A DNA stretch of 64,000 nt from the NCBI GenBank assembly GCA_903813345.2, contig CAIIXF020000008.1:71341-135340 (forward strand), read 5' to 3'. This document shows, in pieces, positions 1 to 64,000 of this stretch. Numbering within the stretch: the first letter of the stretch is position 1; the number at the start of each line of letters is the position of its first letter. Below the pieces are notes generated by a model that did no database searches, was not told where the DNA came from, and was given only the letters and a program-made list of their open reading frames with translations. This DNA comes from Owenia fusiformis. Its lineage: Eukaryota; Annelida; Polychaeta; Sabellida; Oweniidae. Made by a program: the position numbers and the translations under genes.

Positions 1-366
1 TGCAACAAAAATCATAAAATAGCGTGTAAAGGCCGCCATTTTTCAAGATGGCTGCCATCTGCTTTTTTGATATTTACATTTCCAGCTTTATTAATGCCCT
101 ATATGATTTTTTACATTAAAAACATATTACTATTTGTTTTACATATTGTACCTAAATTACTGTAAAATCATCATTTGAAAATGGCAGCAATTAGATTTCT
201 AGCAGACATTTTACTACCATAGTATATATGTGTACAAAATATGAACAAAATCAGGCCAACGGTATTTGAGTTATTGCCGGATGGATAGATGGACGAACGG
301 ACGGAAGGACAGCCGGATGGATGAAGGCGTTCCCTATATCCCTTCGAACTTTGTTCGATGGGATAA
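1..366. repeat. Dispersed repeat ending in GACGGAC-rich tail
   Basis: This stretch is closely similar to 59700-60054: the same 'ccatttttcaagatggctgcc' block (interrupted here by small differences), the 'caaaatatgaacaaaatcaggccaacgg' block, and a terminal GGACGGACG-type tail followed by 'tcgatgggataa'. It is cut by the window edge, so its left end is unknown. No coding sequence is supported. It is a dispersed repeat, probably a non-autonomous element; the class is not determinable from this window. Confidence 0.7.
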
Positions 367-820
367 CTACATACTGAACTCAATCCAGTAGCCTACAATT
401 GGCAAGAAAGAAAAATAACTGAGATTGAAACACTCATAACAAATATCAAACACAGTACTGCAGTACTACAAACATTATACATTGTACAATGTGTAAAAGT
501 TAAAAATGTTTAAGAATTCCAGTACTCTAACTATTTTAACCAATAATGTTCAACCAACTTTATCAGGATACACCTGATACTAAATACTCTTCAGAAAACT
601 TTAAGCTAATTAAAATAACAAAATTTTAACAAAGGAATCTTGATTTGTTGCAAAAATACACTTCTGCTATTATGATGTTTTTCTGGAGAGTTTTTTGTAG
701 AATCCATGCAATTCTGGATAATTCCACATAAAATAAATATTTAGAGATTCTCTATATTAATCAATCACTTTCTTGTGACATGCGCTGAGAGTAAATTTTG
801 TTTTAGACAGTGGCATCCTG
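367..820. other. Intergenic, 3' side of the ASB3-like gene
   Basis: AT-rich sequence directly downstream of the ASB3-like stop codon (minus strand). I see no coding exon, no repeat and no clear polyadenylation signal close to the stop. It presumably contains the 3' UTR of that gene. Confidence 0.4.
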
Positions 821-984
821 TTACTCCCCAAGTTCATATTTATACTCTAAATAGTCCATCATTAAATGTGGCAGTATTGGAGGTTGACAAGTGGACAGCT
901 GAGAGAGTCTTTCTTTGAACTTCGTAGTTCCCAGGCTTCTTCTTATTTTGCACCTTGATAAATGTTTAAGACCCTTTGGAGACC
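821..984 (-). CDS. ASB3: ASB3-like coding exon 8 (SOCS box, stop)
   Basis: Encodes GLKHLSRCKIRRSL, then LPHLMMDYLEYKYELGE and a TAA stop at 821-823. The acceptor is 'tttacag'. The order 'H-L-C/S-R ... I-R-S-L ... LP..L..YL.Y' matches the C-terminus of ASB3. It is too short to have shown up as a long open frame and was found from the splice phase. Confidence 0.8.
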
Positions 985-3900
985 CTGTAAATAAAATAAA
1001 ATAAAAATTCTTTGATCACTGGTTTTGTCGGACATTCCCATTTGAACTCATGGTACCTTCCAAGTTCACCTTAAACATCTATGTTTGTAGCCTTCCTATC
1101 GACTCCAAGTAAGAATTTGGAGAGATATGTTTTAGAAGGAAATTTATTCTGGTTTAAATATGTGTCTTCTATTTGAGCATGTTACTTTGGTAAGGTTAAA
1201 TGATGCCCAGCTCTCAGCTCTCCATAAAAACAAATTCATGAAATTGGTTTTACCATGTCATCAAATAGTTTAAGCCAGAGGCTTTACAATGTATGTTAAT
1301 CAGTTGAAGTCATCTTTTGAGTTTAAAAATTGCCTCACTAGCTTTTTCATGAAGATAGGTGTGTCGAGCTGATCCAAAACTGCCTGATGCTCTGAATATA
1401 ACACCAAGATACTTGTATTCTTGAACAAACCAGAAGTCTACCAAATGAGAAATAGTCAGTAGGAAGATGTACATTATTTTGAAATTGAATTATCTTCCTC
1501 TTATTTTATATTAATATTGAGTCTCCACTCGTCATAAGAATCTTTAAGTGAGTTCAGAGATCATTGTAATCCTTGCTTTGATGTTGAAAATATATCATCG
1601 GCCTACAAAAACATTTTAATATTTTCATTGTCTATAATTGGGCTATAGTCATTTAGTAATAAATCAAACAGATTGGATGACAATGTATCCCTTTTTTTAC
1701 ACAAACATTGGTCACTTTGAATATATATTTTACAGATTTACAACAGGGTGGCATGTTTTTTCAGATTTTCAAATCAGCTGGCATGTTTTTTCATATTTTC
1801 AAATCAGCTGGCATGTTTTTTCAGAATTTCAAATCAGCTGGCATGTTTTTTTCAGATTTTCAAATCAGCTGGCATGTTTTTTCAGATTTTCAAATCAGGT
1901 GGCATGTTGTTTTCTGATTTTCAATAGGTTTGCATATTATTTTCAGATTTTCAATCAGATGGAGTGCGCTGATGTTCTAATGCTGAATAGATCAAAGGAA
2001 AAAGAAAATGTTGCAGATAACCTACATAGACTCCTTGCTTTCCCAGATGTAGTCTCCCCTGTATGCTGATAACACCTGTGCCAGAATATCATCATTATTT
2101 CTCTCTCTCTACCTTGGCTATACTGGGGGTTCGGGGGCGTAACATTATGTTCCAAAAGTACTCTAACTGCAGTTAAATTCTTTACCATCAATGCTAACTT
2201 TAAAGCCATGGACATATTGTCAATTATTCTCACACTAGGGTGGTGTACTTCAACATCAGCTCCATATGTTATAAGAAGTTCCAGAATGTCTTTGCCAACA
2301 TGCCGTATGATTGCAGCCAACAAGGGAGGCAGTTCAGTGTCTTTGGTAGAGTTAACGTGAGCTCCACTATCTAGTAGAATCTTTACCATATTTGGATATG
2401 CAGTAGATCCGTGGTAGTTACTCAATAATGTCCATGTAAGAAATGTAAATTCTGTGCAAGATTTTTGAAAGGGTCTTGTGAAAATACTATTCTCCAAACC
2501 ATGATAGGTAACAGATTGGCTGTTAATGTCATAGCCTCTTTCAATGAGTTGTTTGAGGCAGTCCCCATTGTTCTGATCATTAATTGCAAACTTAAGGGGA
2601 GTCCCTACAGCACACTTGCAACAAAGGTCTATGTCTGTCACGTCACATAGCAGTCCTACACACCTGGAAAATAACATTAAGTTTGATGAGAAATTAATCA
2701 AAGATTAATTAATTGTTAGAACACAATTTTGATGGCCAATTTTGACAAATAGCAATCTTAGTTCATTATATATGCTAGCAGCTAACCCTACTATCACACC
2801 AAACTAGTTTTCTTGAAAACGGGCTTCAACTGTGTACGAACGGACTAGACGTAATTAGAACCGTTTGGGGTCTATTTACAAACTTCATCGAACATACTCG
2901 AACGGGTAGGTCCTCTAGAACTCAGAACATGCTCAAAATGTTCTCATGGTCGATACGTTCTACAATTAGAACGAGTGACAACGTACTAACGACGAGATGG
3001 ACGTACTACGAACAGAACCGTCGTACTTCAATCCTACAAGGGACGTTTTAACAACGAGTTGAACTGTCTGAGGACGTATTGAGAACGAGGTAGAACTAAT
3101 TGCAAACGGGTTTAAACTGATTAAGAACGTATTTAAGACTGCTTATGAATGAACGAGTTATCAAAAATATAGCTATCACACCAAACAAATTGCCACTGCG
3201 TTCTTCAAAACTGGTTTTAAACTGTGTGCGAACGGAATGAACGTAGCTGCAACTTTCTAAGGTCTATTTACGAACTTCATGACTTTCTCAGATGGGAAGG
3301 TGATTTTAGAATTTTGAATCGATTCAAAATTCGATGGTGACCATACCGTTCTGTAATCAGGTCATGATGACCTTCTAGACTAAGGGACGCGTTATACGAC
3401 GTTGCACACCGACCTGGTGAGAACTGAACGAACTGCGAATGAGATGGACGTATTGAAGACTGTTTATGAACGAAGTAGCTAATTATTTTAGACATATTTC
3501 CCGACCACAGCCAGATTGAGCCCGTTTTACGACTTTTTAATAGGACTGGCAAGCACAGGTAAGAACTAGTTTGGTGTCAAAAACATTTTTCAAAAATCTT
3601 GCACAATTCATTATGAGAATACCATGGGCTTTCAACAGACAGTCTCTTGAAAGCCCATAGAAAATACAAATGTTTTATGAAATAGATATCAGTCAGAGTA
3701 TAGAGCATGGAGGCTAGGCTAAGATAGATGAGTAGCTTCTCTATATACACTTTTAACTTTGCTCTATGGGATACTAAAACTTGAATTGTTATAGATGGTA
3801 CAGGGTGTCCAAAATATAGGACCAAATAATAACTCCATCAATTTCACATATTCTGCCTTGACATTTCTGAATTAACTATACCGTTAAAAGATTTTTTGAA

Positions 3901-6900
3901 AATTCAAATGCGTGTATCAAATCCTTCAATATACATGCACATGTACTTATTGATAATCTCTTTATTGACCGAGTTATTCAACTTTTCTTCAGTCCTGTTT
4001 CTTGGACACCCTGGCCCTGTAGTATTAAACATGTAAAATATCTGCACAATATACTTTTAAATTTTCCTACTTACTCTTTATGAGCAAACTGTACAGCAGC
4101 ATGGAGTGGCATGGCCTCACAATCTTTCTCAGATGTTTTAAAATGAGGATCAGCTCCCTCTTTTAGCAGGATCTGAACACAATCAGAATTTCCATTCTGG
4201 GCACTAAGGTACAACGGAGTAGCCCCATCTTCAGCCTGCTTGTCCACTAAATACCCCTGGCCTTGAAATGTATAAATATGCACATGTAATTTGAGTGTTG
4301 ATTGTTGTAAGGCTAATTGATAATATGCACTTAGCTAACTCCTGGCCTTGAAATGTATAAACATGCACATGTAATTTGAGTGTTGATTATGTTGTAAGGC
4401 TAAATGATAATATGAACTTAGCTAACTCCTGGTCTCGAAATGTATAAATATGCACAAGTATTTTTAATGTTGATTATGTTGTAAGGCTAAATGATAATAT
4501 GAACTTAGCTAACTCCTGGCCTTGAAATGTATAAATATGCACATGTATTTTGAATGTTGATTATGTTGTAAGGCTAAATGATAATATGAACTGAGCTAAC
4601 TCCTGGCCTTGAAATGTATAAATATGCACATGTATTTTGAATGTTGATTATGTTGTAAGGCTAAATGATAAAATGAACTTAGCTAACTCCTGGCCTTGAA
4701 ATGTATAAATATGCACATGTATTACATACCTAGCGAAGCATTTGTATGGAAGTCAATGGGAAAGTTAGCGAGCTATATCCACCGATATTGCCCGATTACC
4801 CCGATATAGCCCGCTTACCTCGTTTTGATATAAGATTTCTTTAATAACCATGATAATATCATGACGTCACGTAATTGATACAAAGTAACCATGGGAACAA
4901 AGGCATGTAATACATCAGTTATGTCACTATGACGTGAAATATGCCTTCCTTCTTGCCCAAATATAGAGCCTCCCAAGGTCGGCCTATATTGGGAGAACTC
5001 AGGCATATTTCACGTCATAGTGACATAACCTCTAAGTATTTTGAATGTTGATTATGTTGTAAGGCTAAATGATAATATGAACTTAGCTAACTCCTGGCCT
5101 TGAAATGTATAAATATGCATAACTATTTTGAATGTTGATTATGTTGTAAGGCTAAATGATAATATGAACTTAGCTAACTCCTGGTCTTGAAATGTATAAA
5201 TATGCACAAGTATTTTTAATGTTGATTATGTTGTATAGGCTAAATGATAATATGGACTTAGAAATGTATAAATATGCACATGTATTTTGAATGTTGATTA
5301 TGTTGTACAGGCTAAATGATAATATGGACTTAGAAATGTATAAATATGCACATGTATTTTGAATGTTGATTATGTTGTACAGGCTAAATGATAATATGGA
5401 CTTAGAAATGTATAATATGCACATGTATTTTGAATGTTGATTTATGTTGTATAGGCTTAATGATAATATGAACTTAGCTAACTCCTGGTCTTGAAATGTA
5501 TAAATATGCACAAGTATTTTTAATGTTGATTATGTTGTAAGGCTAAATGATAATATGGACTTAACTAACTCCTGGTCTTGAAATGTATTAATATGCACAA
5601 GTATTTTTAATGTTGATTATGTTGTAAGGCTAAATGATAATATGGACTTAGCTAACTCCTGGCCTTGAAATGTATAAATATGCACATGTATTACATACCT
5701 AGCGAAGCATTTGTATGGAAGTCAATGGGAAAGTTAGCGAGCTATATCCACCGATATTGCCCGATTACCCCGATATAGCCCGCTTACCTCGTTTTGATAT
5801 TAGATTTCTTTAATAACCATGATAATATCATGACGTCACGTAATTGATACAAAGTACCCATGGGAACAAAGGCATGTAATACATCAGTTATGTCACTATG
5901 ACGTGAAATATGCCTTCGTTCTTGCCCAAATATAGAGCCTCCCAAGGTCGGCCTATATTGGGAGAACTCAGGCATATTTCACGTCATAGTGACATAACCT
6001 CTAAGTATTTTGAATGTTGATTATGTTGTAAGGCTAAATGATAATATGAACTTAGCTAACTCCTGGCCTTGAAATGTATAAATATGCATAACTATTTTGA
6101 ATGTTGATTATGTTGTAAGGCTAAATGATAATATGAACTTAGCTAACTCCTGGTCTTGAAATGTATAAATATGCACAAGTATTTTTAATGTTGATTATGT
6201 TGTATAGGCTAAATGATAATATGGACTTAGAAATGTATAAATATGCACATGTATTTTGAATGTTGATTATGTTGTACAGGCTAAATGATAATATGGACTT
6301 AGAAATGTATAAATATGCACATGTATTTTGAATGTTGATTTATGTTGTATAGGCTTAATGATAATATGAACTTAGCTAACTCCTGGTCTTGAAATGTATA
6401 AATATGCACAAGTATTTTTAATGTTGATTATGTTGTAAGGCTAAATGATAATATGGACTTAACTAACTCCTGGTCTTGAAATGTATAAATATGCACAAGT
6501 ATTTTTAATGTTGATTATGTTGTAAGGCTAAATGATAATATGGACTTAGCTAACTCCTGGCCTTGAAATGTATAAATATGCATAACTATTTTGAATGTTG
6601 ATTATGTTGTAAGGCTAAATGATAATATGAACTTAGCTAACTCCTGGTCTTGAAATGTTAATATGCACATGTATTTTGAATGTTGATTGTTGTATAGGCT
6701 AAATGATAATATGAACTTAGCTAACTCCTGGTCTTGAAATGTATAAATATGCACATGTATTTTTAATGTTGATTATGTTGTAAGGCTTAATGATAATATG
6801 AACTTAGCTAACTCCTGGTCTTGAAATGTATAAATATGCACAAGTATTTTTAATGTTGATTATGTCGTAAGGCTAAATGATAATATGGACTTAACTAACT

Positions 6901-9900
6901 CCTGGTCTTGAAATGTATAAATATGCACACGTATTTTTAATGTTGATTATGTTGTAAGGCTAAATGATAATATGAACTTAGCTAACTCCTGGTCTTGAAA
7001 TGTATAAATATGCACATGTAATTTGAATGTTGATTATGTTGTAAGGCTAAATGATAATATGAACTTAGCTAACTCCTGGTCTTGAAATGTATAAATATGC
7101 ACATGTATTTTTAATGTTGATTATGTTGTAAGGCTAAATGATAATAAGAACTTAGCTAACTCCTGGTCTTGAAATGTATAAATATGCACAAGTATTTTTA
7201 ATGTTGATTATGTTGTAAGGCTAAATGATAATATGAACTTAGCTAACTCCTGGTCTTGAAATGTATAAATATGCACATGTATTTTTAATGTTGATTATGT
7301 TGTAAGGCTAAATGATAATATGAACTTAGCTAACTTCTGGTCTTGAAATGTATAAATATGCACATGTATTTTTAATGTTGATTATGTTGTAAGGCTAATT
7401 GATAATATTAGTGGATGAGCTCGGACCTCTTTTTTACTCACACTATTGCATTTTTGTAATTATGTTAATTATTTGTAGTTTATCATTTCTCATTGATTTT
7501 GAAAATAATAGGGTCTAGTTTTTCAGCCTCTTCGAATAATTGCCATTTATACCCTCCTTGCTACTTTTATGAGGGGGTAATACGATAAACATCAATAATT
7601 TGTGTTATATATCTCCAATCAAATTTATATTTCTGGGGAGTATGTATCTATATATAGAAAGTTCCCATGACAAGTTTGATCATGCTTGGTCAAGTGGTTG
7701 CCATGGCAACACAACTTGAGTGCGAAAAATTGTAAATATTTTGCATAAATCCACCAGTTCTTTAAAAGGTAAACGACTGCTAATCTCTTTGGATTGCACC
7801 AATCAGCATGAAGTTGACTCAAAAAACATATTTAAGGAGGTTTCAATGAAATAACATGATTAAAATGATTAATTGAATGATATCTATGACTCTAGTCCAT
7901 AACTCTATTTGGTCACTATCATTCACATTGCTCAAAAGTGGGCGTGGCACTTTTAAGTAACTATCTTGAATAATTCATGTTATGTACCTCCAATCACATT
8001 CATACTTTCAGAGAGTATATATGTATATATAGTTAGTTGATATAGCAAGTCTGATCATGATTGGTGAAATGATTGCCATGGAAACACAACTTACTTATAA
8101 AGAAGTATAAACAATTGGATAAATCTACACATAGTTCCAGATTGTACCAATCAATAAAAAGTTTTTTTGAAAACATGTTATAGGAGTTGGTTTTAAGAAA
8201 ACATGACTGAAATCATCTATTAGTCAATGATATCAACTCATGGTTAATTAATAAACAGAAACTACTCTGTGTTCTTATATTCACCCCGGAATAGCCTGAC
8301 AACGGTAAAGTCAGATACCGTTGACACAAATGGCAGACATAACCGTCGCTTCAATTAGATTTTCATGAACTGTATGTTTAATAGAGCACCTAGACTAAAT
8401 CCCTTTGGAACAACAATCAATCAAAGTGTCTTAATACTCATTGTACGGTTAATAATGTTCTACCATCGAACTAAAGTCTTTAATTTTACCGACCAAAATG
8501 AGATACGGGACAACGGACATTGTAATTATTACCAAATACCATTGTCTTTCTAAATTACTCAAATTCAGATTCCGTTGTCATTGACAATATCGAAGACGCT
8601 ATATTGTGGCGATTCACGACCCAATTTGATGGAAAATGGGATTTCATATTATGCATTATCACAAGAGCTTAATGCATGCACAGAATTAGTGGCGATAAAA
8701 TCCCATGAAATGAAAACCAAGTGATTAGACAGTTGAAGCGATGATTATGTCCGTCATTTGTGACAACGGTATCTGACTTTACCGTAGTCAGGCTATTCCG
8801 GTGTGATATTGACAGATCTTAACACATTCAGCCTTCTATAGCAATTGTACCTGTTTTGTGATAAATAAAAGAAATATCAAAAGGGAAATACAAGAGAAAC
8901 TCGAGCAAAATGTCAAACTGATACTGCATCAACGTCTATATTGAATGCAGTCATTGAATAAGACTGGGCCCTGCATGCAAAAATAGGTGGACGTTGCATA
9001 GTTTCTGCAGAAGCAATGTACCATAATTCATGCAGAAAATATTACCTGGCCAGTAAACGCCAAACCACAAATACATGTAATAAAGTAATTGATTCATCAT
9101 TCACATTTATTAGCAAATATATGCTGAAACGGTGTTGACTGGTGGTCCCATAATTGTTACATTAGACTCTCTTCACAATATGTTCCAAACACATATGAGT
9201 GAACATAATCCAACCAAACCTACACCAAAGTACAGAAGGTTAGATAACTTCAAAAGTGGACCTAGTATTTATTTTGGGGAATAATCTCAATTTCTATCGC
9301 CCAAAAGAATCTTCATTGAAAAATGAACTTGTATTTGGCAATTTAAGGGGCATCTCCGAAAAATCTATTGCAGAGGCTTTTCATAAGAATATCAATTCAG
9401 AACAAGATCTACTGACCAATGCTGGGTCGCATCTAAGACGCATCATATTAAATGCCAAAACAAAATACCCCTCATTTAATTGGCCCCCAAGAACATCAGA
9501 ACTTGCAAATAGAATGTACAAATTCATACCAAATGTTCCTAAGGAATTTTTAATGAATCTCTTCCAGAGCAATGAGAACAAGATATTAAATGAGAAACAA
9601 CAGCGGCTGCTGCATTCTATTGCACAAGAAATTTGTCTCGCAACTTCAAATGGATCATTCAGATTCATTTCAGATACCAAAACATTATTTACTAGCCCGG
9701 ACACGACACCATCTCACAGGTATTGCCGACATTGTTACATTAATGAATCGTAATGGACATTGTCTGGCCTACACTGAGGTGATGCAAATCGAAACAGCAG
9801 GCTGTGAAGACATACAGAACAATGTTTCTAACTTACCCCACCATACTAATATGTACAGGGTGTCCCGAAAGTATGAGCCCGCTAGGCAGACGCGTACGTA

Positions 9901-12900
9901 TACAATGTCTCCATGGTATGTGCCATATATCATTTTAAAGCTTATGCAAAGTTACATTGATTTGCCAAGTATCATGGTTCAACTCACAAATGGTAAAAAG
10001 TTACAGGCATTTCAAAACTTAATAATGTTTGGCCAAAAATATAGTTCATTTTAGTATCCTGGAAACAGCCCTGACCTGAATATGACCATTAATATGGGTG
10101 CTATTGACGAATATAGGATGGATATTGAGTTCTAAAAAGAGGACATTAAGGGTAGATACTCCAATGAAACTCTTCTAAAATGGCTTAACAAATTTTTTTG
10201 AGGATTACAAAATGCCACATCCCTATTTGAAGCGCGTTAACGGGTCATATATGAAAAACATTGCTGCTGTTAATATGGTCTAGGGAGACACAAATCAATG
10301 TATCTTTGGATGATCTTTAAAATGATATAGGACACATACTATGGAGACATTGGTATATGTCTGCAGAGTGGGGGCCCCGGTGGGGCATACTTTTTGGACA
10401 CCCTGTAGTTAAGCTTATTAAATAAGGACATAATATGATGTATATCATAGAAATTAAAATAGTATTTTAAAGAAAAACAGTTAACAATACAGAAATTAAT
10501 CTAAATGAACTATGTATATATCTATCTACCATCTCCACACAAGCCAAACAAGTATATTTACAAAGAACAATGCCATTCATTTGTGTTACCATAGCAACCA
10601 ATTACCAATAATCATTTAAATCATGCTGTTTTATTGACCAAAAATGGTTTTGAACACAACTTTATTTTGATTGGTTTAAGAGATTAGCAGTTACTTGTTA
10701 ATCTGAAATAGCTACAATTGTTTGCATGCACGTTTCCATGGCAACCATTTAACCAAACATGATCAGACTTGCTATATCAACTCACTATATGTATATCATA
10801 AAATTAATCATTTTAGTCACATTCTCTCATTCAAAACTCCTTCAATATGTTTTCAAAGTCAACTTCATGTTGATTGGTACAATCCGAAGAGATTAGCAGT
10901 CGTTTACCTTTTAAAGAACTTGTGGATTTATCCGAAATATTTACAATTTTTCGCACTGAAGTTGTGTTGCCATGGCAACCGCTTGACCAAGCATAATCAA
11001 ACTTGTCATGGAAACTTGTAATATATAGATACATAATCCCTAGAAATATGAATTTGATTGGAGGTATATAACAGACATAATCCATGCTTTTCATAGTACC
11101 CCTTCATAAATATAGCCAGGAGGGTATAAATGGCAATTATTCGAAGAGGCTGAAAAACTAGACCCTATTATTTTCAAAATCAATGAGAAATGATATAATA
11201 CACATAATTAACATAATTATAAAAATGCAATAACGTGAGTAAAAAATTGGTCCCAGCTCATCCACTATATGCACCTAGCTAACTGCTGGCCTTGAAATGT
11301 ATAAACATGCACATGTATTTTGAATGTTGATTATGTTGTAAGGCTAATTGATAATATGCACCTAGCTAACTGCTGGCCTTGAAATGTATAAACATGCACA
11401 TGTATTTTGAATGTTGATTGTTGTATAGGCTAAATGATAATATGCACTTAGCTAACTCCTGGACTTACCCTGCGTGCAGAGTCTAGATAAACTACACTCT
11501 GCCTAGTAGAGACCATATTACAGTTTAGTAGCCCTGCCCCCTCGACGGGTACCGGTGACAGTTTGGGTAATAAATCACTTTTGACCTACGCGCTGACCTT
11601 TCTTCCACCAATCAGCGAGCTTGAAGAAACATACGCCAAATGCTTTCTAATTAAATATGCGCATGTCATTGGTCAATTCCAGGCTCAACGATGACGTCGG
11701 AAGGAATGACCATATATAGAACGTCGGTCAAATTTGACCGACGAACACTGATTGGCGCGGGGAGTTCACAGGTTTATTTTAGTTTGAAAGAGTGAAGACG
11801 AAGCTCTCTTTTAAGAAGTAAAGTCAAACGAATGCAAATGGTATCCTGGACTTGAAATGTATAAACATGCACATGTATTTTGAATGTTGATTGTTGTATA
11901 GGCTAAATGATAATATGCACTTAGCTAACTCCTGGCCTTGAAATGTATAAACATGCACATGTATTTTGAATGTTGATTGTTGTATAGCCTAAATGATAAT
12001 ATGAACTTAGCTAACTCCTGGTCTTGAAATGTATAAACATGCACATGTATTTTGAATGTTGATTATGTTGTAAGGCTAAATGATAATATGCACTTAGCTA
12101 ACTCCTGGTCTTGAAATGTATAATTATGCGCATGTATTTTGAATGTTGATTATGTTATATAGGCTAAATGATAATATGAACTTAGCTAACTCCTGGTATT
12201 GAAATGTATAAATATGCACAAGTATTTTTAATGTTGATTATGTTGTAAGGCTAAATGATAATATGGACTTAGCTAACTCCTGGTCTTGAAATGTATAAAT
12301 ATGCACAAGTATTTTTAATGTTGATTATGTTGTAAGGCTAAATGATAATATGCACTTAGCTAACTCCTGGTCTTGAAATGTATAATTATGCGCATGTATT
12401 TTGAATGTTGATTATGTTATATAGGCTAAATGATAATATGAACTTAGCTAACTCCTGGTATTGAAATGTATAAATATGCACAAGTATTTTTAATGTTGAT
12501 TATGTTGTAAGGCTAAATGATAATATGAACTTAGCTAACTCCTGGTCTTTAAATGTATAAATATGCACATGTATTTTTAATGTTGATTATGTTGTAAGGC
12601 TAAATGATAATATGAACTTAGCTAACTCCTGGTCTTGAAATGTATAAATATGCACAAGTATTTTTAATGTTGATTATGTTGTAAGGCTAAATGATAATAT
12701 GAACTTAGCTAACTCCTGGTCTTGAAATGTATAAATATGCACAAGTATTTTTAATGTTGATTATGTTGTAAGGCTAAATGATATTATGCACTAAGCTAAC
12801 TCCTGGCCTTGAAATGTATAAATATGCACATGTTTTTTTAATGTTGATTATGTTGTAAGGCTAATTGATAATATGCACCTAGCTAACTGCTGGCCTTGAA

Positions 12901-15900
12901 ATGTATAAATACAGTAAAACCTGTCTTAGTGAACACCTCTCTCTAGTGAACACCTGTCCCTAGTGGACACCCTTCCTATGCACATAGTCCACTGACTTCT
13001 GTATAAATTACCCTCTCTCTAGTGAACACTTACCTACAGTGAACGTTTTTTCTTGGCAAAAAAATGTTCACTATACACAAGTTTTACTGTATGCACATGT
13101 ATTTTGAATGTTGATTATGTTGTAAGGCTAAATGATAATATGCACTTAGCTAACTCCTGGACTTGAAATGTATAATTATGCGCATGTATTTTGAGTGTTG
13201 ATTATGTTGTATAGGCTAAATGATGATATGCTCTTAAAGGGTAACACATATATAGTTCTCTCAAAAGCGTTAGGTAAAGAGGGACTCTGATAAATCAGAA
13301 TGGTAACAAATATCATTTAGCAAATCAAGCCCTTGTTTTTGGTTTTGCTCACTGTTTAGTATAAAATGTGTGATCTCGGAATAATACTCAAGGGTACACA
13401 GGCTGAAGTCACTGACTCATTCGTTTAAATAAATCAACATGCAAAAATACAAATTATACCTGCTGCCTTGGCACTTCCTATAAGGTAGCTTAGTACATGG
13501 GCGTGGCCAAACCTTGCAGATAGGAACAGGGGGGTCATGTTGAAGTCTGACACTGTGTCTTGTATTGCACCATATTCTAGCAGTAACTTTACAATACCTG
13601 AAATAATGAAGATAAACACATGGATGTGACTAAACCTTATGTTGAGCAGCCCTCAGTTTATTCGTTTACAATTCAAACATAAAATAAACCACTTTGTCTT
13701 TTTCTTATTATACAATTACCTTTATGCCCCTGCCCTGTAAACCTTCAATTTATCACACTCCCTTCAATTGCTAAAACACCTTCCATATGTCCCACTCACT
13801 TCCCGCCTTTTAATGTTCACATCTCCCACATTTTTGCCCTAATACCTTATACACTAACTACTATGGCAGCCACTTCATTTATGCTCAGAAAAATACGAGT
13901 TCCAATAAGATGAAAACTGATGTTTGCATGTTTGCTTCCTTGAATCAAATACTACCCAATTGTATGATTTGGTTATACATGTACATGTATTTGTTTTCAA
14001 ATCATTGCCATTAGTGTCCTATGACTGAAACATGTTCTACATAATCAATTCATTCATGTAAGCTCCAGCCAGTTTATAGTAAATATTATTATATTGTGAG
14101 TGATATTTAAACCTGATGTTTGTTCTAATTACAGCATGAAAAAGTAAAAAAATTCTTTGTATGAGCTTTTCTAGCCCTTTGATGCATCATGACTCCAGCA
14201 TCACTAAGCTTTTACATATTATATGTATATATTACAAGAATCTCTGATAAAACAATAAATTACTGAAAGACTGCCAAAATTTGAACTCAAATCAGTCCAA
14301 AAGCTTTTTCATGATTTTGCGTGATTTTTTTGACATTTATCATATACACAAAAATTGAGTGTGCGATTTAAATTTTTCAAGCAAATTCGTGACAAACACA
14401 CGTAGTGTGTGAAGGTTAACAGGGCAAGATGCCTACTCAACATAAAACATGGGCTTTGTATAAAAACCTCATACCCACCTACCCACGTACGTTGGACATG
14501 ATACATTCTTTGAAGGGTTCAATTTTAAAGATGTTTGTTTATTAAATCTTAGTTTATGATGAATTATAGATGCATTTGTAATGACCCTTGATAGCAAGTT
14601 GCTACTACAGCCCAGCTGGGTTCGATTCCCACTCGGGCATCGAATTTAGCACACTTTCTTTCAATTTCTTTTTCTGGCTTGTTGAACCTATGCTCGCGGT
14701 CGTTAGTTATAGTTATTTCCCTGGGGCGCCCTCAAGTCATTACACATTACAATACACCCATATGCCTTTATTTATGGATCTGTCATCCGTCTAGTCATTA
14801 AATAAAGCCGGAATTGTAGAAATGTTAATAATAAGAGCAATTTTGAGATTTAAAAATCTTTAAAATTGAACCCTTCAAGGACTGTATCATGTCCCACATA
14901 GGTGGGTAGGAGGGTATGAGGTAGGAGGTTTTTTATACAAAGCCTAAAACATGCTTCTACAGAACTGAATTAATTACTGAGATGCGAGTAGGTAGTTACC
15001 AGTTTCGCCACCAGGTGGCTAATTCGGGAGAAATAACATTGCGGTGTATTACAAAGTTCCCTTAAACTTGAATAATCATCAGTTTTAGTGGCTCACTTTT
15101 CATATTACCCTTACAGGTATGTATCTGATAGTTGTACAAATTAAAATATGTCCAGTAAAAGAAAATATTACCTGCCCAACACAAGAAAAGATATTTCAAT
15201 TTTTCTGATTTTACGACATGGGGTCTATGGGGAATCTCCCGACCTTGAAATAACATTTTCAAAGAAAATTAAATTTTCAAACTTGATAAACTCTTTTCAA
15301 AACCACATTTCTAGATGTAATTTTACATGTTGATTCCAAATATGACATCAGTTTGACTGAATTTTGAATTAATGACGTAAATCAAGATTATTTCTACTCG
15401 CATCTTAGTTAGTCTATTTATATATTTCATAACATTTACCTAAATTGCCATTTGAGGCAGCTACATGTAGAGGGGCATCTCCAGTGTACTGCTTCTGGTC
15501 AGCATTCCCTCCATGCCTTAACAGCTTCTCAACCATATTCATACTGCCTTGCAGTACAGCTAAAACATCACATAACAAAATATGCCAGTCCCATAGCCAT
15601 GGATTTATTTAGGTTTCTTTTATTTATTTATATAAAACATAATAACATTTGTACATATTCATCGCCAAAAATTATTTAAAGTTGTCAAAAAGTGAACCCC
15701 TTGGAATTTCTTAAAAAGTGAACCCCCTTGTAAAATCCTGGATACTGGCCTGGGTAACAATATGCTATAAAATAAATATCAGCTATGTATACTGTAAAGG
15801 CAGATGACAAAGCAGATGCCTAAATAGTTTCTGACAGGGACCTTAAACCCACTCACACATTAATGCTTTGTCCTGGTAGAGAAGGACTCTTGAATTCTAT

Positions 15901-18900
15901 TGAGAATCTACCCCCCCTTGCCAGGTCACATACATATACACACTTCAGACCATATTATGTAAATCCTCATTGACTGACCATTATCTTACACATACACACC
16001 TCAGACCTTGTTTTGTAAATTCTCATTGACTGACCCTTACCTTACACATACAAACTTCAGACCTTATTTTGTAAATTCTCATCGACTGACCATTACCTTA
16101 CATAACCTTCAGACCTTATTTCTTAAATTCTCATTGACTGACCCTTACCTTACACATGCAAACCTCAGACCTCATTGTGTAAATTCTCATCGACTGACCA
16201 TTACCTTACATAACCTTCAGACCTTATTTCTTAAATTCTCATTGACTGACATTCAGACCTTATTTTGTAAATTCTCATTGACTGACCCATACCTTACACA
16301 TACATAACTCAGACCTTGTTTTGTAAATTCTCATTGACTGACCCATACCTTACACATACATAACTCAGACCTTATTTTGTAAATTCTCATTGACTGACCC
16401 ATACCTTACACATACATACCTCAGACCTTATTTTGTAAATTCTCATTGACTGACCCATACCTTACACATACATAACTCAGACCTTATTTTGTAAATTCTC
16501 ATTGACTGACCCATACCTTACACATACATACCTCAGACCTTATTTTGTAAATCCTCATTGACTGACCCATACCTTACACATGATACATAACTCAGACCTT
16601 ATTTTGTAAATTCTCATTGACCGACCCTTACCTTACACATACAATTTTCAGACGTTATTTTGTAAATTCTCATTCACTGACCCATACCTTACACATACAA
16701 TTTTCAGACCTTATTTTGTAAATTCTCATTGACTGACCCATACCTTACACATACATACCTCAGACCTTATTTTGTAAATTCTCATTGACTGACCCATACC
16801 TTACACATACATACCTCAGACCTTATTATGTAAATTCTCATTCACTGACCCTTACCTTACACATACATAACTCAGACCTTATTATGTAAATTCTCATTCA
16901 CTGACCCTTACCTTACACATACAAACTTCAGACCTTATTTTGTAAATTCTCATTGACTGACCCTTACCTTACACATACAAACTTCAGACCTTATTTTGTA
17001 AATTCTTATTTACTGACCCATACCTTACACATACATACCTCAGACCTTATTATGTAAATTCTCATTGACTGACCCTTACCTTACACATACACACCTCAGA
17101 CCTTATTTTGTAAATTCTCATTGACTGACCCTCAAACAATATTTTGTAAATTCTCATTGACTGACCCATACCTTACACATACAATTTTCAGACGTTATTT
17201 TGTAAATTCTCATTGACTGACCATTACCTTACACATACACACCTCAGACCTTATTTTGTAAATTCTCATTGACTGACCCTCAAACAATATTTTGTTAATT
17301 CTCATTGACTGACCCTCAAACAATATTTTGTAAATTCTCATTGACTGACCCATACCTTACACATACAATTTTCAGACGTTATTTTGTAAATTCTCATTGA
17401 CTGACCCTTACCTTACACATACACACCTCAGACCTTGTTTTGTAAATTCTCATTGACTGACCCATACCTTACACATACATAACTCAGACCTTATTATGTA
17501 AATTCTCATTGACTGACCCTTACCTTACACATACACACCTCAGACCTTATTATGTAAATTCTCATTGACTGACCCATACCTTACACATACATACCTCAGA
17601 CCTTATTTTGTAAATCCTCATTGACTGACCATTATCTTACACATACAAACTTCAGACCTTATTTTGTAAATTCTCATTGACTGACCCATACCTTACACAT
17701 ACAAACTTCAGACCTTATTTTGTAAATTCTCATTGACTGACCCTTACCTTACACATACAAACTTCAGACCTTATTTTGTAAATTCTCATTGACTGACCCA
17801 TACCTTACACATACAAACTTCAGACCTTATTTTGTAAATTCTCATTGACTGACCCATACCTTACACATACATACCTCAGACCTTATTTTGTAAATCCTCA
17901 TTGACTGACCATTATCTTACACATACAAACTTCAGACCTTATTTTGTAAATTCTCATTGACTGACCCATACCTTACACATACAAACTTCAGACCTTATTT
18001 TGTAAATTCTCATTGACTGACCCTTACCTTACACATACAAACTTCAGACCTTATTTTGTAAATTCTCATTGACTGACCCATACCTTACACATACAAACTT
18101 CAGACCTTATTTTGTAAATTCTCATTGACTGACCCTTACCTTACACATACAAACTTCAGACCTTATTTTGTAAATTCTCATTGACTGACCCATACCTCAC
18201 TTCTACAAACTTCAGACCTTGTTTTGTAAATTCTCATTAAATGACCCGTACCTTACACATACACACCTCAGATTTTACCTTGGTAAAGTGGTGACTCCTC
18301 CATGTGATTGAGAATATTAGGGTCAGCCTGGTGACTAAGAAGAACATTAACACAAGATTCATTGCACGCCTTTACCGCAACATATAATGGGGTCTCCTTC
18401 TGGAATCCCTCCCAGTTCACACAGCAATTTTCTGTAGAATAAAGCCATAATATTCTGTGTTATGTATATTTCAAGTGAAATCAAATGAATTAAACATAAA
18501 ATATTTATTAACATAATAAGCCACTCTCCATCCCTCATTCTCTCTTTGATAGAAGATTTTAAAAAAATATATGGAGGGAGTTAATCATAGACTTAAATAA
18601 TGAAAATACTTTGACAAATAAAGAAATTCAATGAAGAAATGCATGTTTAAATCTTTTGACCAGGACGTCGACTGTATCATCCTATCGGTATCGGTAAGTG
18701 GGGAACGTCGTCTTTTACACACATACTATTCTGAATAGTGTTCCATTGTATTCATAGATGTCAGGCTATGTCTAACCCTGTGGATCATATTTTATTTTAC
18801 TAATAGTGGAGTCACAGGCTGGTATCGAAAGATTTGCCCACTTTGACGGAGCATGCTATTTTTCATAAAAACAATGCTTCACGATTTATTTTTTAACTCA

Positions 18901-21900
18901 TATGTTTCGTTATATCAAAGATAATTACTTACTCTATGCAATGGATATATCATTTGCGTGTAACCTTCACTTCTGTTTGAAGTCCAATAACGCTAGGAGT
19001 AAAATCTATTGAAAACGGCGCCAGAGTATCAAACTCTAAAATGTACCATTTCTTTTTAAACTTTTTAATGGCATGATATAGTGACACGATAATATTAACA
19101 TATGTTTTCAGCATAACTCTGAATGTATTAATGATATATTAATGCATTGGGTCTTTTTAATTTTTTTTATAAAAAATAATATTATATTTTTTGTCCGCTG
19201 TGACGGAGCATTTTCACAGTTCACATTTGCAACTGCTCCGTCACAACGGACAAAAAAATTAAATATTATTTTTTATAAAAGAATTAAAAACACCAAATAC
19301 ATCAACATCTCATTTATACCTTTATAGTTATGCTGAAACCATGTGTAAATATTATCGTGTCACTATATCGTGCCATTAGAAATGGTACATTTTGAAGTAT
19401 GATACTCAGGCACCATTTTCAATAGCTTTTCTTCCCAGCGTAATTGGACTTCAAACCGCAAATGATATATCCATTGCATGGAGTAAGTAATTTTGTATGG
19501 TATAACGAAAGATATGAGTTAAAAAATAAATCGTGATGTATTCTTAGTGTTTTTATGAAAAATAGCATGCTCCGTCACAGCGGACAAATATTTCGATACC
19601 AGCCTGTGGGAGTAGTGAAAAAAACCAAAAAAACATTTATTCCTCAGAGATTTTACTGCATTTAATGATATAAATTCAATGTTATTGCAAAATTGCACCA
19701 GAATGTCTTCTTCAACCTCAACATCATTTAGGAGGCATTTTTTCACTTTAATTTTTATCATTTCTTATTTAATATAATTTATTTTATTCCTATTTTCCTA
19801 CATTTATCTCTACAGCCAGTTAGCAGGCTATTGAAGCAACTGAAGATCAAAAGAGCAAAGACCAGAACATGTGTCTAGGAATGCAATTTGTCACAGATAA
19901 GGCCAGCACCATGATAAATTCTTAATTGGTTTATTAAACTGACCATGGTTTAACAACATTTGCAAGCACTCAGCCACGGATGTCAAGTACCTTCTGCGAA
20001 ACTTCACTTGCTTTTTTAATAAGGGAGGATTGCAAACACGATCCAAGATGGCAGACTCTCGGGGGGCTACTTAGCTATCTACATAGAAAATAGTACCAAA
20101 TCGTGGCAAATGTGCTTTGAACAGGTCAGATGAGAATTATGACAACGATTTGGCATATGGTCACGTGACCAATCTCGTGAGCATATCCTGCTATTTGATT
20201 GGTCATTGTGTAGACTGATGTGCATAAATCTGTTTACGTCATCCATCTGGCAGAACTCCGACTTAAACGATACAAGTTGACGAAAACAGTTAAATGAGGC
20301 GAAAAATAAATTTATACATTACAATTGCGGATGATGGGATGCTATGAGACTTTGGTAAATACAGCTGTTCGAGTTCAAGTCACCAAGATAAGCTAATTAA
20401 GGCAAGAATCCGAAAATTGAAAAAGGTAACTTTATTTTTTGAATTCTTGTGTCCAGTCCTGTTTATATACATATATTAAAGTTTGCAGAAAGTACTTGAC
20501 GTCCATGCACTCAGTGTGGACACCAAAGGCAGTCTAATGTTAATTGTAATTTAGACTGACCCTGGTTTAGCAGCATTTGCAAGCACTCCGTGTGGCCACC
20601 AAAGGCAGCCTCGTGTTAATTGGTATATTAAACTGACCACGGTTTAGCAGCCACTCAGTGTGGACACCAAAGGCAGCCTTGTGTTAATTGGTATATTAAA
20701 CTGACCATGGTTTAGCAGCGTTTGCAAGCACTCAGTATGGCCACCGAAGGCAGCCTCATGTTAATTGGTATATTAAACTGACCATGGTTTAGCAGCGTTT
20801 GCAAGCACTCAGTATGGCCACCGAAGGCAGCCTCGTGTTAATTGGTATATTAAACTGACCACGGTTTAGCAGCCACTCGGTGTGGACACCAAAGGCAGAC
20901 TAACGTTAATTGGTATATTAAACTGACCATGGTTTAGCAGCATTTGCAAGCACTCAGTATGGCCACCGAAGGCAGCCTCGTGTTAATTGGTATATTAAAC
21001 TGACCACGGTTTAGCAGCCACTCGGTGTGGACACCAAAGGCAGACTAACGTTAATTGGTATATTAAACTGACCATGGTTTAGCAGCATTTGCAAGCACTT
21101 AGTATGGCCACCAAAGGCAGCCTCGTGTTAATTGGTATATTAAACTGACCATGGTTTAGCAGCGTTTGCAAGCACTCAGTATGGCCACCAAAGGCAGCCT
21201 CGTGTTAATTGGTATATTAAACTGACCATGGTTTAGCAGCATTTGCAAGCACTCAGTATGGCCACCAAAGGCAGCCTCGTGTTAATTGGTATATTAAACT
21301 GACCACGGTTTAGCAGCCACTCGGTGTGGACACCAAAGGCAGACTAACGTTAATTGGTATATTAAACTGACCATGGTTTAGCAGCATTTGCAAGCACTCA
21401 GTATGGCCACCAAAGGCAGCCTCGTGTATGGGGTACCAGCCTCTGTTGTCTCTACAGTCTAAATCTGCTCCTGGAATATAAACCCCATGGCATAGGTAAG
21501 TCATTGGTTTATTTTTACTCCAGTATTCTTCATATTTGGCCTCAACCACCCAATCTACTAGTATGTTCAATAAGTTCTTTAAGGATGTCTCTGATAAGGT
21601 CCTTAACTTTCAGGAATTTAGACATGAAGTTTATAATTGCATGATATAAATGATATTTACTCTCATTTGTAGATTTTACAAGTTTGAAGTTGCTTTGTCC
21701 TAGAACCCAGGGCACTTCCATCACTATATATTTTGTATTTTCATTCAAAAATCAGTCTACAGATATTTACCATTGCATTTAATACCATTTTTCATACAAT
21801 TTTTGCATATATATACATGTACCTACTGTTTGAAATGACAGTTATGCTAATTTATACTACTTCTACATCCCAACTTCACTTTTCCTGATTTTGATGAAAT

Positions 21901-24102
21901 CTTAATCTTTTGATGACATCACAATCAACCTGTGATGATGTCATCCATATGAATGACATCTGACACCGACAAAATGGCAGAGAAAGTGCTTGATGATGTG
22001 TCAGTGGATCTAAAGCAAAGAATAGTCATTGAATTTTGTGTTAAGATTGGGAAAACACCAACTGAGACATACCATATGGTGAAAGGAGCTTATACAGAAC
22101 ATGCTTTTAGTGGCTGTGCACATGGCGGTGGATTAGTCACCATGAAAGATGCTTCAATGCCAAAGAAGACTACTTTGAGTGAACGATGTTAGCTTATACA
22201 TCTTTGCACTCAAATAACATGGGATCAGGAAGTATATATAATATCAACAAGGCTTGATGAAGAAGGAACGATTTGACATCGGAAAACAGTTTTCTCTGAA
22301 TTGAAGTGGTCTACCTCCTGGACATAGTGGTTGCTATGGCAATGAAACTGATTAGATTTTAAATATTTCCAATTATTTTATGATATTCTGAGAGTTGCCA
22401 TGTAGCTCAATAAATGTGGAAATTTTCATCGAGATTGGGCATTGTTAACTTAGTTTTTTATGTCATTATTAGAACTTATTGAAATAACTTATGTATATTA
22501 CTTTCATTTTGTGTAAAAATAAGCAAAATAATTTGATCAGTAACATATGTGTAGTTGTCTGGTTACCATAGATAGTAACATGACAACAGGGTGGAGCAAG
22601 AGTATGACACATTATATATAACTTTTATTGACATTTTGTATCATTACATGATTACATTAGTCACATTGTAGAGCTGGAAAAAGAGTGTTACAGGGTACAA
22701 AATTTCAAATGTGTCAGTCATGCCTGTTCATCAATTATTTTTTTCAATCTGACCATATTGTATTGTTAGTACTTAGTTATTTGTCAAATTAGTATCTTTT
22801 TCCCCTATATACCCCTTGATCAAACACATCCTTAAATTCCTAATCACCTGTCTCAGATATCCACTCAAGAACAGACTTCATTTTAAAGTTCAAAAATGTC
22901 CTGCCCTCGTAATTTGTCCTTCAGTTCACCATAAAGATAAAAGTCAGAGGGTGTATGGGTAAGCTTAGGCATGCACATATTCACATATTTTCATTGAAGT
23001 TTGAGTAAGTTTTGAGGTACAGAATAATATAACGCATTGTCGAAATGGAACTGGATTTTATGCTTATTGGACTGCTTTTGGCGAAAGGGATTCTTCAGGT
23101 CGATGACATCACAGTTGCTAACTATAGCATGTATGATACCACTATAGCATTGGTCTAATGAAACAATAATTGATTAACAGACATGACTGACACATTCGAA
23201 ATAAATTTGGTACCCTGTAACAACCTGCAAGTGTCAAATTTTTTCCATCTCTACAATGCGTTGTTCTCTTGCTCCACATTACCTGCTATCATGTTGCTAT
23301 GGTAACGAGATACTGTACCTATGTTACTTGTCAAATCTATTGTTTATTTTTACACAAAATGGAACAACATGTACTTTACAGTTATATATGTATATGGGGT
23401 GGTTGGGGCCAAATATGAACAATACTCATGAAGGATTAAGATTTTTAGGGCAAACAGTACAGAACTTTTGGATCAACCCTCGTACATAGGAATGTTTAAC
23501 AAATGATGAATTTAGTCTTGCATTCCTCTCTTGATATTTCTATCCATAAGAAGAACATAGAGAAGAGGGCTTATAGACCGGAGGCAAGGTTGCAGGATTT
23601 GATATTTTTGAGAAGTTCAGACAATCAGACATGTAATTTGTGCATATAAACTATTTAACTACTGCTACACTTTTGCCACTTTTTACCCGACTTTCTTGTT
23701 AAAAACATATTTTATTAAAAACCTCATCATTTTGGACATGAGCAGAGGTCTTTTGCCCCTACACCCTTAGCCTATAAAATTTGGATACAATTTAAACTAA
23801 ATCTGTTGACAGGTATTTTAGTTTTAATTATTTCAAGTACTTTAATGGCTTTCAGTTCTCCTTTTGGTGGGGCATCATGGCTTAAAGTGTAACACTTTGC
23901 TACAGACACCAATGATCATGCCAAAGCTCACACCAGTCACAAAAAACAGAGGCTACATTAATTTCAGATAATAGATGGTAGAAACATAAAAAAATAACTT
24001 AAGTTTTAACGTACCATTTTCCAACAAAGTTTTCAGTGACAAAATATCTCCTTCTCTTGCAGCTCTATTTACTGTCTTTTCCTCTAGTTCTTCATCCATC
24101 AT
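821..24102 (-). CDS. ASB3: Ankyrin repeat and SOCS box protein 3-like (complete, 8 coding exons)
   Basis: Exons in order are 24102-24015, 21470-21372, 18431-18279, 15559-15440, 13597-13460, 4261-4075, 2663-2113 and 984-821. They join in frame to 1500 nt (499 residues; human ASB3 is of similar size). Ankyrin signatures run from about residue 10 to 400: 'NRGWYPIHEAAFGGHTECLQ', 'GDAPLHVAASNGN', 'MTPLFLSARFGHAHVLSYL', 'DGATPLYLSAQNGNSDCVQ'. The last exon carries a SOCS-box-like end (LSRCKIRRSL, then LPHLMMDYLEY). ASB proteins are substrate adaptors of Elongin B/C-Cullin-5 ubiquitin ligases; that role is inferred by family. An in-frame TAA lies directly before the ATG. Six of seven introns are phase 1 at a glycine or alanine codon, so exons 2-5 (99, 153, 120, 138 nt) are symmetric ankyrin modules. 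The introns hold most of the tandem arrays and transposons in this half of the window. ASB3 is preferred over other ASBs because of the match around the first ankyrin repeat and the C-terminus. Confidence 0.88.
1749..1965. repeat. 30-bp tandem repeat, about 7 copies
   Basis: Repeats of 'ggcatgttttttcagatttt' followed by 'caaatcagct', decaying toward 1965. It lies in the last ASB3-like intron (2112-985) and touches neither splice site, unlike the larger arrays. The 30-bp period (a multiple of 3) keeps frames open across it, which produces spurious ORFs. Confidence 0.85.
2113..2663 (-). CDS. ASB3: ASB3-like coding exon 7 (long)
   Basis: Encodes about 184 residues, including TPLKFAINDQNNGDCLKQLI, then ILLDSGAHVNSTKDTELPPL, then LELLITYGADVEVHHPSVR. 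The acceptor is 'attttccag|GTGTG' and the donor 'CCAAG|gtagag', phase 1. Reading on past this donor stays open for about 50 codons without family resemblance. The phase matches the SOCS-box exon, so I take gtagag as the true donor. Confidence 0.8.
2790..3575. mobile_element. MITE-like element, two head-to-tail copies
   Basis: 'tatcacaccaaactagtttt' starts the element near 2791, and 'gaactagtttggtgtcaaaa' closes it near 3575 as an inverted match. A second related start ('tatcacaccaaacaaattgc') occurs at 3174. After each start the sequences run parallel ('ctgtgt.cgaacgga', 'ggtctattta', 'gaacttcat'), so this is two tandem copies of one non-autonomous element. It is in ASB3-like intron 6 and rich in GAACG/CGTAC words. 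Superfamily not assigned. Confidence 0.6.
3798..4021. mobile_element. Short mariner-type MITE (degraded)
   Basis: Begins 'tacagggtgtccaaaatata'; the inverse near the other end reads 'ggacaccctggccctgta'. The TACAGGGTGTCC start is shared with the better preserved elements at 9854 and 35188. Small internal deletion derivative, no coding sequence. Confidence 0.45.
4075..4261 (-). CDS. ASB3: ASB3-like coding exon 6
   Basis: Encodes VDKQAEDGATPLYLSAQNGN and continues to LHAAVQFAHKE. The acceptor is 'acatttcaag|GCCAGG' and the donor 'AAAGA|gtaagt', leaving in phase 2. The acceptor and first exon bases recur in every unit of the neighbouring 87-bp array. Confidence 0.87.
4722..5036 (+). mobile_element. 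315-bp element with long terminal hairpin (copy 1)
   Basis: Inserted in a satellite unit with TA on both sides (4720-4721 and 5037-5038). The left end reads 'ttacatacctagcgaagcat'. The right part is a long hairpin: 'gttatgtcactatgacgtga' pairs with its complement just before the 'tctaag' end. There are no obvious matching terminal inverted repeats. A related 350-bp copy sits inverted in the 29-bp array of the other gene (44416-44765). Class unknown. Confidence 0.7.
5691..6005 (+). mobile_element. 315-bp element with long terminal hairpin (copy 2)
   Basis: Nearly identical to 4722-5036, including the flanking satellite variants. It therefore came from duplication of a 969-bp segment of the array, not from an independent insertion. 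Confidence 0.75.
8286..8801. mobile_element. Nested foldback MITE
   Basis: 'ccggaatagcctgac' then 'aacggtaaagtcagataccg' at the left end is the inverse complement of the right end (about 8762-8801). The inverted similarity continues inward ('ggcagacataaccgtcgctt' against 'aagcgatgattatgtccgtc'). About 516 bp, no coding capacity, inside the 3.9-kb element. Confidence 0.75.
9132..9850 (+). pseudogene. Frameshifted transposon-type ORF of an uncharacterised family
   Basis: Coding similarity moves through three frames: 9132-9280 (VLTGGPIIVTLDSLHNMFQT), 9256-9700 (VFGNLRGISEKSIAEAFHKN, ELANRMYKFIPNVPKEFLMN) and 9680-9850 (IPKHYLLARTRHHLTGIADI, LMNRNGHCLAYTEVMQIETA). The last two segments resemble repeated ORFs of unknown function in many invertebrate genomes, typically 'lpKH.LL...rhLtgs..i...LNR.GH..sY......ET'. 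This recognition is from memory. At least two frameshifts, and a mariner-type MITE directly after it, show it is dead. It is the only protein-like content of the 3.9-kb element, so it is either the decayed element protein or captured. Confidence 0.5.
9854..10407. mobile_element. Tc1/mariner-type MITE
   Basis: Begins 'tacagggtgtcccgaaagta' and ends 'ggacaccctgta', with TA at each end as expected for Tc1/mariner target duplication. 554 bp without an intact transposase. It truncates the broken ORF to its left. Confidence 0.75.
11467..11843. mobile_element. 377-bp insertion with 10-bp target duplication
   Basis: Exactly flanked by 'tcctggactt' (11457-11466 and 11844-11853), inside one satellite unit. 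No terminal inverted repeats. It contains CCAAT-like boxes ('accaatcagc', 'ctgattggcg'), CRE-like 'gatgacgtcg', a TATA-like 'tatataga' at about 11713 and a perfect 20-bp palindrome 'gtcggtcaaatttgaccgac'. This looks like a promoter-bearing element (solo LTR-like or SINE-like), but a 10-bp duplication does not fit a standard LTR. Confidence 0.6.
12910..13091. mobile_element. pogo/Tigger-type MITE
   Basis: 'tacagtaaaacctgt' at the left and 'aagttttactgta' at the right, with TA boundaries. The interior is 'ctagtgaacacc' repeats and their inverse. 182 bp, inserted in a satellite unit. A longer relative is at 61485-61883. Confidence 0.75.
13460..13597 (-). CDS. ASB3: ASB3-like coding exon 5
   Basis: Encodes GIVKLLLEYGAIQDTVSDFN followed by MTPLFLSARFGHAHVLSYLI. 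The acceptor is 'attatttcag' and the donor 'GCAG|gtataa'. The exon is 138 nt, symmetric phase 1. The following intron (13459-4262) is about 9.2 kb and consists largely of the 87-bp array and its insertions. Confidence 0.87.
14452..14944. mobile_element. Mutator-like MITE with 9-bp target duplication
   Basis: Ends 'ggctttgtataaaaacctca' and its inverse '...ttttttatacaaagcc', flanked by 'taaaacatg' on both sides (14443-14451, 14945-14953). The inner arms ('tgaagggttcaattttaaag') also pair. A longer relative with the same ends and a 9-bp duplication lies at 37002-38446. The superfamily is inferred from the 9-bp duplication only. Confidence 0.75.
14588..14640 (+). repeat. tRNA-like fragment inside the MITE
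   Basis: 'gggttcgattcccactcggg' includes a good Pol III B-box (GGTTCGATTCC, 14619-14629) within a T-arm-like stem. I see no convincing A-box or complete cloverleaf. It could be the remnant of a tRNA-derived SINE or a captured tRNA half. Confidence 0.35.
15440..15559 (-). CDS. ASB3: ASB3-like coding exon 4
   Basis: Encodes AVLQGSMNMVEKLLRHGGNA and DAPLHVAASNGNL, a typical ankyrin helix pair. The acceptor is 'gttttag' and the donor 'TTTAG|gtaaat'. The exon is 120 nt, symmetric phase 1. Confidence 0.87.
15945..18270. repeat. 56-bp tandem array next to ASB3-like exon 3 donor
   Basis: About 40 copies of a 56-bp unit ('cagaccttattttgtaaatt', 'ctcattgactgacccatacc', 'ttacacatac...'), with short variants ('ctcaaacaatattttg'). 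It runs right up to the exon 3 donor at 18278. On the minus strand the first intron bases (tctgaggtgtgtatgtgtaa) are those of the unit. Each unit carries 'AAGGTCTGAG', which resembles the exon end CCAAG|gtaaaatctgag with a 5-base difference, and also a donor-like 'GTAAGGTA'. Confidence 0.95.
18279..18431 (-). CDS. ASB3: ASB3-like coding exon 3
   Basis: Encodes the ankyrin segment FQKETPLYVAVKACNESCVN, then ADPNILNHMEESPLYQ. The acceptor is 'attctacag' and the donor 'CCAAG|gtaaaa', phase 1 on both sides. The 56-bp array abuts the donor. Confidence 0.87.
18813..19608. mobile_element. 796-bp near-palindromic foldback element
   Basis: The two halves are inverse copies over almost their whole length (about 385 bp arms, loop near 19215-19225). 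Outer ends are 'cacaggctggtatcgaaa' and 'tttcgataccagcctgtg'. The inner stem is 'tttgtccgctgtgacggagc', pairing with 'gctccgtcacaacggacaaa'. A possible 5-bp duplication 'ggagt' flanks it (18808-18812, 19609-19613). It lies in ASB3-like intron 2. The open frame across its centre is only the stem read twice. Confidence 0.85.
19930..21371. repeat. Tandem array of the ASB3-like exon 2 / donor junction
   Basis: About 12 clear units of 77-78 bp or a 69-70 bp variant from 20540 to 21371, plus one decayed unit at 19930-19975. On the minus strand each unit is about 55 bases of the end of exon 2 (encoding roughly HEAAFGGHTECLQMLLNH), the donor 'CATG|gtcagt', and about 23 intron bases ending 'ccaattaa'. 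The array starts exactly at the real exon. The short variant lacks about 8 exon bases, breaking its frame. Confidence 0.95.
19976..20507. mobile_element. MITE inserted in the exon 2 junction array
   Basis: 'gatgtcaagtaccttctgcg' at the left pairs with 'gcagaaagtacttgacgtcc' at the right. It separates the decayed array unit at 19930 from the remainder. About 530 bp, no coding sequence. Confidence 0.55.
21372..21470 (-). CDS. ASB3: ASB3-like coding exon 2 (first full ankyrin repeat)
   Basis: Encodes ADLDCRDNRGWYPIHEAAFG and continues to LLNH. The acceptor is 'tattccag' and the donor 'CCATG|gtcagt', phase 1 on both sides. About 55 exon bases plus this donor are copied many times in the array that begins at the donor (19930-21371). 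Only this copy has the upstream part of the exon and an acceptor. Confidence 0.88.
21947..22190 (+). pseudogene. Fragment of a mariner-type transposase N-terminus (HTH domain)
   Basis: 'VDLKQRIVIEFCVKIGKTPT' followed by 'ETYHMVKGAYTEHAFSG' resembles the first helix-turn-helix of mariner (Mos1-type) transposases and the GVQW3/FLJ37770-like proteins derived from them, which typically read 'eQR..IKFc.kLGkt..eT...l..aYg..als...v'. The frame then loses similarity and stops at 22192. It lies in ASB3-like intron 1, opposite strand, and is likely dead. Confidence 0.5.
22689..23220. mobile_element. mariner-type element with TTACAGGGTAC ends
   Basis: 'ttacagggtacaaaatttca' at 22689 and 'ttggtaccctgtaa' at 23207-23220, with inner matching 'atgtgtcagtcatg' and 'catgactgacacat'. 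Outside it is a second, weaker inverted pair ('ggtggagcaagag', about 22591, and 'ctcttgctccac', about 23264; 'ggttaccatag', about 22562, and 'ctatggtaacg', about 23299), suggesting nested insertion in an older element. It holds a fragment of transposase on the minus strand. Confidence 0.65.
22850..23085 (-). pseudogene. Decayed C-terminal mariner transposase fragment
   Basis: Minus-strand reading gives 'FQFHFDNALYYSVPQNLLKL', a stop, then 'PKLTHTPSDFYLYGELKDKL' and 'RGQDI'. This resembles the region around the last catalytic Asp of mariner transposases, 'yspDlaPsDfhLf..lk..l.g..f'. Stops and frameshifts are present. Confidence 0.5.
24015..24102 (-). CDS. ASB3: ASB3-like coding exon 1
   Basis: Starts with two consecutive methionines (MMDEELEEKTVNRAAREGD) and ends GAAAATG before the donor gtacgt, phase 1. 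A stop codon (TAA) lies immediately upstream in frame. 'ttctag' 4 bases upstream of the ATG could be the acceptor of a 5' UTR intron. Confidence 0.85.
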
Positions 24103-25354
24103 TTATCTAGAACAGAGTGCAAAAGTTTGAGTGGTGTCATATGTAATAAACTATCATATTTTGTAAAAATCATGATCAAAGAGGTAGAAAGCAACTTTCT
24201 TTTACGCCCATTGAAATAATGTGAAATTGACAACGCTCAAAACTTTAATTTCTCAAATCCTAGCCCATTGAATCCTGGTATCCTTTCAGATCATGTAGTC
24301 CTTTTCAAAAAAACTTCTCATTCGGTTATATGGTGAGAAAAATATCCCGCAAACGAAAAAAGATTTTGCTACATTAGCAAGCATTGATTTTTGGGTCTGT
24401 AAATACATGTAGCATGTAGGACCTGATTATCCCATTGATTTACTGAGATCGCCAACAATATAATTCAATTTTTTGGTTCGAATTATAATCTGTCAGTGCT
24501 TCCTGAGGTTATAATGAAAACATGCGCTACGTGCTAATAGAAAATGATCCTTCCCCAACGATCTGTGGGCATGTTTTAAGCGCATGTTTATGATTGGTCT
24601 ATATCCTTGGCCCAGGGACATGTATAATTAGGGTTATGATTCCCTGGGAACTTGTCAAAACATTGACACTTCAAAGGCTGTATAAAATCACCGCTAACCT
24701 GTCAATCAGACTTTGATGTGAACTTTGCGGCCGCACGAAATAAACAAAGCTCTTAAAAATTACACTTTTCAAATTACGATTTCTCTAAAAATATAAGACC
24801 AATTAAGATGTTCTTCACACCGTTAAAAAACAGAATTCAACTTTAATTTAGGAAATAATTCCAAAACTAAATGAACATGTACTTTTCTCTGTATTTGACC
24901 TGAAAGAACATGAGTAACTAAAAATTAATAATTATTTACGGCCAATTACCGGGCAATGATAAAACACGCTGGTCAGGTTTACATTACTTTTCAAATCGTC
25001 TCTATTCAAAACTTTAATTCCAATCTAGATCTACATGAAATAAAATGGAAATACAATAAGATGATTCTGTTCTTAACAATATTCCTGGTAAAATAGGTAA
25101 TATAATTAACTGGGACTGACGTAATTTCAAACTTTTAAACCTAAAATCAAATTGAGAAAAACTAAAAGAAACATGAAAGGGGGGTTTATAGGGGTCTTTG
25201 AAATCCATATAGAAATTTTTCACCCCTCCTCTTATACCATTTACATTATTTTTCACCCCTTTTATAACATACAGTGTATGCAATATTTTTCACATCTCCC
25301 TATACTACCATATTTTACAAAAAGTTTGGATAATATTATTCAGAAGGAAATAAC

Positions 25355-25786
25355 ATAAGGCCATAAGACGTTCATTCTCTGTTTTGCGTCCCCTTGCTTG
25401 CACGATTTTGAGCAAATCAGAAAAAACAAACACATCCAAATAGCAATTACAAGGGTTTGGAAGTACCATCGCATTTCATTCAATCAGAATCGGACGAAAT
25501 GGCAGATCATTTGATGTGCGTCAAAATTGACAGTGTTATTGATTACTTTAGCATACACTGTGTATTTTCTTATTTTGTACCCTTGAATAATAGCTATGCT
25601 TAAATGTATTGTATAGGATGTATAGATATGTGTTTGTAATCACTGCAAATTGGCATGTCATCCCTTTATATGCCCATAAACAAGTTTGTGTTTTTTCTTG
25701 AGTTTGTGTTTGTTTTCCTTGTACCCTTGCATAATTTGGATTTTGCCATGACGCAAAACAAATAACCTACTTCTTATGGCCTAATG
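25355..25786. mobile_element. MITE with AAGGCCATAAGA ends
   Basis: 'ataaggccataagacg' at the left and 'cttcttatggcctaat' at the right, with a GCGT/ACGC pair just inside ('ttttgcgtcc' against 'gacgcaaaac'). 430 bp, no coding sequence. Confidence 0.55.
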
Positions 25787-25837
25787 CAAGAATCCACGTA
25801 GTTCCAAATGTATAATGATACGGCAAATAGGCTGTAC

Positions 25838-25955
25838 ACAGGCCCGTAGCCAGGGGGGTTCGGAGGGTTCCCGGTCAAAATTCTTTCAAAATAAGTGACT
25901 TTGGAATTTTTGAAAAAGTGCCCCCCCCCTTGGGAAATCATGGCTACGGGCCTGG
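25838..25955. mobile_element. Short 'caggcccgtagccaggggg' MITE
   Basis: 118 bp with ends 'caggcccgtagccagggggg' and 'catggctacgggcctg', and internal runs of G and C. A longer degraded relative is at 30355-31342. This end type is common in invertebrate genomes. Confidence 0.7.
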
Positions 25956-26949
25956 CATATGGCATATAGAGACTACTATATAGAGACCTGGATTACCCCC
26001 ATAAATGTGGGACTGATTTTTCAAATCACCCCCACAACTACTTGTGTATTGAAATCTTAGCAGTTATAAAAAAACATTGTTAGTACAGACTACAGTAGTT
26101 GACACAGAGCTGAATTTTATCTAAATAACCACTTACCCAGCTTATGTTCAACCCCAGTAATTGTGGAGGTGATTCAGAGAAAAATTAACCCCACATTTAT
26201 GGGAGTAAGCTGGATCTGCTGCATTTGTTCAAACTGTACTTTAAATTTCACAATAGGCTTTGATTCTTTTAAAACATATACTGTATTTATTTAACTTATA
26301 CGATACCATATACGATAAATGTTGCCCCCTCTTATGCATATACAATAAATCGTCACCCTCCTCTTTTACGATAACCCTATACACGCCCCCCCCCCCCTCA
26401 TGAAAGCGAAAGAGTGTAACCGGGCACAAAAATGGAATGCGACGCCTGAATTATCCCACTGTTAAGACATGTGAGACTATAACTTCAAATACAAAGAGTA
26501 AAGATATATAAAACATTAAGGACTTGAAAAATTAAGAGGTAATATGCGACAAATATACATTATATTTTAAGTCATTAGTCAAGTTATTTCAGTCAGGACC
26601 CTGGCACAGATTTCGAAACGGAATTTTTTTTGCCGATGATCCTAAATAATGCAATGAAATAGTGAGCATATTCGCATATCTGCGACCATTCATCTTGTAA
26701 GTTGCTACTTTCTATCCTATCTTCCTTTAAAATCAGATAAAACACACTGACAAGCGATAATCTTTGAACAGTTAACGATCAAACATTGGGCTTCTTAATA
26801 ACTTCTGTCTTCTGATACATGTACGCCACCTTATCTCTTCACTTACGCGATTTTATACATGTTCTCGGGCCTGTGGGAACGATCATTCTGAACATTGTGT
26901 TAGTGCGCTAGCGCGTGTTTTCATTATAACCGCTTCCTGACACTCCTTC

Positions 26950-27245
26950 TACATGTAGCTACGAAATTTACGTACGAAAATTTCCAATTAACATGCGTTA
27001 CACATACGGAATTCGCGTGACAAATCCGAACAAACTGCGTTCGGTTTTTTCCGACGTTCTTATTTTTACCGTTACGTCAACATATTTTGAAAAAATTTCT
27101 ACAGAAATATTTTTGCGTGACAATTACCAGGTAAAATGCGTATTTGCGTGACATTTTCTGTCACGCAAAAAAAACTGGCGTGACTTCAAATTCTTCAGCA
27201 AATGCGTGACAAATACGCAAATTGCGGGACAGTTGACAGGCCTGC
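26950..27245. repeat. GCGTGACA-rich stretch, relative of 37930-38310
   Basis: Many 'gcgtgaca' and 'tgtcacgc' words, including an inverted pair at about 27150-27170. 'acatacggaattcgcgtgac' and 'tccgaacaaactgcgttcgg' recur in altered form near 37975 and 38270 inside the Mutator-like element, so this is a relic of that kind of element. Confidence 0.5.
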
Positions 27246-27774
27246 ATTTATGTGCCATACATCTACAAAGTAGCAAACTATACTTTAGTCTGTTGAAAGC
27301 CCATGGTACTACTTTTCAAAAAGGTTGTATTGACCCAGAGTCAAAGTGCTACAACTTCCTGTGTGTCTCACAGGAATTCGTCTAGAAGAAAAAAGAAGTC
27401 AATAGAGCAAGCCTTGACTCAATGAGCATATGATATAAAAGTAAACTTCCCTGTGGGGTGTCTTCTTTCTACAGTATACAATTGAGTGGGGCTGATCTTT
27501 GAACTATTGAACTCTTGTATCTGGGCCTGTGAGTATTGGAGAAAGATAGTGCTGACTCCGATGCTGACCAAACAACAGTCCACACAAATTTCAAAAAAAT
27601 ATTTTTTACCTTCGTCCACCATTTTGGGATTCCCTCTTCAATGTACCACGTGATCATTCCCAGGGTGCCTTTCAAAAAAGAAGGTCTTCTTCGTTCTAAA
27701 AAATATTTAGATTCAATACTCAATCCAAAACAACATAGCACACACTCGGACATTAATAACATTAATCGGAAACG

Positions 27775-27936
27775 ATGCCTGATCATAGAAAGACTGTAGA
27801 GGAAAAGAAGTATGCGATTTTGACCAAGGACTCGATCCAAACGATGGGGGAATCCGTCGGACTTTCTGAAATTTCTGAAGAAGTTGCAGCAAATTTGTCT
27901 GAAGATGTCAGTTATAGGTTGAGAGAAATTATTCAG
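27775..27936 (+). CDS. TAF6L: TAF6L coding exon 1 (histone fold start)
   Basis: MPDHRKTVEEKKYAILTKDS through VSYRLREIIQ. Donor 'ATTCAG|gtataa', phase 0. The ATG at 27775 is the first in frame with the fold and stands at the expected distance from it. Confidence 0.9.
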
Positions 27937-30900
27937 GTATAATATTATATAACGCTTCATTAGCATTTGGTTATTTCATGGGCTCTATTAGGTGGTAGAG
28001 CCCATGGCTATTTCTTGTATAGTAGTAACATTATATATTGCTTCTGAGTTACTGAACACAGCTGGCTCAAAAGTCTTAGACTTCTGTCAGCTCGGGAGTA
28101 ACTTCTGATAGCATTTGGTTATTTCATGGGCTCTATTAGGTGGTAGAGCCCATGGCTATTTCTTGTATAGTAGTAACATTATATATTGCTTCTGAGTTAC
28201 TGAACACAGCTTGCTCAAAAGTCTTAGACTTCTGTCAGCTCGGGAGTAACTTCTGATAGCATTTGGTTATTTCATGGGCTCTATTAGGTGGTAGAGCCCA
28301 TGGTTATTTCTTGTATAGTAGTAACATTATATATTGCTTCTGAGTTACTGAACACAGCTGGCTCAAAAGTCTTAGACTTCTGTCAGCTCGGGAGTAACTT
28401 CTGATAGCATTTGGTTATTTCATGGGCTCTATCAGGTGGTAGAGCCCATGGTTATTTCTTGTATAGTAGTAACATTATATATTGCTTCTGAGTTACTGAA
28501 CACAGCTTGCTCAAAAGTCTTAGACTTCTGTCAGCTCGGGAGTAACTTCTGATAGCATTTGGTTATTTCTTGGGGATCTAGTTCAACAAGTTAAACTAAT
28601 CTGGCTTATTCATTAATCTGATCTTACTTGGGTCGGGCCATAAGACATGTCATATAAGAAACGAGGCCCCTGACTAGGTCTAATGTTGTTGGACTAGGGG
28701 ATCACCGCATCATACCAGAGCCCATGATTATACCAAGGTCAGTGCATAATACCGAAACCCATTACATCGACGCGCATTGCTCCAAAAAGTTTCCATGCAT
28801 GTTACTATCTACTTGTAACCATTAGAGACTTAAGAGACAATGCAAGCATAAAGTAATTGATAGACAAATTAGCAAACACATTGTATTTATAGTTTTTGGA
28901 GTAAAACATAAGACAGTTTTCAAGTTTTGATACATGATATATATGATATTAGACGTTGTTATGCACAACAGCACACCAGTAGTAGAGAGCTTTTGTGACA
29001 TAAAATGCCCTTGTGTGAATGGATATTTATTTGTGACTGGGTCTGATATGTTGAGAGGTGTATTTATACCTTTCCATAGGGCATCCACTTCAGTCGAATA
29101 GCGTCTTTGGTTTTAATGGTGATCAACCACCTCAATATCAATCGGGCAACAATTAATCTTAGCATACAAAACGTTTTATTAAATGTATGATATTGGCTGG
29201 TTGTTGACATTTGAAGTAATTTGGAAGAGCTGAACGAAGCAGTGTAGTTATCAAATTTGAAAATTCATTTATGTATTTGTCATTCTATCGGTCAAAACCC
29301 CTTTGTTAGTTGAGTTAAGATGAGAGCATCAAAGTATATTTTGGTCAAATTCCAAAGCTTCAACACACCATACTTTATCGTAATTGTGATTTGATGACTG
29401 AAAATCCAGTCTGACCAGTTTTGTTAATAATGTCATTTACAAAATTAATTCCATAATTAGACCACCTTTCAAAAAATAAAGGTTTATTTCTGTACAAAAA
29501 TAATTTGTTGTTAATTATCATTTGGTAATGTCTCCTAGTTATTTTCTAACCAAACAGTTAACAAAGTATGGTAAAACTGATTCTTATATGTACAATGCCT
29601 AAAAACTCCCTAATTCCTACAGAGCTGTTGAAAACACTACAATTTTTCCCAAACTTGTTAAAATACAACATAGGAATATGCTGCCAGGCACCAGATCCTG
29701 GACTTGCAAGATGTGCGACCCATTTTAACATTCTCATATTCAAGAAACACCGCAATCAGGTTAAGGAAATGGAAACACTGCGGTAGTCAGATCTGTTTTG
29801 GAAATATATAGCTTGACTTTCTAATTCAGGAAGAGAAAGAGAAGATCTACTCTATCCCTTGGTATCAAAAGAAGAAAGGTAATTAACGATAAGCGTTTTG
29901 ATTTTTTTTTGTCAATAGTTTTATGCTTTAGCACACAAGTAGGCATACCATCATCTATTACATCTAATATAGCCTTAAAAGTCAGCTTGTTGCACATGTA
30001 AAAATGTAGCACCTCCAGGTTGGAAAGTTTCAATTTGCCTAACAAGTACAACATATTTCTGAGTGTTAGTTTCAATTCCGAACTCTTCTCAAATAATCTG
30101 AAAATAATATCAAAACAAAATGGTAAGACTAAGAGCGTTTCTAAAATTAGGAGCGTTTCGAGGAAAACAAGCGATTTCTCAAGAACTTGTATTTGGAATT
30201 GGACTGGAATTTTGGCAAATGAGAATATAAGATTTAATTTGTGATCTACTACTTTGACAGAAAGATTGGCATTTTCATATAAATACTAGTTTAATTCGTA
30301 ATTAATGCTCGATTCATCAACTTCAGATTAGTCCGATCTAGCAAATAACAGTTTACAGGCCCATAGCCAGGGGGGGGGCTCCCCCCCAGATATCTCCTAA
30401 AAAAATGGGGACATAACTTTTTTGCTTTCTTGAAGAATTTTCTGACATTTCGAGGTAGAAGGTGACATTTGGTGACATTTGGTGACATATGTACGGTGTA
30501 TTTTGATGTGATTGCCACTTTCTTTTTATAAAATTCTAAATTGACTAGAATAGTGAGGCAACTAAATGATTCGGAAATTAATCATATATTTTGATCCTCG
30601 AATTGCCCAAAACGCACTAAATCAGCCCAGAAATCTTAACTTTTTCAGGGGAGCATGCCCCTGGTTTTTTAATAAATCATATATTTTGATCCTAGAATCG
30701 CTCAGAACGTGTCAAATAAGCCTAAAAATTAGATTTTTTCAAAATATGTAAATCATATATTTTGATCCCTAGAACGATCAGAACGCATCAGAATCGCCCA
30801 GAATGCGCTAAAAAGCCTAAAAAATTCAGTTTTTTTAAAATACACAAATCATATATTTTGATCCTAGAATCGCTCAGAATGCACCAGAATTGCCCAGAAT

Positions 30901-33900
30901 GCGCCAAATAAGCCTAAAAGTTCAATTTTTTGAAATACTTAAATCATATATTTTGATCCTAGAATCGCTCAGAACGCACTAAATCAGCCCAAGACTCCTA
31001 AATTTTCCGGGGAGCATGCCCTCTGGCTACATCACTCACAAGCTATTATTTTTCAGGCCATGATGATTTGGCTCGAAATTTTGTTCCGTCAACTAACTAA
31101 TCAACTAACTAGTCATTTTAACAGCACGAGGGAATTACTGGGCATTTTTCAAAATTTAAGCCCTTATTTTCTTCTGTGCAAGCGCGGAAGTTTTTGGGTC
31201 TCCTCCCTTGTTTCCGTGGCCAACCCTGGTGTCTTATTAATAACACCCTTGTGGTCACAATGTGAAGTTGGTTAAGCATGAAAACATTTTGTGTGTGGAT
31301 GGGGTTCGAGCCCCCCCCTAACCAAAATCTGGCTACAGGCATGGTTTACCACCAAAAGTTGAATAAATAAGAAATTTGCTCAAGGTATCGTTCATCGAAT
31401 GGTACATAATATGTCACCATAACGTATGATATGTAAGAGAAACAAGTGAAACAATGCTCATGGTCATATTTGGATCTTCATCAGCCGCCATTTTATTTGG
31501 CCATGCAGCGTTTCTGCATGAATAAAACGCTTTGTCTTGCATGTAGGAGTGTTTGGGTATATGCATCATCAAAGAATGGAATTTCAAAACTGCAAACAGC
31601 CTTTAATTGAAGCCCAAGTTGAGTATCTAGGTCAATGAAACCGATTATCATGCAGCTAAGGTAGATCTCAAACATTCAGGGACTAAGAAGAAATATATTA
31701 TTACTGTATCATATCATATCAAAACTTTCTTGTAAATGTTGTTAGTCTTGACTAAAATCATATGATATAAAAAGCCTCTAAAAAGTGAAAGTACTTATAT
31801 TTTAATGAGCAGGCAAGAGACCTATATCATCAAAATACTCCTTTATATATATATAACAAAAGATTTTAAATTAATTCACATTCGAACATGACTGTATTCA
31901 TGCCTTCTATAAACTATAAACAAAGTTAACATTTCACCTGGGGTATATTCGCGATCAATACCCCTGGGGTATATTCGCGATCAATACCCCTGGTAATATG
32001 TGTAATGTGTGACGTCATAACGGTGGGTCGTAGTAGTGGCGTACCATAATGAATATTCGAAACATTTTGGTGAGTTTTCATGTTTGAATCGTAATAAAGA
32101 CAGAAGAGCAGGGGTAATATTGTCCAATACACCACTTAGTGCTAGGCACAAATGTTTTCTGTACCCTGAATGCCCTTAGAGAGTGAGGGGTTCGAACACT
32201 TTTGTACCTAGCCCTAAGGGTTATTGAAAATGCACATTTCCTGACATAATAATATGTTCAAATACATTTGTTCTTTCAGACATGTTGTCAGTTCATGAGA
32301 CATTCCAAAAGAAAGCGCCTCACTACAGAAGATTTCAACAGAGCTGTGAGGAACAATAATACACCAGTATGTATTTAAACTCACAAAGAGTGGTTCACCA
32401 TTTAATTGTCTTCAACATGGACCAGTATGTTTTGAAACTTAAGAAGTGTTCACATTAAATTATCTTGAACACACACACCAGTATGTATTGAAACTTAAAA
32501 AGAATTCACAGAGAGATGTTTGCCATTAAACTGTCTTGAACATACACCAGTATGTATTGAAATTGAAAGAGTATTCACATTAAATTATCTTGAACACACA
32601 CCAGTATGTATTGAAACTTAAAAAGAATTCACAGAGAGGGATTTGCCATTAAACTGTCTTGAACATACACCAGTATGTATTGAAATTGAAAGAGTATTCA
32701 CATTAAATTATCTTGAACACACACCAGTATGTATTGAAACTTAAAAAGAATTCACAGAGAGGGATTTGCCATTAAACTGTCTTGAACATACACCAGTATG
32801 TATTGAAATTGAAAGAGTATTCACATTAAATTATCTTGAACACACACCAGTATGTATTGAAACTTTTGCCATTTTGCCATTAAACTGTCTTGAACATACA
32901 CCAGTATGTATTGAAATTGAAAGAGTATTCGCATTAAAGTATCTTGAACACACACCAGTATGTATTGAAACTTTTGCCATTTTGCCATTAAACTGTCTTG
33001 AACACCCTTAAGAAAAAAGCCATGGTAACCATGGTATTCCATGGTGCGCCCATGGTAATCCATGGTTTTCCATGGAAATTCATGGTTTTCCATGTTATTT
33101 TCCATGGAAATTCATGGACGCCCATGGTAATCTTCCATGGATATTTACCATGATTTTCCGTGGTAATTGTTGGTTTGGTAATTGGTTTTTAATGGATGTG
33201 TCATGGAGATGTAAAATCAACAATTTTGGTAGGATTTGTATTTACCAAAATCTCCAAAATGAATGTTTTGATGATATATCCCAGTTAGACTGAGACTTAT
33301 CATTGAGAAAAAAGGGTGGACATTTCATTTTGAATGTATAGCAAGAACATTCATCGAATGTTAGACTCAGCTTACAAATGAGAAAATATGTGAAACAGCA
33401 GAGCAGAGAGTAGGCCACAAGATTTCAAAAACAATTGTGCAAAGGTCTTTTGTGTAGATCAAGACTAGATAGAGATTGCTTATTTTTTAGGCCAAACACT
33501 TCTTTCCTTTGAAAAAGATTAAGTCAAACTAGCCCAAGCTCTGTTTTATTTCAATACTTTCTTTAATTTTCAGTTTTAAAAATCAATATGAAGTAATTTA
33601 AGAAATAAATAACTCATTTTCTTAAATTACATTTCGTACATTTGAGAATACAATCAAAAACCATGGTTTCTTTCTTTGAAGTTGAGAAAAACTGCAATCA
33701 AAAGCCATGGAAGACGGTTGATTGTAATCGAAAGCCATGCTTTTCCATAGTTAATTCTTTGATATTTTGGAAAGTGCAATCAAAAGCCATGGTTTTCCAT
33801 GATTATTCTTTTGATCTTTTGAAAGTCCATGGTTTTCCATGGGCTATTTGTTTGGTCTTTTGGAAGCAGAAAAATGAATAATACATTATGTTTCTAAATG

Positions 33901-36900
33901 AACTTCTCCAAATTAAGTCCCATTCAACTTTTATAAGCATATTATCTGAAAAAATCCACAGAAAAGTATATACTTTTACAGAATTTTGACTTGAAATTGA
34001 GATGGGGGATTAAACACAAGCCTATGGCTGCAAACTGAAATGTTATACCTAAGTGATAAAAATTCAATTTGTCTATGTAAGAATATTATATTTAAAAAGA
34101 AGTTGCATGAAGGAAGGGGAGGGGGTTAACAACACCATTTGGCTTAAAACATGAAACATAGTATAAGTAATTAAAATTTATTTGTCTTTGAATAGGAATA
34201 AATAATCATTTGCATAAATATTTGGTTGCCATTATTCTATGTTAATTAGGTGTCTTAACTCTCAAATTAATGTCAAAAGATTAATCTCTTTACAACAGAT
34301 TATAAGAGGTCATTTGCATAATTCTTAAATATTCTGATCTTAATTGTTATTATATATGATAATCTTACTCTTTCTAATGCTCCCTCTTCAGTAATTATTA
34401 TTGTCTGTGAGTGTAGACAGTGCAAGTCAAAAACTCATTGTTGATCAAATAAAACCAAATAGGATTTACTCCAAGTAAAAATGTTTATTCAGTCTGCAAT
34501 AAGGGAATCCAATGAGCTGATTTTATCACTTATTTTGTCTTTTTTTACATAAGTGCCAAAGTTAAATGATAGCAAATCCCAGCAAACAAATTATTACTTT
34601 TAATTGTGGGGTCAAATCATCAATTAAAAAAATATTAAGTAAACAGTTCTTTGTCATATGACACTATGTACAGAATGTACTAAACATATATTCAGATTGT
34701 AAAAACATGGTTGTATTTCAGGCCTGAAACCAGCTTTTGTGAAGAAGGTTGACTTTCTCAAAGATTTTGGGGTGGGGGGGTGTCATATTCTTTTATCTAT
34801 GATTAATGAGACTAATTCTCAATCCAGCTTGGATTCATTTGTTAAAATATTGATTCAATTTTGAAGATTTTGGTAAAAACAAAACCTGCCAAAATTGTTG
34901 ATTTTACAACTCAAGTGTCATGGTAAAAACATGGCATGTTCATGAAAAAACAATTACCAAACCACCAATTACCACGGAAAATCATGGTAAATATCCATGG
35001 AAGATTACCATGGGTATCCATGAATTTCCATGGAAAATACCATGAAAAACCATGAATTTCCATGGAAAACCATGGATTACCGTGGACGCACCATGGAATA
35101 CCATGGTTACCATGGCTTTTTTCCTAAGGGCTGATACACCAGTATGTATTGAAATATAAAAAAAATCACAAAGAAAGGTTTGCTATTTACAGGATGTCCG
35201 GAAAGTAAAGATACAAATACTCTAATTTTAATGGATTTAATTTTTTTGAAATGAAATTGCTACAGATTTTAGAGGAACATCATGACAATATATCCTCTAA
35301 CTTTCATCCCATATCGTCCACATGTGTTAAAGTTACGGTTGTCATGGTTACAGTGGTGAGAGGTATTGCTCACAAAGTAAAGAAAACAAATCTTAACAAA
35401 AATTAAATTAACCTTTTAGAACAAGGGCCCATATTTCCCTGATAATGTCTCGTTAGACTTTTACATTAATGAATATGTGAAAGCAATGTTTGTTGGAAGT
35501 TCATAAAAAATGAGATTCGGCTGAAGGCCAATGTCATCAGCAAGTGGACAGCAGCAGAAGTTTATCAGGACACAATTGTGACGTTGCTTCACATACCCCC
35601 AATCCCTGTTACCATAACAACTATAACTTTTTCATTTCAAAACTATATGTCATGACAGTTGCAGGATAAATTGTTATAATGTCATTCTACAATCTGGAGC
35701 AATTTCATCTCACAACAGGTAAATCTATTGAAATTAGAGCATTTGTATCTTTACTTTCCGGACACCCTGTAAATTTTCATGAACACAACTTGATAGTTTG
35801 GAGTTAGATTTTAAATTTGGTGATGCATTTATGGAATAAAAACTATTAATCAATGGAAATCATATTAAATTAACATTTGACCAGAGACTTGAGGGCTAAA
35901 TTCATGAAATTAAATTTTCTAGTGGTGTTAATTTCAGCCAGTATATGGTCAGAATGGTACAGATCAGGCCCATTTTAGACAAGTGAAGGAGGCAGATTGT
36001 TATGTGGCTGATGAACGTGACATTAATTTGGTGGAAGTGGCAAACCATACTTTCACCCCACAGCTCCCTGGAGATGTCACAGTTAAAGGTAGACCACATG
36101 AGTAATCAATCATTTAACACGAAGTATTACTACAACACGGTAGGGATTGTCATCACGTGACCTTCGCAACTGATGGTGTCTGAACAAGGCGTAAGATTTT
36201 CTCGATTAAGCAAGAAAAACGAATAATTTTCATATTTATACTTTGTTAAATGCTTCAAATCCCGCCCCACTTGTGCATACTATCTCAGTCTTTCAAATGA
36301 ACCTAAATTTACAAGCAGAGGACGCATATTTTTTGAGATGTCACTGTTTTTCATTTCGAAAAATGATGGTGTCTGAACAACTCTTAAATTCTGCATGATG
36401 GTGTCTGTACAAATTTTAAAATACACTACTTGGAAAGTAGTCCTCGTGTTTTCGTGTGTTTTTTAAATACATCTGCTTCTTTCCAATGTGTTAAACCGAA
36501 ATCAACCTAGAATTGTGATGTTTGCCTGTTATCACTGCCATCCATTGGTTGAATTTGCAACATTCACTGAACGATTTGCAAATCATGTGTGGGACAATCA
36601 TCCATCAGAGGAATTTAGGTACATCGTGTATTGTCACCAGGAACTGGGTGATTAAGTTATTTGATCAGACGTTATTTATCCAATATTACAAAAGATTACT
36701 TGATATACTTGAATAAAACAATATAAAATGAATCCATCAATCGATTTAGACAGCCCAGGGATGGTATATTATTCAGCATCTTCGCACGCTCGGTCTTCAC
36801 TGCGTTCCGACGGGAGCCGAGTGAACGAAGATGATTATTCAGTAAAGCCAGTCACCTTTTGAGAGGCCAGAGAAATCTGACCAATCAAAATACAGGATTT

Positions 36901-39900
36901 CTTCGTGATGTCATTGTCCTGATTAAAGTCAATTGCTCTGCAAAATTATGTAACATTAATAGGGTCTGGCTTCTGCATTGTATAATAACTTATTAAATAT
37001 AGGCTTTGTATAAAAAAACTTGTACCTTATGCCCACGTACCCCCACGTACCCACGTACGTGAGTCGTGATACAGTCTTTGAAGGGTTCAATTTTAAAAGC
37101 TTTAAAGGATTATCCGAGCAAGGGGAACAATGATTTTAGTCTCGGGAATCGTAAATTTATCCCAACACGCGAAAGTGTAATTGTTTGCTCAATTGTGGAT
37201 GGTTATTCCGAATTAGATGACGGGGAGAGTACTACACCCATAAAGACAAGGTTGTAATGCAACCTAAATGTGGCAATAAAGTCACACCTTAAAGACGACT
37301 TTCTGGAAATCCCCAGCAAATGAAAAACGTGACAATTTTAGTGAATATTGCTTCTAGTGAACGAGCATTAATAGATAAAGGATCCGTCATACTAAGTATA
37401 TAAAACTGCCCCCAGGTCATTCATGACCATTATGACATATAATATGGTATTTAGTAAGGCGTTAATTATGGCATAGTGTTCAGGTGTTATTGAGGCCATA
37501 GTGACCTTGTATAGGTCAAGTCAGTGCATATCTGATAATAAAAGATTCTTGGGTGCAAAATCATTGTTTACAAAATTTAAAATGTGAAATTATGATAAAG
37601 AATGTTGCAAAGGACAATTTTGACCTTAACCTTTGATTTTCATTTCATTTTTTTGTTTTATTATTTTATTTGGTTCCATTGACTTAGCATATGGATATCA
37701 GCATGTATCGACTTGATGATATCCTGATGTTAAGTCAATTATTCTTTCAAATGAGCTGGGTATAATGCTCCTTCTTAACCTTGGGACAGCCTTATCTTGA
37801 CATTCTAGGCAGGTTACCAATTTCCCTTGAGTTATTATTCAATTGTATAGTTATATTCTTAATCCACTTTGTACATTTGTAGCACGAGTATAGTCAACAT
37901 CCAAAATGGTACAAAATATTTCGAAGAAAATGCTCGACATACAAGTATACACATATTTCAAAGGAAATGCGTGACATACGGAACTCGCGTTTGGTGACAT
38001 TTCATTGAATAATTCTATTAAAGGTCTATTTTTTAAATCTTTTACAGATTTTCTTTGTAAGATAATAGAAATTGTCTAAAATAACATGTATTTATGATGA
38101 GTCAAAACAATCAGTTCATTTCTCCAAACAGGAGAGCCATCTTTTATGTAAATTCAAATGCTGTTACCTACAGGGCCAATAATGCCTTGGCTTAGGCCCT
38201 GTTTATGCTGTATACCCTGTATTAAGACTGTTTAAATAAAGGAACCATATAAACTAAACTCGTGTGAAAAGTCCGAACGGAATGCGTTCGCCTTTTTTCG
38301 ACGTGCACTAATGTATTTACAATTCAGCATAGACGAAGATTGAATGATCTTATATTCAAAAAATTGAACCCTTCTAAGACTGTATCATGCCCCACGTACA
38401 TGGTTTCGGGACGTGGGTACGAGGTACTAGGTTTTTGTACAAAGTCTTGAATATACGAGAGTACAGGAATGCATAGTATATAATAAACAATTACACATGA
38501 AAACATGGAGACTGGTATCCATGTCGTGTATTCAAAAATTTGTACCGACACCATCATACAGAATTTCAGAGTTGTTCAGACACCATCATTTTTCGAAACG
38601 AAAAACAGTCATATCTCAAATAATATGCGTCTTCTGCTTGTCAATTTAGGTTCATCTGAAAGACTGAGATAGTATACATAAGTGGGGAGAAATATGACAC
38701 TGTTAACAAAATATAAATATGAAAAATATTCATTTATCTGGCTTAATTGAGAAAATCGTACAGCTTGTTCAGACACCATCAATTACGAAGGTCACGTGAT
38801 GACAATCCCCACCGTGTACAAGGAGTTACTCTGACTCCACAACAGTTCTGACCCTAACACATTTTCACTAAAAAATAAAGATATTTGAAACTTAATATAA
38901 CAAAAAGCTCAAGGCAACCTAGGGTGCAGTTACTAAACCTGATATGAACGCTTCCTGTTTTAAATTAGTAGATTTTATATAAGTTTGTTAAAATACAAAG
39001 AGCAAACCATAATATATAAGGAAAGCACTCTGTTATAAAGAGATCTGTGTGTTCTAACATACCAAACTCCGTGGCAGTGCTAGTCTTCAACAGCTAGAAG
39101 TTCAAATCTGACTTTAGATTTGAGATTTGACCTTCATTGGCATTCTCAATGTTTAAAAAAGAACTTTTTAGCTTCTAATTGACAATTTTTTTCAAAATCA
39201 TCTACAAGTTATCAGAATGTCAAATATTACTTTAAATTTGACCTTCATTGACTTTCTCAAGGTTAAAAAAGTCAAAAAGGTATTTTCAACTTGCTTCAAA
39301 TTGACCATTTTTATGAAAATCATCTAGTAGTTCTCAAAAGTTCAAATCGGACTATAGATTTGACCTTCAATCAAATTCTTAAGGTCAAAAAGATATTTGA
39401 CCTTCTATGACCTTCTCAAGGTCAAAACTTAATTTTTCCACCTTCCTTCAAATTAACCAATTTTTTCCTCAAAATCATCTACAGATCAATAATATTGTGA
39501 GCAACTACTGTAGGTGGTGACATTTTGTCATGTTTTTGCCTTGTTTCTTCATCTGCCTGCCGCAGTTTTCTACACCAAGACACTGCTTGGGAGTTTGCTA
39601 ACATACATGTACTTGTGGCTATGAATTCATGAATTTTGATATACTTGACTGCAGTGGTAGTAAGAGGTATACAATTTGCCCAGTCAACCTCTGGAAAGGT
39701 CAATAATCACAATGTTTATGTTTTGTACTCATAGCCAGCTGGTTAGCTGTAGAGGGGATGTACAGGGGAGCAGCTCAACCTCCAGGTGCAGTGAATATGT
39801 TATTTAAAGTATCAACTACTATATGTCAGTCACATAGAAATTTTGGTTAATTTATTTTACAAAACTACAAAATTAAAGCAAGCCTATCAACTCCCTCTAA

Positions 39901-42900
39901 TTAATTATACAGAGGTGTTTACCCCTGGAATGCCTTACCACTTTTAGATAAACCATTATCTTACCACCAAGAGCTCCTGAAGTAGTCTAGTGTCTTATTA
40001 AGTAGTTTGAATTAAAGAACACTTCAGACTCTTGGCAGTCAATTTAAACTAAAAAATCATATGAACATATGAATCTCTCAGTGCCTGTAATTAGCCTTTT
40101 CCAAGAGACTGAAAGCCCATCCCTTACCCTTTTCTCACTGTCTTAATAAAAGAGTTACCACATATAAAATTTTGCATACTTTAATTGCAGTTAAGCCCCC
40201 TGACAAGGTCCCTAAGCTGGTGTCCGAAGACCTGATTGTTTACTATGACAACATGACTAAAGCCATATTAGGGCATGACGAGGAATTGATGAAGATAGCA
40301 CTGACTGATCTTCGAACTAACACCAAGATAATCCCTGTCCTGCCATATTTCATCAACTTTGTCAATAGTGGGGTATAATTGGTTTTAAGATTTCATATGA
40401 GATCATCAATGAATTAAATCAATAATTTATTGGGGTAGAGGTGCTCACACCCATGTCTTTCAAGTACCAAGGAGAGTTTGTAGTGCCTCTCTACTGTTTT
40501 AGCTTACAGGGTGGTCAAAAAAATGGAAACCCTGCATTTTCCTAATATCTTTGTCATTTTAAGGAATTACTCCCTGATATTTCAAATATTTGTACATCAT
40601 TCAATTTCCTACCACTCTTCCTCATATATTTGTCATTTTAAGAAATAACTCCCTGATATTTTGCACATTTGTACATCATTCAATTTCCTACCAGCCTACT
40701 TTATTTCATGACCATCAGACTGATAGTCACAATTTTACAGCACTTTGAATAACATGCTTCAAGTTTGGCCATCATCGTGCTGTAGGCAAACCTGCACAGT
40801 TATCAATAGGCCAAATGCATTCCACAGCAGGTATGGCCTGAATGATACGGATGATCTCACTTTTGAGGTTTGTGATTGTCCTGAGGTCATTCTCATACAC
40901 TTTTTCCTTGCCATATCCCTACAGGTAGGGACATTTTGGACGGCGAGTGCAGGTGGCCCGACAGGGCAATAGTGGCCCCTGGGGCACGTTCTTTAAAGTG
41001 CTGTAACATTGTGACTATCAATCTGATGGTCATGAAATGAAGTAGGCTGGTAGGACATTGAATGATGTACAAATGTGCAAAATATCAGGGAGTTATTTCT
41101 TAAAATGACAAATATATGAGGAAAATGGTGTAAGGGTTTAAATTTTTTTTACCACCCTGTACTTAACATGAATTTTTATATCTTATGAAATACACAATTC
41201 AAACAAGTTAAAACAAAAAGTATCAATCAAATTAGTGATGAGAAAATTAATGATTTGATAATATCCCCTGGCCTTTTACAATCAGTAAGAACAGCTAAAA
41301 TGATTTTCTTTTTTCTCAAATCTGTGGGTTACAGAACGTGTTTTGAACTTTTTTAAAAGGCTAGAAAAGTATCATAACATTAAGGTATTGACATAAAACT
41401 TTATTTACAGAAACTTAAGGAGAGGCATATTTTACAATTCAAATATTAAGGCTAATACTGACTTCAAATTTTTCGTCAGATCTTTGAATATCAATGGTGC
41501 ATTTTTCATATGTCTGAGATTTACCATTTTTCCTAGAAAATGTGACTATGATTTTATGTGATCAACAATAACACATTCTTTATGTTCACTAAATCTGCTT
41601 TAAACTTTGTTGACTGTTTAACCAATGTCTGGTAGTTTTATATCAGTATCTAGTAATACTATGATATAATCTTATACTGTATTTATTAATTATTTATTTT
41701 AAACAAATGCTCTATACATCCACCTTTCGCCTTCACTATCGCGCGTAGAGGCTCGAGGAGGGTGGAACTGGTCATTGATCCAGCGATTCTTGTGGTAGTT
41801 TTCTCCACTTCTGCAGAACTTCTTTTAGTTGATTAGTAGTTTGTTAGGGATTACGATTAACTGCAATATGCTGCTTCAGGTGTCCCCATGTGTGAGAGTC
41901 ACAGGGGCTGGCACCTGGTGTATTAGGCAGCCATTCATCAGGGTTAATGAATCGTGGGGTATTCTCCTCCAGATATTCCAAAGTGACCCTTGACCGATGG
42001 CTGGGAGCGATAGTGAAGGTGAAAAGCAGATGCAAAGAACATTTGTTCAATAAATAATTAAAAGATACAGTATAACATATTATGCACCTCATTGAGATAC
42101 TCAAATCTGATTCGTTAAGAGCTGCAGGGTCTATTGCCATACGTGGCAGCAAGATCTCGTTCTATCCAGTATTGAAGCAACGAGATCTCCAACCATCCCA
42201 TGTGCCAGAATACCTATCTTTGAAAAAAAAATACTAGGCTCGGCTTCTGTTTATAGTAGACCCATTCTTTAAAATAAAGTATTTCTTGACAATTTAACAC
42301 CATCTTTTATTTATCTACAGTAAATTAATGGTAGGAAAATGATATTAACTAAGGGAGGTGCATAATAGAATAAATACTGGATGACCATGAGGTGGATATG
42401 CCAGAATGCCTATCCGAGGAAAAAAATACTAGGCGAGGCGAAGCCTTTTTTAATACCAATGGTGGCTAGATACTGATATAAACCTGAACTAGATATTAGT
42501 TAATTATTAAAGTTTGTGGCAGGTTTAGTGAACATAAAGAATGTGTTATTGTTGATCAAAAACATCATAGAAAGTCACATTTTCTAGGAAAAATAGTAAA
42601 TCTGGGACATATGAAAAATGCACCATTGATATTCAAAGATCTGACGGAAAAAAATATAAGCCTATATATGCTATATATGCCTCTCCTAAAGTTTCTGTAA
42701 ATAGATTTTTGTGTCAATACCTTAATGTTATGATACTTTTCTTGCCCTTTAAAAAAAGGATGGATTTTGTGCAGATTCAGTTATAATTGTCACGTTTTTT
42801 TATTTGACATTTGAATTTAAAAATTTAATAATGCATTGTTTTATTTCAAGATGAAGACTGTGAGTCATGACATTGGTCAGCTGACAAAGTTACTACACAC

Positions 42901-45900
42901 AGTCAAGTCAATTATCAACAACAGGTCCCTCTACCTTGAACCTTTAGCATATGTGAGTATTATATACAGTATTAAATACTGCCTATGTAAGTATTACAAG
43001 TGAAATACTGCCTATGTAAGTATTATAAATGAAATACTGCCTATGTAAGTATCACAAGTGAAATACTGCCTATGTAAGTATTATAAGTGAAATACTGCCT
43101 ATGTAAGTATTATAAGTGAAATACTGCCTATGTAAGTATTATAAGTGAAATACTGCCTATGTAAGTATTACAAGTGAAATACTGCCTATGTAAGTATTAT
43201 AAGTGAAATACTGCCTATGTAAGTATTATAAGTGAAATACTGCCTATGTAAGTATTATAAGTGAAATACTGCCTATGTAAGTATTACAAGTGAAATACTG
43301 CCTATGTAAGTATAACAAGTGAAATACTGCCTATGTAAGTATTACAAGTGAAATACTGCCTATGTAAGTATTATAAGTTAAATACTGCCTATGTAAGTAT
43401 TATAAGTGAAATACTGCCTATGTAAGTATTATAAGTGAAATACTGCCTATGTAAGTATTATAAGTGAAATACTGCCTATGTAAGTATTATAAGTGAAATA
43501 CTGCCTATGTAAGTATTACAAGTGAAATACTGCCTATGTAAGTATTACAAGTGAAATACTGCCTATGTAAGTATTACAAGTGAAATACTGCCTATGTAAG
43601 TATTATAAGTTAAATACTGCCTATGTAAGTATTATAAGTGAAATACTGCCTATGTAAGTGTTACAATGAAATACTGCCTATGTAAGTATTATAAGTGAAA
43701 TACTGCCTTTGTAAGTATTACAATGAAATACTGCCTATGTAAGTATTATAAGTGAAATACTGCCTATGTAAGTATTACAAGTGAAATACTGCCTATGTAA
43801 GTATTATAAGTGAAATACTGCCTATGTAAGTATTATAAGTGAAATACTGCCTATGTAAGTATTATAAGTGAAATACTGCCTATGTAAGTATTATAAGTGA
43901 AATACTACCTATGTAAGTATTATAAGTGAAATACTGCCTTTGTAAGTATTACAAGTGAAATACTGCCTATGTAAGTATCATAAGTGAAATACTGCCTATG
44001 TAAGTATTATAAGTGAAATACTGCCTATGTAAGTATTATAAGTGAAATACTGCCTATGTAAGTATTACAAGTGAAATACTGCCTATGTAAGTATTATAAG
44101 TGAAATACTGCCTATGTAAGTATTATAAGTGAAATACTGCCTATGTAAGTATTATAAGTGAAATACTGCCTATGTAAGTATTATAAGTGAAATACTGCCT
44201 ATGTAAGTATTACAAGTGAAATACTGCCTATGTAAGTATAACAAGTGAAATACTGCCTATGTAAGTATTACAAGTGAAATACTGCCTATGTAAGTATAAC
44301 AAGTGAAATACTGCCTATGTAAGTATTACAAGTGAAATACTGCCTATGTAAGTATTACAAGTGAAATACTGCCTATGTAAGTATTATAAGTGAAATACTG
44401 CCTATGTAAGTATTACTTAGCCATTATGTCCCTATCATTGAATATATGCCTGAAGTCTGACGTCAATATAGCCCGAGCTTGCGAGGGTTATATTGACGAC
44501 AGACTGAAGGCATATATTCAATGATACGGACATAATTGATGTATTACATACCTAAAGTACATTTACATTGCATTCCTTGAAGGTATTATGTAGAATAATG
44601 CGTGAAAAAAGACTAAAATTTTACAGATTCCAGTTGAAATCACTTTGTTTCCATGTTTTGACATCATACAATTGTCATGGTAAAAAAGTTCGGCGGCTAT
44701 ACAGGAATATATAGCCGTCCTTCAGCTCCATTGACTTCCATACAAATGCTACGCTAGGTATGTAATACAATGAAATACTGCCTATGTAAGTATTATAAGT
44801 GAAATACTGCCTATGTAAGTATTACAAGTGAAATACTGCCAATGTAAGTATTATAAGTGAAATACTGCCTATGTAAGTTTTATAAGTGAAATACTGCCTT
44901 TGTAAGGATTACAAGTGAAATACTGCCTATGTAAGTTTAAGTGAAATACTATTAAAGGACAACTGAAATAGCTTTTCTCAACTTGCAGCTACGAAAATGC
45001 GGTTTTCTCCATTGTAAGCCCACCGTAGAGTTCTTGCGATAGCCATTATAAAATAAATGTTAGATAACTGCTAACGGTCATAGATAACGAAATAAAATTA
45101 ACTGATAAATCAAATTGGCCCCCACGTGATTAGTAACGTCATATACAAAATATAGCTTTGGTTTATTGGTTCCATAGTAATCACAACGTCACGGCAACCA
45201 TAGGATTGTTGTGTAAACAAATAACAAAACATTTTGGCATTATGACGTCATGATCTAATGGACCAAAACGGGCCACGTGGGGACCAGTGAGAGATCACGT
45301 GGGGGCCAATAACGTCACAACCAATTCGAATATTGCTTATTAAGCAGCTATAACGATCGTTAGAGTGAAATAGTTTTCACACTACTGATGAGAAAACATG
45401 TCCAAATACATCTATCAAAAAATTATATTGATTCCTTTAGGTTAAAAATACCATTTCATATCTGCTTTAAATATGTTCATCTGGATAGTTGCATATGATA
45501 TCCAAATGAATTAAAGAGGCTATTTACATCAGGGTACATATCTCCAACATCAACAGAGATATATAAGGGCAATCACGAACTCAGCCCACTTTCGGACAAG
45601 TTGTTGCAAATTCAACCAGCTAACACCCTTAATTCCCAACCGTCACACTTCCTTAATGGAGCTCTTCACAAACACTCTTCACTCGCAAAGTCAGCAAATA
45701 ATACATGTAATATCTACATCATATCGGCTTAATAACAATTAAAAGTGTATTTGTTGTTCTAGTTGGATGGTCTGCTACAATGCATTCTCTATTGTATATT
45801 GGAGCCTCTAGCTGCTTCTATTAACCCCCTCAATGACCACTGGGCCCTGCGTGACTATGCAGCTAATCTGCTAATACATTTAATAAAGTAAGTTAGTCAA

Positions 45901-48900
45901 ACAATTTATATTTCTCTCATGGAACTGATGTAACATTCCTGTTCAGACAATATCGTTCGACTTATAAGTACCTTTTTGTAAGTGTTTCTATTGAATCAAG
46001 TGATTGACATTTTTGAAGACAGAAATGTCCCTCATGCAAGAGTAATATTTGTCCCTTGCAAGAGTAATATTTGTCCAGAATTGTAATTGTTCCTTTGGAA
46101 GAATTGTATTTGTCCCTTGCAAGAATTGTATTTGTCCATTGCAAGAGTAATATTTGTCCCTTGCAAGAATTGTATTTGTCCCTTGCAAGTGTTATATTTG
46201 TCCCTTGCAAGAGTAATATTTGTCCCTTGTAAGAGTAATATTTGTCCCTTTCAAGAATTGTATTTGTCCATTGCAAGAGTAATATTTGTCCCTTGCAAGA
46301 ATTGTATTTGTCCATTGCAAGAGTAATATTTGTCCCTTGCAAGAATTGTATTTGTCCATTGCAAGAGTAATATTTGTCCCTTGCAAGAGTAATATTTGTC
46401 CCTTGCAAGAATTGTACTTGTCCCTTGAGAGTGCAATATTTGTCCATTGCAAGAATTGTATTTGTCCATTGCAAGAGTAATATTTGTCCCTTGCAAGAAT
46501 TGTATTTGTCCATTGCAAGAGTAATATTTGTCCCTTGCAAGAATTGTATTTGTCCATTGCAAGAGTAATATTTGTCCCTTGCAAGAGTAATATTTGTCCC
46601 TTGCAAGAATTGTACTTGTCCCTTGAGAGTGCAATATTTGTCCATTGCAAGAATTGTATTTGTCCATTGCAAGAGTAATATTTGTCCCTTGCAAGAGTAA
46701 TATTTGTCCCTTGCAAGAATTGTACTTGTCCCTTGAGAGTACAATATTTGTCCATTGCAAGAATTGTATTCGTCCATTGCAAGAGTAATATTTGTCCCTT
46801 GCAAGAGTAATATTTGTCCCTTGCAAGAATTGTACTTGTCCCTTGAGAGTGCAATATTTGTCCATTGCAAGAATTGTATTTGTATGTAACATTGCAGTGG
46901 TTGGAGTAGCCCTTTAAATGGATTATACAAGAGATGCAGTGAAGCTCTAAAGCAGGCCCTCTATGATGCAGCCAAACCTTTATGTTCACATTATGGTGCA
47001 ATAGTGGCTATACTAGCTTTGGGAAGCCAGGTGATTATACCCTTGGTTATTCATTTTCATGCCATCTAACAAACAGATCAAACATCGAGATAAAGACATT
47101 TCAAAAAAAAGAAAGTCTGTGCTGAGCAACTTTTTTGTTTTAAATTTTAAACAAAGAATTTTCCATCGTTACGTTAAAGGATGAGTCTGGGTATTGACTT
47201 AAAAAATATTGAAAATTGTAATGTCTGAAAAACCAACTCAATCACACATATTATTAAACTTCAATATCTTATCCTTCTTCTGAGAGTACAAAAATATCAA
47301 TTTGTATTACATTTAATGAAGAATATTGGCATCAAAGACAGTGCATATCACTTTGTCAGAAATCAAGGGCAAATATTAAATGAATTATTTATACAAAAAG
47401 TTTGAAACATATCCTCTAAAACATTGCTTACTTTTTTTTGTATAGACATTGAATGGTATTTCTGGATAAGTGAATTGGTGTTTATCTGGATAATCAAGGG
47501 ATTATAGTCACTCAAAGTTACTGAGCATCCAGTTTTGAGACTTCAATTGTGTTGGTGAAGTTGCACATATTTCAATCAAATTCATGCTGAGCACAACATT
47601 TTGGTTTCAATTTTATAATCTCTATACATGACCCTGGTGATGAAGAGTAGGAATCAGTCAAAAAACCTAGACCAGAAAAATGTGCTCATTGTGAAAACTA
47701 AAAGTGAAGCAACTTTTTTTCTGATATTTTTCTTACATCAAATAGCAGCCATCTTGTTTTTCCCCCTTCAAATTAAACTGGCGGGAAATTCAAAAATTTG
47801 AAAAAAAATTAATCCTTAAATATATTTCAAAAATATGATTTTGTTTTTAATTCTTCATGGGTCTTTGGTTATTTCTTCTTTGTAAGTCATACATGTTGCC
47901 ATTGGTGTTTTTTCAATGATAATGACTATTTTTTGTTTTTGTTTGTTAAGATACCTATTCTGACTCTCAGCAGGGGGTTAATTATGCATCAGAACTCGTG
48001 AAAAAGTAAATATACTATCAAATATAACTAGGACAGTAATAAAAAACATATTTCATAATATATAATCCATCACAAAATTGTTCACTAAAATTGCTAATTT
48101 TACTCAATTGAACACCATCTGTTGTGTATGTATGTCGTTAAAATGTCAAAAGCTGTCAAAAATGGAAAATTATCTGGTTTCAACCTATTTTAGAACCTGG
48201 AATTCAAGAGGTTAATAGGTCATCTCTTATCTTCTATTAGATTACCTTTTTTCTGTTTCAGGCAATATCTGAGATTCTACTTCCCCATATCTCCACCTAT
48301 TGGCCACACCTGACATCTATTATGGAGGACCAAACCTACACCAACTGTCAGGTGAAGACTGATGCTCACAGAGTACATGCTGTTCTACTGGTATGATTAA
48401 CACCATCAGCCACAGTGGTTTAACTATATAGACTGAAGTAAATTCAGTCACATATTCAGGTTAAGTACATGATGGAGAAACCAGAAATAAAGTGACACTT
48501 GAGTTTATGAAATTTATTTTTAAAATAAAAATTATATTAAATTAGTGAAGCTGATTTTCCATTTTATGCAATTCCAGCTGGCATGCGAGTGTGTTTTGAA
48601 GTCCAAAATAAATGAAGCTCTTGCCGAACAAGATGAGCCCCCTACAATAACAACAAAAACAGAGCTTATATCAATAACAAATACTGAACCTTCAACTACA
48701 ACTTCGCAAGTTCCCTTGTTGGATGCCATTAAAGTAGAACCAGGTGACTCTAAGACTCTAGAAGAAACTGGAATATTCCAGTCAGGTGTCCTCCTGGAGC
48801 CTGATCGCGCCCAGAAGACTCCTATATCATTGAACGATTTATATGCAGAACTCTATGGCTATTTTGGGGACAGCTTAGCCACAAGGCTTCCCCAGCATCA

Positions 48901-49468
48901 AATTAGTAATTTCTACCAACCAAAATCTCCAAAATCACCTGTGCACTTGACTGACCCAGACACATTTAAAAGTGGTGAAGAACTTCTATCAGTGTTCCTA
49001 AAACCAGGGGTGAAAACTGAGGGTAGCAATCACTCACCTATGGAGGTTGGGGGTGACGGTTCCAGCACTTATAGCTCAGACCCCCAGAAACTTACTGTGA
49101 AAAGTTCATTAGAACAACCAGATCATGGTATCAAGTTAACTGTAGGTAGACCTGGTAAACTCAAAAGTGGGAAAAGACCTGAATCTCGACGTAAACGAAA
49201 ACAAAGTCATAAAACTCTAATGCAAGAATATTTTGAGAGTTCCCGGATGTGTAAGCGAGAAGCAGTGTTTAGTTTTCAATTCAGGGGAACTGTCCACAAA
49301 CAGAAAACATTGAGGAGTTTCTCAGTGAGTGGAGAGACATCTGAACCACCTACACCTGCTACTAAACTAACATTTCCCTTATTTGGTAAACGAAAGGCCA
49401 CCAAAAATGGTACAGCTCGTAAAAAGAAAATAGCTACAGCTTGTGGTAATATGTTGGCTATAATGTAG
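27775..49468 (+). CDS. TAF6L: TAF6-like histone-fold/HEAT protein of SAGA (complete, 10 coding exons)
   Basis: Exons are 27775-27936, 32280-32366, 35938-36088, 39735-39785, 40191-40372, 42851-42952, 45763-45887, 46898-47030, 48262-48390 and 48578-49468. They join to 2013 nt (670 residues; human TAF6L is 622). The histone fold spans about residues 14-85 (DSIQTMGESVGLSEISEEVA, SEDVSYRLREIIQ, KRLTTEDFNRAVR). A linker holds DERDINLVEVA. The conserved HEAT domain spans about 145-375 (MKIALTDLRTNTKIIPVLPY, LEPLAASINPLNDHWALRDY, LCSHYGAIVAILALGSQ, LPHISTYWPHL). A late motif DLYAELYGYFGDSLATRL (about 457) and a basic tail follow. The FGDSLATR motif and LEPLAASINPLNDHW match TAF6L better than TAF6. 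TAF6L pairs with TAF9 in the SAGA/PCAF acetyltransferase complex (family knowledge). Introns 1, 2, 6 and 7 contain arrays abutting splice sites. Confidence 0.93.
27958..28570. repeat. 148-bp tandem array after TAF6L exon 1
   Basis: Units start 'tagcatttgg' at 27961, 28109, 28257, 28405 and 28553: exactly 148 bp each, four full copies plus a partial one. Each unit carries a perfect hairpin: 'catgggctcta', a short loop, 'tagagcccatg'. The array begins about 20 bp after the exon 1 donor. Its 'cttgtatagtagtaacatta' and 'tatattgcttc' resemble the donor region 'caggtataatattatataacgcttc'. The high identity between copies suggests recent amplification. Confidence 0.9.
28600..30350. other. TAF6L intron 1, unassigned stretch
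   Basis: Mostly AT-rich sequence without clear repeats. Open frames on both strands at 29558-30244 are short and have no start or splice context I can support. One minus-strand frame (29821-30075) has a leucine-rich look ('KLSNLEVLHFYMCNKLTFKA'), weakly reminiscent of an LRR unit. It may be a gene fragment or chance. Confidence 0.3.
30355..31342. mobile_element. Long 'acaggcccatagccaggggg' element with internal tandem repeats
   Basis: Ends 'acaggcccatagccaggggg' and 'ctggctacaggcatgg' are inverse and related to 25838-25955. Between about 30575 and 31000 it holds four to five units of about 90-100 bp starting 'aatcatatattttgatccta' and containing 'atcgctcagaacgc'. No coding sequence. Confidence 0.6.
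31935..31994. repeat. Short tandem duplication
   Basis: 'cctggggtatattcgcgatc' plus 'aatacc' occurs twice in a row and a third partial time. Located 280 bp upstream of TAF6L exon 2. Confidence 0.7.
32280..32366 (+). CDS. TAF6L: TAF6L coding exon 2
   Basis: TCCQFMRHSKRKRLTTEDFN then RAVRNNNTP. Acceptor 'ttctttcag', donor 'ACACCA|gtatgt', phase 0 on both sides. The donor with its last exon bases is repeated in the array that follows. Confidence 0.9.
32361..33004. repeat. Tandem array of the TAF6L exon 2 donor
   Basis: About 11 units of two alternating types (about 55 and 65 bp) share 'acaccagtatgtattgaaa'. The exon ends ...ATACACCA|gtatgtatt, so each unit repeats the last exon bases and the donor. 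One more unit lies beyond the inserted CCATGG element at about 35137-35160. Type A continues 'ttgaaagagtattcacatta', type B 'cttaaaaagaattcacagag'. Confidence 0.92.
33005..35130. mobile_element. 2.1-kb element with CCATGG-rich terminal inverted repeats
   Basis: Ends 'cccttaagaaaaaagccatg' and its inverse '...catggcttttttcctaaggg'. Arms of about 180 bp are inverse copies of each other and made largely of CCATGG and closely related words (e.g. 'gccatggtaaccatggtatt'). A second CCATGG cluster sits internally (33655-33850, 'caatcaaaagccatgg' repeats). No transposase. It is inserted in the exon 2 donor array, whose last unit continues at 35131. Confidence 0.8.
35188..35771. mobile_element. Tc1/mariner-type MITE
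   Basis: 'tacaggatgtccggaaagta' with inner 'aagatacaaa' at the left and the inverse at the right (ending 'ctttccggacaccctgta'). TIRs of about 40 bp, TA boundaries, 584 bp, 170 bp upstream of TAF6L exon 3. Confidence 0.8.
35938..36088 (+). CDS. TAF6L: TAF6L coding exon 3
   Basis: PVYGQNGTDQAHFRQVKEAD through INLVEVANHTFTPQLPGDVT. Acceptor 'taatttcag', donor 'TTAAAG|gtagac', ends in phase 1. Confidence 0.9.
36765..36838. repeat. Hairpin 'catcttcg...cgaagatg'
   Basis: 'cagcatcttcgcacgctcgg' faces 'ccgagtgaacgaagatgatt' around 'tcttcactgcgttccgacgggag'. The surrounding 'tattattcag' and 'attattcag' words are also repeated. Probably a small remnant element. Confidence 0.45.
37002..38446. mobile_element. 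Mutator-like non-autonomous element (9-bp duplication)
   Basis: Ends 'ggctttgtataaaaaaactt' and '...ggtttttgtacaaagtc', flanked by 'ttaaatata' and 'ttgaatata' (one mismatch). The inner arms ('tgaagggttcaattttaaa' and inverse) are shared with 14452-14944. Parts of the interior ('caacctaaatgtggcaata', 'acaattcagcatagacgaag') recur at 58200-58500. The short open frame at 37066-37257 begins within the arm and is not supported as a gene. Confidence 0.7.
39060..39480. repeat. GACCTT-rich degenerate repeat
   Basis: Four loosely repeated blocks of about 100-110 bp built on 'tttgaccttcattgac', 'ttctcaaggtcaaaa' and 'aaaatcatctacaagtt'. Closely related text is found in the element at 51690-53150. It lies in TAF6L intron 3. 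Confidence 0.6.
39735..39785 (+). CDS. TAF6L: TAF6L coding exon 4 (51 nt)
   Basis: ASWLAVEGMYRGAAQPP, corresponding to the 'W L . . EG' segment of TAF6 proteins. Acceptor 'ctcatag', donor 'CTCCAG|gtgcag', phase 1 on both sides. It was found from the phase; it is too short to stand out as an open frame. Confidence 0.85.
40191..40372 (+). CDS. TAF6L: TAF6L coding exon 5
   Basis: VKPPDKVPKLVSEDLIVYYD through LPYFINFVNSG. Acceptor 'taattgcag', donor 'AGTGGG|gtataa', ends in phase 0. Confidence 0.9.
40505..41161. mobile_element. MITE with TACAGGGTGGT ends
   Basis: 'tacagggtggtcaaaaaaat' and the inverse '...ttttttaccaccctgta', TA bounded. The inner inverted pairs extend over about 200 bp per arm ('ctccctgatattt' and 'aaatatcagggag', 'gactgatagtcacaatttta' and inverse). 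The open frame at 40745-40972 is the loop of this foldback, not a gene. Confidence 0.75.
41341..42763. mobile_element. 1.4-kb element with ~300-bp inverted repeats and IS630/Tc1-type transposase remnant
   Basis: The left arm (41341-41660) and right arm (42465-42763) are inverse copies ('tatcataacattaaggtatt', 'tttgaatatcaatggtgcat', 'aacacattctttatgttcac'). Between them on the minus strand is a decayed transposase fragment (41706-42010). Confidence 0.75.
41706..42010 (-). pseudogene. Decayed IS630/Tc1-type transposase C-terminus
   Basis: Minus-strand reading: 'TLEYLEENTPRFINPDEWLP' 'NTPGASPCDSHTWGHLKQHI', a stop, then 'QLKEVLQKWRKLPQESLDQ'. This matches the pattern near the last catalytic residue of Tc1/IS630 transposases, 'fi...eWPpnSPDLNPid..WgyLK.....' then 'l......W..ip...i'. 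The expected SPDLNP is altered to TPGASP, and stops interrupt it, so it is inactive. Confidence 0.6.
42851..42952 (+). CDS. TAF6L: TAF6L coding exon 6
   Basis: MKTVSHDIGQLTKLLHTVKS through SLYLEPLAY. Acceptor 'atttcaag', donor 'GCATAT|gtgagtat', phase 0. This donor is the apparent source of the 29-bp array. Confidence 0.9.
42953..44950. repeat. 29-bp tandem array of the TAF6L exon 6 donor
   Basis: About 55 copies of 'tatgtaagtattataagtga' + 'aatactgcc' (29 bp), starting at the donor of exon 6 (TAT|gtgagtatt). Every copy contains TATGTAAGTAT, a near-perfect consensus 5' splice site and better than the real one (GTGAGT). A 350-bp hairpin element interrupts it at 44416-44765. The very uniform units suggest recent expansion or homogenisation. 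Confidence 0.95.
44416..44765 (-). mobile_element. 350-bp element with long terminal hairpin (relative of 4722-5036)
   Basis: In reverse orientation it begins 'ttacatacctagcgtagcat' and then 'ttgtatggaagtcaatgg', as do the 315-bp copies in the 87-bp array. It ends with a long hairpin ('cattgaatatatgcc' pairing with its inverse, inside which 'gacgtcaatatagccc' pairs with 'gggttatattgacg'). Flanked by TA on both sides. The middle differs from the 315-bp copies. Confidence 0.7.
44960..45385. mobile_element. Inverted-repeat relic
   Basis: 'ggcccccacgtgattagtaa' (about 45117) faces 'gatcacgtgggggccaataa' (about 45294), with further pairing of 'tttctcaac' and 'gatgagaaa'-type ends. A degraded foldback element in TAF6L intron 6. 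Contains several TGACGTCA-like words ('attatgacgtcatgat'). Confidence 0.45.
45763..45887 (+). CDS. TAF6L: TAF6L coding exon 7
   Basis: LDGLLQCILYCILEPLAASI then NPLNDHWALRDYAANLLIHL. Acceptor 'gttctag', donor 'ATAAA|gtaagt', ends in phase 2. Confidence 0.9.
46020..46890. repeat. 22-bp tandem array before TAF6L exon 8
   Basis: About 40 copies of roughly 22 bp: 'gtaatatttgtcccttgcaa' and 'attgtatttgtccattgcaa' types, in a higher-order order. It ends 7 to 20 bases before the exon 8 acceptor, which reads 'tttgtatgtaacattgcag'. Units contain 'tttgtccattgcaag', similar to that acceptor. The repeat is open in many frames, giving long but meaningless reading frames on both strands. Confidence 0.92.
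46898..47030 (+). CDS. TAF6L: TAF6L coding exon 8
   Basis: GWSSPLNGLYKRCSEALKQA then AKPLCSHYGAIVAILALGSQ. Acceptor 'aacattgcag', directly after the 22-bp array. Donor 'GCCAG|gtgatt', ends in phase 0. Confidence 0.9.
47031..48261. other. TAF6L: TAF6L intron 8, no repeat or gene seen
   Basis: AT-rich intron between exons 8 and 9. I see no inverted repeats, tandem arrays or coding stretches in it, which makes it the longest plain intron of this gene. Confidence 0.5.
48262..48390 (+). CDS. TAF6L: TAF6L coding exon 9
   Basis: AISEILLPHISTYWPHLTSI then KTDAHRVHAVLL. Acceptor 'tgtttcag', donor 'CTACTG|gtatga', phase 0. Confidence 0.9.
48578..49468 (+). CDS. TAF6L: TAF6L coding exon 10 (terminal)
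   Basis: LACECVLKSKINEALAEQDE, a low-complexity Thr/Ser/Pro segment, LNDLYAELYGYFGDSLATRL, a second disordered stretch, and basic clusters (SGKRPESRRKRKQSHK, KRKATKNGTARKKK) that look like nuclear localisation signals. Stop TAG at 49466-49468. Acceptor 'aattccag'. Confidence 0.92.
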   Translation: MACECVLKSKINEALAEQDEPPTITTKTELISITNTEPSTTTSQVPLLDAIKVEPGDSKTLEETGIFQSGVLLEPDRAQKTPISLNDLYAELYGYFGDSLATRLPQHQISNFYQPKSPKSPVHLTDPDTFKSGEELLSVFLKPGVKTEGSNHSPMEVGGDGSSTYSSDPQKLTVKSSLEQPDHGIKLTVGRPGKLKSGKRPESRRKRKQSHKTLMQEYFESSRMCKREAVFSFQFRGTVHKQKTLRSFSVSGETSEPPTPATKLTFPLFGKRKATKNGTARKKKIATACGNMLAIM

Positions 49469-49550
49469 CTACTTGTTAAAGTAATATATTGGCTTTAACA
49501 AATGTCACAGTATGAAAGAAAATATATATAGTTTTCAAGACTCTTTTATA

Positions 49551-49556
49551 AATAAA
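49551..49556 (+). terminator. TAF6L: Polyadenylation signal of the TAF6L gene
   Basis: AATAAA 83 bp after the stop codon, followed by a T-rich region ('gtctgttaaaggttttattg'). Confidence 0.75.
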
Positions 49557-50088
49557 CATGCTTGTCTGTTAAAGGTTTTATTGTAATACTTATCCTTTCA
49601 ACCTGAATATATGTACAATGTGGCTAGCCCTTATTTTTAACTTCATTTTTTTTTTATTCATAGAATTTATTTTACAAATACATAAAGTACATAAACATTA
49701 TACACTTGTAGTGGCTTTGCTGAAGGCATTATCAGCCACTTGATTAATAATTGCAGGGTGAAGAAAAAAGAAAAATTTAAATATGGACTCAAGAGTGAAG
49801 TGAGTGGTGGCAGGGAAACCTTCACATTTGCACATTTTTCTAAGAATGATGCAGTGAGCTTGAGAATTTTCAAATTAGTGGATTTAGTTAAGTTTGAATC
49901 CCCATGAAGAAATAATTCTACTTTGTCCCTCTTGTGTTTGAATTGAGAATAACCAAAATTAAGAAAAGCTAAATTGTTTTCCAACTATTCTAAGAATGGA
50001 GCACGGAGAATACAGGAACTTCATGTTCATAAGTCCTTTGGTCTTGTGTGACCTCCAGAGTATCTCACTAAATGCTATAGATCTTGCA

Positions 50089-50564
50089 TACCGGATTTTC
50101 TCGCATATACGCCCCCCTAAATTTAGGCCCATGGGCCAAAAATCGAATGTAGTACGCTTATACGCCCATGGGCCTATAAAAAATGACTATTTATTGATTT
50201 TTTCAATAAATTCAAGAGTATTTTGTCACTGGCAGATCGTTCTGTCGTTACTTTGTTTCAACATTAAGTTCAACGCTGTGCTGTAAGTGGCAGTGGTGGA
50301 TCGTTCTGTTGTTACTTTGTTTCAACATTAAGTCCAAGGTTGTAGGTCCTCTATAATTCTTACAAAACATGCGGTAGGACTACAACAGTAGGTACGGTAA
50401 ACCATTTTATTCATCAGCTCTTCTCACCTTTACGCCCACTGGGCCAAAAATCGAAAGTAGTACACTTATACGCCCATGGGCGAAAAATAAGAGGTAAAAT
50501 AACAGACGAAATTACCCCTTCTTTCAGTTATACGCCCAGGGCTTATATGCGAGAAAATCCGGTA
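50089..50564. mobile_element. Foldback MITE with TACCGGATTTTCTCGCATAT ends
   Basis: 'taccggattttctcgcatat' then 'acgccc' at the left, with the inverse 'gcttatatgcgagaaaatcc' then 'ggta' at the right. The inner arms pair 'gcccatgggccaaaaatcga' and related words. A 60-70-bp block ('gatcgttctgt', 'gttactttgtttcaacatta') is duplicated in the loop. TA boundaries. Confidence 0.7.
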
Positions 50565-51221
50565 CATGTAAATGTGCCATGACTTTGTTATTTCCAATGT
50601 TAACCTCTTGAATCCCAGGCTCTAAAATTGGCATGAAACCAGAGAATTTTTCATTTTTTGCCACCTTTTGACATTTTATTACATACCTATACAACTTTAG
50701 ATGCTCAGCTTAGTAAAATTGGATGGCAGAGATCATTTCTACACGTTTTAAAACAATTTTTGTGTAAATTGGATGAAAATTGTTCAAATGAGAGTGATTT
50801 TTGTGAAAAATTTTGTGACGGATTTTCTCGTCCCTCTGAGCACCAGTCTTATTTCATTTGTGACGGATATATCCGTCACTCTGGGTATTCAAGAGTTTAA
50901 ACTGAAGTCATTTCATAAAATAACATGAAATGAATTTTGAGGATAACAGCAAAAATATTTTCATCACAAACTAAAGTATTCAATTTCTTTATCCAGTGAT
51001 ATATTTCCTCAGAAAGTTCCATGCTGCTTTTTGTACAACTGCTTCATTCAATTTTGCAACTTCTACAAAAGTTGAGGGCCTGGATCCTATACATTTCCAT
51101 CTCTAGTTCATTCTCATCTGTCATTTGTTTTGAGTTTCAAATCAATTGACAAAAGAGGGTTTTCTGAAACTATTGCTTTCACAAAAAAAACATGATTACA
51201 GTATATGGTTCTCTTTTAAAG

Positions 51222-53690
51222 GCCCAGTCTGGGGTAGACTGTAAATCTAGTAAATCTCGTAAATCTAGTAAACCTAGTAAATCTAGTAAAATCTTGTAAA
51301 ATCTTGTAAACTTTTTAGGGACCATTCATTTGATATCAATGTCAGTCTCTATGTAAGAGTATTGGTGATTATGATTCCTTTTACAACATTAGAAAAATAC
51401 CTTCTCTGCATTAAAATTCAGAGTCTTTCCTTTCATAATCAATATACAAATTTTTTAACAAAATTGTGAAATATTATAATAAAAAAGAATGTTTAAGGGG
51501 CTGATATGATATGGCTTTAAACTATTAATTACAAGGAATACAAGGAACATATCATCATCAAAACGTAAATGGAAAGCATTGTAGAAATGCCATACTATAC
51601 TTTATGTATAGGTAAAGCAAATAGATCAATCAGTAAGTTGTCTCACTAGATTCCCCTTACTACAGCATTTGATTGTTTTTTTTTATTATCGCACTTTGAA
51701 AAAGTGCTATATTGCCGTCGTCTTGTGCTGTTGGGCGTGCGGGCGGGCGTGCGGGCGGGCGGGACATAAACCAAATCTTGTCATCTAATTTCCAGGATAA
51801 CTGCTTACCTGTTCAACTTGAAATTTTTACAGATGCAAGAGCAGACTAGTACCAAGATCTGATTAGGTTAAGGGCATGCTGGGTAAATTACGTGGCGGCC
51901 ATTTTGAATTTTTCAACAAATCTTGTCATCAAAATTCCAGGAAAACCACTTATCCGTTCAACTTGAAATTTTTACAGATGCAAGAGCTGACTATTGCCAA
52001 GATCTGATTAGGTTTTGGGTATGCTGGCTGAATTACATGGTGGCCATTTTGAATATTTCAATTTGGCGGCCATTTTGAATTTTTCAACTTGCTCCAAATT
52101 GACCAAATCTTTTTTTTAAAAACATCTACAAGTTCTCAGAAGTTCAAATCTGACCTTAGATTTCAGATTTGACTTTTCATTCACCTTCAGTGACCTTGAA
52201 AAGGTCAAAAAATTTGATTTTCTAAATTGATATTTTGGATTTAAATTTAGGTCAGCTTAATTACAAAACACCTACTGAGGTCTGAAAAAGTTAAATTTTC
52301 AAGGTCGAAGGTCAAGGTCATTAAACTAGGTCACAAATGATGTTATCCAAGTTTCTCAAAGTTTGAGACTACAAATCAATTCTTGTCATCAAAATTCCAA
52401 GAAAACCGCTAAGCTGTTCAACTTGAAAGTTTTACACATGCAATAGCAGACAAGTGCCAAGATCTGATTAGGTTTAGGGCATGCTGGGTAAACTACGTGG
52501 CGGCCATTTTGAATTTTTCAACAAATCTTGTCATCAAAATTCCAGGAAAACCACTTATCCGTTCAACTTGAAATTTTTACAGATGGAAGAGCAGACTATT
52601 GCCAAGATCTGATTAGGTTTTGGGTATGCTGGCTGAATTACATGGTGGCCTTTTTGAATTTTTCAATTTGGCGGCCATTTTGAATTTTTCAACTTGCTCC
52701 AAATTGACCAAATTTTTTTTTAAAAAACATCTACAAGTTCTCAGAAGTTCAAATCTGACCTTAGATTTCAGATTTGACCTTTCATTCACCTTCAGTGACC
52801 TTGAAAAGGTCAAAAAATTTGATTTTCTAAATTGATATTTTGGATTTAAATTTAGGTCAGCTTAATTACAAAACACCTACTGAGGTCTGAAAAAGTTAAA
52901 TTTTCAAGGTCGAAGGTCGTCAAATTAGGTCACAAACGATGTTATCTAAATTTTCCCAAAGTTCCAGACTACAAATAAATTCTTGTCATCAAAATTGCAG
53001 GAAAACCGCTAACCTTGTCAACTTGAAATGTTTACAGATGCAAGAGCAGACTAGTGCCAAGGTCTGATTAGGTTTTGGCCATGCTGGGTAAATTGCATGG
53101 TGGCCAGTTTGCTCTTCAAAGTGCGATATTTATCACTGTGTGTCTTGTTATTTTTTTGGGGTTGGCAAAAATCAATTTTGAAATTGCCATTTATCCATTC
53201 CTCTCACATTAGAACTTTTACAAATATTGTCAATTGAACAGCATCGCCAAAAAATAACCAATAACTAAATTATCTGATAGGCTAAGCATTATAACATTTT
53301 GTGAGGGAAAAACAAGCCTGTGTCATTTAGATGGTACGCATTGTCCCCTCAGTCCTTAAATATGTAACTTAATTTGTTAATAGAGCATGCTTCTTGGGTG
53401 GGTTGTGTATGATGATAAAATGGGTGTACCATTTGATAACCATTTTGTTATCCAGTACTAACATATAGTTGTTTTGTAACTAAATAAAATGAAATAAAAG
53501 GTAGAATTTTTTCTACATGTTCATTTCATTCATACAAAGGCATTTTCAGTGCTTTTTCGACATTTGCACTTTATATCTTAGACATTGAATAATCAAGTTT
53601 TTACAAGATTTTACAAGATTTTACTAGATTTACTAGATTTACTAGTTTTACTAGATTTACTAGATTTACAGTCTACCCCAGTCTGGACCT
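51222..53690. mobile_element. 2.5-kb element with 'aaatctagtaaatctagta' inverted ends
   Basis: 'cccagtctggggtagactgt' followed by several 'aaatctagt' repeats at the left, with the inverse at the right ('actagatttactagatttac' then 'agtctaccccagtctgg'). The terminal inverted repeats are themselves a 9-10-bp tandem. It carries a second, nested element at about 51690-53150. Confidence 0.75.
51690..53150. mobile_element. Nested repeat element with internal ~600-bp tandem duplication
   Basis: Begins 'tatcgcactttgaaaaagtg' with GGGCGTGCGGGCGGGC repeats, and ends near 'tcttcaaagtgcgatattta'. Inside, 'tcttgtcatcaaaattccag', 'cgttcaacttgaaatttt' and 'gccaagatctgattaggttt' recur about five times. The block 51920-52380 is nearly repeated at 52520-52980 (offset about 600 bp). 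Same style as 39060-39480. Short open frames here are repeat-derived. Confidence 0.7.
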
Positions 53691-53699
53691 GGCTGAAGC

Positions 53700-54474
53700 T
53701 TATAAAACAAGCTGTCACTGTTCAGCCAATCAGTGCTCATGTTGTCAGTTTAATATACATAAACACATGGTATGCTTCAAGTGAGATGCAGACTTAAACA
53801 ACATTTTCAGAATTTGGTACGAAAGGATTAGTATCGATATGGCGAACTGAATTGAGCACATGTTTCTCCAGTCATCTAAAATTTTACACATCATCAATCT
53901 AATGATCATCTTTTGAATGGTAACAATTTAATTTGAAAAAAAAATTCTTTTCTCTATATTGTTTTAGAAAACACATCAGACACTTCTTGGAATGAAACGA
54001 AACATCCATCTCAACATCATTGGAACAAAACGACATACATGTATACAGAATGTGTTTACTTCTCTCAATATTGTAATTATACAAATAGAGTTTGGTTGAT
54101 TTAAAAAAGTATCTTGTTCATGAAATAAAAAGTTTACTTTAATTTTTATCTATTTTGGGGGTTTTTGTTTTAATTTTTTGAATACTTTTTGTTAAATCAA
54201 CCTTTTCCTTTGTTTAACTATAATATTGAGAGGTCTAAGAAAATGTTGTGTAAGCTATTTTGATCAACAAGGTTCGGAAAGATATTGTATTTCATTCTCA
54301 GGTATTGGTAGAAAGGAACAAAAAACAATTGTACTAAAAATTAAAAAATATTAACAAAACAGTTATAAAGGTCAAATAATTTTGCATTAAATTGTCGTCA
54401 ATCTGTGACCATTACATAAATGACCAGGTTTTCAATAATTGGTTTAAAAGAAAAATAATGTTGAATTCAGCTCA
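53700..54474. other. Intergenic, nothing recognised
   Basis: AT-rich sequence between the 2.5-kb element and the hAT element. No exon with splice context, no repeat structure seen. Confidence 0.4.
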
Positions 54475-54482
54475 CTAAAATC

Positions 54483-55369
54483 TAGAGGTCGCAACGGTAC
54501 TGAAAACCAGTACCGGTAACCATCACGCTAATAACCGTACCGTTACCGAAATACCGGTAAAAATTTGTAAGATAAAATGCCAATGCGCTGACACCCCCAC
54601 TTTGTTCCTAACTCTCTCCGTAGCTTCTCAAGTCTATATGCATACTGATGAACTTCACGAAACTTTTTCGAACTAGTAATGAAAGTAGTAGTGAAATGTC
54701 TCTTGTGTAGTACCAAACTTAAATTTTATGGTGGTAGCACATCAGAAAATGAGGACCCATTTATTTGGAATCCATAAGAAAACAGTTACTGAAGCGAAAT
54801 CTCCCAGTGCTTTGTCCTTGAAGCAATCTTCTCTGAAGAAAGTTTAGATCTATGTCAGCTTTGAATTCCAAATCCAGGATCCCTTTAATGACTTTACAAA
54901 AGGATCAACACAGCAATGCCCCGAATGTGTGCCATGGACTTAAGGTCATTAAGTCTGGTAGAAGGTAAGGGTTTCAGACACCTCATGCAAGAGGTAAAGC
55001 AAAGTTACCCAGTGCCAACTGCAAACACGATTAAAAGGTACGTGTTCAAGGAATACGCTGACATAATGGAAAAGACTATTAAGCGTCTGTCTGGAATGGT
55101 CGTAGCTATAACCACTGATGAAGCTACTACACCCGAACTGCCAAACATGGACATCACACCTGAACTGCCAAACATGGAAATCACACCTGAACTGCCAAAC
55201 ATGGACATCTAAATTTCTATGTAAATGTACGCATCGTGAAATAATTAAAAAACGACGTGTCCTTTATATCCCCGGGGATTATCGTCGGTTAACCGGTTAA
55301 TAATTTCAATACCGGTAAATGCTCACTTCCGTACCGAAACCGTATAACCGGAATTACCGTCAGCCTCTA
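54483..55369 (+). mobile_element. hAT element remnant with perfect 8-bp target duplication
   Basis: 'tagaggtcgcaacggtac' at the left and 'ttaccgtcagcctcta' at the right as imperfect TIRs, flanked by 'ctaaaatc' exactly on both sides (54475-54482, 55370-55377). An 8-bp duplication is the hAT signature. ACCGGT-type words fill both arms. It encloses fragments of a BED-finger/hAT transposase. 887 bp, much shorter than an autonomous element. Confidence 0.85.
54679..55212 (+). pseudogene. hAT (BED-type) transposase fragments
   Basis: The first part (from 54679) reads 'VKCLLCSTKLKFYGGSTSEN', the CxxC half of a BED zinc finger. After a gap, 'MCAMDLRSLSLVEGKGFRHL' 'MQEVKQSYPVPTANTIKRYV' and 'GMVVAITTDEAT' match the start of the hAT catalytic region (the Asp in TTD is the first catalytic residue). 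It is then broken by three copies of a 33-bp tandem repeat (about 55131-55208, 'TPELPNMDI') ending in a stop. Internal deletion derivative. Confidence 0.65.
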
Positions 55370-55377
55370 CTAAAATC

Positions 55378-56265
55378 AATACCAATCCTTTATAGTCATA
55401 AACCTCTGAAAAACCTCTGAAAAGTATATAATAGAAAAGAGCTTGTAACTTATCGTAGCAATCTTGTTATCGCATAAAGTTTGAAAATGTTCTCATTTTG
55501 TTTGAACTGGACATTTAAACTGCCATATTTGGCTGTTGAAGGCTGTTCCATCTGCCTTTTATACTCTCTTGCAGCCTTTAAATAACATTGCTATCTATAT
55601 TAATTAGTGAATATTAAGAGTTTATAGAAGGTAGTTTCATATTCCCTAATTTGCTGTGGAACGCCATCTTCAGTTCCATTGAACATGGATTATTCTAAAA
55701 ACAGTTGTGGCTCCAATTACTAATTCGCAATTATTGAGTTGGTTCATTAAAAGGCCGGATGTGGACTACATAATCAATGACAGAAGAAATGCTTGTTAAA
55801 GATAAATGTTTTATTATTGTGCACTAGAGAAATACACATTTCCAAAACGCTACTTAAACTACAGATGCACATCCTGTTCTCCCACTTATATTTGACTCCC
55901 ACTTATATTGGCTTCTTATTTAGCCATTTCATAAGAATATTCATTTCAATACAGTAATAACAATCTTCCTTCTAATTTATCTTTTTCAAAACTTGAAATG
56001 TCATGTTTTACCTATTATTCCCCAGCAGTTTCATGAATTTGAACTGTTTCAATTTTGCAGCTAGTATATTTCGCGAATTTTCGAAAACCTGCGAAAAGTG
56101 GGAAATATAGTAGCAAAAATAACCAGGAGTACAGTATTTAAATACTGTACCTATATGGCATTACAAAATCAAGGCAATAAATGTGATGAACAGTTCTTTG
56201 GTTCAATCTTGAGAAATCCTCTAACTTCAATCCATCTATAAATGGTCAATTAATGACAGATATGA
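55378..56265. other. Intergenic, nothing recognised
   Basis: AT-rich, no coding exon or repeat structure seen. It may include 3' UTR of the minus-strand gene that ends at 57131 if that UTR is long; a minus-strand AATAAA lies near 55810. Confidence 0.35.
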
Positions 56266-56269
56266 GTAT

Positions 56270-57060
56270 CTTCCTGGGCCCATGTTGAACACTTAGTATT
56301 GTCACAATTCTCTCATCGCATATTTTGGGCCCATGTTGAATACTTAATAATGTCAAACTTCTCTCATCGCATATCTTGGACCAATGTTGAATACTTATAT
56401 TGTAACACTGTTCTCATCGCATATCTTGGACCCATCTTGAAAACTTAATATTGTCACACTTCTCTCATCGCATATCTTGGACCCATGTTGAATACTTAAT
56501 ATTGTCACACTTCTCTCATCGCATATCTTGGACCCATGTTGAATACTTAATATTGTCACACTTCTCTCATCGCATATCTTGAGCCCATTTTGAATACCGT
56601 CACAATTCTCTCATCACATATCTTGGACCCATCTTGAACACTTAATATTGTCACACTTCTCTCATCGCATATCTTGGACCCATGTTGAATACGTAATATT
56701 GTCACACTTCTCTCATCGCATATCTTGAGCACATGTTGAATACTTAATATTGTCACAATTCTCTCATTGCATATCTTGGACCCATGTTGAACACTTAATA
56801 TTGTCACACTTCTCTCATCGCATATCTTGAGCCCATGTTGAATACTTAATATTGTCACACTTCTCTCATCGCATATCTTGAGCACATGTTGAATACTTAA
56901 TATTGTCACAATTCTCTCATTGCATATCTTGGACCCATGTTGAACACTTAATATTGTCACACTTCTCTCATCACATATCTTGAGCCCATGTTGAATACTT
57001 AATATTGTCACACTTCTCTCATCGCATATCTTGAGCCCATGTTGAACACTTAAGTAACAC
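56270..57060. repeat. 51-bp tandem array downstream of the third gene
   Basis: About 15 copies of 'cttggacccatgttgaatac' 'ttaatattgtcacacttctc' 'tcatcgcatat' (51 bp, a multiple of 3, so a 151-codon frame stays open on the minus strand by chance). It begins about 70 bp past the stop codon of the minus-strand gene and so probably lies in its 3' UTR. Confidence 0.9.
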
Positions 57061-57130
57061 TTCTCTCTTCCCAGAATGTGATGTCCCTCTGATCAGAGAG
57101 AGGTTATGAATATATCCCAATGCTCACAAA

Positions 57131-57276
57131 TTAGCCATAAAAGTCAAAATCATCTTCCTCATCATTATCCTCCTTTTTGTTGGGCTTACTGGTGACCTTA
57201 GCTAGGCCTGTGTTTCCCATTGGGATGTCTATATCGTAATCTGAGTCTAGGTCAGAGTCCGCTCCCATCATGTACG
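57131..57276 (-). CDS. Third gene, last coding exon
   Basis: YMMGADSDLDSDYDIDIPMG through EDDFDFYG and TAA. Acceptor 'catattccag'. Confidence 0.65.
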
Positions 57277-60200
57277 CTGGAATATGGAAAATAAAAGAAG
57301 TTAAAAAGAAGTTATATCCTCTATCATGGAAGGACTATGTTGTAAAGAATCAACTGCTATATTAACTGTATTAACCAAGCAAGTTCTTGCGATTTTGTGG
57401 TTCGTGGTTTGATTTTTATTATTCATCCTTGCATTTACATGAAAATTAACTGAAGTATTTTACAATATATGTAATTCTGCATTAATTAGGAGGTTAAGCT
57501 ACACATTTTTAAGAGAACTTGAAGAATTGTAAAGTGTAGAATTATGATCCTCTAGAGATTAGTTCTCCCCTGTGTAGAATTTCCGATTTGAGCTAAACTT
57601 ATAAGTTGAATCTGGATTCCAAATTAATTCGCCATGCAAATTAATAAACCTCCGATGGTAAATAACCACAAATAAATGCTCAAACAACCGCGATATTGGA
57701 GAATTTTAAAGAAAATGGCTTCACTTAGAATAACTCTAACTGAAGTTGATGATGACGTAGATCATCAGCTTCAGTGCCATTTTCTTTCAAATTCTCTAAT
57801 GTTTGGGCATTCATATTAATACTAATACTACGGACTTACTAATATTGCGGATGTTTGGGCATTCATTTGTGGTTGAATACAATCATAGTTTTATTAATTT
57901 GCATGGCGAAACTTTTGGAATCAAGATTCAACTTAGTTTAGCTGAAATCGAAAGTTTATCGAAAAACAAAAGAATCTCAGCAACCATCTTGAATAAAGCT
58001 GTTTAGAGTCATTCAGCTGTGGAACAGTGAGAATCATCTGTAAATATCCAACTAAAGTGCAATAATAAAATTCTCAGGAATGATGTTGAAAAGCTATCTT
58101 TTAAGGCTAATGACCCCCTCCCCAAGACTGTTCAAATACTGTTAATTTTCTAACATCGATTCTTTCGAAATGCTTCCCGTTTGATTCTCGTTTGCACAAA
58201 CATGAACATTTTTACAGCACTAAACACAAAAATGCAATCTAAATGTGGCATAGAGTGACACCTTTTAGTTGAATTCCCCAACAAATAAAATGATTTTAGT
58301 GTAGATTTTCAATTGTGCAATTTTGATGAAGGATAAAATAGAAACAGTAAACAATTCTGGCCTTATTTTATGACAAAATGCAAGATCCATTAGACATATA
58401 TATAGGCCTAGGACGAGTGCATTAATGCGTCTACAATTCAGCAAAGACGGAGATTAAATAACCTTGATATTTTAAAAACTGAACCCTTCAAAGTCGTGTT
58501 CGACACATTCCTATATTGATTCATGTACTTTCAGTTAAAAGTTATATAATGAAAAATAGTGCAAGCTTAAACTCTCTGATATTGCTTCAATCACGCTTAC
58601 ATTTTCACAAAATGTTCCTCTCATTAGAAACTAGGCGATATGTCAGCATTTTTGGTGGTGGCATGAAAAGAGTTTTCAAGTATTTTGCAACCAGAACAAC
58701 GGCAACGCCAAACCGTAGCGAATCCCATCGAACAGAAATGGCTGGCATTTTTACAAACCAAATATATAGCAAATTTCATAAAACAACACATATAAGAAAG
58801 GCCACCATTTTCAAAATGGTTGCTCACTAGCCAAGTTGTCATCAGAAGAAGGAATATGCTTTTAAATAGCCACATCTAAAATTTTATAAATCGCACACAT
58901 GTACATGTAAATGGTGGCCATTTTTTAAAATGGCCACCTACTACCCAAAATGTCATAAGACAGTTTGCAATCCTTACAAGTATTCACATATCAAATATGA
59001 ACAAAATCGCTCTATTACTTTTTGAGTTATAATAAAAAATGTAAAATAATACACATAAAAATGGTTGCCATTTTTCAAAAGGGCGGACTACTCCCCAAAG
59101 TTTTATTAGACAATGTGCCACGCTTAAAGTACTCACATATCAAATATGAACAAAATCGCTCCAATACTTTTCGAGTTATAGTAAAAAATGTAATAAAAAT
59201 GATAGCCATTTTTTAAAATGGCCGCATACTACCCAAAGTGTCATTAGACAGTGTGCCATGCTTATAGTATTCACATATAAAGTATGAACAAAATCGCTCT
59301 TCTACTTTTTGAGTTATAGTAAAAAATGTAAAATAGCACACGTAAAAATGGCGGCCAATTTTCAAAATGGCCGCCTGCTACCCAAAATGTCATTTGACAT
59401 TGTGCCATGCTTAAAGTATCCATATACCAAATATGAACAAAATCGCTCCACTACTTTTTGAGTTACAGTAAATGTTAAATAACACACGTAAAAATTGTTG
59501 TTAGACATTGTGCCATGCTTAAAGTATTCACATACCAAATATGAACAAAATCGCTCCACTACTTTTTGAGTTACAGTAAAAGATGTTAAAAAACACACGT
59601 AAAAATGGCGGCAGCATACTACCCAAAATTTTAATAGACATTGTGCCATGCTTAAAGTATTCACATACTGAATATGAACAAAATCGCTCCTCTACTTTTT
59701 AAGTTACAGCAAAAATCGTAAAATGACGTGCAAAGGCAGCCATTTTTCAAGATGGCTGCCATGTATTTCTTCTATATTAACATTTCTAGCTTAATCAATG
59801 TCCTATATAACTTTCTTATATTTAAAACATATTGCTATTACAGTTTTATATGCAGAACCTAAATTACCGTAAAATCGGCACTAAAATGGCTTCCATTTTT
59901 AAACGAGTGGCCATTTTGAAAATTGATTTTCGAGCAGAACTTCTACCCCCATTGGGTATATTTGTACAAAATATGAACAAAATCAGGCCAACGGTATTTG
60001 AGTTATTGCCCGAGCGGACGGACGGAGGCGGAGACGGACTTCGTTCGATGGGATAATCAACACTAAATTGAATCTGAAAGTCCCGAAGGAGTAATGATGA
60101 AATTGAGGTATTCCGTAATGTCAAGACAACCTACCAGGCTTCTTCTTCCCTCCTGTTGATCCTAAACCACTAAAACTGGACATGGTTGACTTGCCACTGG

Positions 60201-62088
60201 AAATAAATACAAATTGCAACTTTAAGAAACAATCTTTTGATTTGTATCTTAGAACAGCCAAATTATTATATATACCTGTATACGTGGACATAAGTTATTA
60301 CAATTGGTATGGACTATTAAAGTTCCAAATTATTCAAAGTACTATGTATAACTTATAGACTTTTTGTCTTTCCCTTTTATATGTTATACCTGGATGGTGT
60401 GTCATGAGTGGAGGAATGATGTCACATTGTCAGTACATACCAGACACACCAATTACACATTATATGCACAGGTCCTTTAAGTCATCACATAATATACATA
60501 AGTCCTTTAAGTCCTTTAACTCATTGTTAATTAATTACTTCTGCATTCAGTGCTTACCTTGGCAAATTATAGGCTTATATATAACTTTTATTGACATCTT
60601 GTATCATAACATGATTACATTAGTCATAAATTATTACAGACATGTGCCCGGGTGTATGTGGTAGGGTGAAGTTTTAGAATGTCTGAGGTAAATATTCATT
60701 TAGATTAGAAAACTTCTAACCGTTAATGTTTTATATTAATTTGTTTTTAGTTCACTTGGTTTATTATAATCAAACTTTCAAAACGTGTGTCATAACTTTC
60801 CGGTCAATTTTGCTATTTCTATATTTCAATTGTTCCAAAGTTAAGTTCTCTTTCCAATTCAGTGCCCGGGATTCAGCATCCATGTGCAGTGATAGTGATG
60901 ATAGTGAAGCCTTAAAAGTCGAGTGATTGTGTTTGTGTAGTGTGACATTGAAACTTGGACAAACATCTTTATTGTGCTATAAACATATAAAGTGAACAGA
61001 ATACTTTTGAAATAATTGACATTTGTGAACGATAGTGGATTATCTAATAATGCTGAAGTGATTAATCCATATTAGAATACTCAGCATTTAGTGAACATTA
61101 ATAATGAGCTGTACAATTTTCACAGTCCATAATAGGGTAATTGTAAATAGGAGAATTAGGAGAAATAGGACAATCTATGAACTCATGTATACGTTGCAAA
61201 ATTATGTACATATATACTTTGTGAAGGTTAGTTCTATTTTGAGTAAAAATCATATTGAAATGTAAGAATAAAGGTATAATAGTTCAAAGGAACTAGGTTA
61301 GAAGCTAGCATTCATTTTTAATTAATTAGTTAATTTCCTTTGTAAATATATTTCAGTAAAACTAGATATGTGTTTGTTCTGTGTGGTAAAGGTTTTAAAA
61401 TCTCGAATGTAGTCACATTATCAGTACATACCAGACACATCAATTACTAATCTAAACCATGTCACCCTAATTGAAATAATGAAATACAGTAAAACCTGTG
61501 TAAGTGTAACACCTTTGGTACCTCTAAAAAGTGTTCCACTTTTAATGTATTCTTCTAACAATTGTTCATTAATCATTTGGTCAATTGGTGATGGGGGTCA
61601 CAGAGGTGAACTTGCATGGGCTTTACACGTTAACTAGTTCACAAATCAAAAGCATCTAGGTTGAGATATGGTCAATTTTGTACAGTGTATATACAGTAAC
61701 AGTTATACAGTAGTAGTAGAGATTATCCTATATGAGGTTCAGGATATTGGGATTATCCCGAGGCCAATATAATATATTTGCCCGAGGTTCTAAAATCAGT
61801 GTATTTCTAAACCATTTTCCACCTGCTAATCCAACACTGTTTGTCAGTTGTAGAGACATTGGGATTAGACAGGTTTTACTGTAGTTTGTTTTCACATCAA
61901 AACCTCACCTTTTCTCCATGGCTGTTGGTACATAAGGCTCCATTGGTGAAGGCAGGGGAGACTGGTTGGGTGAAAGGGCATCAGTTTTCACAGATGAACG
62001 TCTAGTCTCCACGCTGGGTGTTGGGGATACATCTATTGTGTTGGAACCATAACTCAAACCAAGGCTCCCTGTACCACCCAGGGACCGA
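57131..62088 (-). CDS. C-terminal exons of an unidentified Ser/Pro-rich, acidic-tailed protein (partial)
   Basis: Three exons join in frame: 62088-61909 (phase 2 in, phase 2 out), 60196-60135 (phase 2 to 1) and 57276-57131 (stop TAA at 57131-57133). The encoded end is about 128 residues: Gly/Ser/Pro-rich (SLGGTGSLGLSYGSNTIDVS, SPNQSPLPSPMEPYVPTAME), a short basic block (GSTGGKKKP), then acidic (GADSDLDSDYDIDIPMG, EDNDEEDDFDFYG). All three acceptors and both donors are canonical. I do not recognise the family; this looks like a disordered C-terminal tail. More 5' exons must lie beyond 62100, perhaps outside the window. Confidence 0.65.
57580..57965. mobile_element. Foldback relic in the third gene's last intron
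   Basis: 'gatttgagctaaacttataa' and 'ttcgccatgcaaattaataa' at the left face 'ttattaatttgcatggcgaa' and 'cttagtttagctgaaatcga' at the right. A second pair ('gaagttgatgatgac' against 'gatcatcagcttc') lies near the centre. Confidence 0.6.
57970..58515. mobile_element. Fragment of the 37002-38446 Mutator-like family
   Basis: 'tctaaatgtggcatagagtg' and 'acaattcagcaaagacggag', followed by 'actgaacccttcaaag', match the interior and right end of the element at 37002-38446. Truncated at the right end. Confidence 0.55.
58620..60057. repeat. ~180-bp tandem array of 'ATGGCGGCCATTTT' units
   Basis: About seven units containing 'caaatatgaacaaaatcgct', 'actttttgagttatagtaaa' and an inverted 'atggccgcc...ggcggccat'-type hairpin. 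It ends with 'cggacggacggaggcggaga' and 'cttcgttcgatgggataa'. The last unit matches 1-366 of the window. Short frames here are repeat-derived. Confidence 0.85.
60135..60196 (-). CDS. Third gene, penultimate exon (62 nt)
   Basis: GKSTMSSFSGLGSTGGKKKP, acceptor 'tatttccag', donor 'GCCTG|gtaggt'. Supported mainly by splice signals and by phases that fit both neighbours. Confidence 0.6.
60200..61480. other. Third-gene intron, mostly plain
   Basis: One stretch (60579-60636, 'tatataacttttattgacat' and 'catgattacattagtca') is shared with 22614-22671 beside the mariner-type element, so it is a fragment of the same older element. Otherwise no repeat or coding sequence is recognised. Confidence 0.45.
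61485..61883. mobile_element. pogo/Tigger-type MITE
   Basis: 'tacagtaaaacctgt' at the left and 'acaggttttactgta' at the right: perfect 15-bp inverted ends bounded by TA. 399 bp, no transposase. It ends 26 bp from the exon n-2 donor (61909) of the third gene. Confidence 0.8.
61909..62088 (-). CDS. Third gene, exon n-2
   Basis: Acceptor 'cttgttccag', donor 'GAAAAG|gtgagg'. Encodes RSLGGTGSLGLSYGSNTIDV and on to EPYVPTAMEK. A possible 9-nt microexon (62194-62186, ATCACAGAG) with acceptor 'gatgtgctcag' and donor 'gtacgt' precedes it in a compatible frame, but this is speculative. Confidence 0.65.
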
Positions 62089-62427
62089 CTGGAACAAGAA
62101 ATACACATCATCAATGCCTCCTGTTTCATCTGAATGCCTCCTGTTTTGTTCTCAATTTCAATATATCTTAAACATTTTCACGTACCTCTGTGATCTGAGC
62201 ACATCAGATGGGAAGAGTTACAACTGTCAATAAATGTAATGGTTATCATGTAATAATATACCTTTATGTCAATACATTATATAATAGGCATTGTATTTAA
62301 CAGCAGATATTAGAATATGCATAGGTACACAATTTTTATGACCCCAATTAGATGAAATATGAGGTGGGATGAAAGATCTCAAAAATCCTCAATTTTGGGC
62401 TATCCTGGATCGCCAAATCAAGCTCAT

Positions 62428-62857
62428 TACAGGTTGTTCCAAAAGTAACAGGACCGGTGCAAGTATTTTGTTAAATATGCTCCAATTATATTCAAAATTT
62501 TACTTAATGTTCTTTCGTGTATTGTGACTAAAACTGTAGTTTCTACAAAAATTATAAAACTTGGGTAGAGTTATGGTTGCTATGGTAACATGACATCACA
62601 ATACCTGGGGCAACATTCCAAGCAGAAAGTTACACAGACTCTTACAGAAATGCTTAAAGTTTGTACTTTCCCTATCAAAATTGAAATTCCCAACAACTGT
62701 TGGGAATTACATTTGCTTTACATCATTTAATATTCCTATGTAAAGTAATGTATCCTTACTTTGAAAAGTAGGCTCAGATTTGTGAAAATTTGAAGACATT
62801 CAGTGCAGAATTGACAAAATGCCAGCACCAGTCCTGCTACTTTTGGAACACCCTGTA
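62428..62857. mobile_element. MITE with TACAGGTTGTTCCAAAAGTA ends
   Basis: 'tacaggttgttccaaaagta' then 'acagga' at the left; 'tcctgctacttttggaacac' then 'cctgta' at the right. TA bounded, mariner type. A short perfect internal palindrome 'ttcccaacaactgttgggaa' sits near 62688. Confidence 0.75.
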
Positions 62858-64000
62858 TATCATGGCATCTCAGGGCTGAGAAGAAATGAGATGTCATGGT
62901 TTATCATGATGATAACATGTATGAACAAAAATTAGCGAATTACAAAACCGATACAATATTTGCAATCTACTCTAAATTGCTTTTCAATGCGTTTAATAAA
63001 GCTATACTTCAGAAAGATCTCAAAATTAACGAAAAATATCTGTTGGCGGCCATTTTGAATTTTCTGGGATACAAATCAGAAAGACAATACCATAGTTATG
63101 ATCTACCCTAAACTTCCTTCAATTTGAGTACAATATAGCCATATAATACTTTTAAACGGATGAAAGAATATTATTGCGAAATCTCACATAAGGCGGCCAT
63201 TTTGAATTTTACAAGGCCCAAATTAACATGTTGCCATTTCACCACTATTTGACTTATCATCTTAAAACTTGGTACAGATGTTTTAAACATTATGCTTCAA
63301 ATAAAATAAAGCTTCTACTATTTAATTGGTTCATCTCATGGTTACTATGGTAATCCGATGTGACGTCAACCGGAGCAAACTTAATTTTGCGAAAAAATGA
63401 AACTATTCTCGACTTGATGAACTTAAATATCTTTCAATTATTTTTCAATATATTTTATTTGTTACATGTTGCCATTCGATCACATATAATGCCAAAGACT
63501 CTATTTTAGTTGATTATTTCATTTTCTGAGAAAGTGCTAATAATAATATAAAGTGTTTAGAACTAACACATTATTGTCTTTATTAAATTTTTCATCCTTT
63601 TTTTGCTTAAAGGAACATTCCTGGCCAAACCTTTTCTATCCTGATGTGATAGCTATAATCATATATATACTTTCCATATTTAGCAAAACAACAGGAAATG
63701 TTTAATATAGTCAATATTGATAATTTAAAAATGTAGTGCTCATTTCCAGTAAGCTGCCATCTTTTAAGATTTTACTCAGGAAGAGATGTCATCGACTCTC
63801 AACTTCCATGACCTTGCATATAACAGTATAGGGAAGTAGCACAAAATAACTTCTAGACAAGTGGTTCTTACTTTATGTGCAAAAATATTTTCAGAGTTTG
63901 TCAGCTTAGAATAATAGAAGAGACTTATAGAAGGATTAAATCATAGATAAAATTGAAAAAGAATGCACAGCTGGTTTTTGTAATTCTTAATAGCTCCTTA
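62858..64000. other. Right edge: 'ggcggccattttgaattt' repeats and unassigned sequence
   Basis: 'ggcggccattttgaatttt' occurs at about 63045 and 63192 in two loosely related blocks of the same type as 58620-60057 and 51690-53150. From about 63400 to the end I recognise nothing. No exon of the third gene could be supported here. Confidence 0.4.

Follow-up and report, generated by a model that had tools for sequence, protein, structure and literature searches.

The tandem arrays closest to those described here are the mirages of amphioxus, for which a 2002 paper by Canestro is said to be the original account. A human minisatellite that provides splice donors has short units and is likewise located at an exon–intron border. 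It concerns a single gene and, by the title of the report cited in PMC2572611, provides extra donors to the transcript. The excerpts available from two papers on amphioxus (PMC3087553, PMC3902484) describe mirages as minisatellite-like tandem duplications across the exon–intron boundary, at 5′ or 3′ borders, in Adh3, the globin genes BflGb6 and BflGb9, TnC and PGBD5. According to the same excerpts, the units vary in length, the AG or GT signals are kept in many, though not all, of the copies, splicing is undisturbed, and the arrays are polymorphic in length. Internal tandem repeats in human segmental duplications, as presented in excerpts of PMC2812944, arise by minisatellite expansion in recent primate paralogues; half of them are in coding sequence, and those at exon–intron boundaries are linked to the formation of new introns. 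In the literature searched, mirages are described in just a handful of amphioxus genes, with no report found outside amphioxus, and the excerpts of an annelid paper on first-intron minisatellites (PMC12783039) mention no junction-containing arrays. The arrays reported below, for which the initial annotation of this DNA knew of no named system, match the amphioxus mirages as these appear in the excerpts of PMC3087553 and PMC3902484.

Arrays at the splice junctions of two Owenia fusiformis genes

The window (the whole stretch of DNA analysed) comprises 64,000 nucleotides of Owenia fusiformis, positions 71341–135340 of the forward strand of contig CAIIXF020000008.1, in an assembly of 498 Mb, nine of whose large contigs are 35–62 Mb long; the regions fetched from this genome have a GC content of 33–37%, compared with ~41% in amphioxus. 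The GC content, the large chromosomes (amphioxus has 19–20) and three above-threshold matches to the erythrocruorin linker family PF16915 (best E = 5 × 10⁻⁷), which is not known outside annelids, point to an annelid rather than to amphioxus. Searches for the GFP family, which amphioxus possesses, and for COX1 yielded no match, a result that for GFP falls short of proving absence. Pfam matches identify gene 1, on the minus strand, as an ankyrin/SOCS-box gene and gene 2, on the plus strand, as a member of the TAF6 family (PF07571 in the 40091–40378 frame). The exon models of the window were built by hand with phase-consistent GT/AG borders; like those of the sample described below, they are based on protein alignment, reading frame and splice signals without transcript support, and some are weak. 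Gene 2 was modelled outside 32.4–40.2 kb, and reading suggests a possible exon near 39733–39798, so the 7.8 kb taken here as the length of the intron that carries the 54-bp array may be an overestimate.

Seven intronic arrays had been proposed to lie at splice junctions, four of them containing the junction, and Tandem Repeats Finder (TRF) together with the gene models places all seven as proposed and bears out all four junction-containing cases (77, 87, 54/69 and 29 bp). The clearest of the four is the array of ~12 copies of a 77-bp unit (20507–21427, minus strand, TRF), in which the unit consists of the last 56 bases of an ankyrin-repeat exon of gene 1, the donor CATG/GTCAGT (the slash marks the splice junction) and the start of the intron. 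The exon (21372–21471, minus strand), defined by a Pfam ankyrin match and phase-consistent reading, has its 3′ end inside the unit. The match around the donor is 45/45, and GT is kept in all 11 aligned decoy sites.

The 87-bp array of gene 1 (4256–13250, minus strand) is interrupted by other sequence. TRF finds it in five pieces (4256–4723, 5033–5692, 6002–7408, 11267–11466 and 11844–12911), and its outer copies can be followed by reading to ~13250. Its exon-proximal end holds the acceptor TTTCAAG/GCCAGG of the downstream ankyrin exon (4074–4261, minus strand; acceptor picked by reading phase), a motif of which the intron holds 32 copies. The two junction-containing arrays of gene 2 carry donors, as does the 77-bp array. 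A 54/69-bp array (32361–33005, plus strand, TRF) contains ACACCA/GTATGT at the end of exon 2 (32280–32366, plus strand), by reading part of the histone fold, with ACCAGTATGT present in 11 copies. Downstream of another exon (42851–42952, plus strand; reading and exon model), ~50 copies of a 29-bp unit extend over 42974–44415 (plus strand, TRF), with a second piece at 44771–44950. The donors GCATAT/GTGAGTATTATA and GCCTAT/GTAAGTATTATA agree here at 16 of 18 positions, the unit's TAT/GTAAGTA resembling the exon's TAT/GTGAGTA, and 53 TATGTRAGT sites are found in 42941–44960. The exon content of this unit is insecure, since just five of six exon bases match.

The three other arrays had been said to abut a junction and to resemble it. 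All three are near one, but the resemblance is unclear for two of them. The ~42 copies of the 56-bp unit (15931–18272, minus strand, TRF) start 6 bp from the donor CCAAG/GTAAAA of an upstream ankyrin exon (18279–18431, minus strand; Pfam and exon model) and show partial similarity to it, with AAGGTAAG occurring 12 times and AAGGTCTGA 35 times. The 148-bp array (27961–28574, plus strand, TRF) begins 23 bp after a donor that lies outside it; inspection by eye revealed nothing convincing in the way of junction resemblance, and a genome search shows that its unit carries pieces of dispersed elements. The 22-bp array (46026–46883, plus strand, TRF) ends 14 bp before an acceptor, also outside the array, and shares just an 11-bp intronic match with the junction. 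A 30-bp array (1749–1962, minus strand, TRF), absent from the initial annotation, lies 56 bp after a donor and belongs to a dispersed family.

The units had also been described as unrelated to each other and not explained by a shared satellite family, and this holds: none of the 28 pairs among eight window units are alike, and the junction-containing units have no matches outside the window among the candidates scored. In genome searches, which skipped very common words and scored the best candidates only, all six matches of the 77-bp unit fall at its own locus (2/2 candidates scored), the 87-, 54-, 56-, 29- and 22-bp units have no match outside the window among the best 40 of 42 candidates, and relatives of the 30-bp unit turn up on other contigs among the same 40. 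These comparisons support the view that the junction-containing arrays were seeded locally. Elsewhere in the window, positions 1000–1400 have 13 matches in the rest of the genome at 69–75% identity; to judge by these matches, gene 1 harbours an old dispersed element here, in its last intron. An open frame at 54892–55212 reads as hAT/ZBED-type transposase-like and includes an in-frame 27-bp repeat.

Junction-containing arrays in independently chosen loci

The pattern extends beyond the two genes for which it was first noted. A sample of 22 loci was chosen by Pfam hits before their repeats were known (eight aldehyde dehydrogenase (ALDH) and four class-I aminoacyl-tRNA synthetase loci, then ten acyl-CoA dehydrogenase loci), and its exons were modelled by aligning E. 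coli homologues with a custom spliced protein-to-DNA aligner. Modelled exons shorter than 40 bp, outer alignment borders, repeats with a period below 10 bp and arrays with less than half of their length in a modelled intron (e.g. large arrays upstream of the first modelled exon of A7) were left out of the counts. The sample contains 187 introns with a median length of 390 bp and 34 intronic arrays with a TRF score of at least 100, nine of which straddle a junction. Eight of the nine are private to their loci; the ninth, in A8, overlaps its junction by 3 bp and belongs to a dispersed family. The private straddlers come from four of the 22 loci (five with A8), with three of the eight in R12 and two each in R3 and R6, and the events may therefore be non-independent.

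The longest of these arrays is found in the gene closest to E. coli IleRS, where ~52 copies of a 91-bp unit contain an acceptor and 57 exon bases. The same gene has a 40-bp unit repeated 25 times, which takes in an acceptor and 24 exon bases, and a third array in which a 32-bp donor unit occurs 16 times. In an ALDH gene, a 113-bp unit that includes 92 exon bases is present four times. When the junction is aligned to a more distant copy, the alignment covers 17–20 of 20 exon bases in six of the eight private straddlers, eight in R3_28 and ten in R3_52. The exons at R6_113, R12_40 and R3_28 are conserved coding sequence, sharing 18 of 31, 18 of 32 and 22 of 43 residues, respectively, with E. coli. 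Alignment is weak for two exons, with 6 of 29 identical residues at the 91-bp array and 5 of 18 at the 41-bp array. Among the acyl-CoA dehydrogenase hits, one region (C1:35555500–35564499) has two matches to the same C-terminal part of the domain PF00441, at model positions 96–149 and 96–148 and ~500 bp apart, possibly a duplicated exon.

When the window and sample sequences (353 kb in all) are compared with each other, eight of the 34 sample arrays emerge as dispersed, the junction-touching array of A8 among them. R3_28, flagged solely at R2, a paralogous locus of the ALDH family, was treated as private. All 84 genome matches of the eight private units and one abutting unit are at their own loci (9/9 candidates scored). 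The genome search with interior sample units, where 40 of 2392 candidates were scored and one family was dominant, decides just the case of the 138-bp unit, which is present at unlinked loci. This unit forms a tandem pair at 21575–21829 of the joined region L008–L010 and belongs to a very abundant dispersed family that dominated the query with 2392 first-look candidates. In R10 (L015–L018), the gene closest to E. coli ValRS, a 91-bp satellite (19872–26305 and 27120–29487 of the joined region) takes up most of an 11-kb intron; its blocks run in opposite orientations, and it has no relatives within the sampled sequence.

The decoy splice sites change like the remainder of the unit. GT or AG is kept in 103 of 109 decoys, where ~100.5 would be expected if these sites were conserved to the same degree as the remaining unit sequence, a count that excludes the 87-bp row and takes 51 of its 109 decoys from one array; in R3_52, AG is lost in both decoys. 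With regard to concerted evolution, a further feature of mirages, decoy copies have a mean identity of 0.87–0.98 to the functional unit. The unit length is not a multiple of three in 11 of 13 units, so splicing at a decoy would in most cases change the reading frame, which would imply accurate site choice. A possible haplotig, C290, considered in a check for length polymorphism or somatic instability, is not allelic to any fetched locus.

Placement and probable origin of the arrays

The junction-containing arrays are probably mirages, that is, minisatellites born of random tandem duplication and tolerated since the exon-proximal splice site is the one used, with room for a two- to four-fold excess at junctions. 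Tandem duplications appear to be frequent in the introns of this genome, and a short segment (~20–150 bp) that happened to cross an exon–intron border would have been duplicated in tandem. Duplications confined to an exon would presumably be purged by selection, and intronic or cross-junction ones would persist, their extra copies being removed by splicing. The spliceosome would continue to use the exon-proximal site, presumably via exon definition, and the copies would multiply and become alike, as minisatellites generally do, through slippage or unequal exchange, with the intron growing from its end.

The verdict on a junction excess depends on the null chosen. When each array is placed wholly inside its own intron, 8 of 30 arrays in 12 loci lie within 5 bp of a junction against 0.58 expected (P = 1.7 × 10⁻⁸); this null forbids straddling and was dropped as too harsh. 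A shuffle over the whole gene span, in which long arrays land across exons, was judged unfair as a null; its result goes against the initial annotation, with 9 of 30 arrays within 30 bp and a mean of 11.1 in the shuffles (P = 0.88). The preferred null allows the founder duplication anywhere that splicing renders it harmless, borders included, and accounts for about half of the sample straddlers (4.7 of 9, P = 0.023; per-bond ratio 2.0, CI 0.9–3.8). Without dispersed families, eight straddlers stand against 3.7 expected (P = 0.011), and the per-bond ratio is 3.1 (CI 1.3–6.1), or 4.0 (CI 1.5–8.8) in introns up to 1 kb. Under the same null, the sample has six straddlers among the strong arrays (TRF score of at least 300) where 4.2 are expected (P = 0.21) and ten arrays within 30 bp of a junction where 7.3 are expected (P = 0.14), neither excess being significant.

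The window was picked for the pattern and its statistics are biased, which makes the independent sample the fair test. Seven of 20 window arrays are within 30 bp of a junction, compared with expectations of 0.90 when arrays are confined to their own introns (P = 7 × 10⁻⁷) and 1.77 when founder units may straddle (P = 2.7 × 10⁻⁴), and three of 20 straddle a junction against 1.04 expected (P = 0.07), some of the window borders behind these counts being 2–4 bases off. The per-bond ratio for straddling, with a few borders corrected by 2–4 bases, is 2.6 (CI 0.5–7.6).

The initial annotation had proposed a local mechanism acting at splice sites, such as R-loop repair or slippage at transcribed junctions, which would make junctions true hot spots at which arrays start in step with transcription or splicing. 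What survives of this proposal is an excess of roughly two- to three-fold, weak overall. The residual excess in the sample and its per-bond ratios favour such a start, as does the clustering within 30 bp in the window, although the window was chosen for it; interior arrays were checked for dispersal within 353 kb, so some may yet be dispersed, and their removal would raise the excess. The founder-placement null is exceeded at P = 0.01–0.02 and two- to four-fold per bond, and purely random placement may therefore be incomplete. Against a hot spot, there are as many donors as acceptors (4:4) among the private sample straddlers, and the exon share of the unit ranges broadly from 0.19 to 1 and is not centred on the site (sample-only KS test against uniform, P = 0.22; the test on 13 arrays takes in the W54, W29, W56 and W87 rows, whose site is mis-set or unaligned). 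The whole-gene-span shuffle, the strong arrays and the 30-bp distance count in the same direction. These data are more readily accounted for by random breakpoints and neutral decoys than by a process that targets the splice site; a modest real excess of two- to four-fold is possible but not secure, and junctions as hot spots are the less likely explanation. It is likewise rather doubtful that in this annelid, as in amphioxus, junctions give birth to minisatellites several times as often as positions elsewhere in introns. If they did, introns in two or more distant animal lineages would be growing at their ends through duplication of the splice borders they already carry, and the affected introns would acquire dozens of rival splice sites of almost identical sequence, along with material from which new introns could form.

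The order of events could also be reversed, an older intronic minisatellite with splice-like motifs having captured the junction, with the exon end moved into the array. The 87-, 54- and 29-bp units hold the splice site and only 3–7 exon bases at the array end, as a slight displacement of the junction would allow. The 77-bp unit and several sample units, however, contain tens of conserved coding bases, and in the 77-bp array, R6_113, R12_40 and R3_28 the exon is older than the array because its part of the unit is long and conserved; a captured junction is improbable as an explanation. Insertion beside junctions of dispersed satellites or of transposons with internal repeats holds for the 148- and 30-bp window arrays and for the eight dispersed sample arrays, including that of A8, but is very improbable for the junction-containing arrays, as the 77-, 87-, 54- and 29-bp units and the eight private sample units have no match outside their own loci among the best candidates scored.

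Comparison with described systems

If the arrays are read as mirages, they would contribute measurably to the growth of introns and perhaps to intron gain. Introns with up to ~50 nearly identical donors or acceptors are natural tests of how the spliceosome chooses a site: near-identical copies leave sequence unable to decide, so position must.

The human donor-providing minisatellite differs from the arrays described here in being confined to one human gene. The internal tandem repeats of human segmental duplications are not described, in the excerpts of PMC2812944, as private arrays that copy a junction, which the arrays reported here do. The likeness to amphioxus mirages is closer. In the 77-bp array and the eight private sample arrays, the unit spans the boundary and the intronic copies carry exon bases; in this respect the 87- and 54-bp arrays, with 6–7 exon bases, and the 29-bp array, with its five of six matching, are weaker cases. 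Donor and acceptor borders are both affected, four of each in the sample, and the units vary in length and are unrelated between loci, as the window pairs show. Unlike the amphioxus mirages, the present arrays belong to an annelid genome, occur in two window genes and in four of 22 sampled loci (five with A8), and reach up to ~52 copies. Their presence here would take the phenomenon outside chordates, and straddlers in 9 of 187 sampled introns of so distant a phylum suggest that mirages are a general outcome of frequent tandem duplication combined with splicing.
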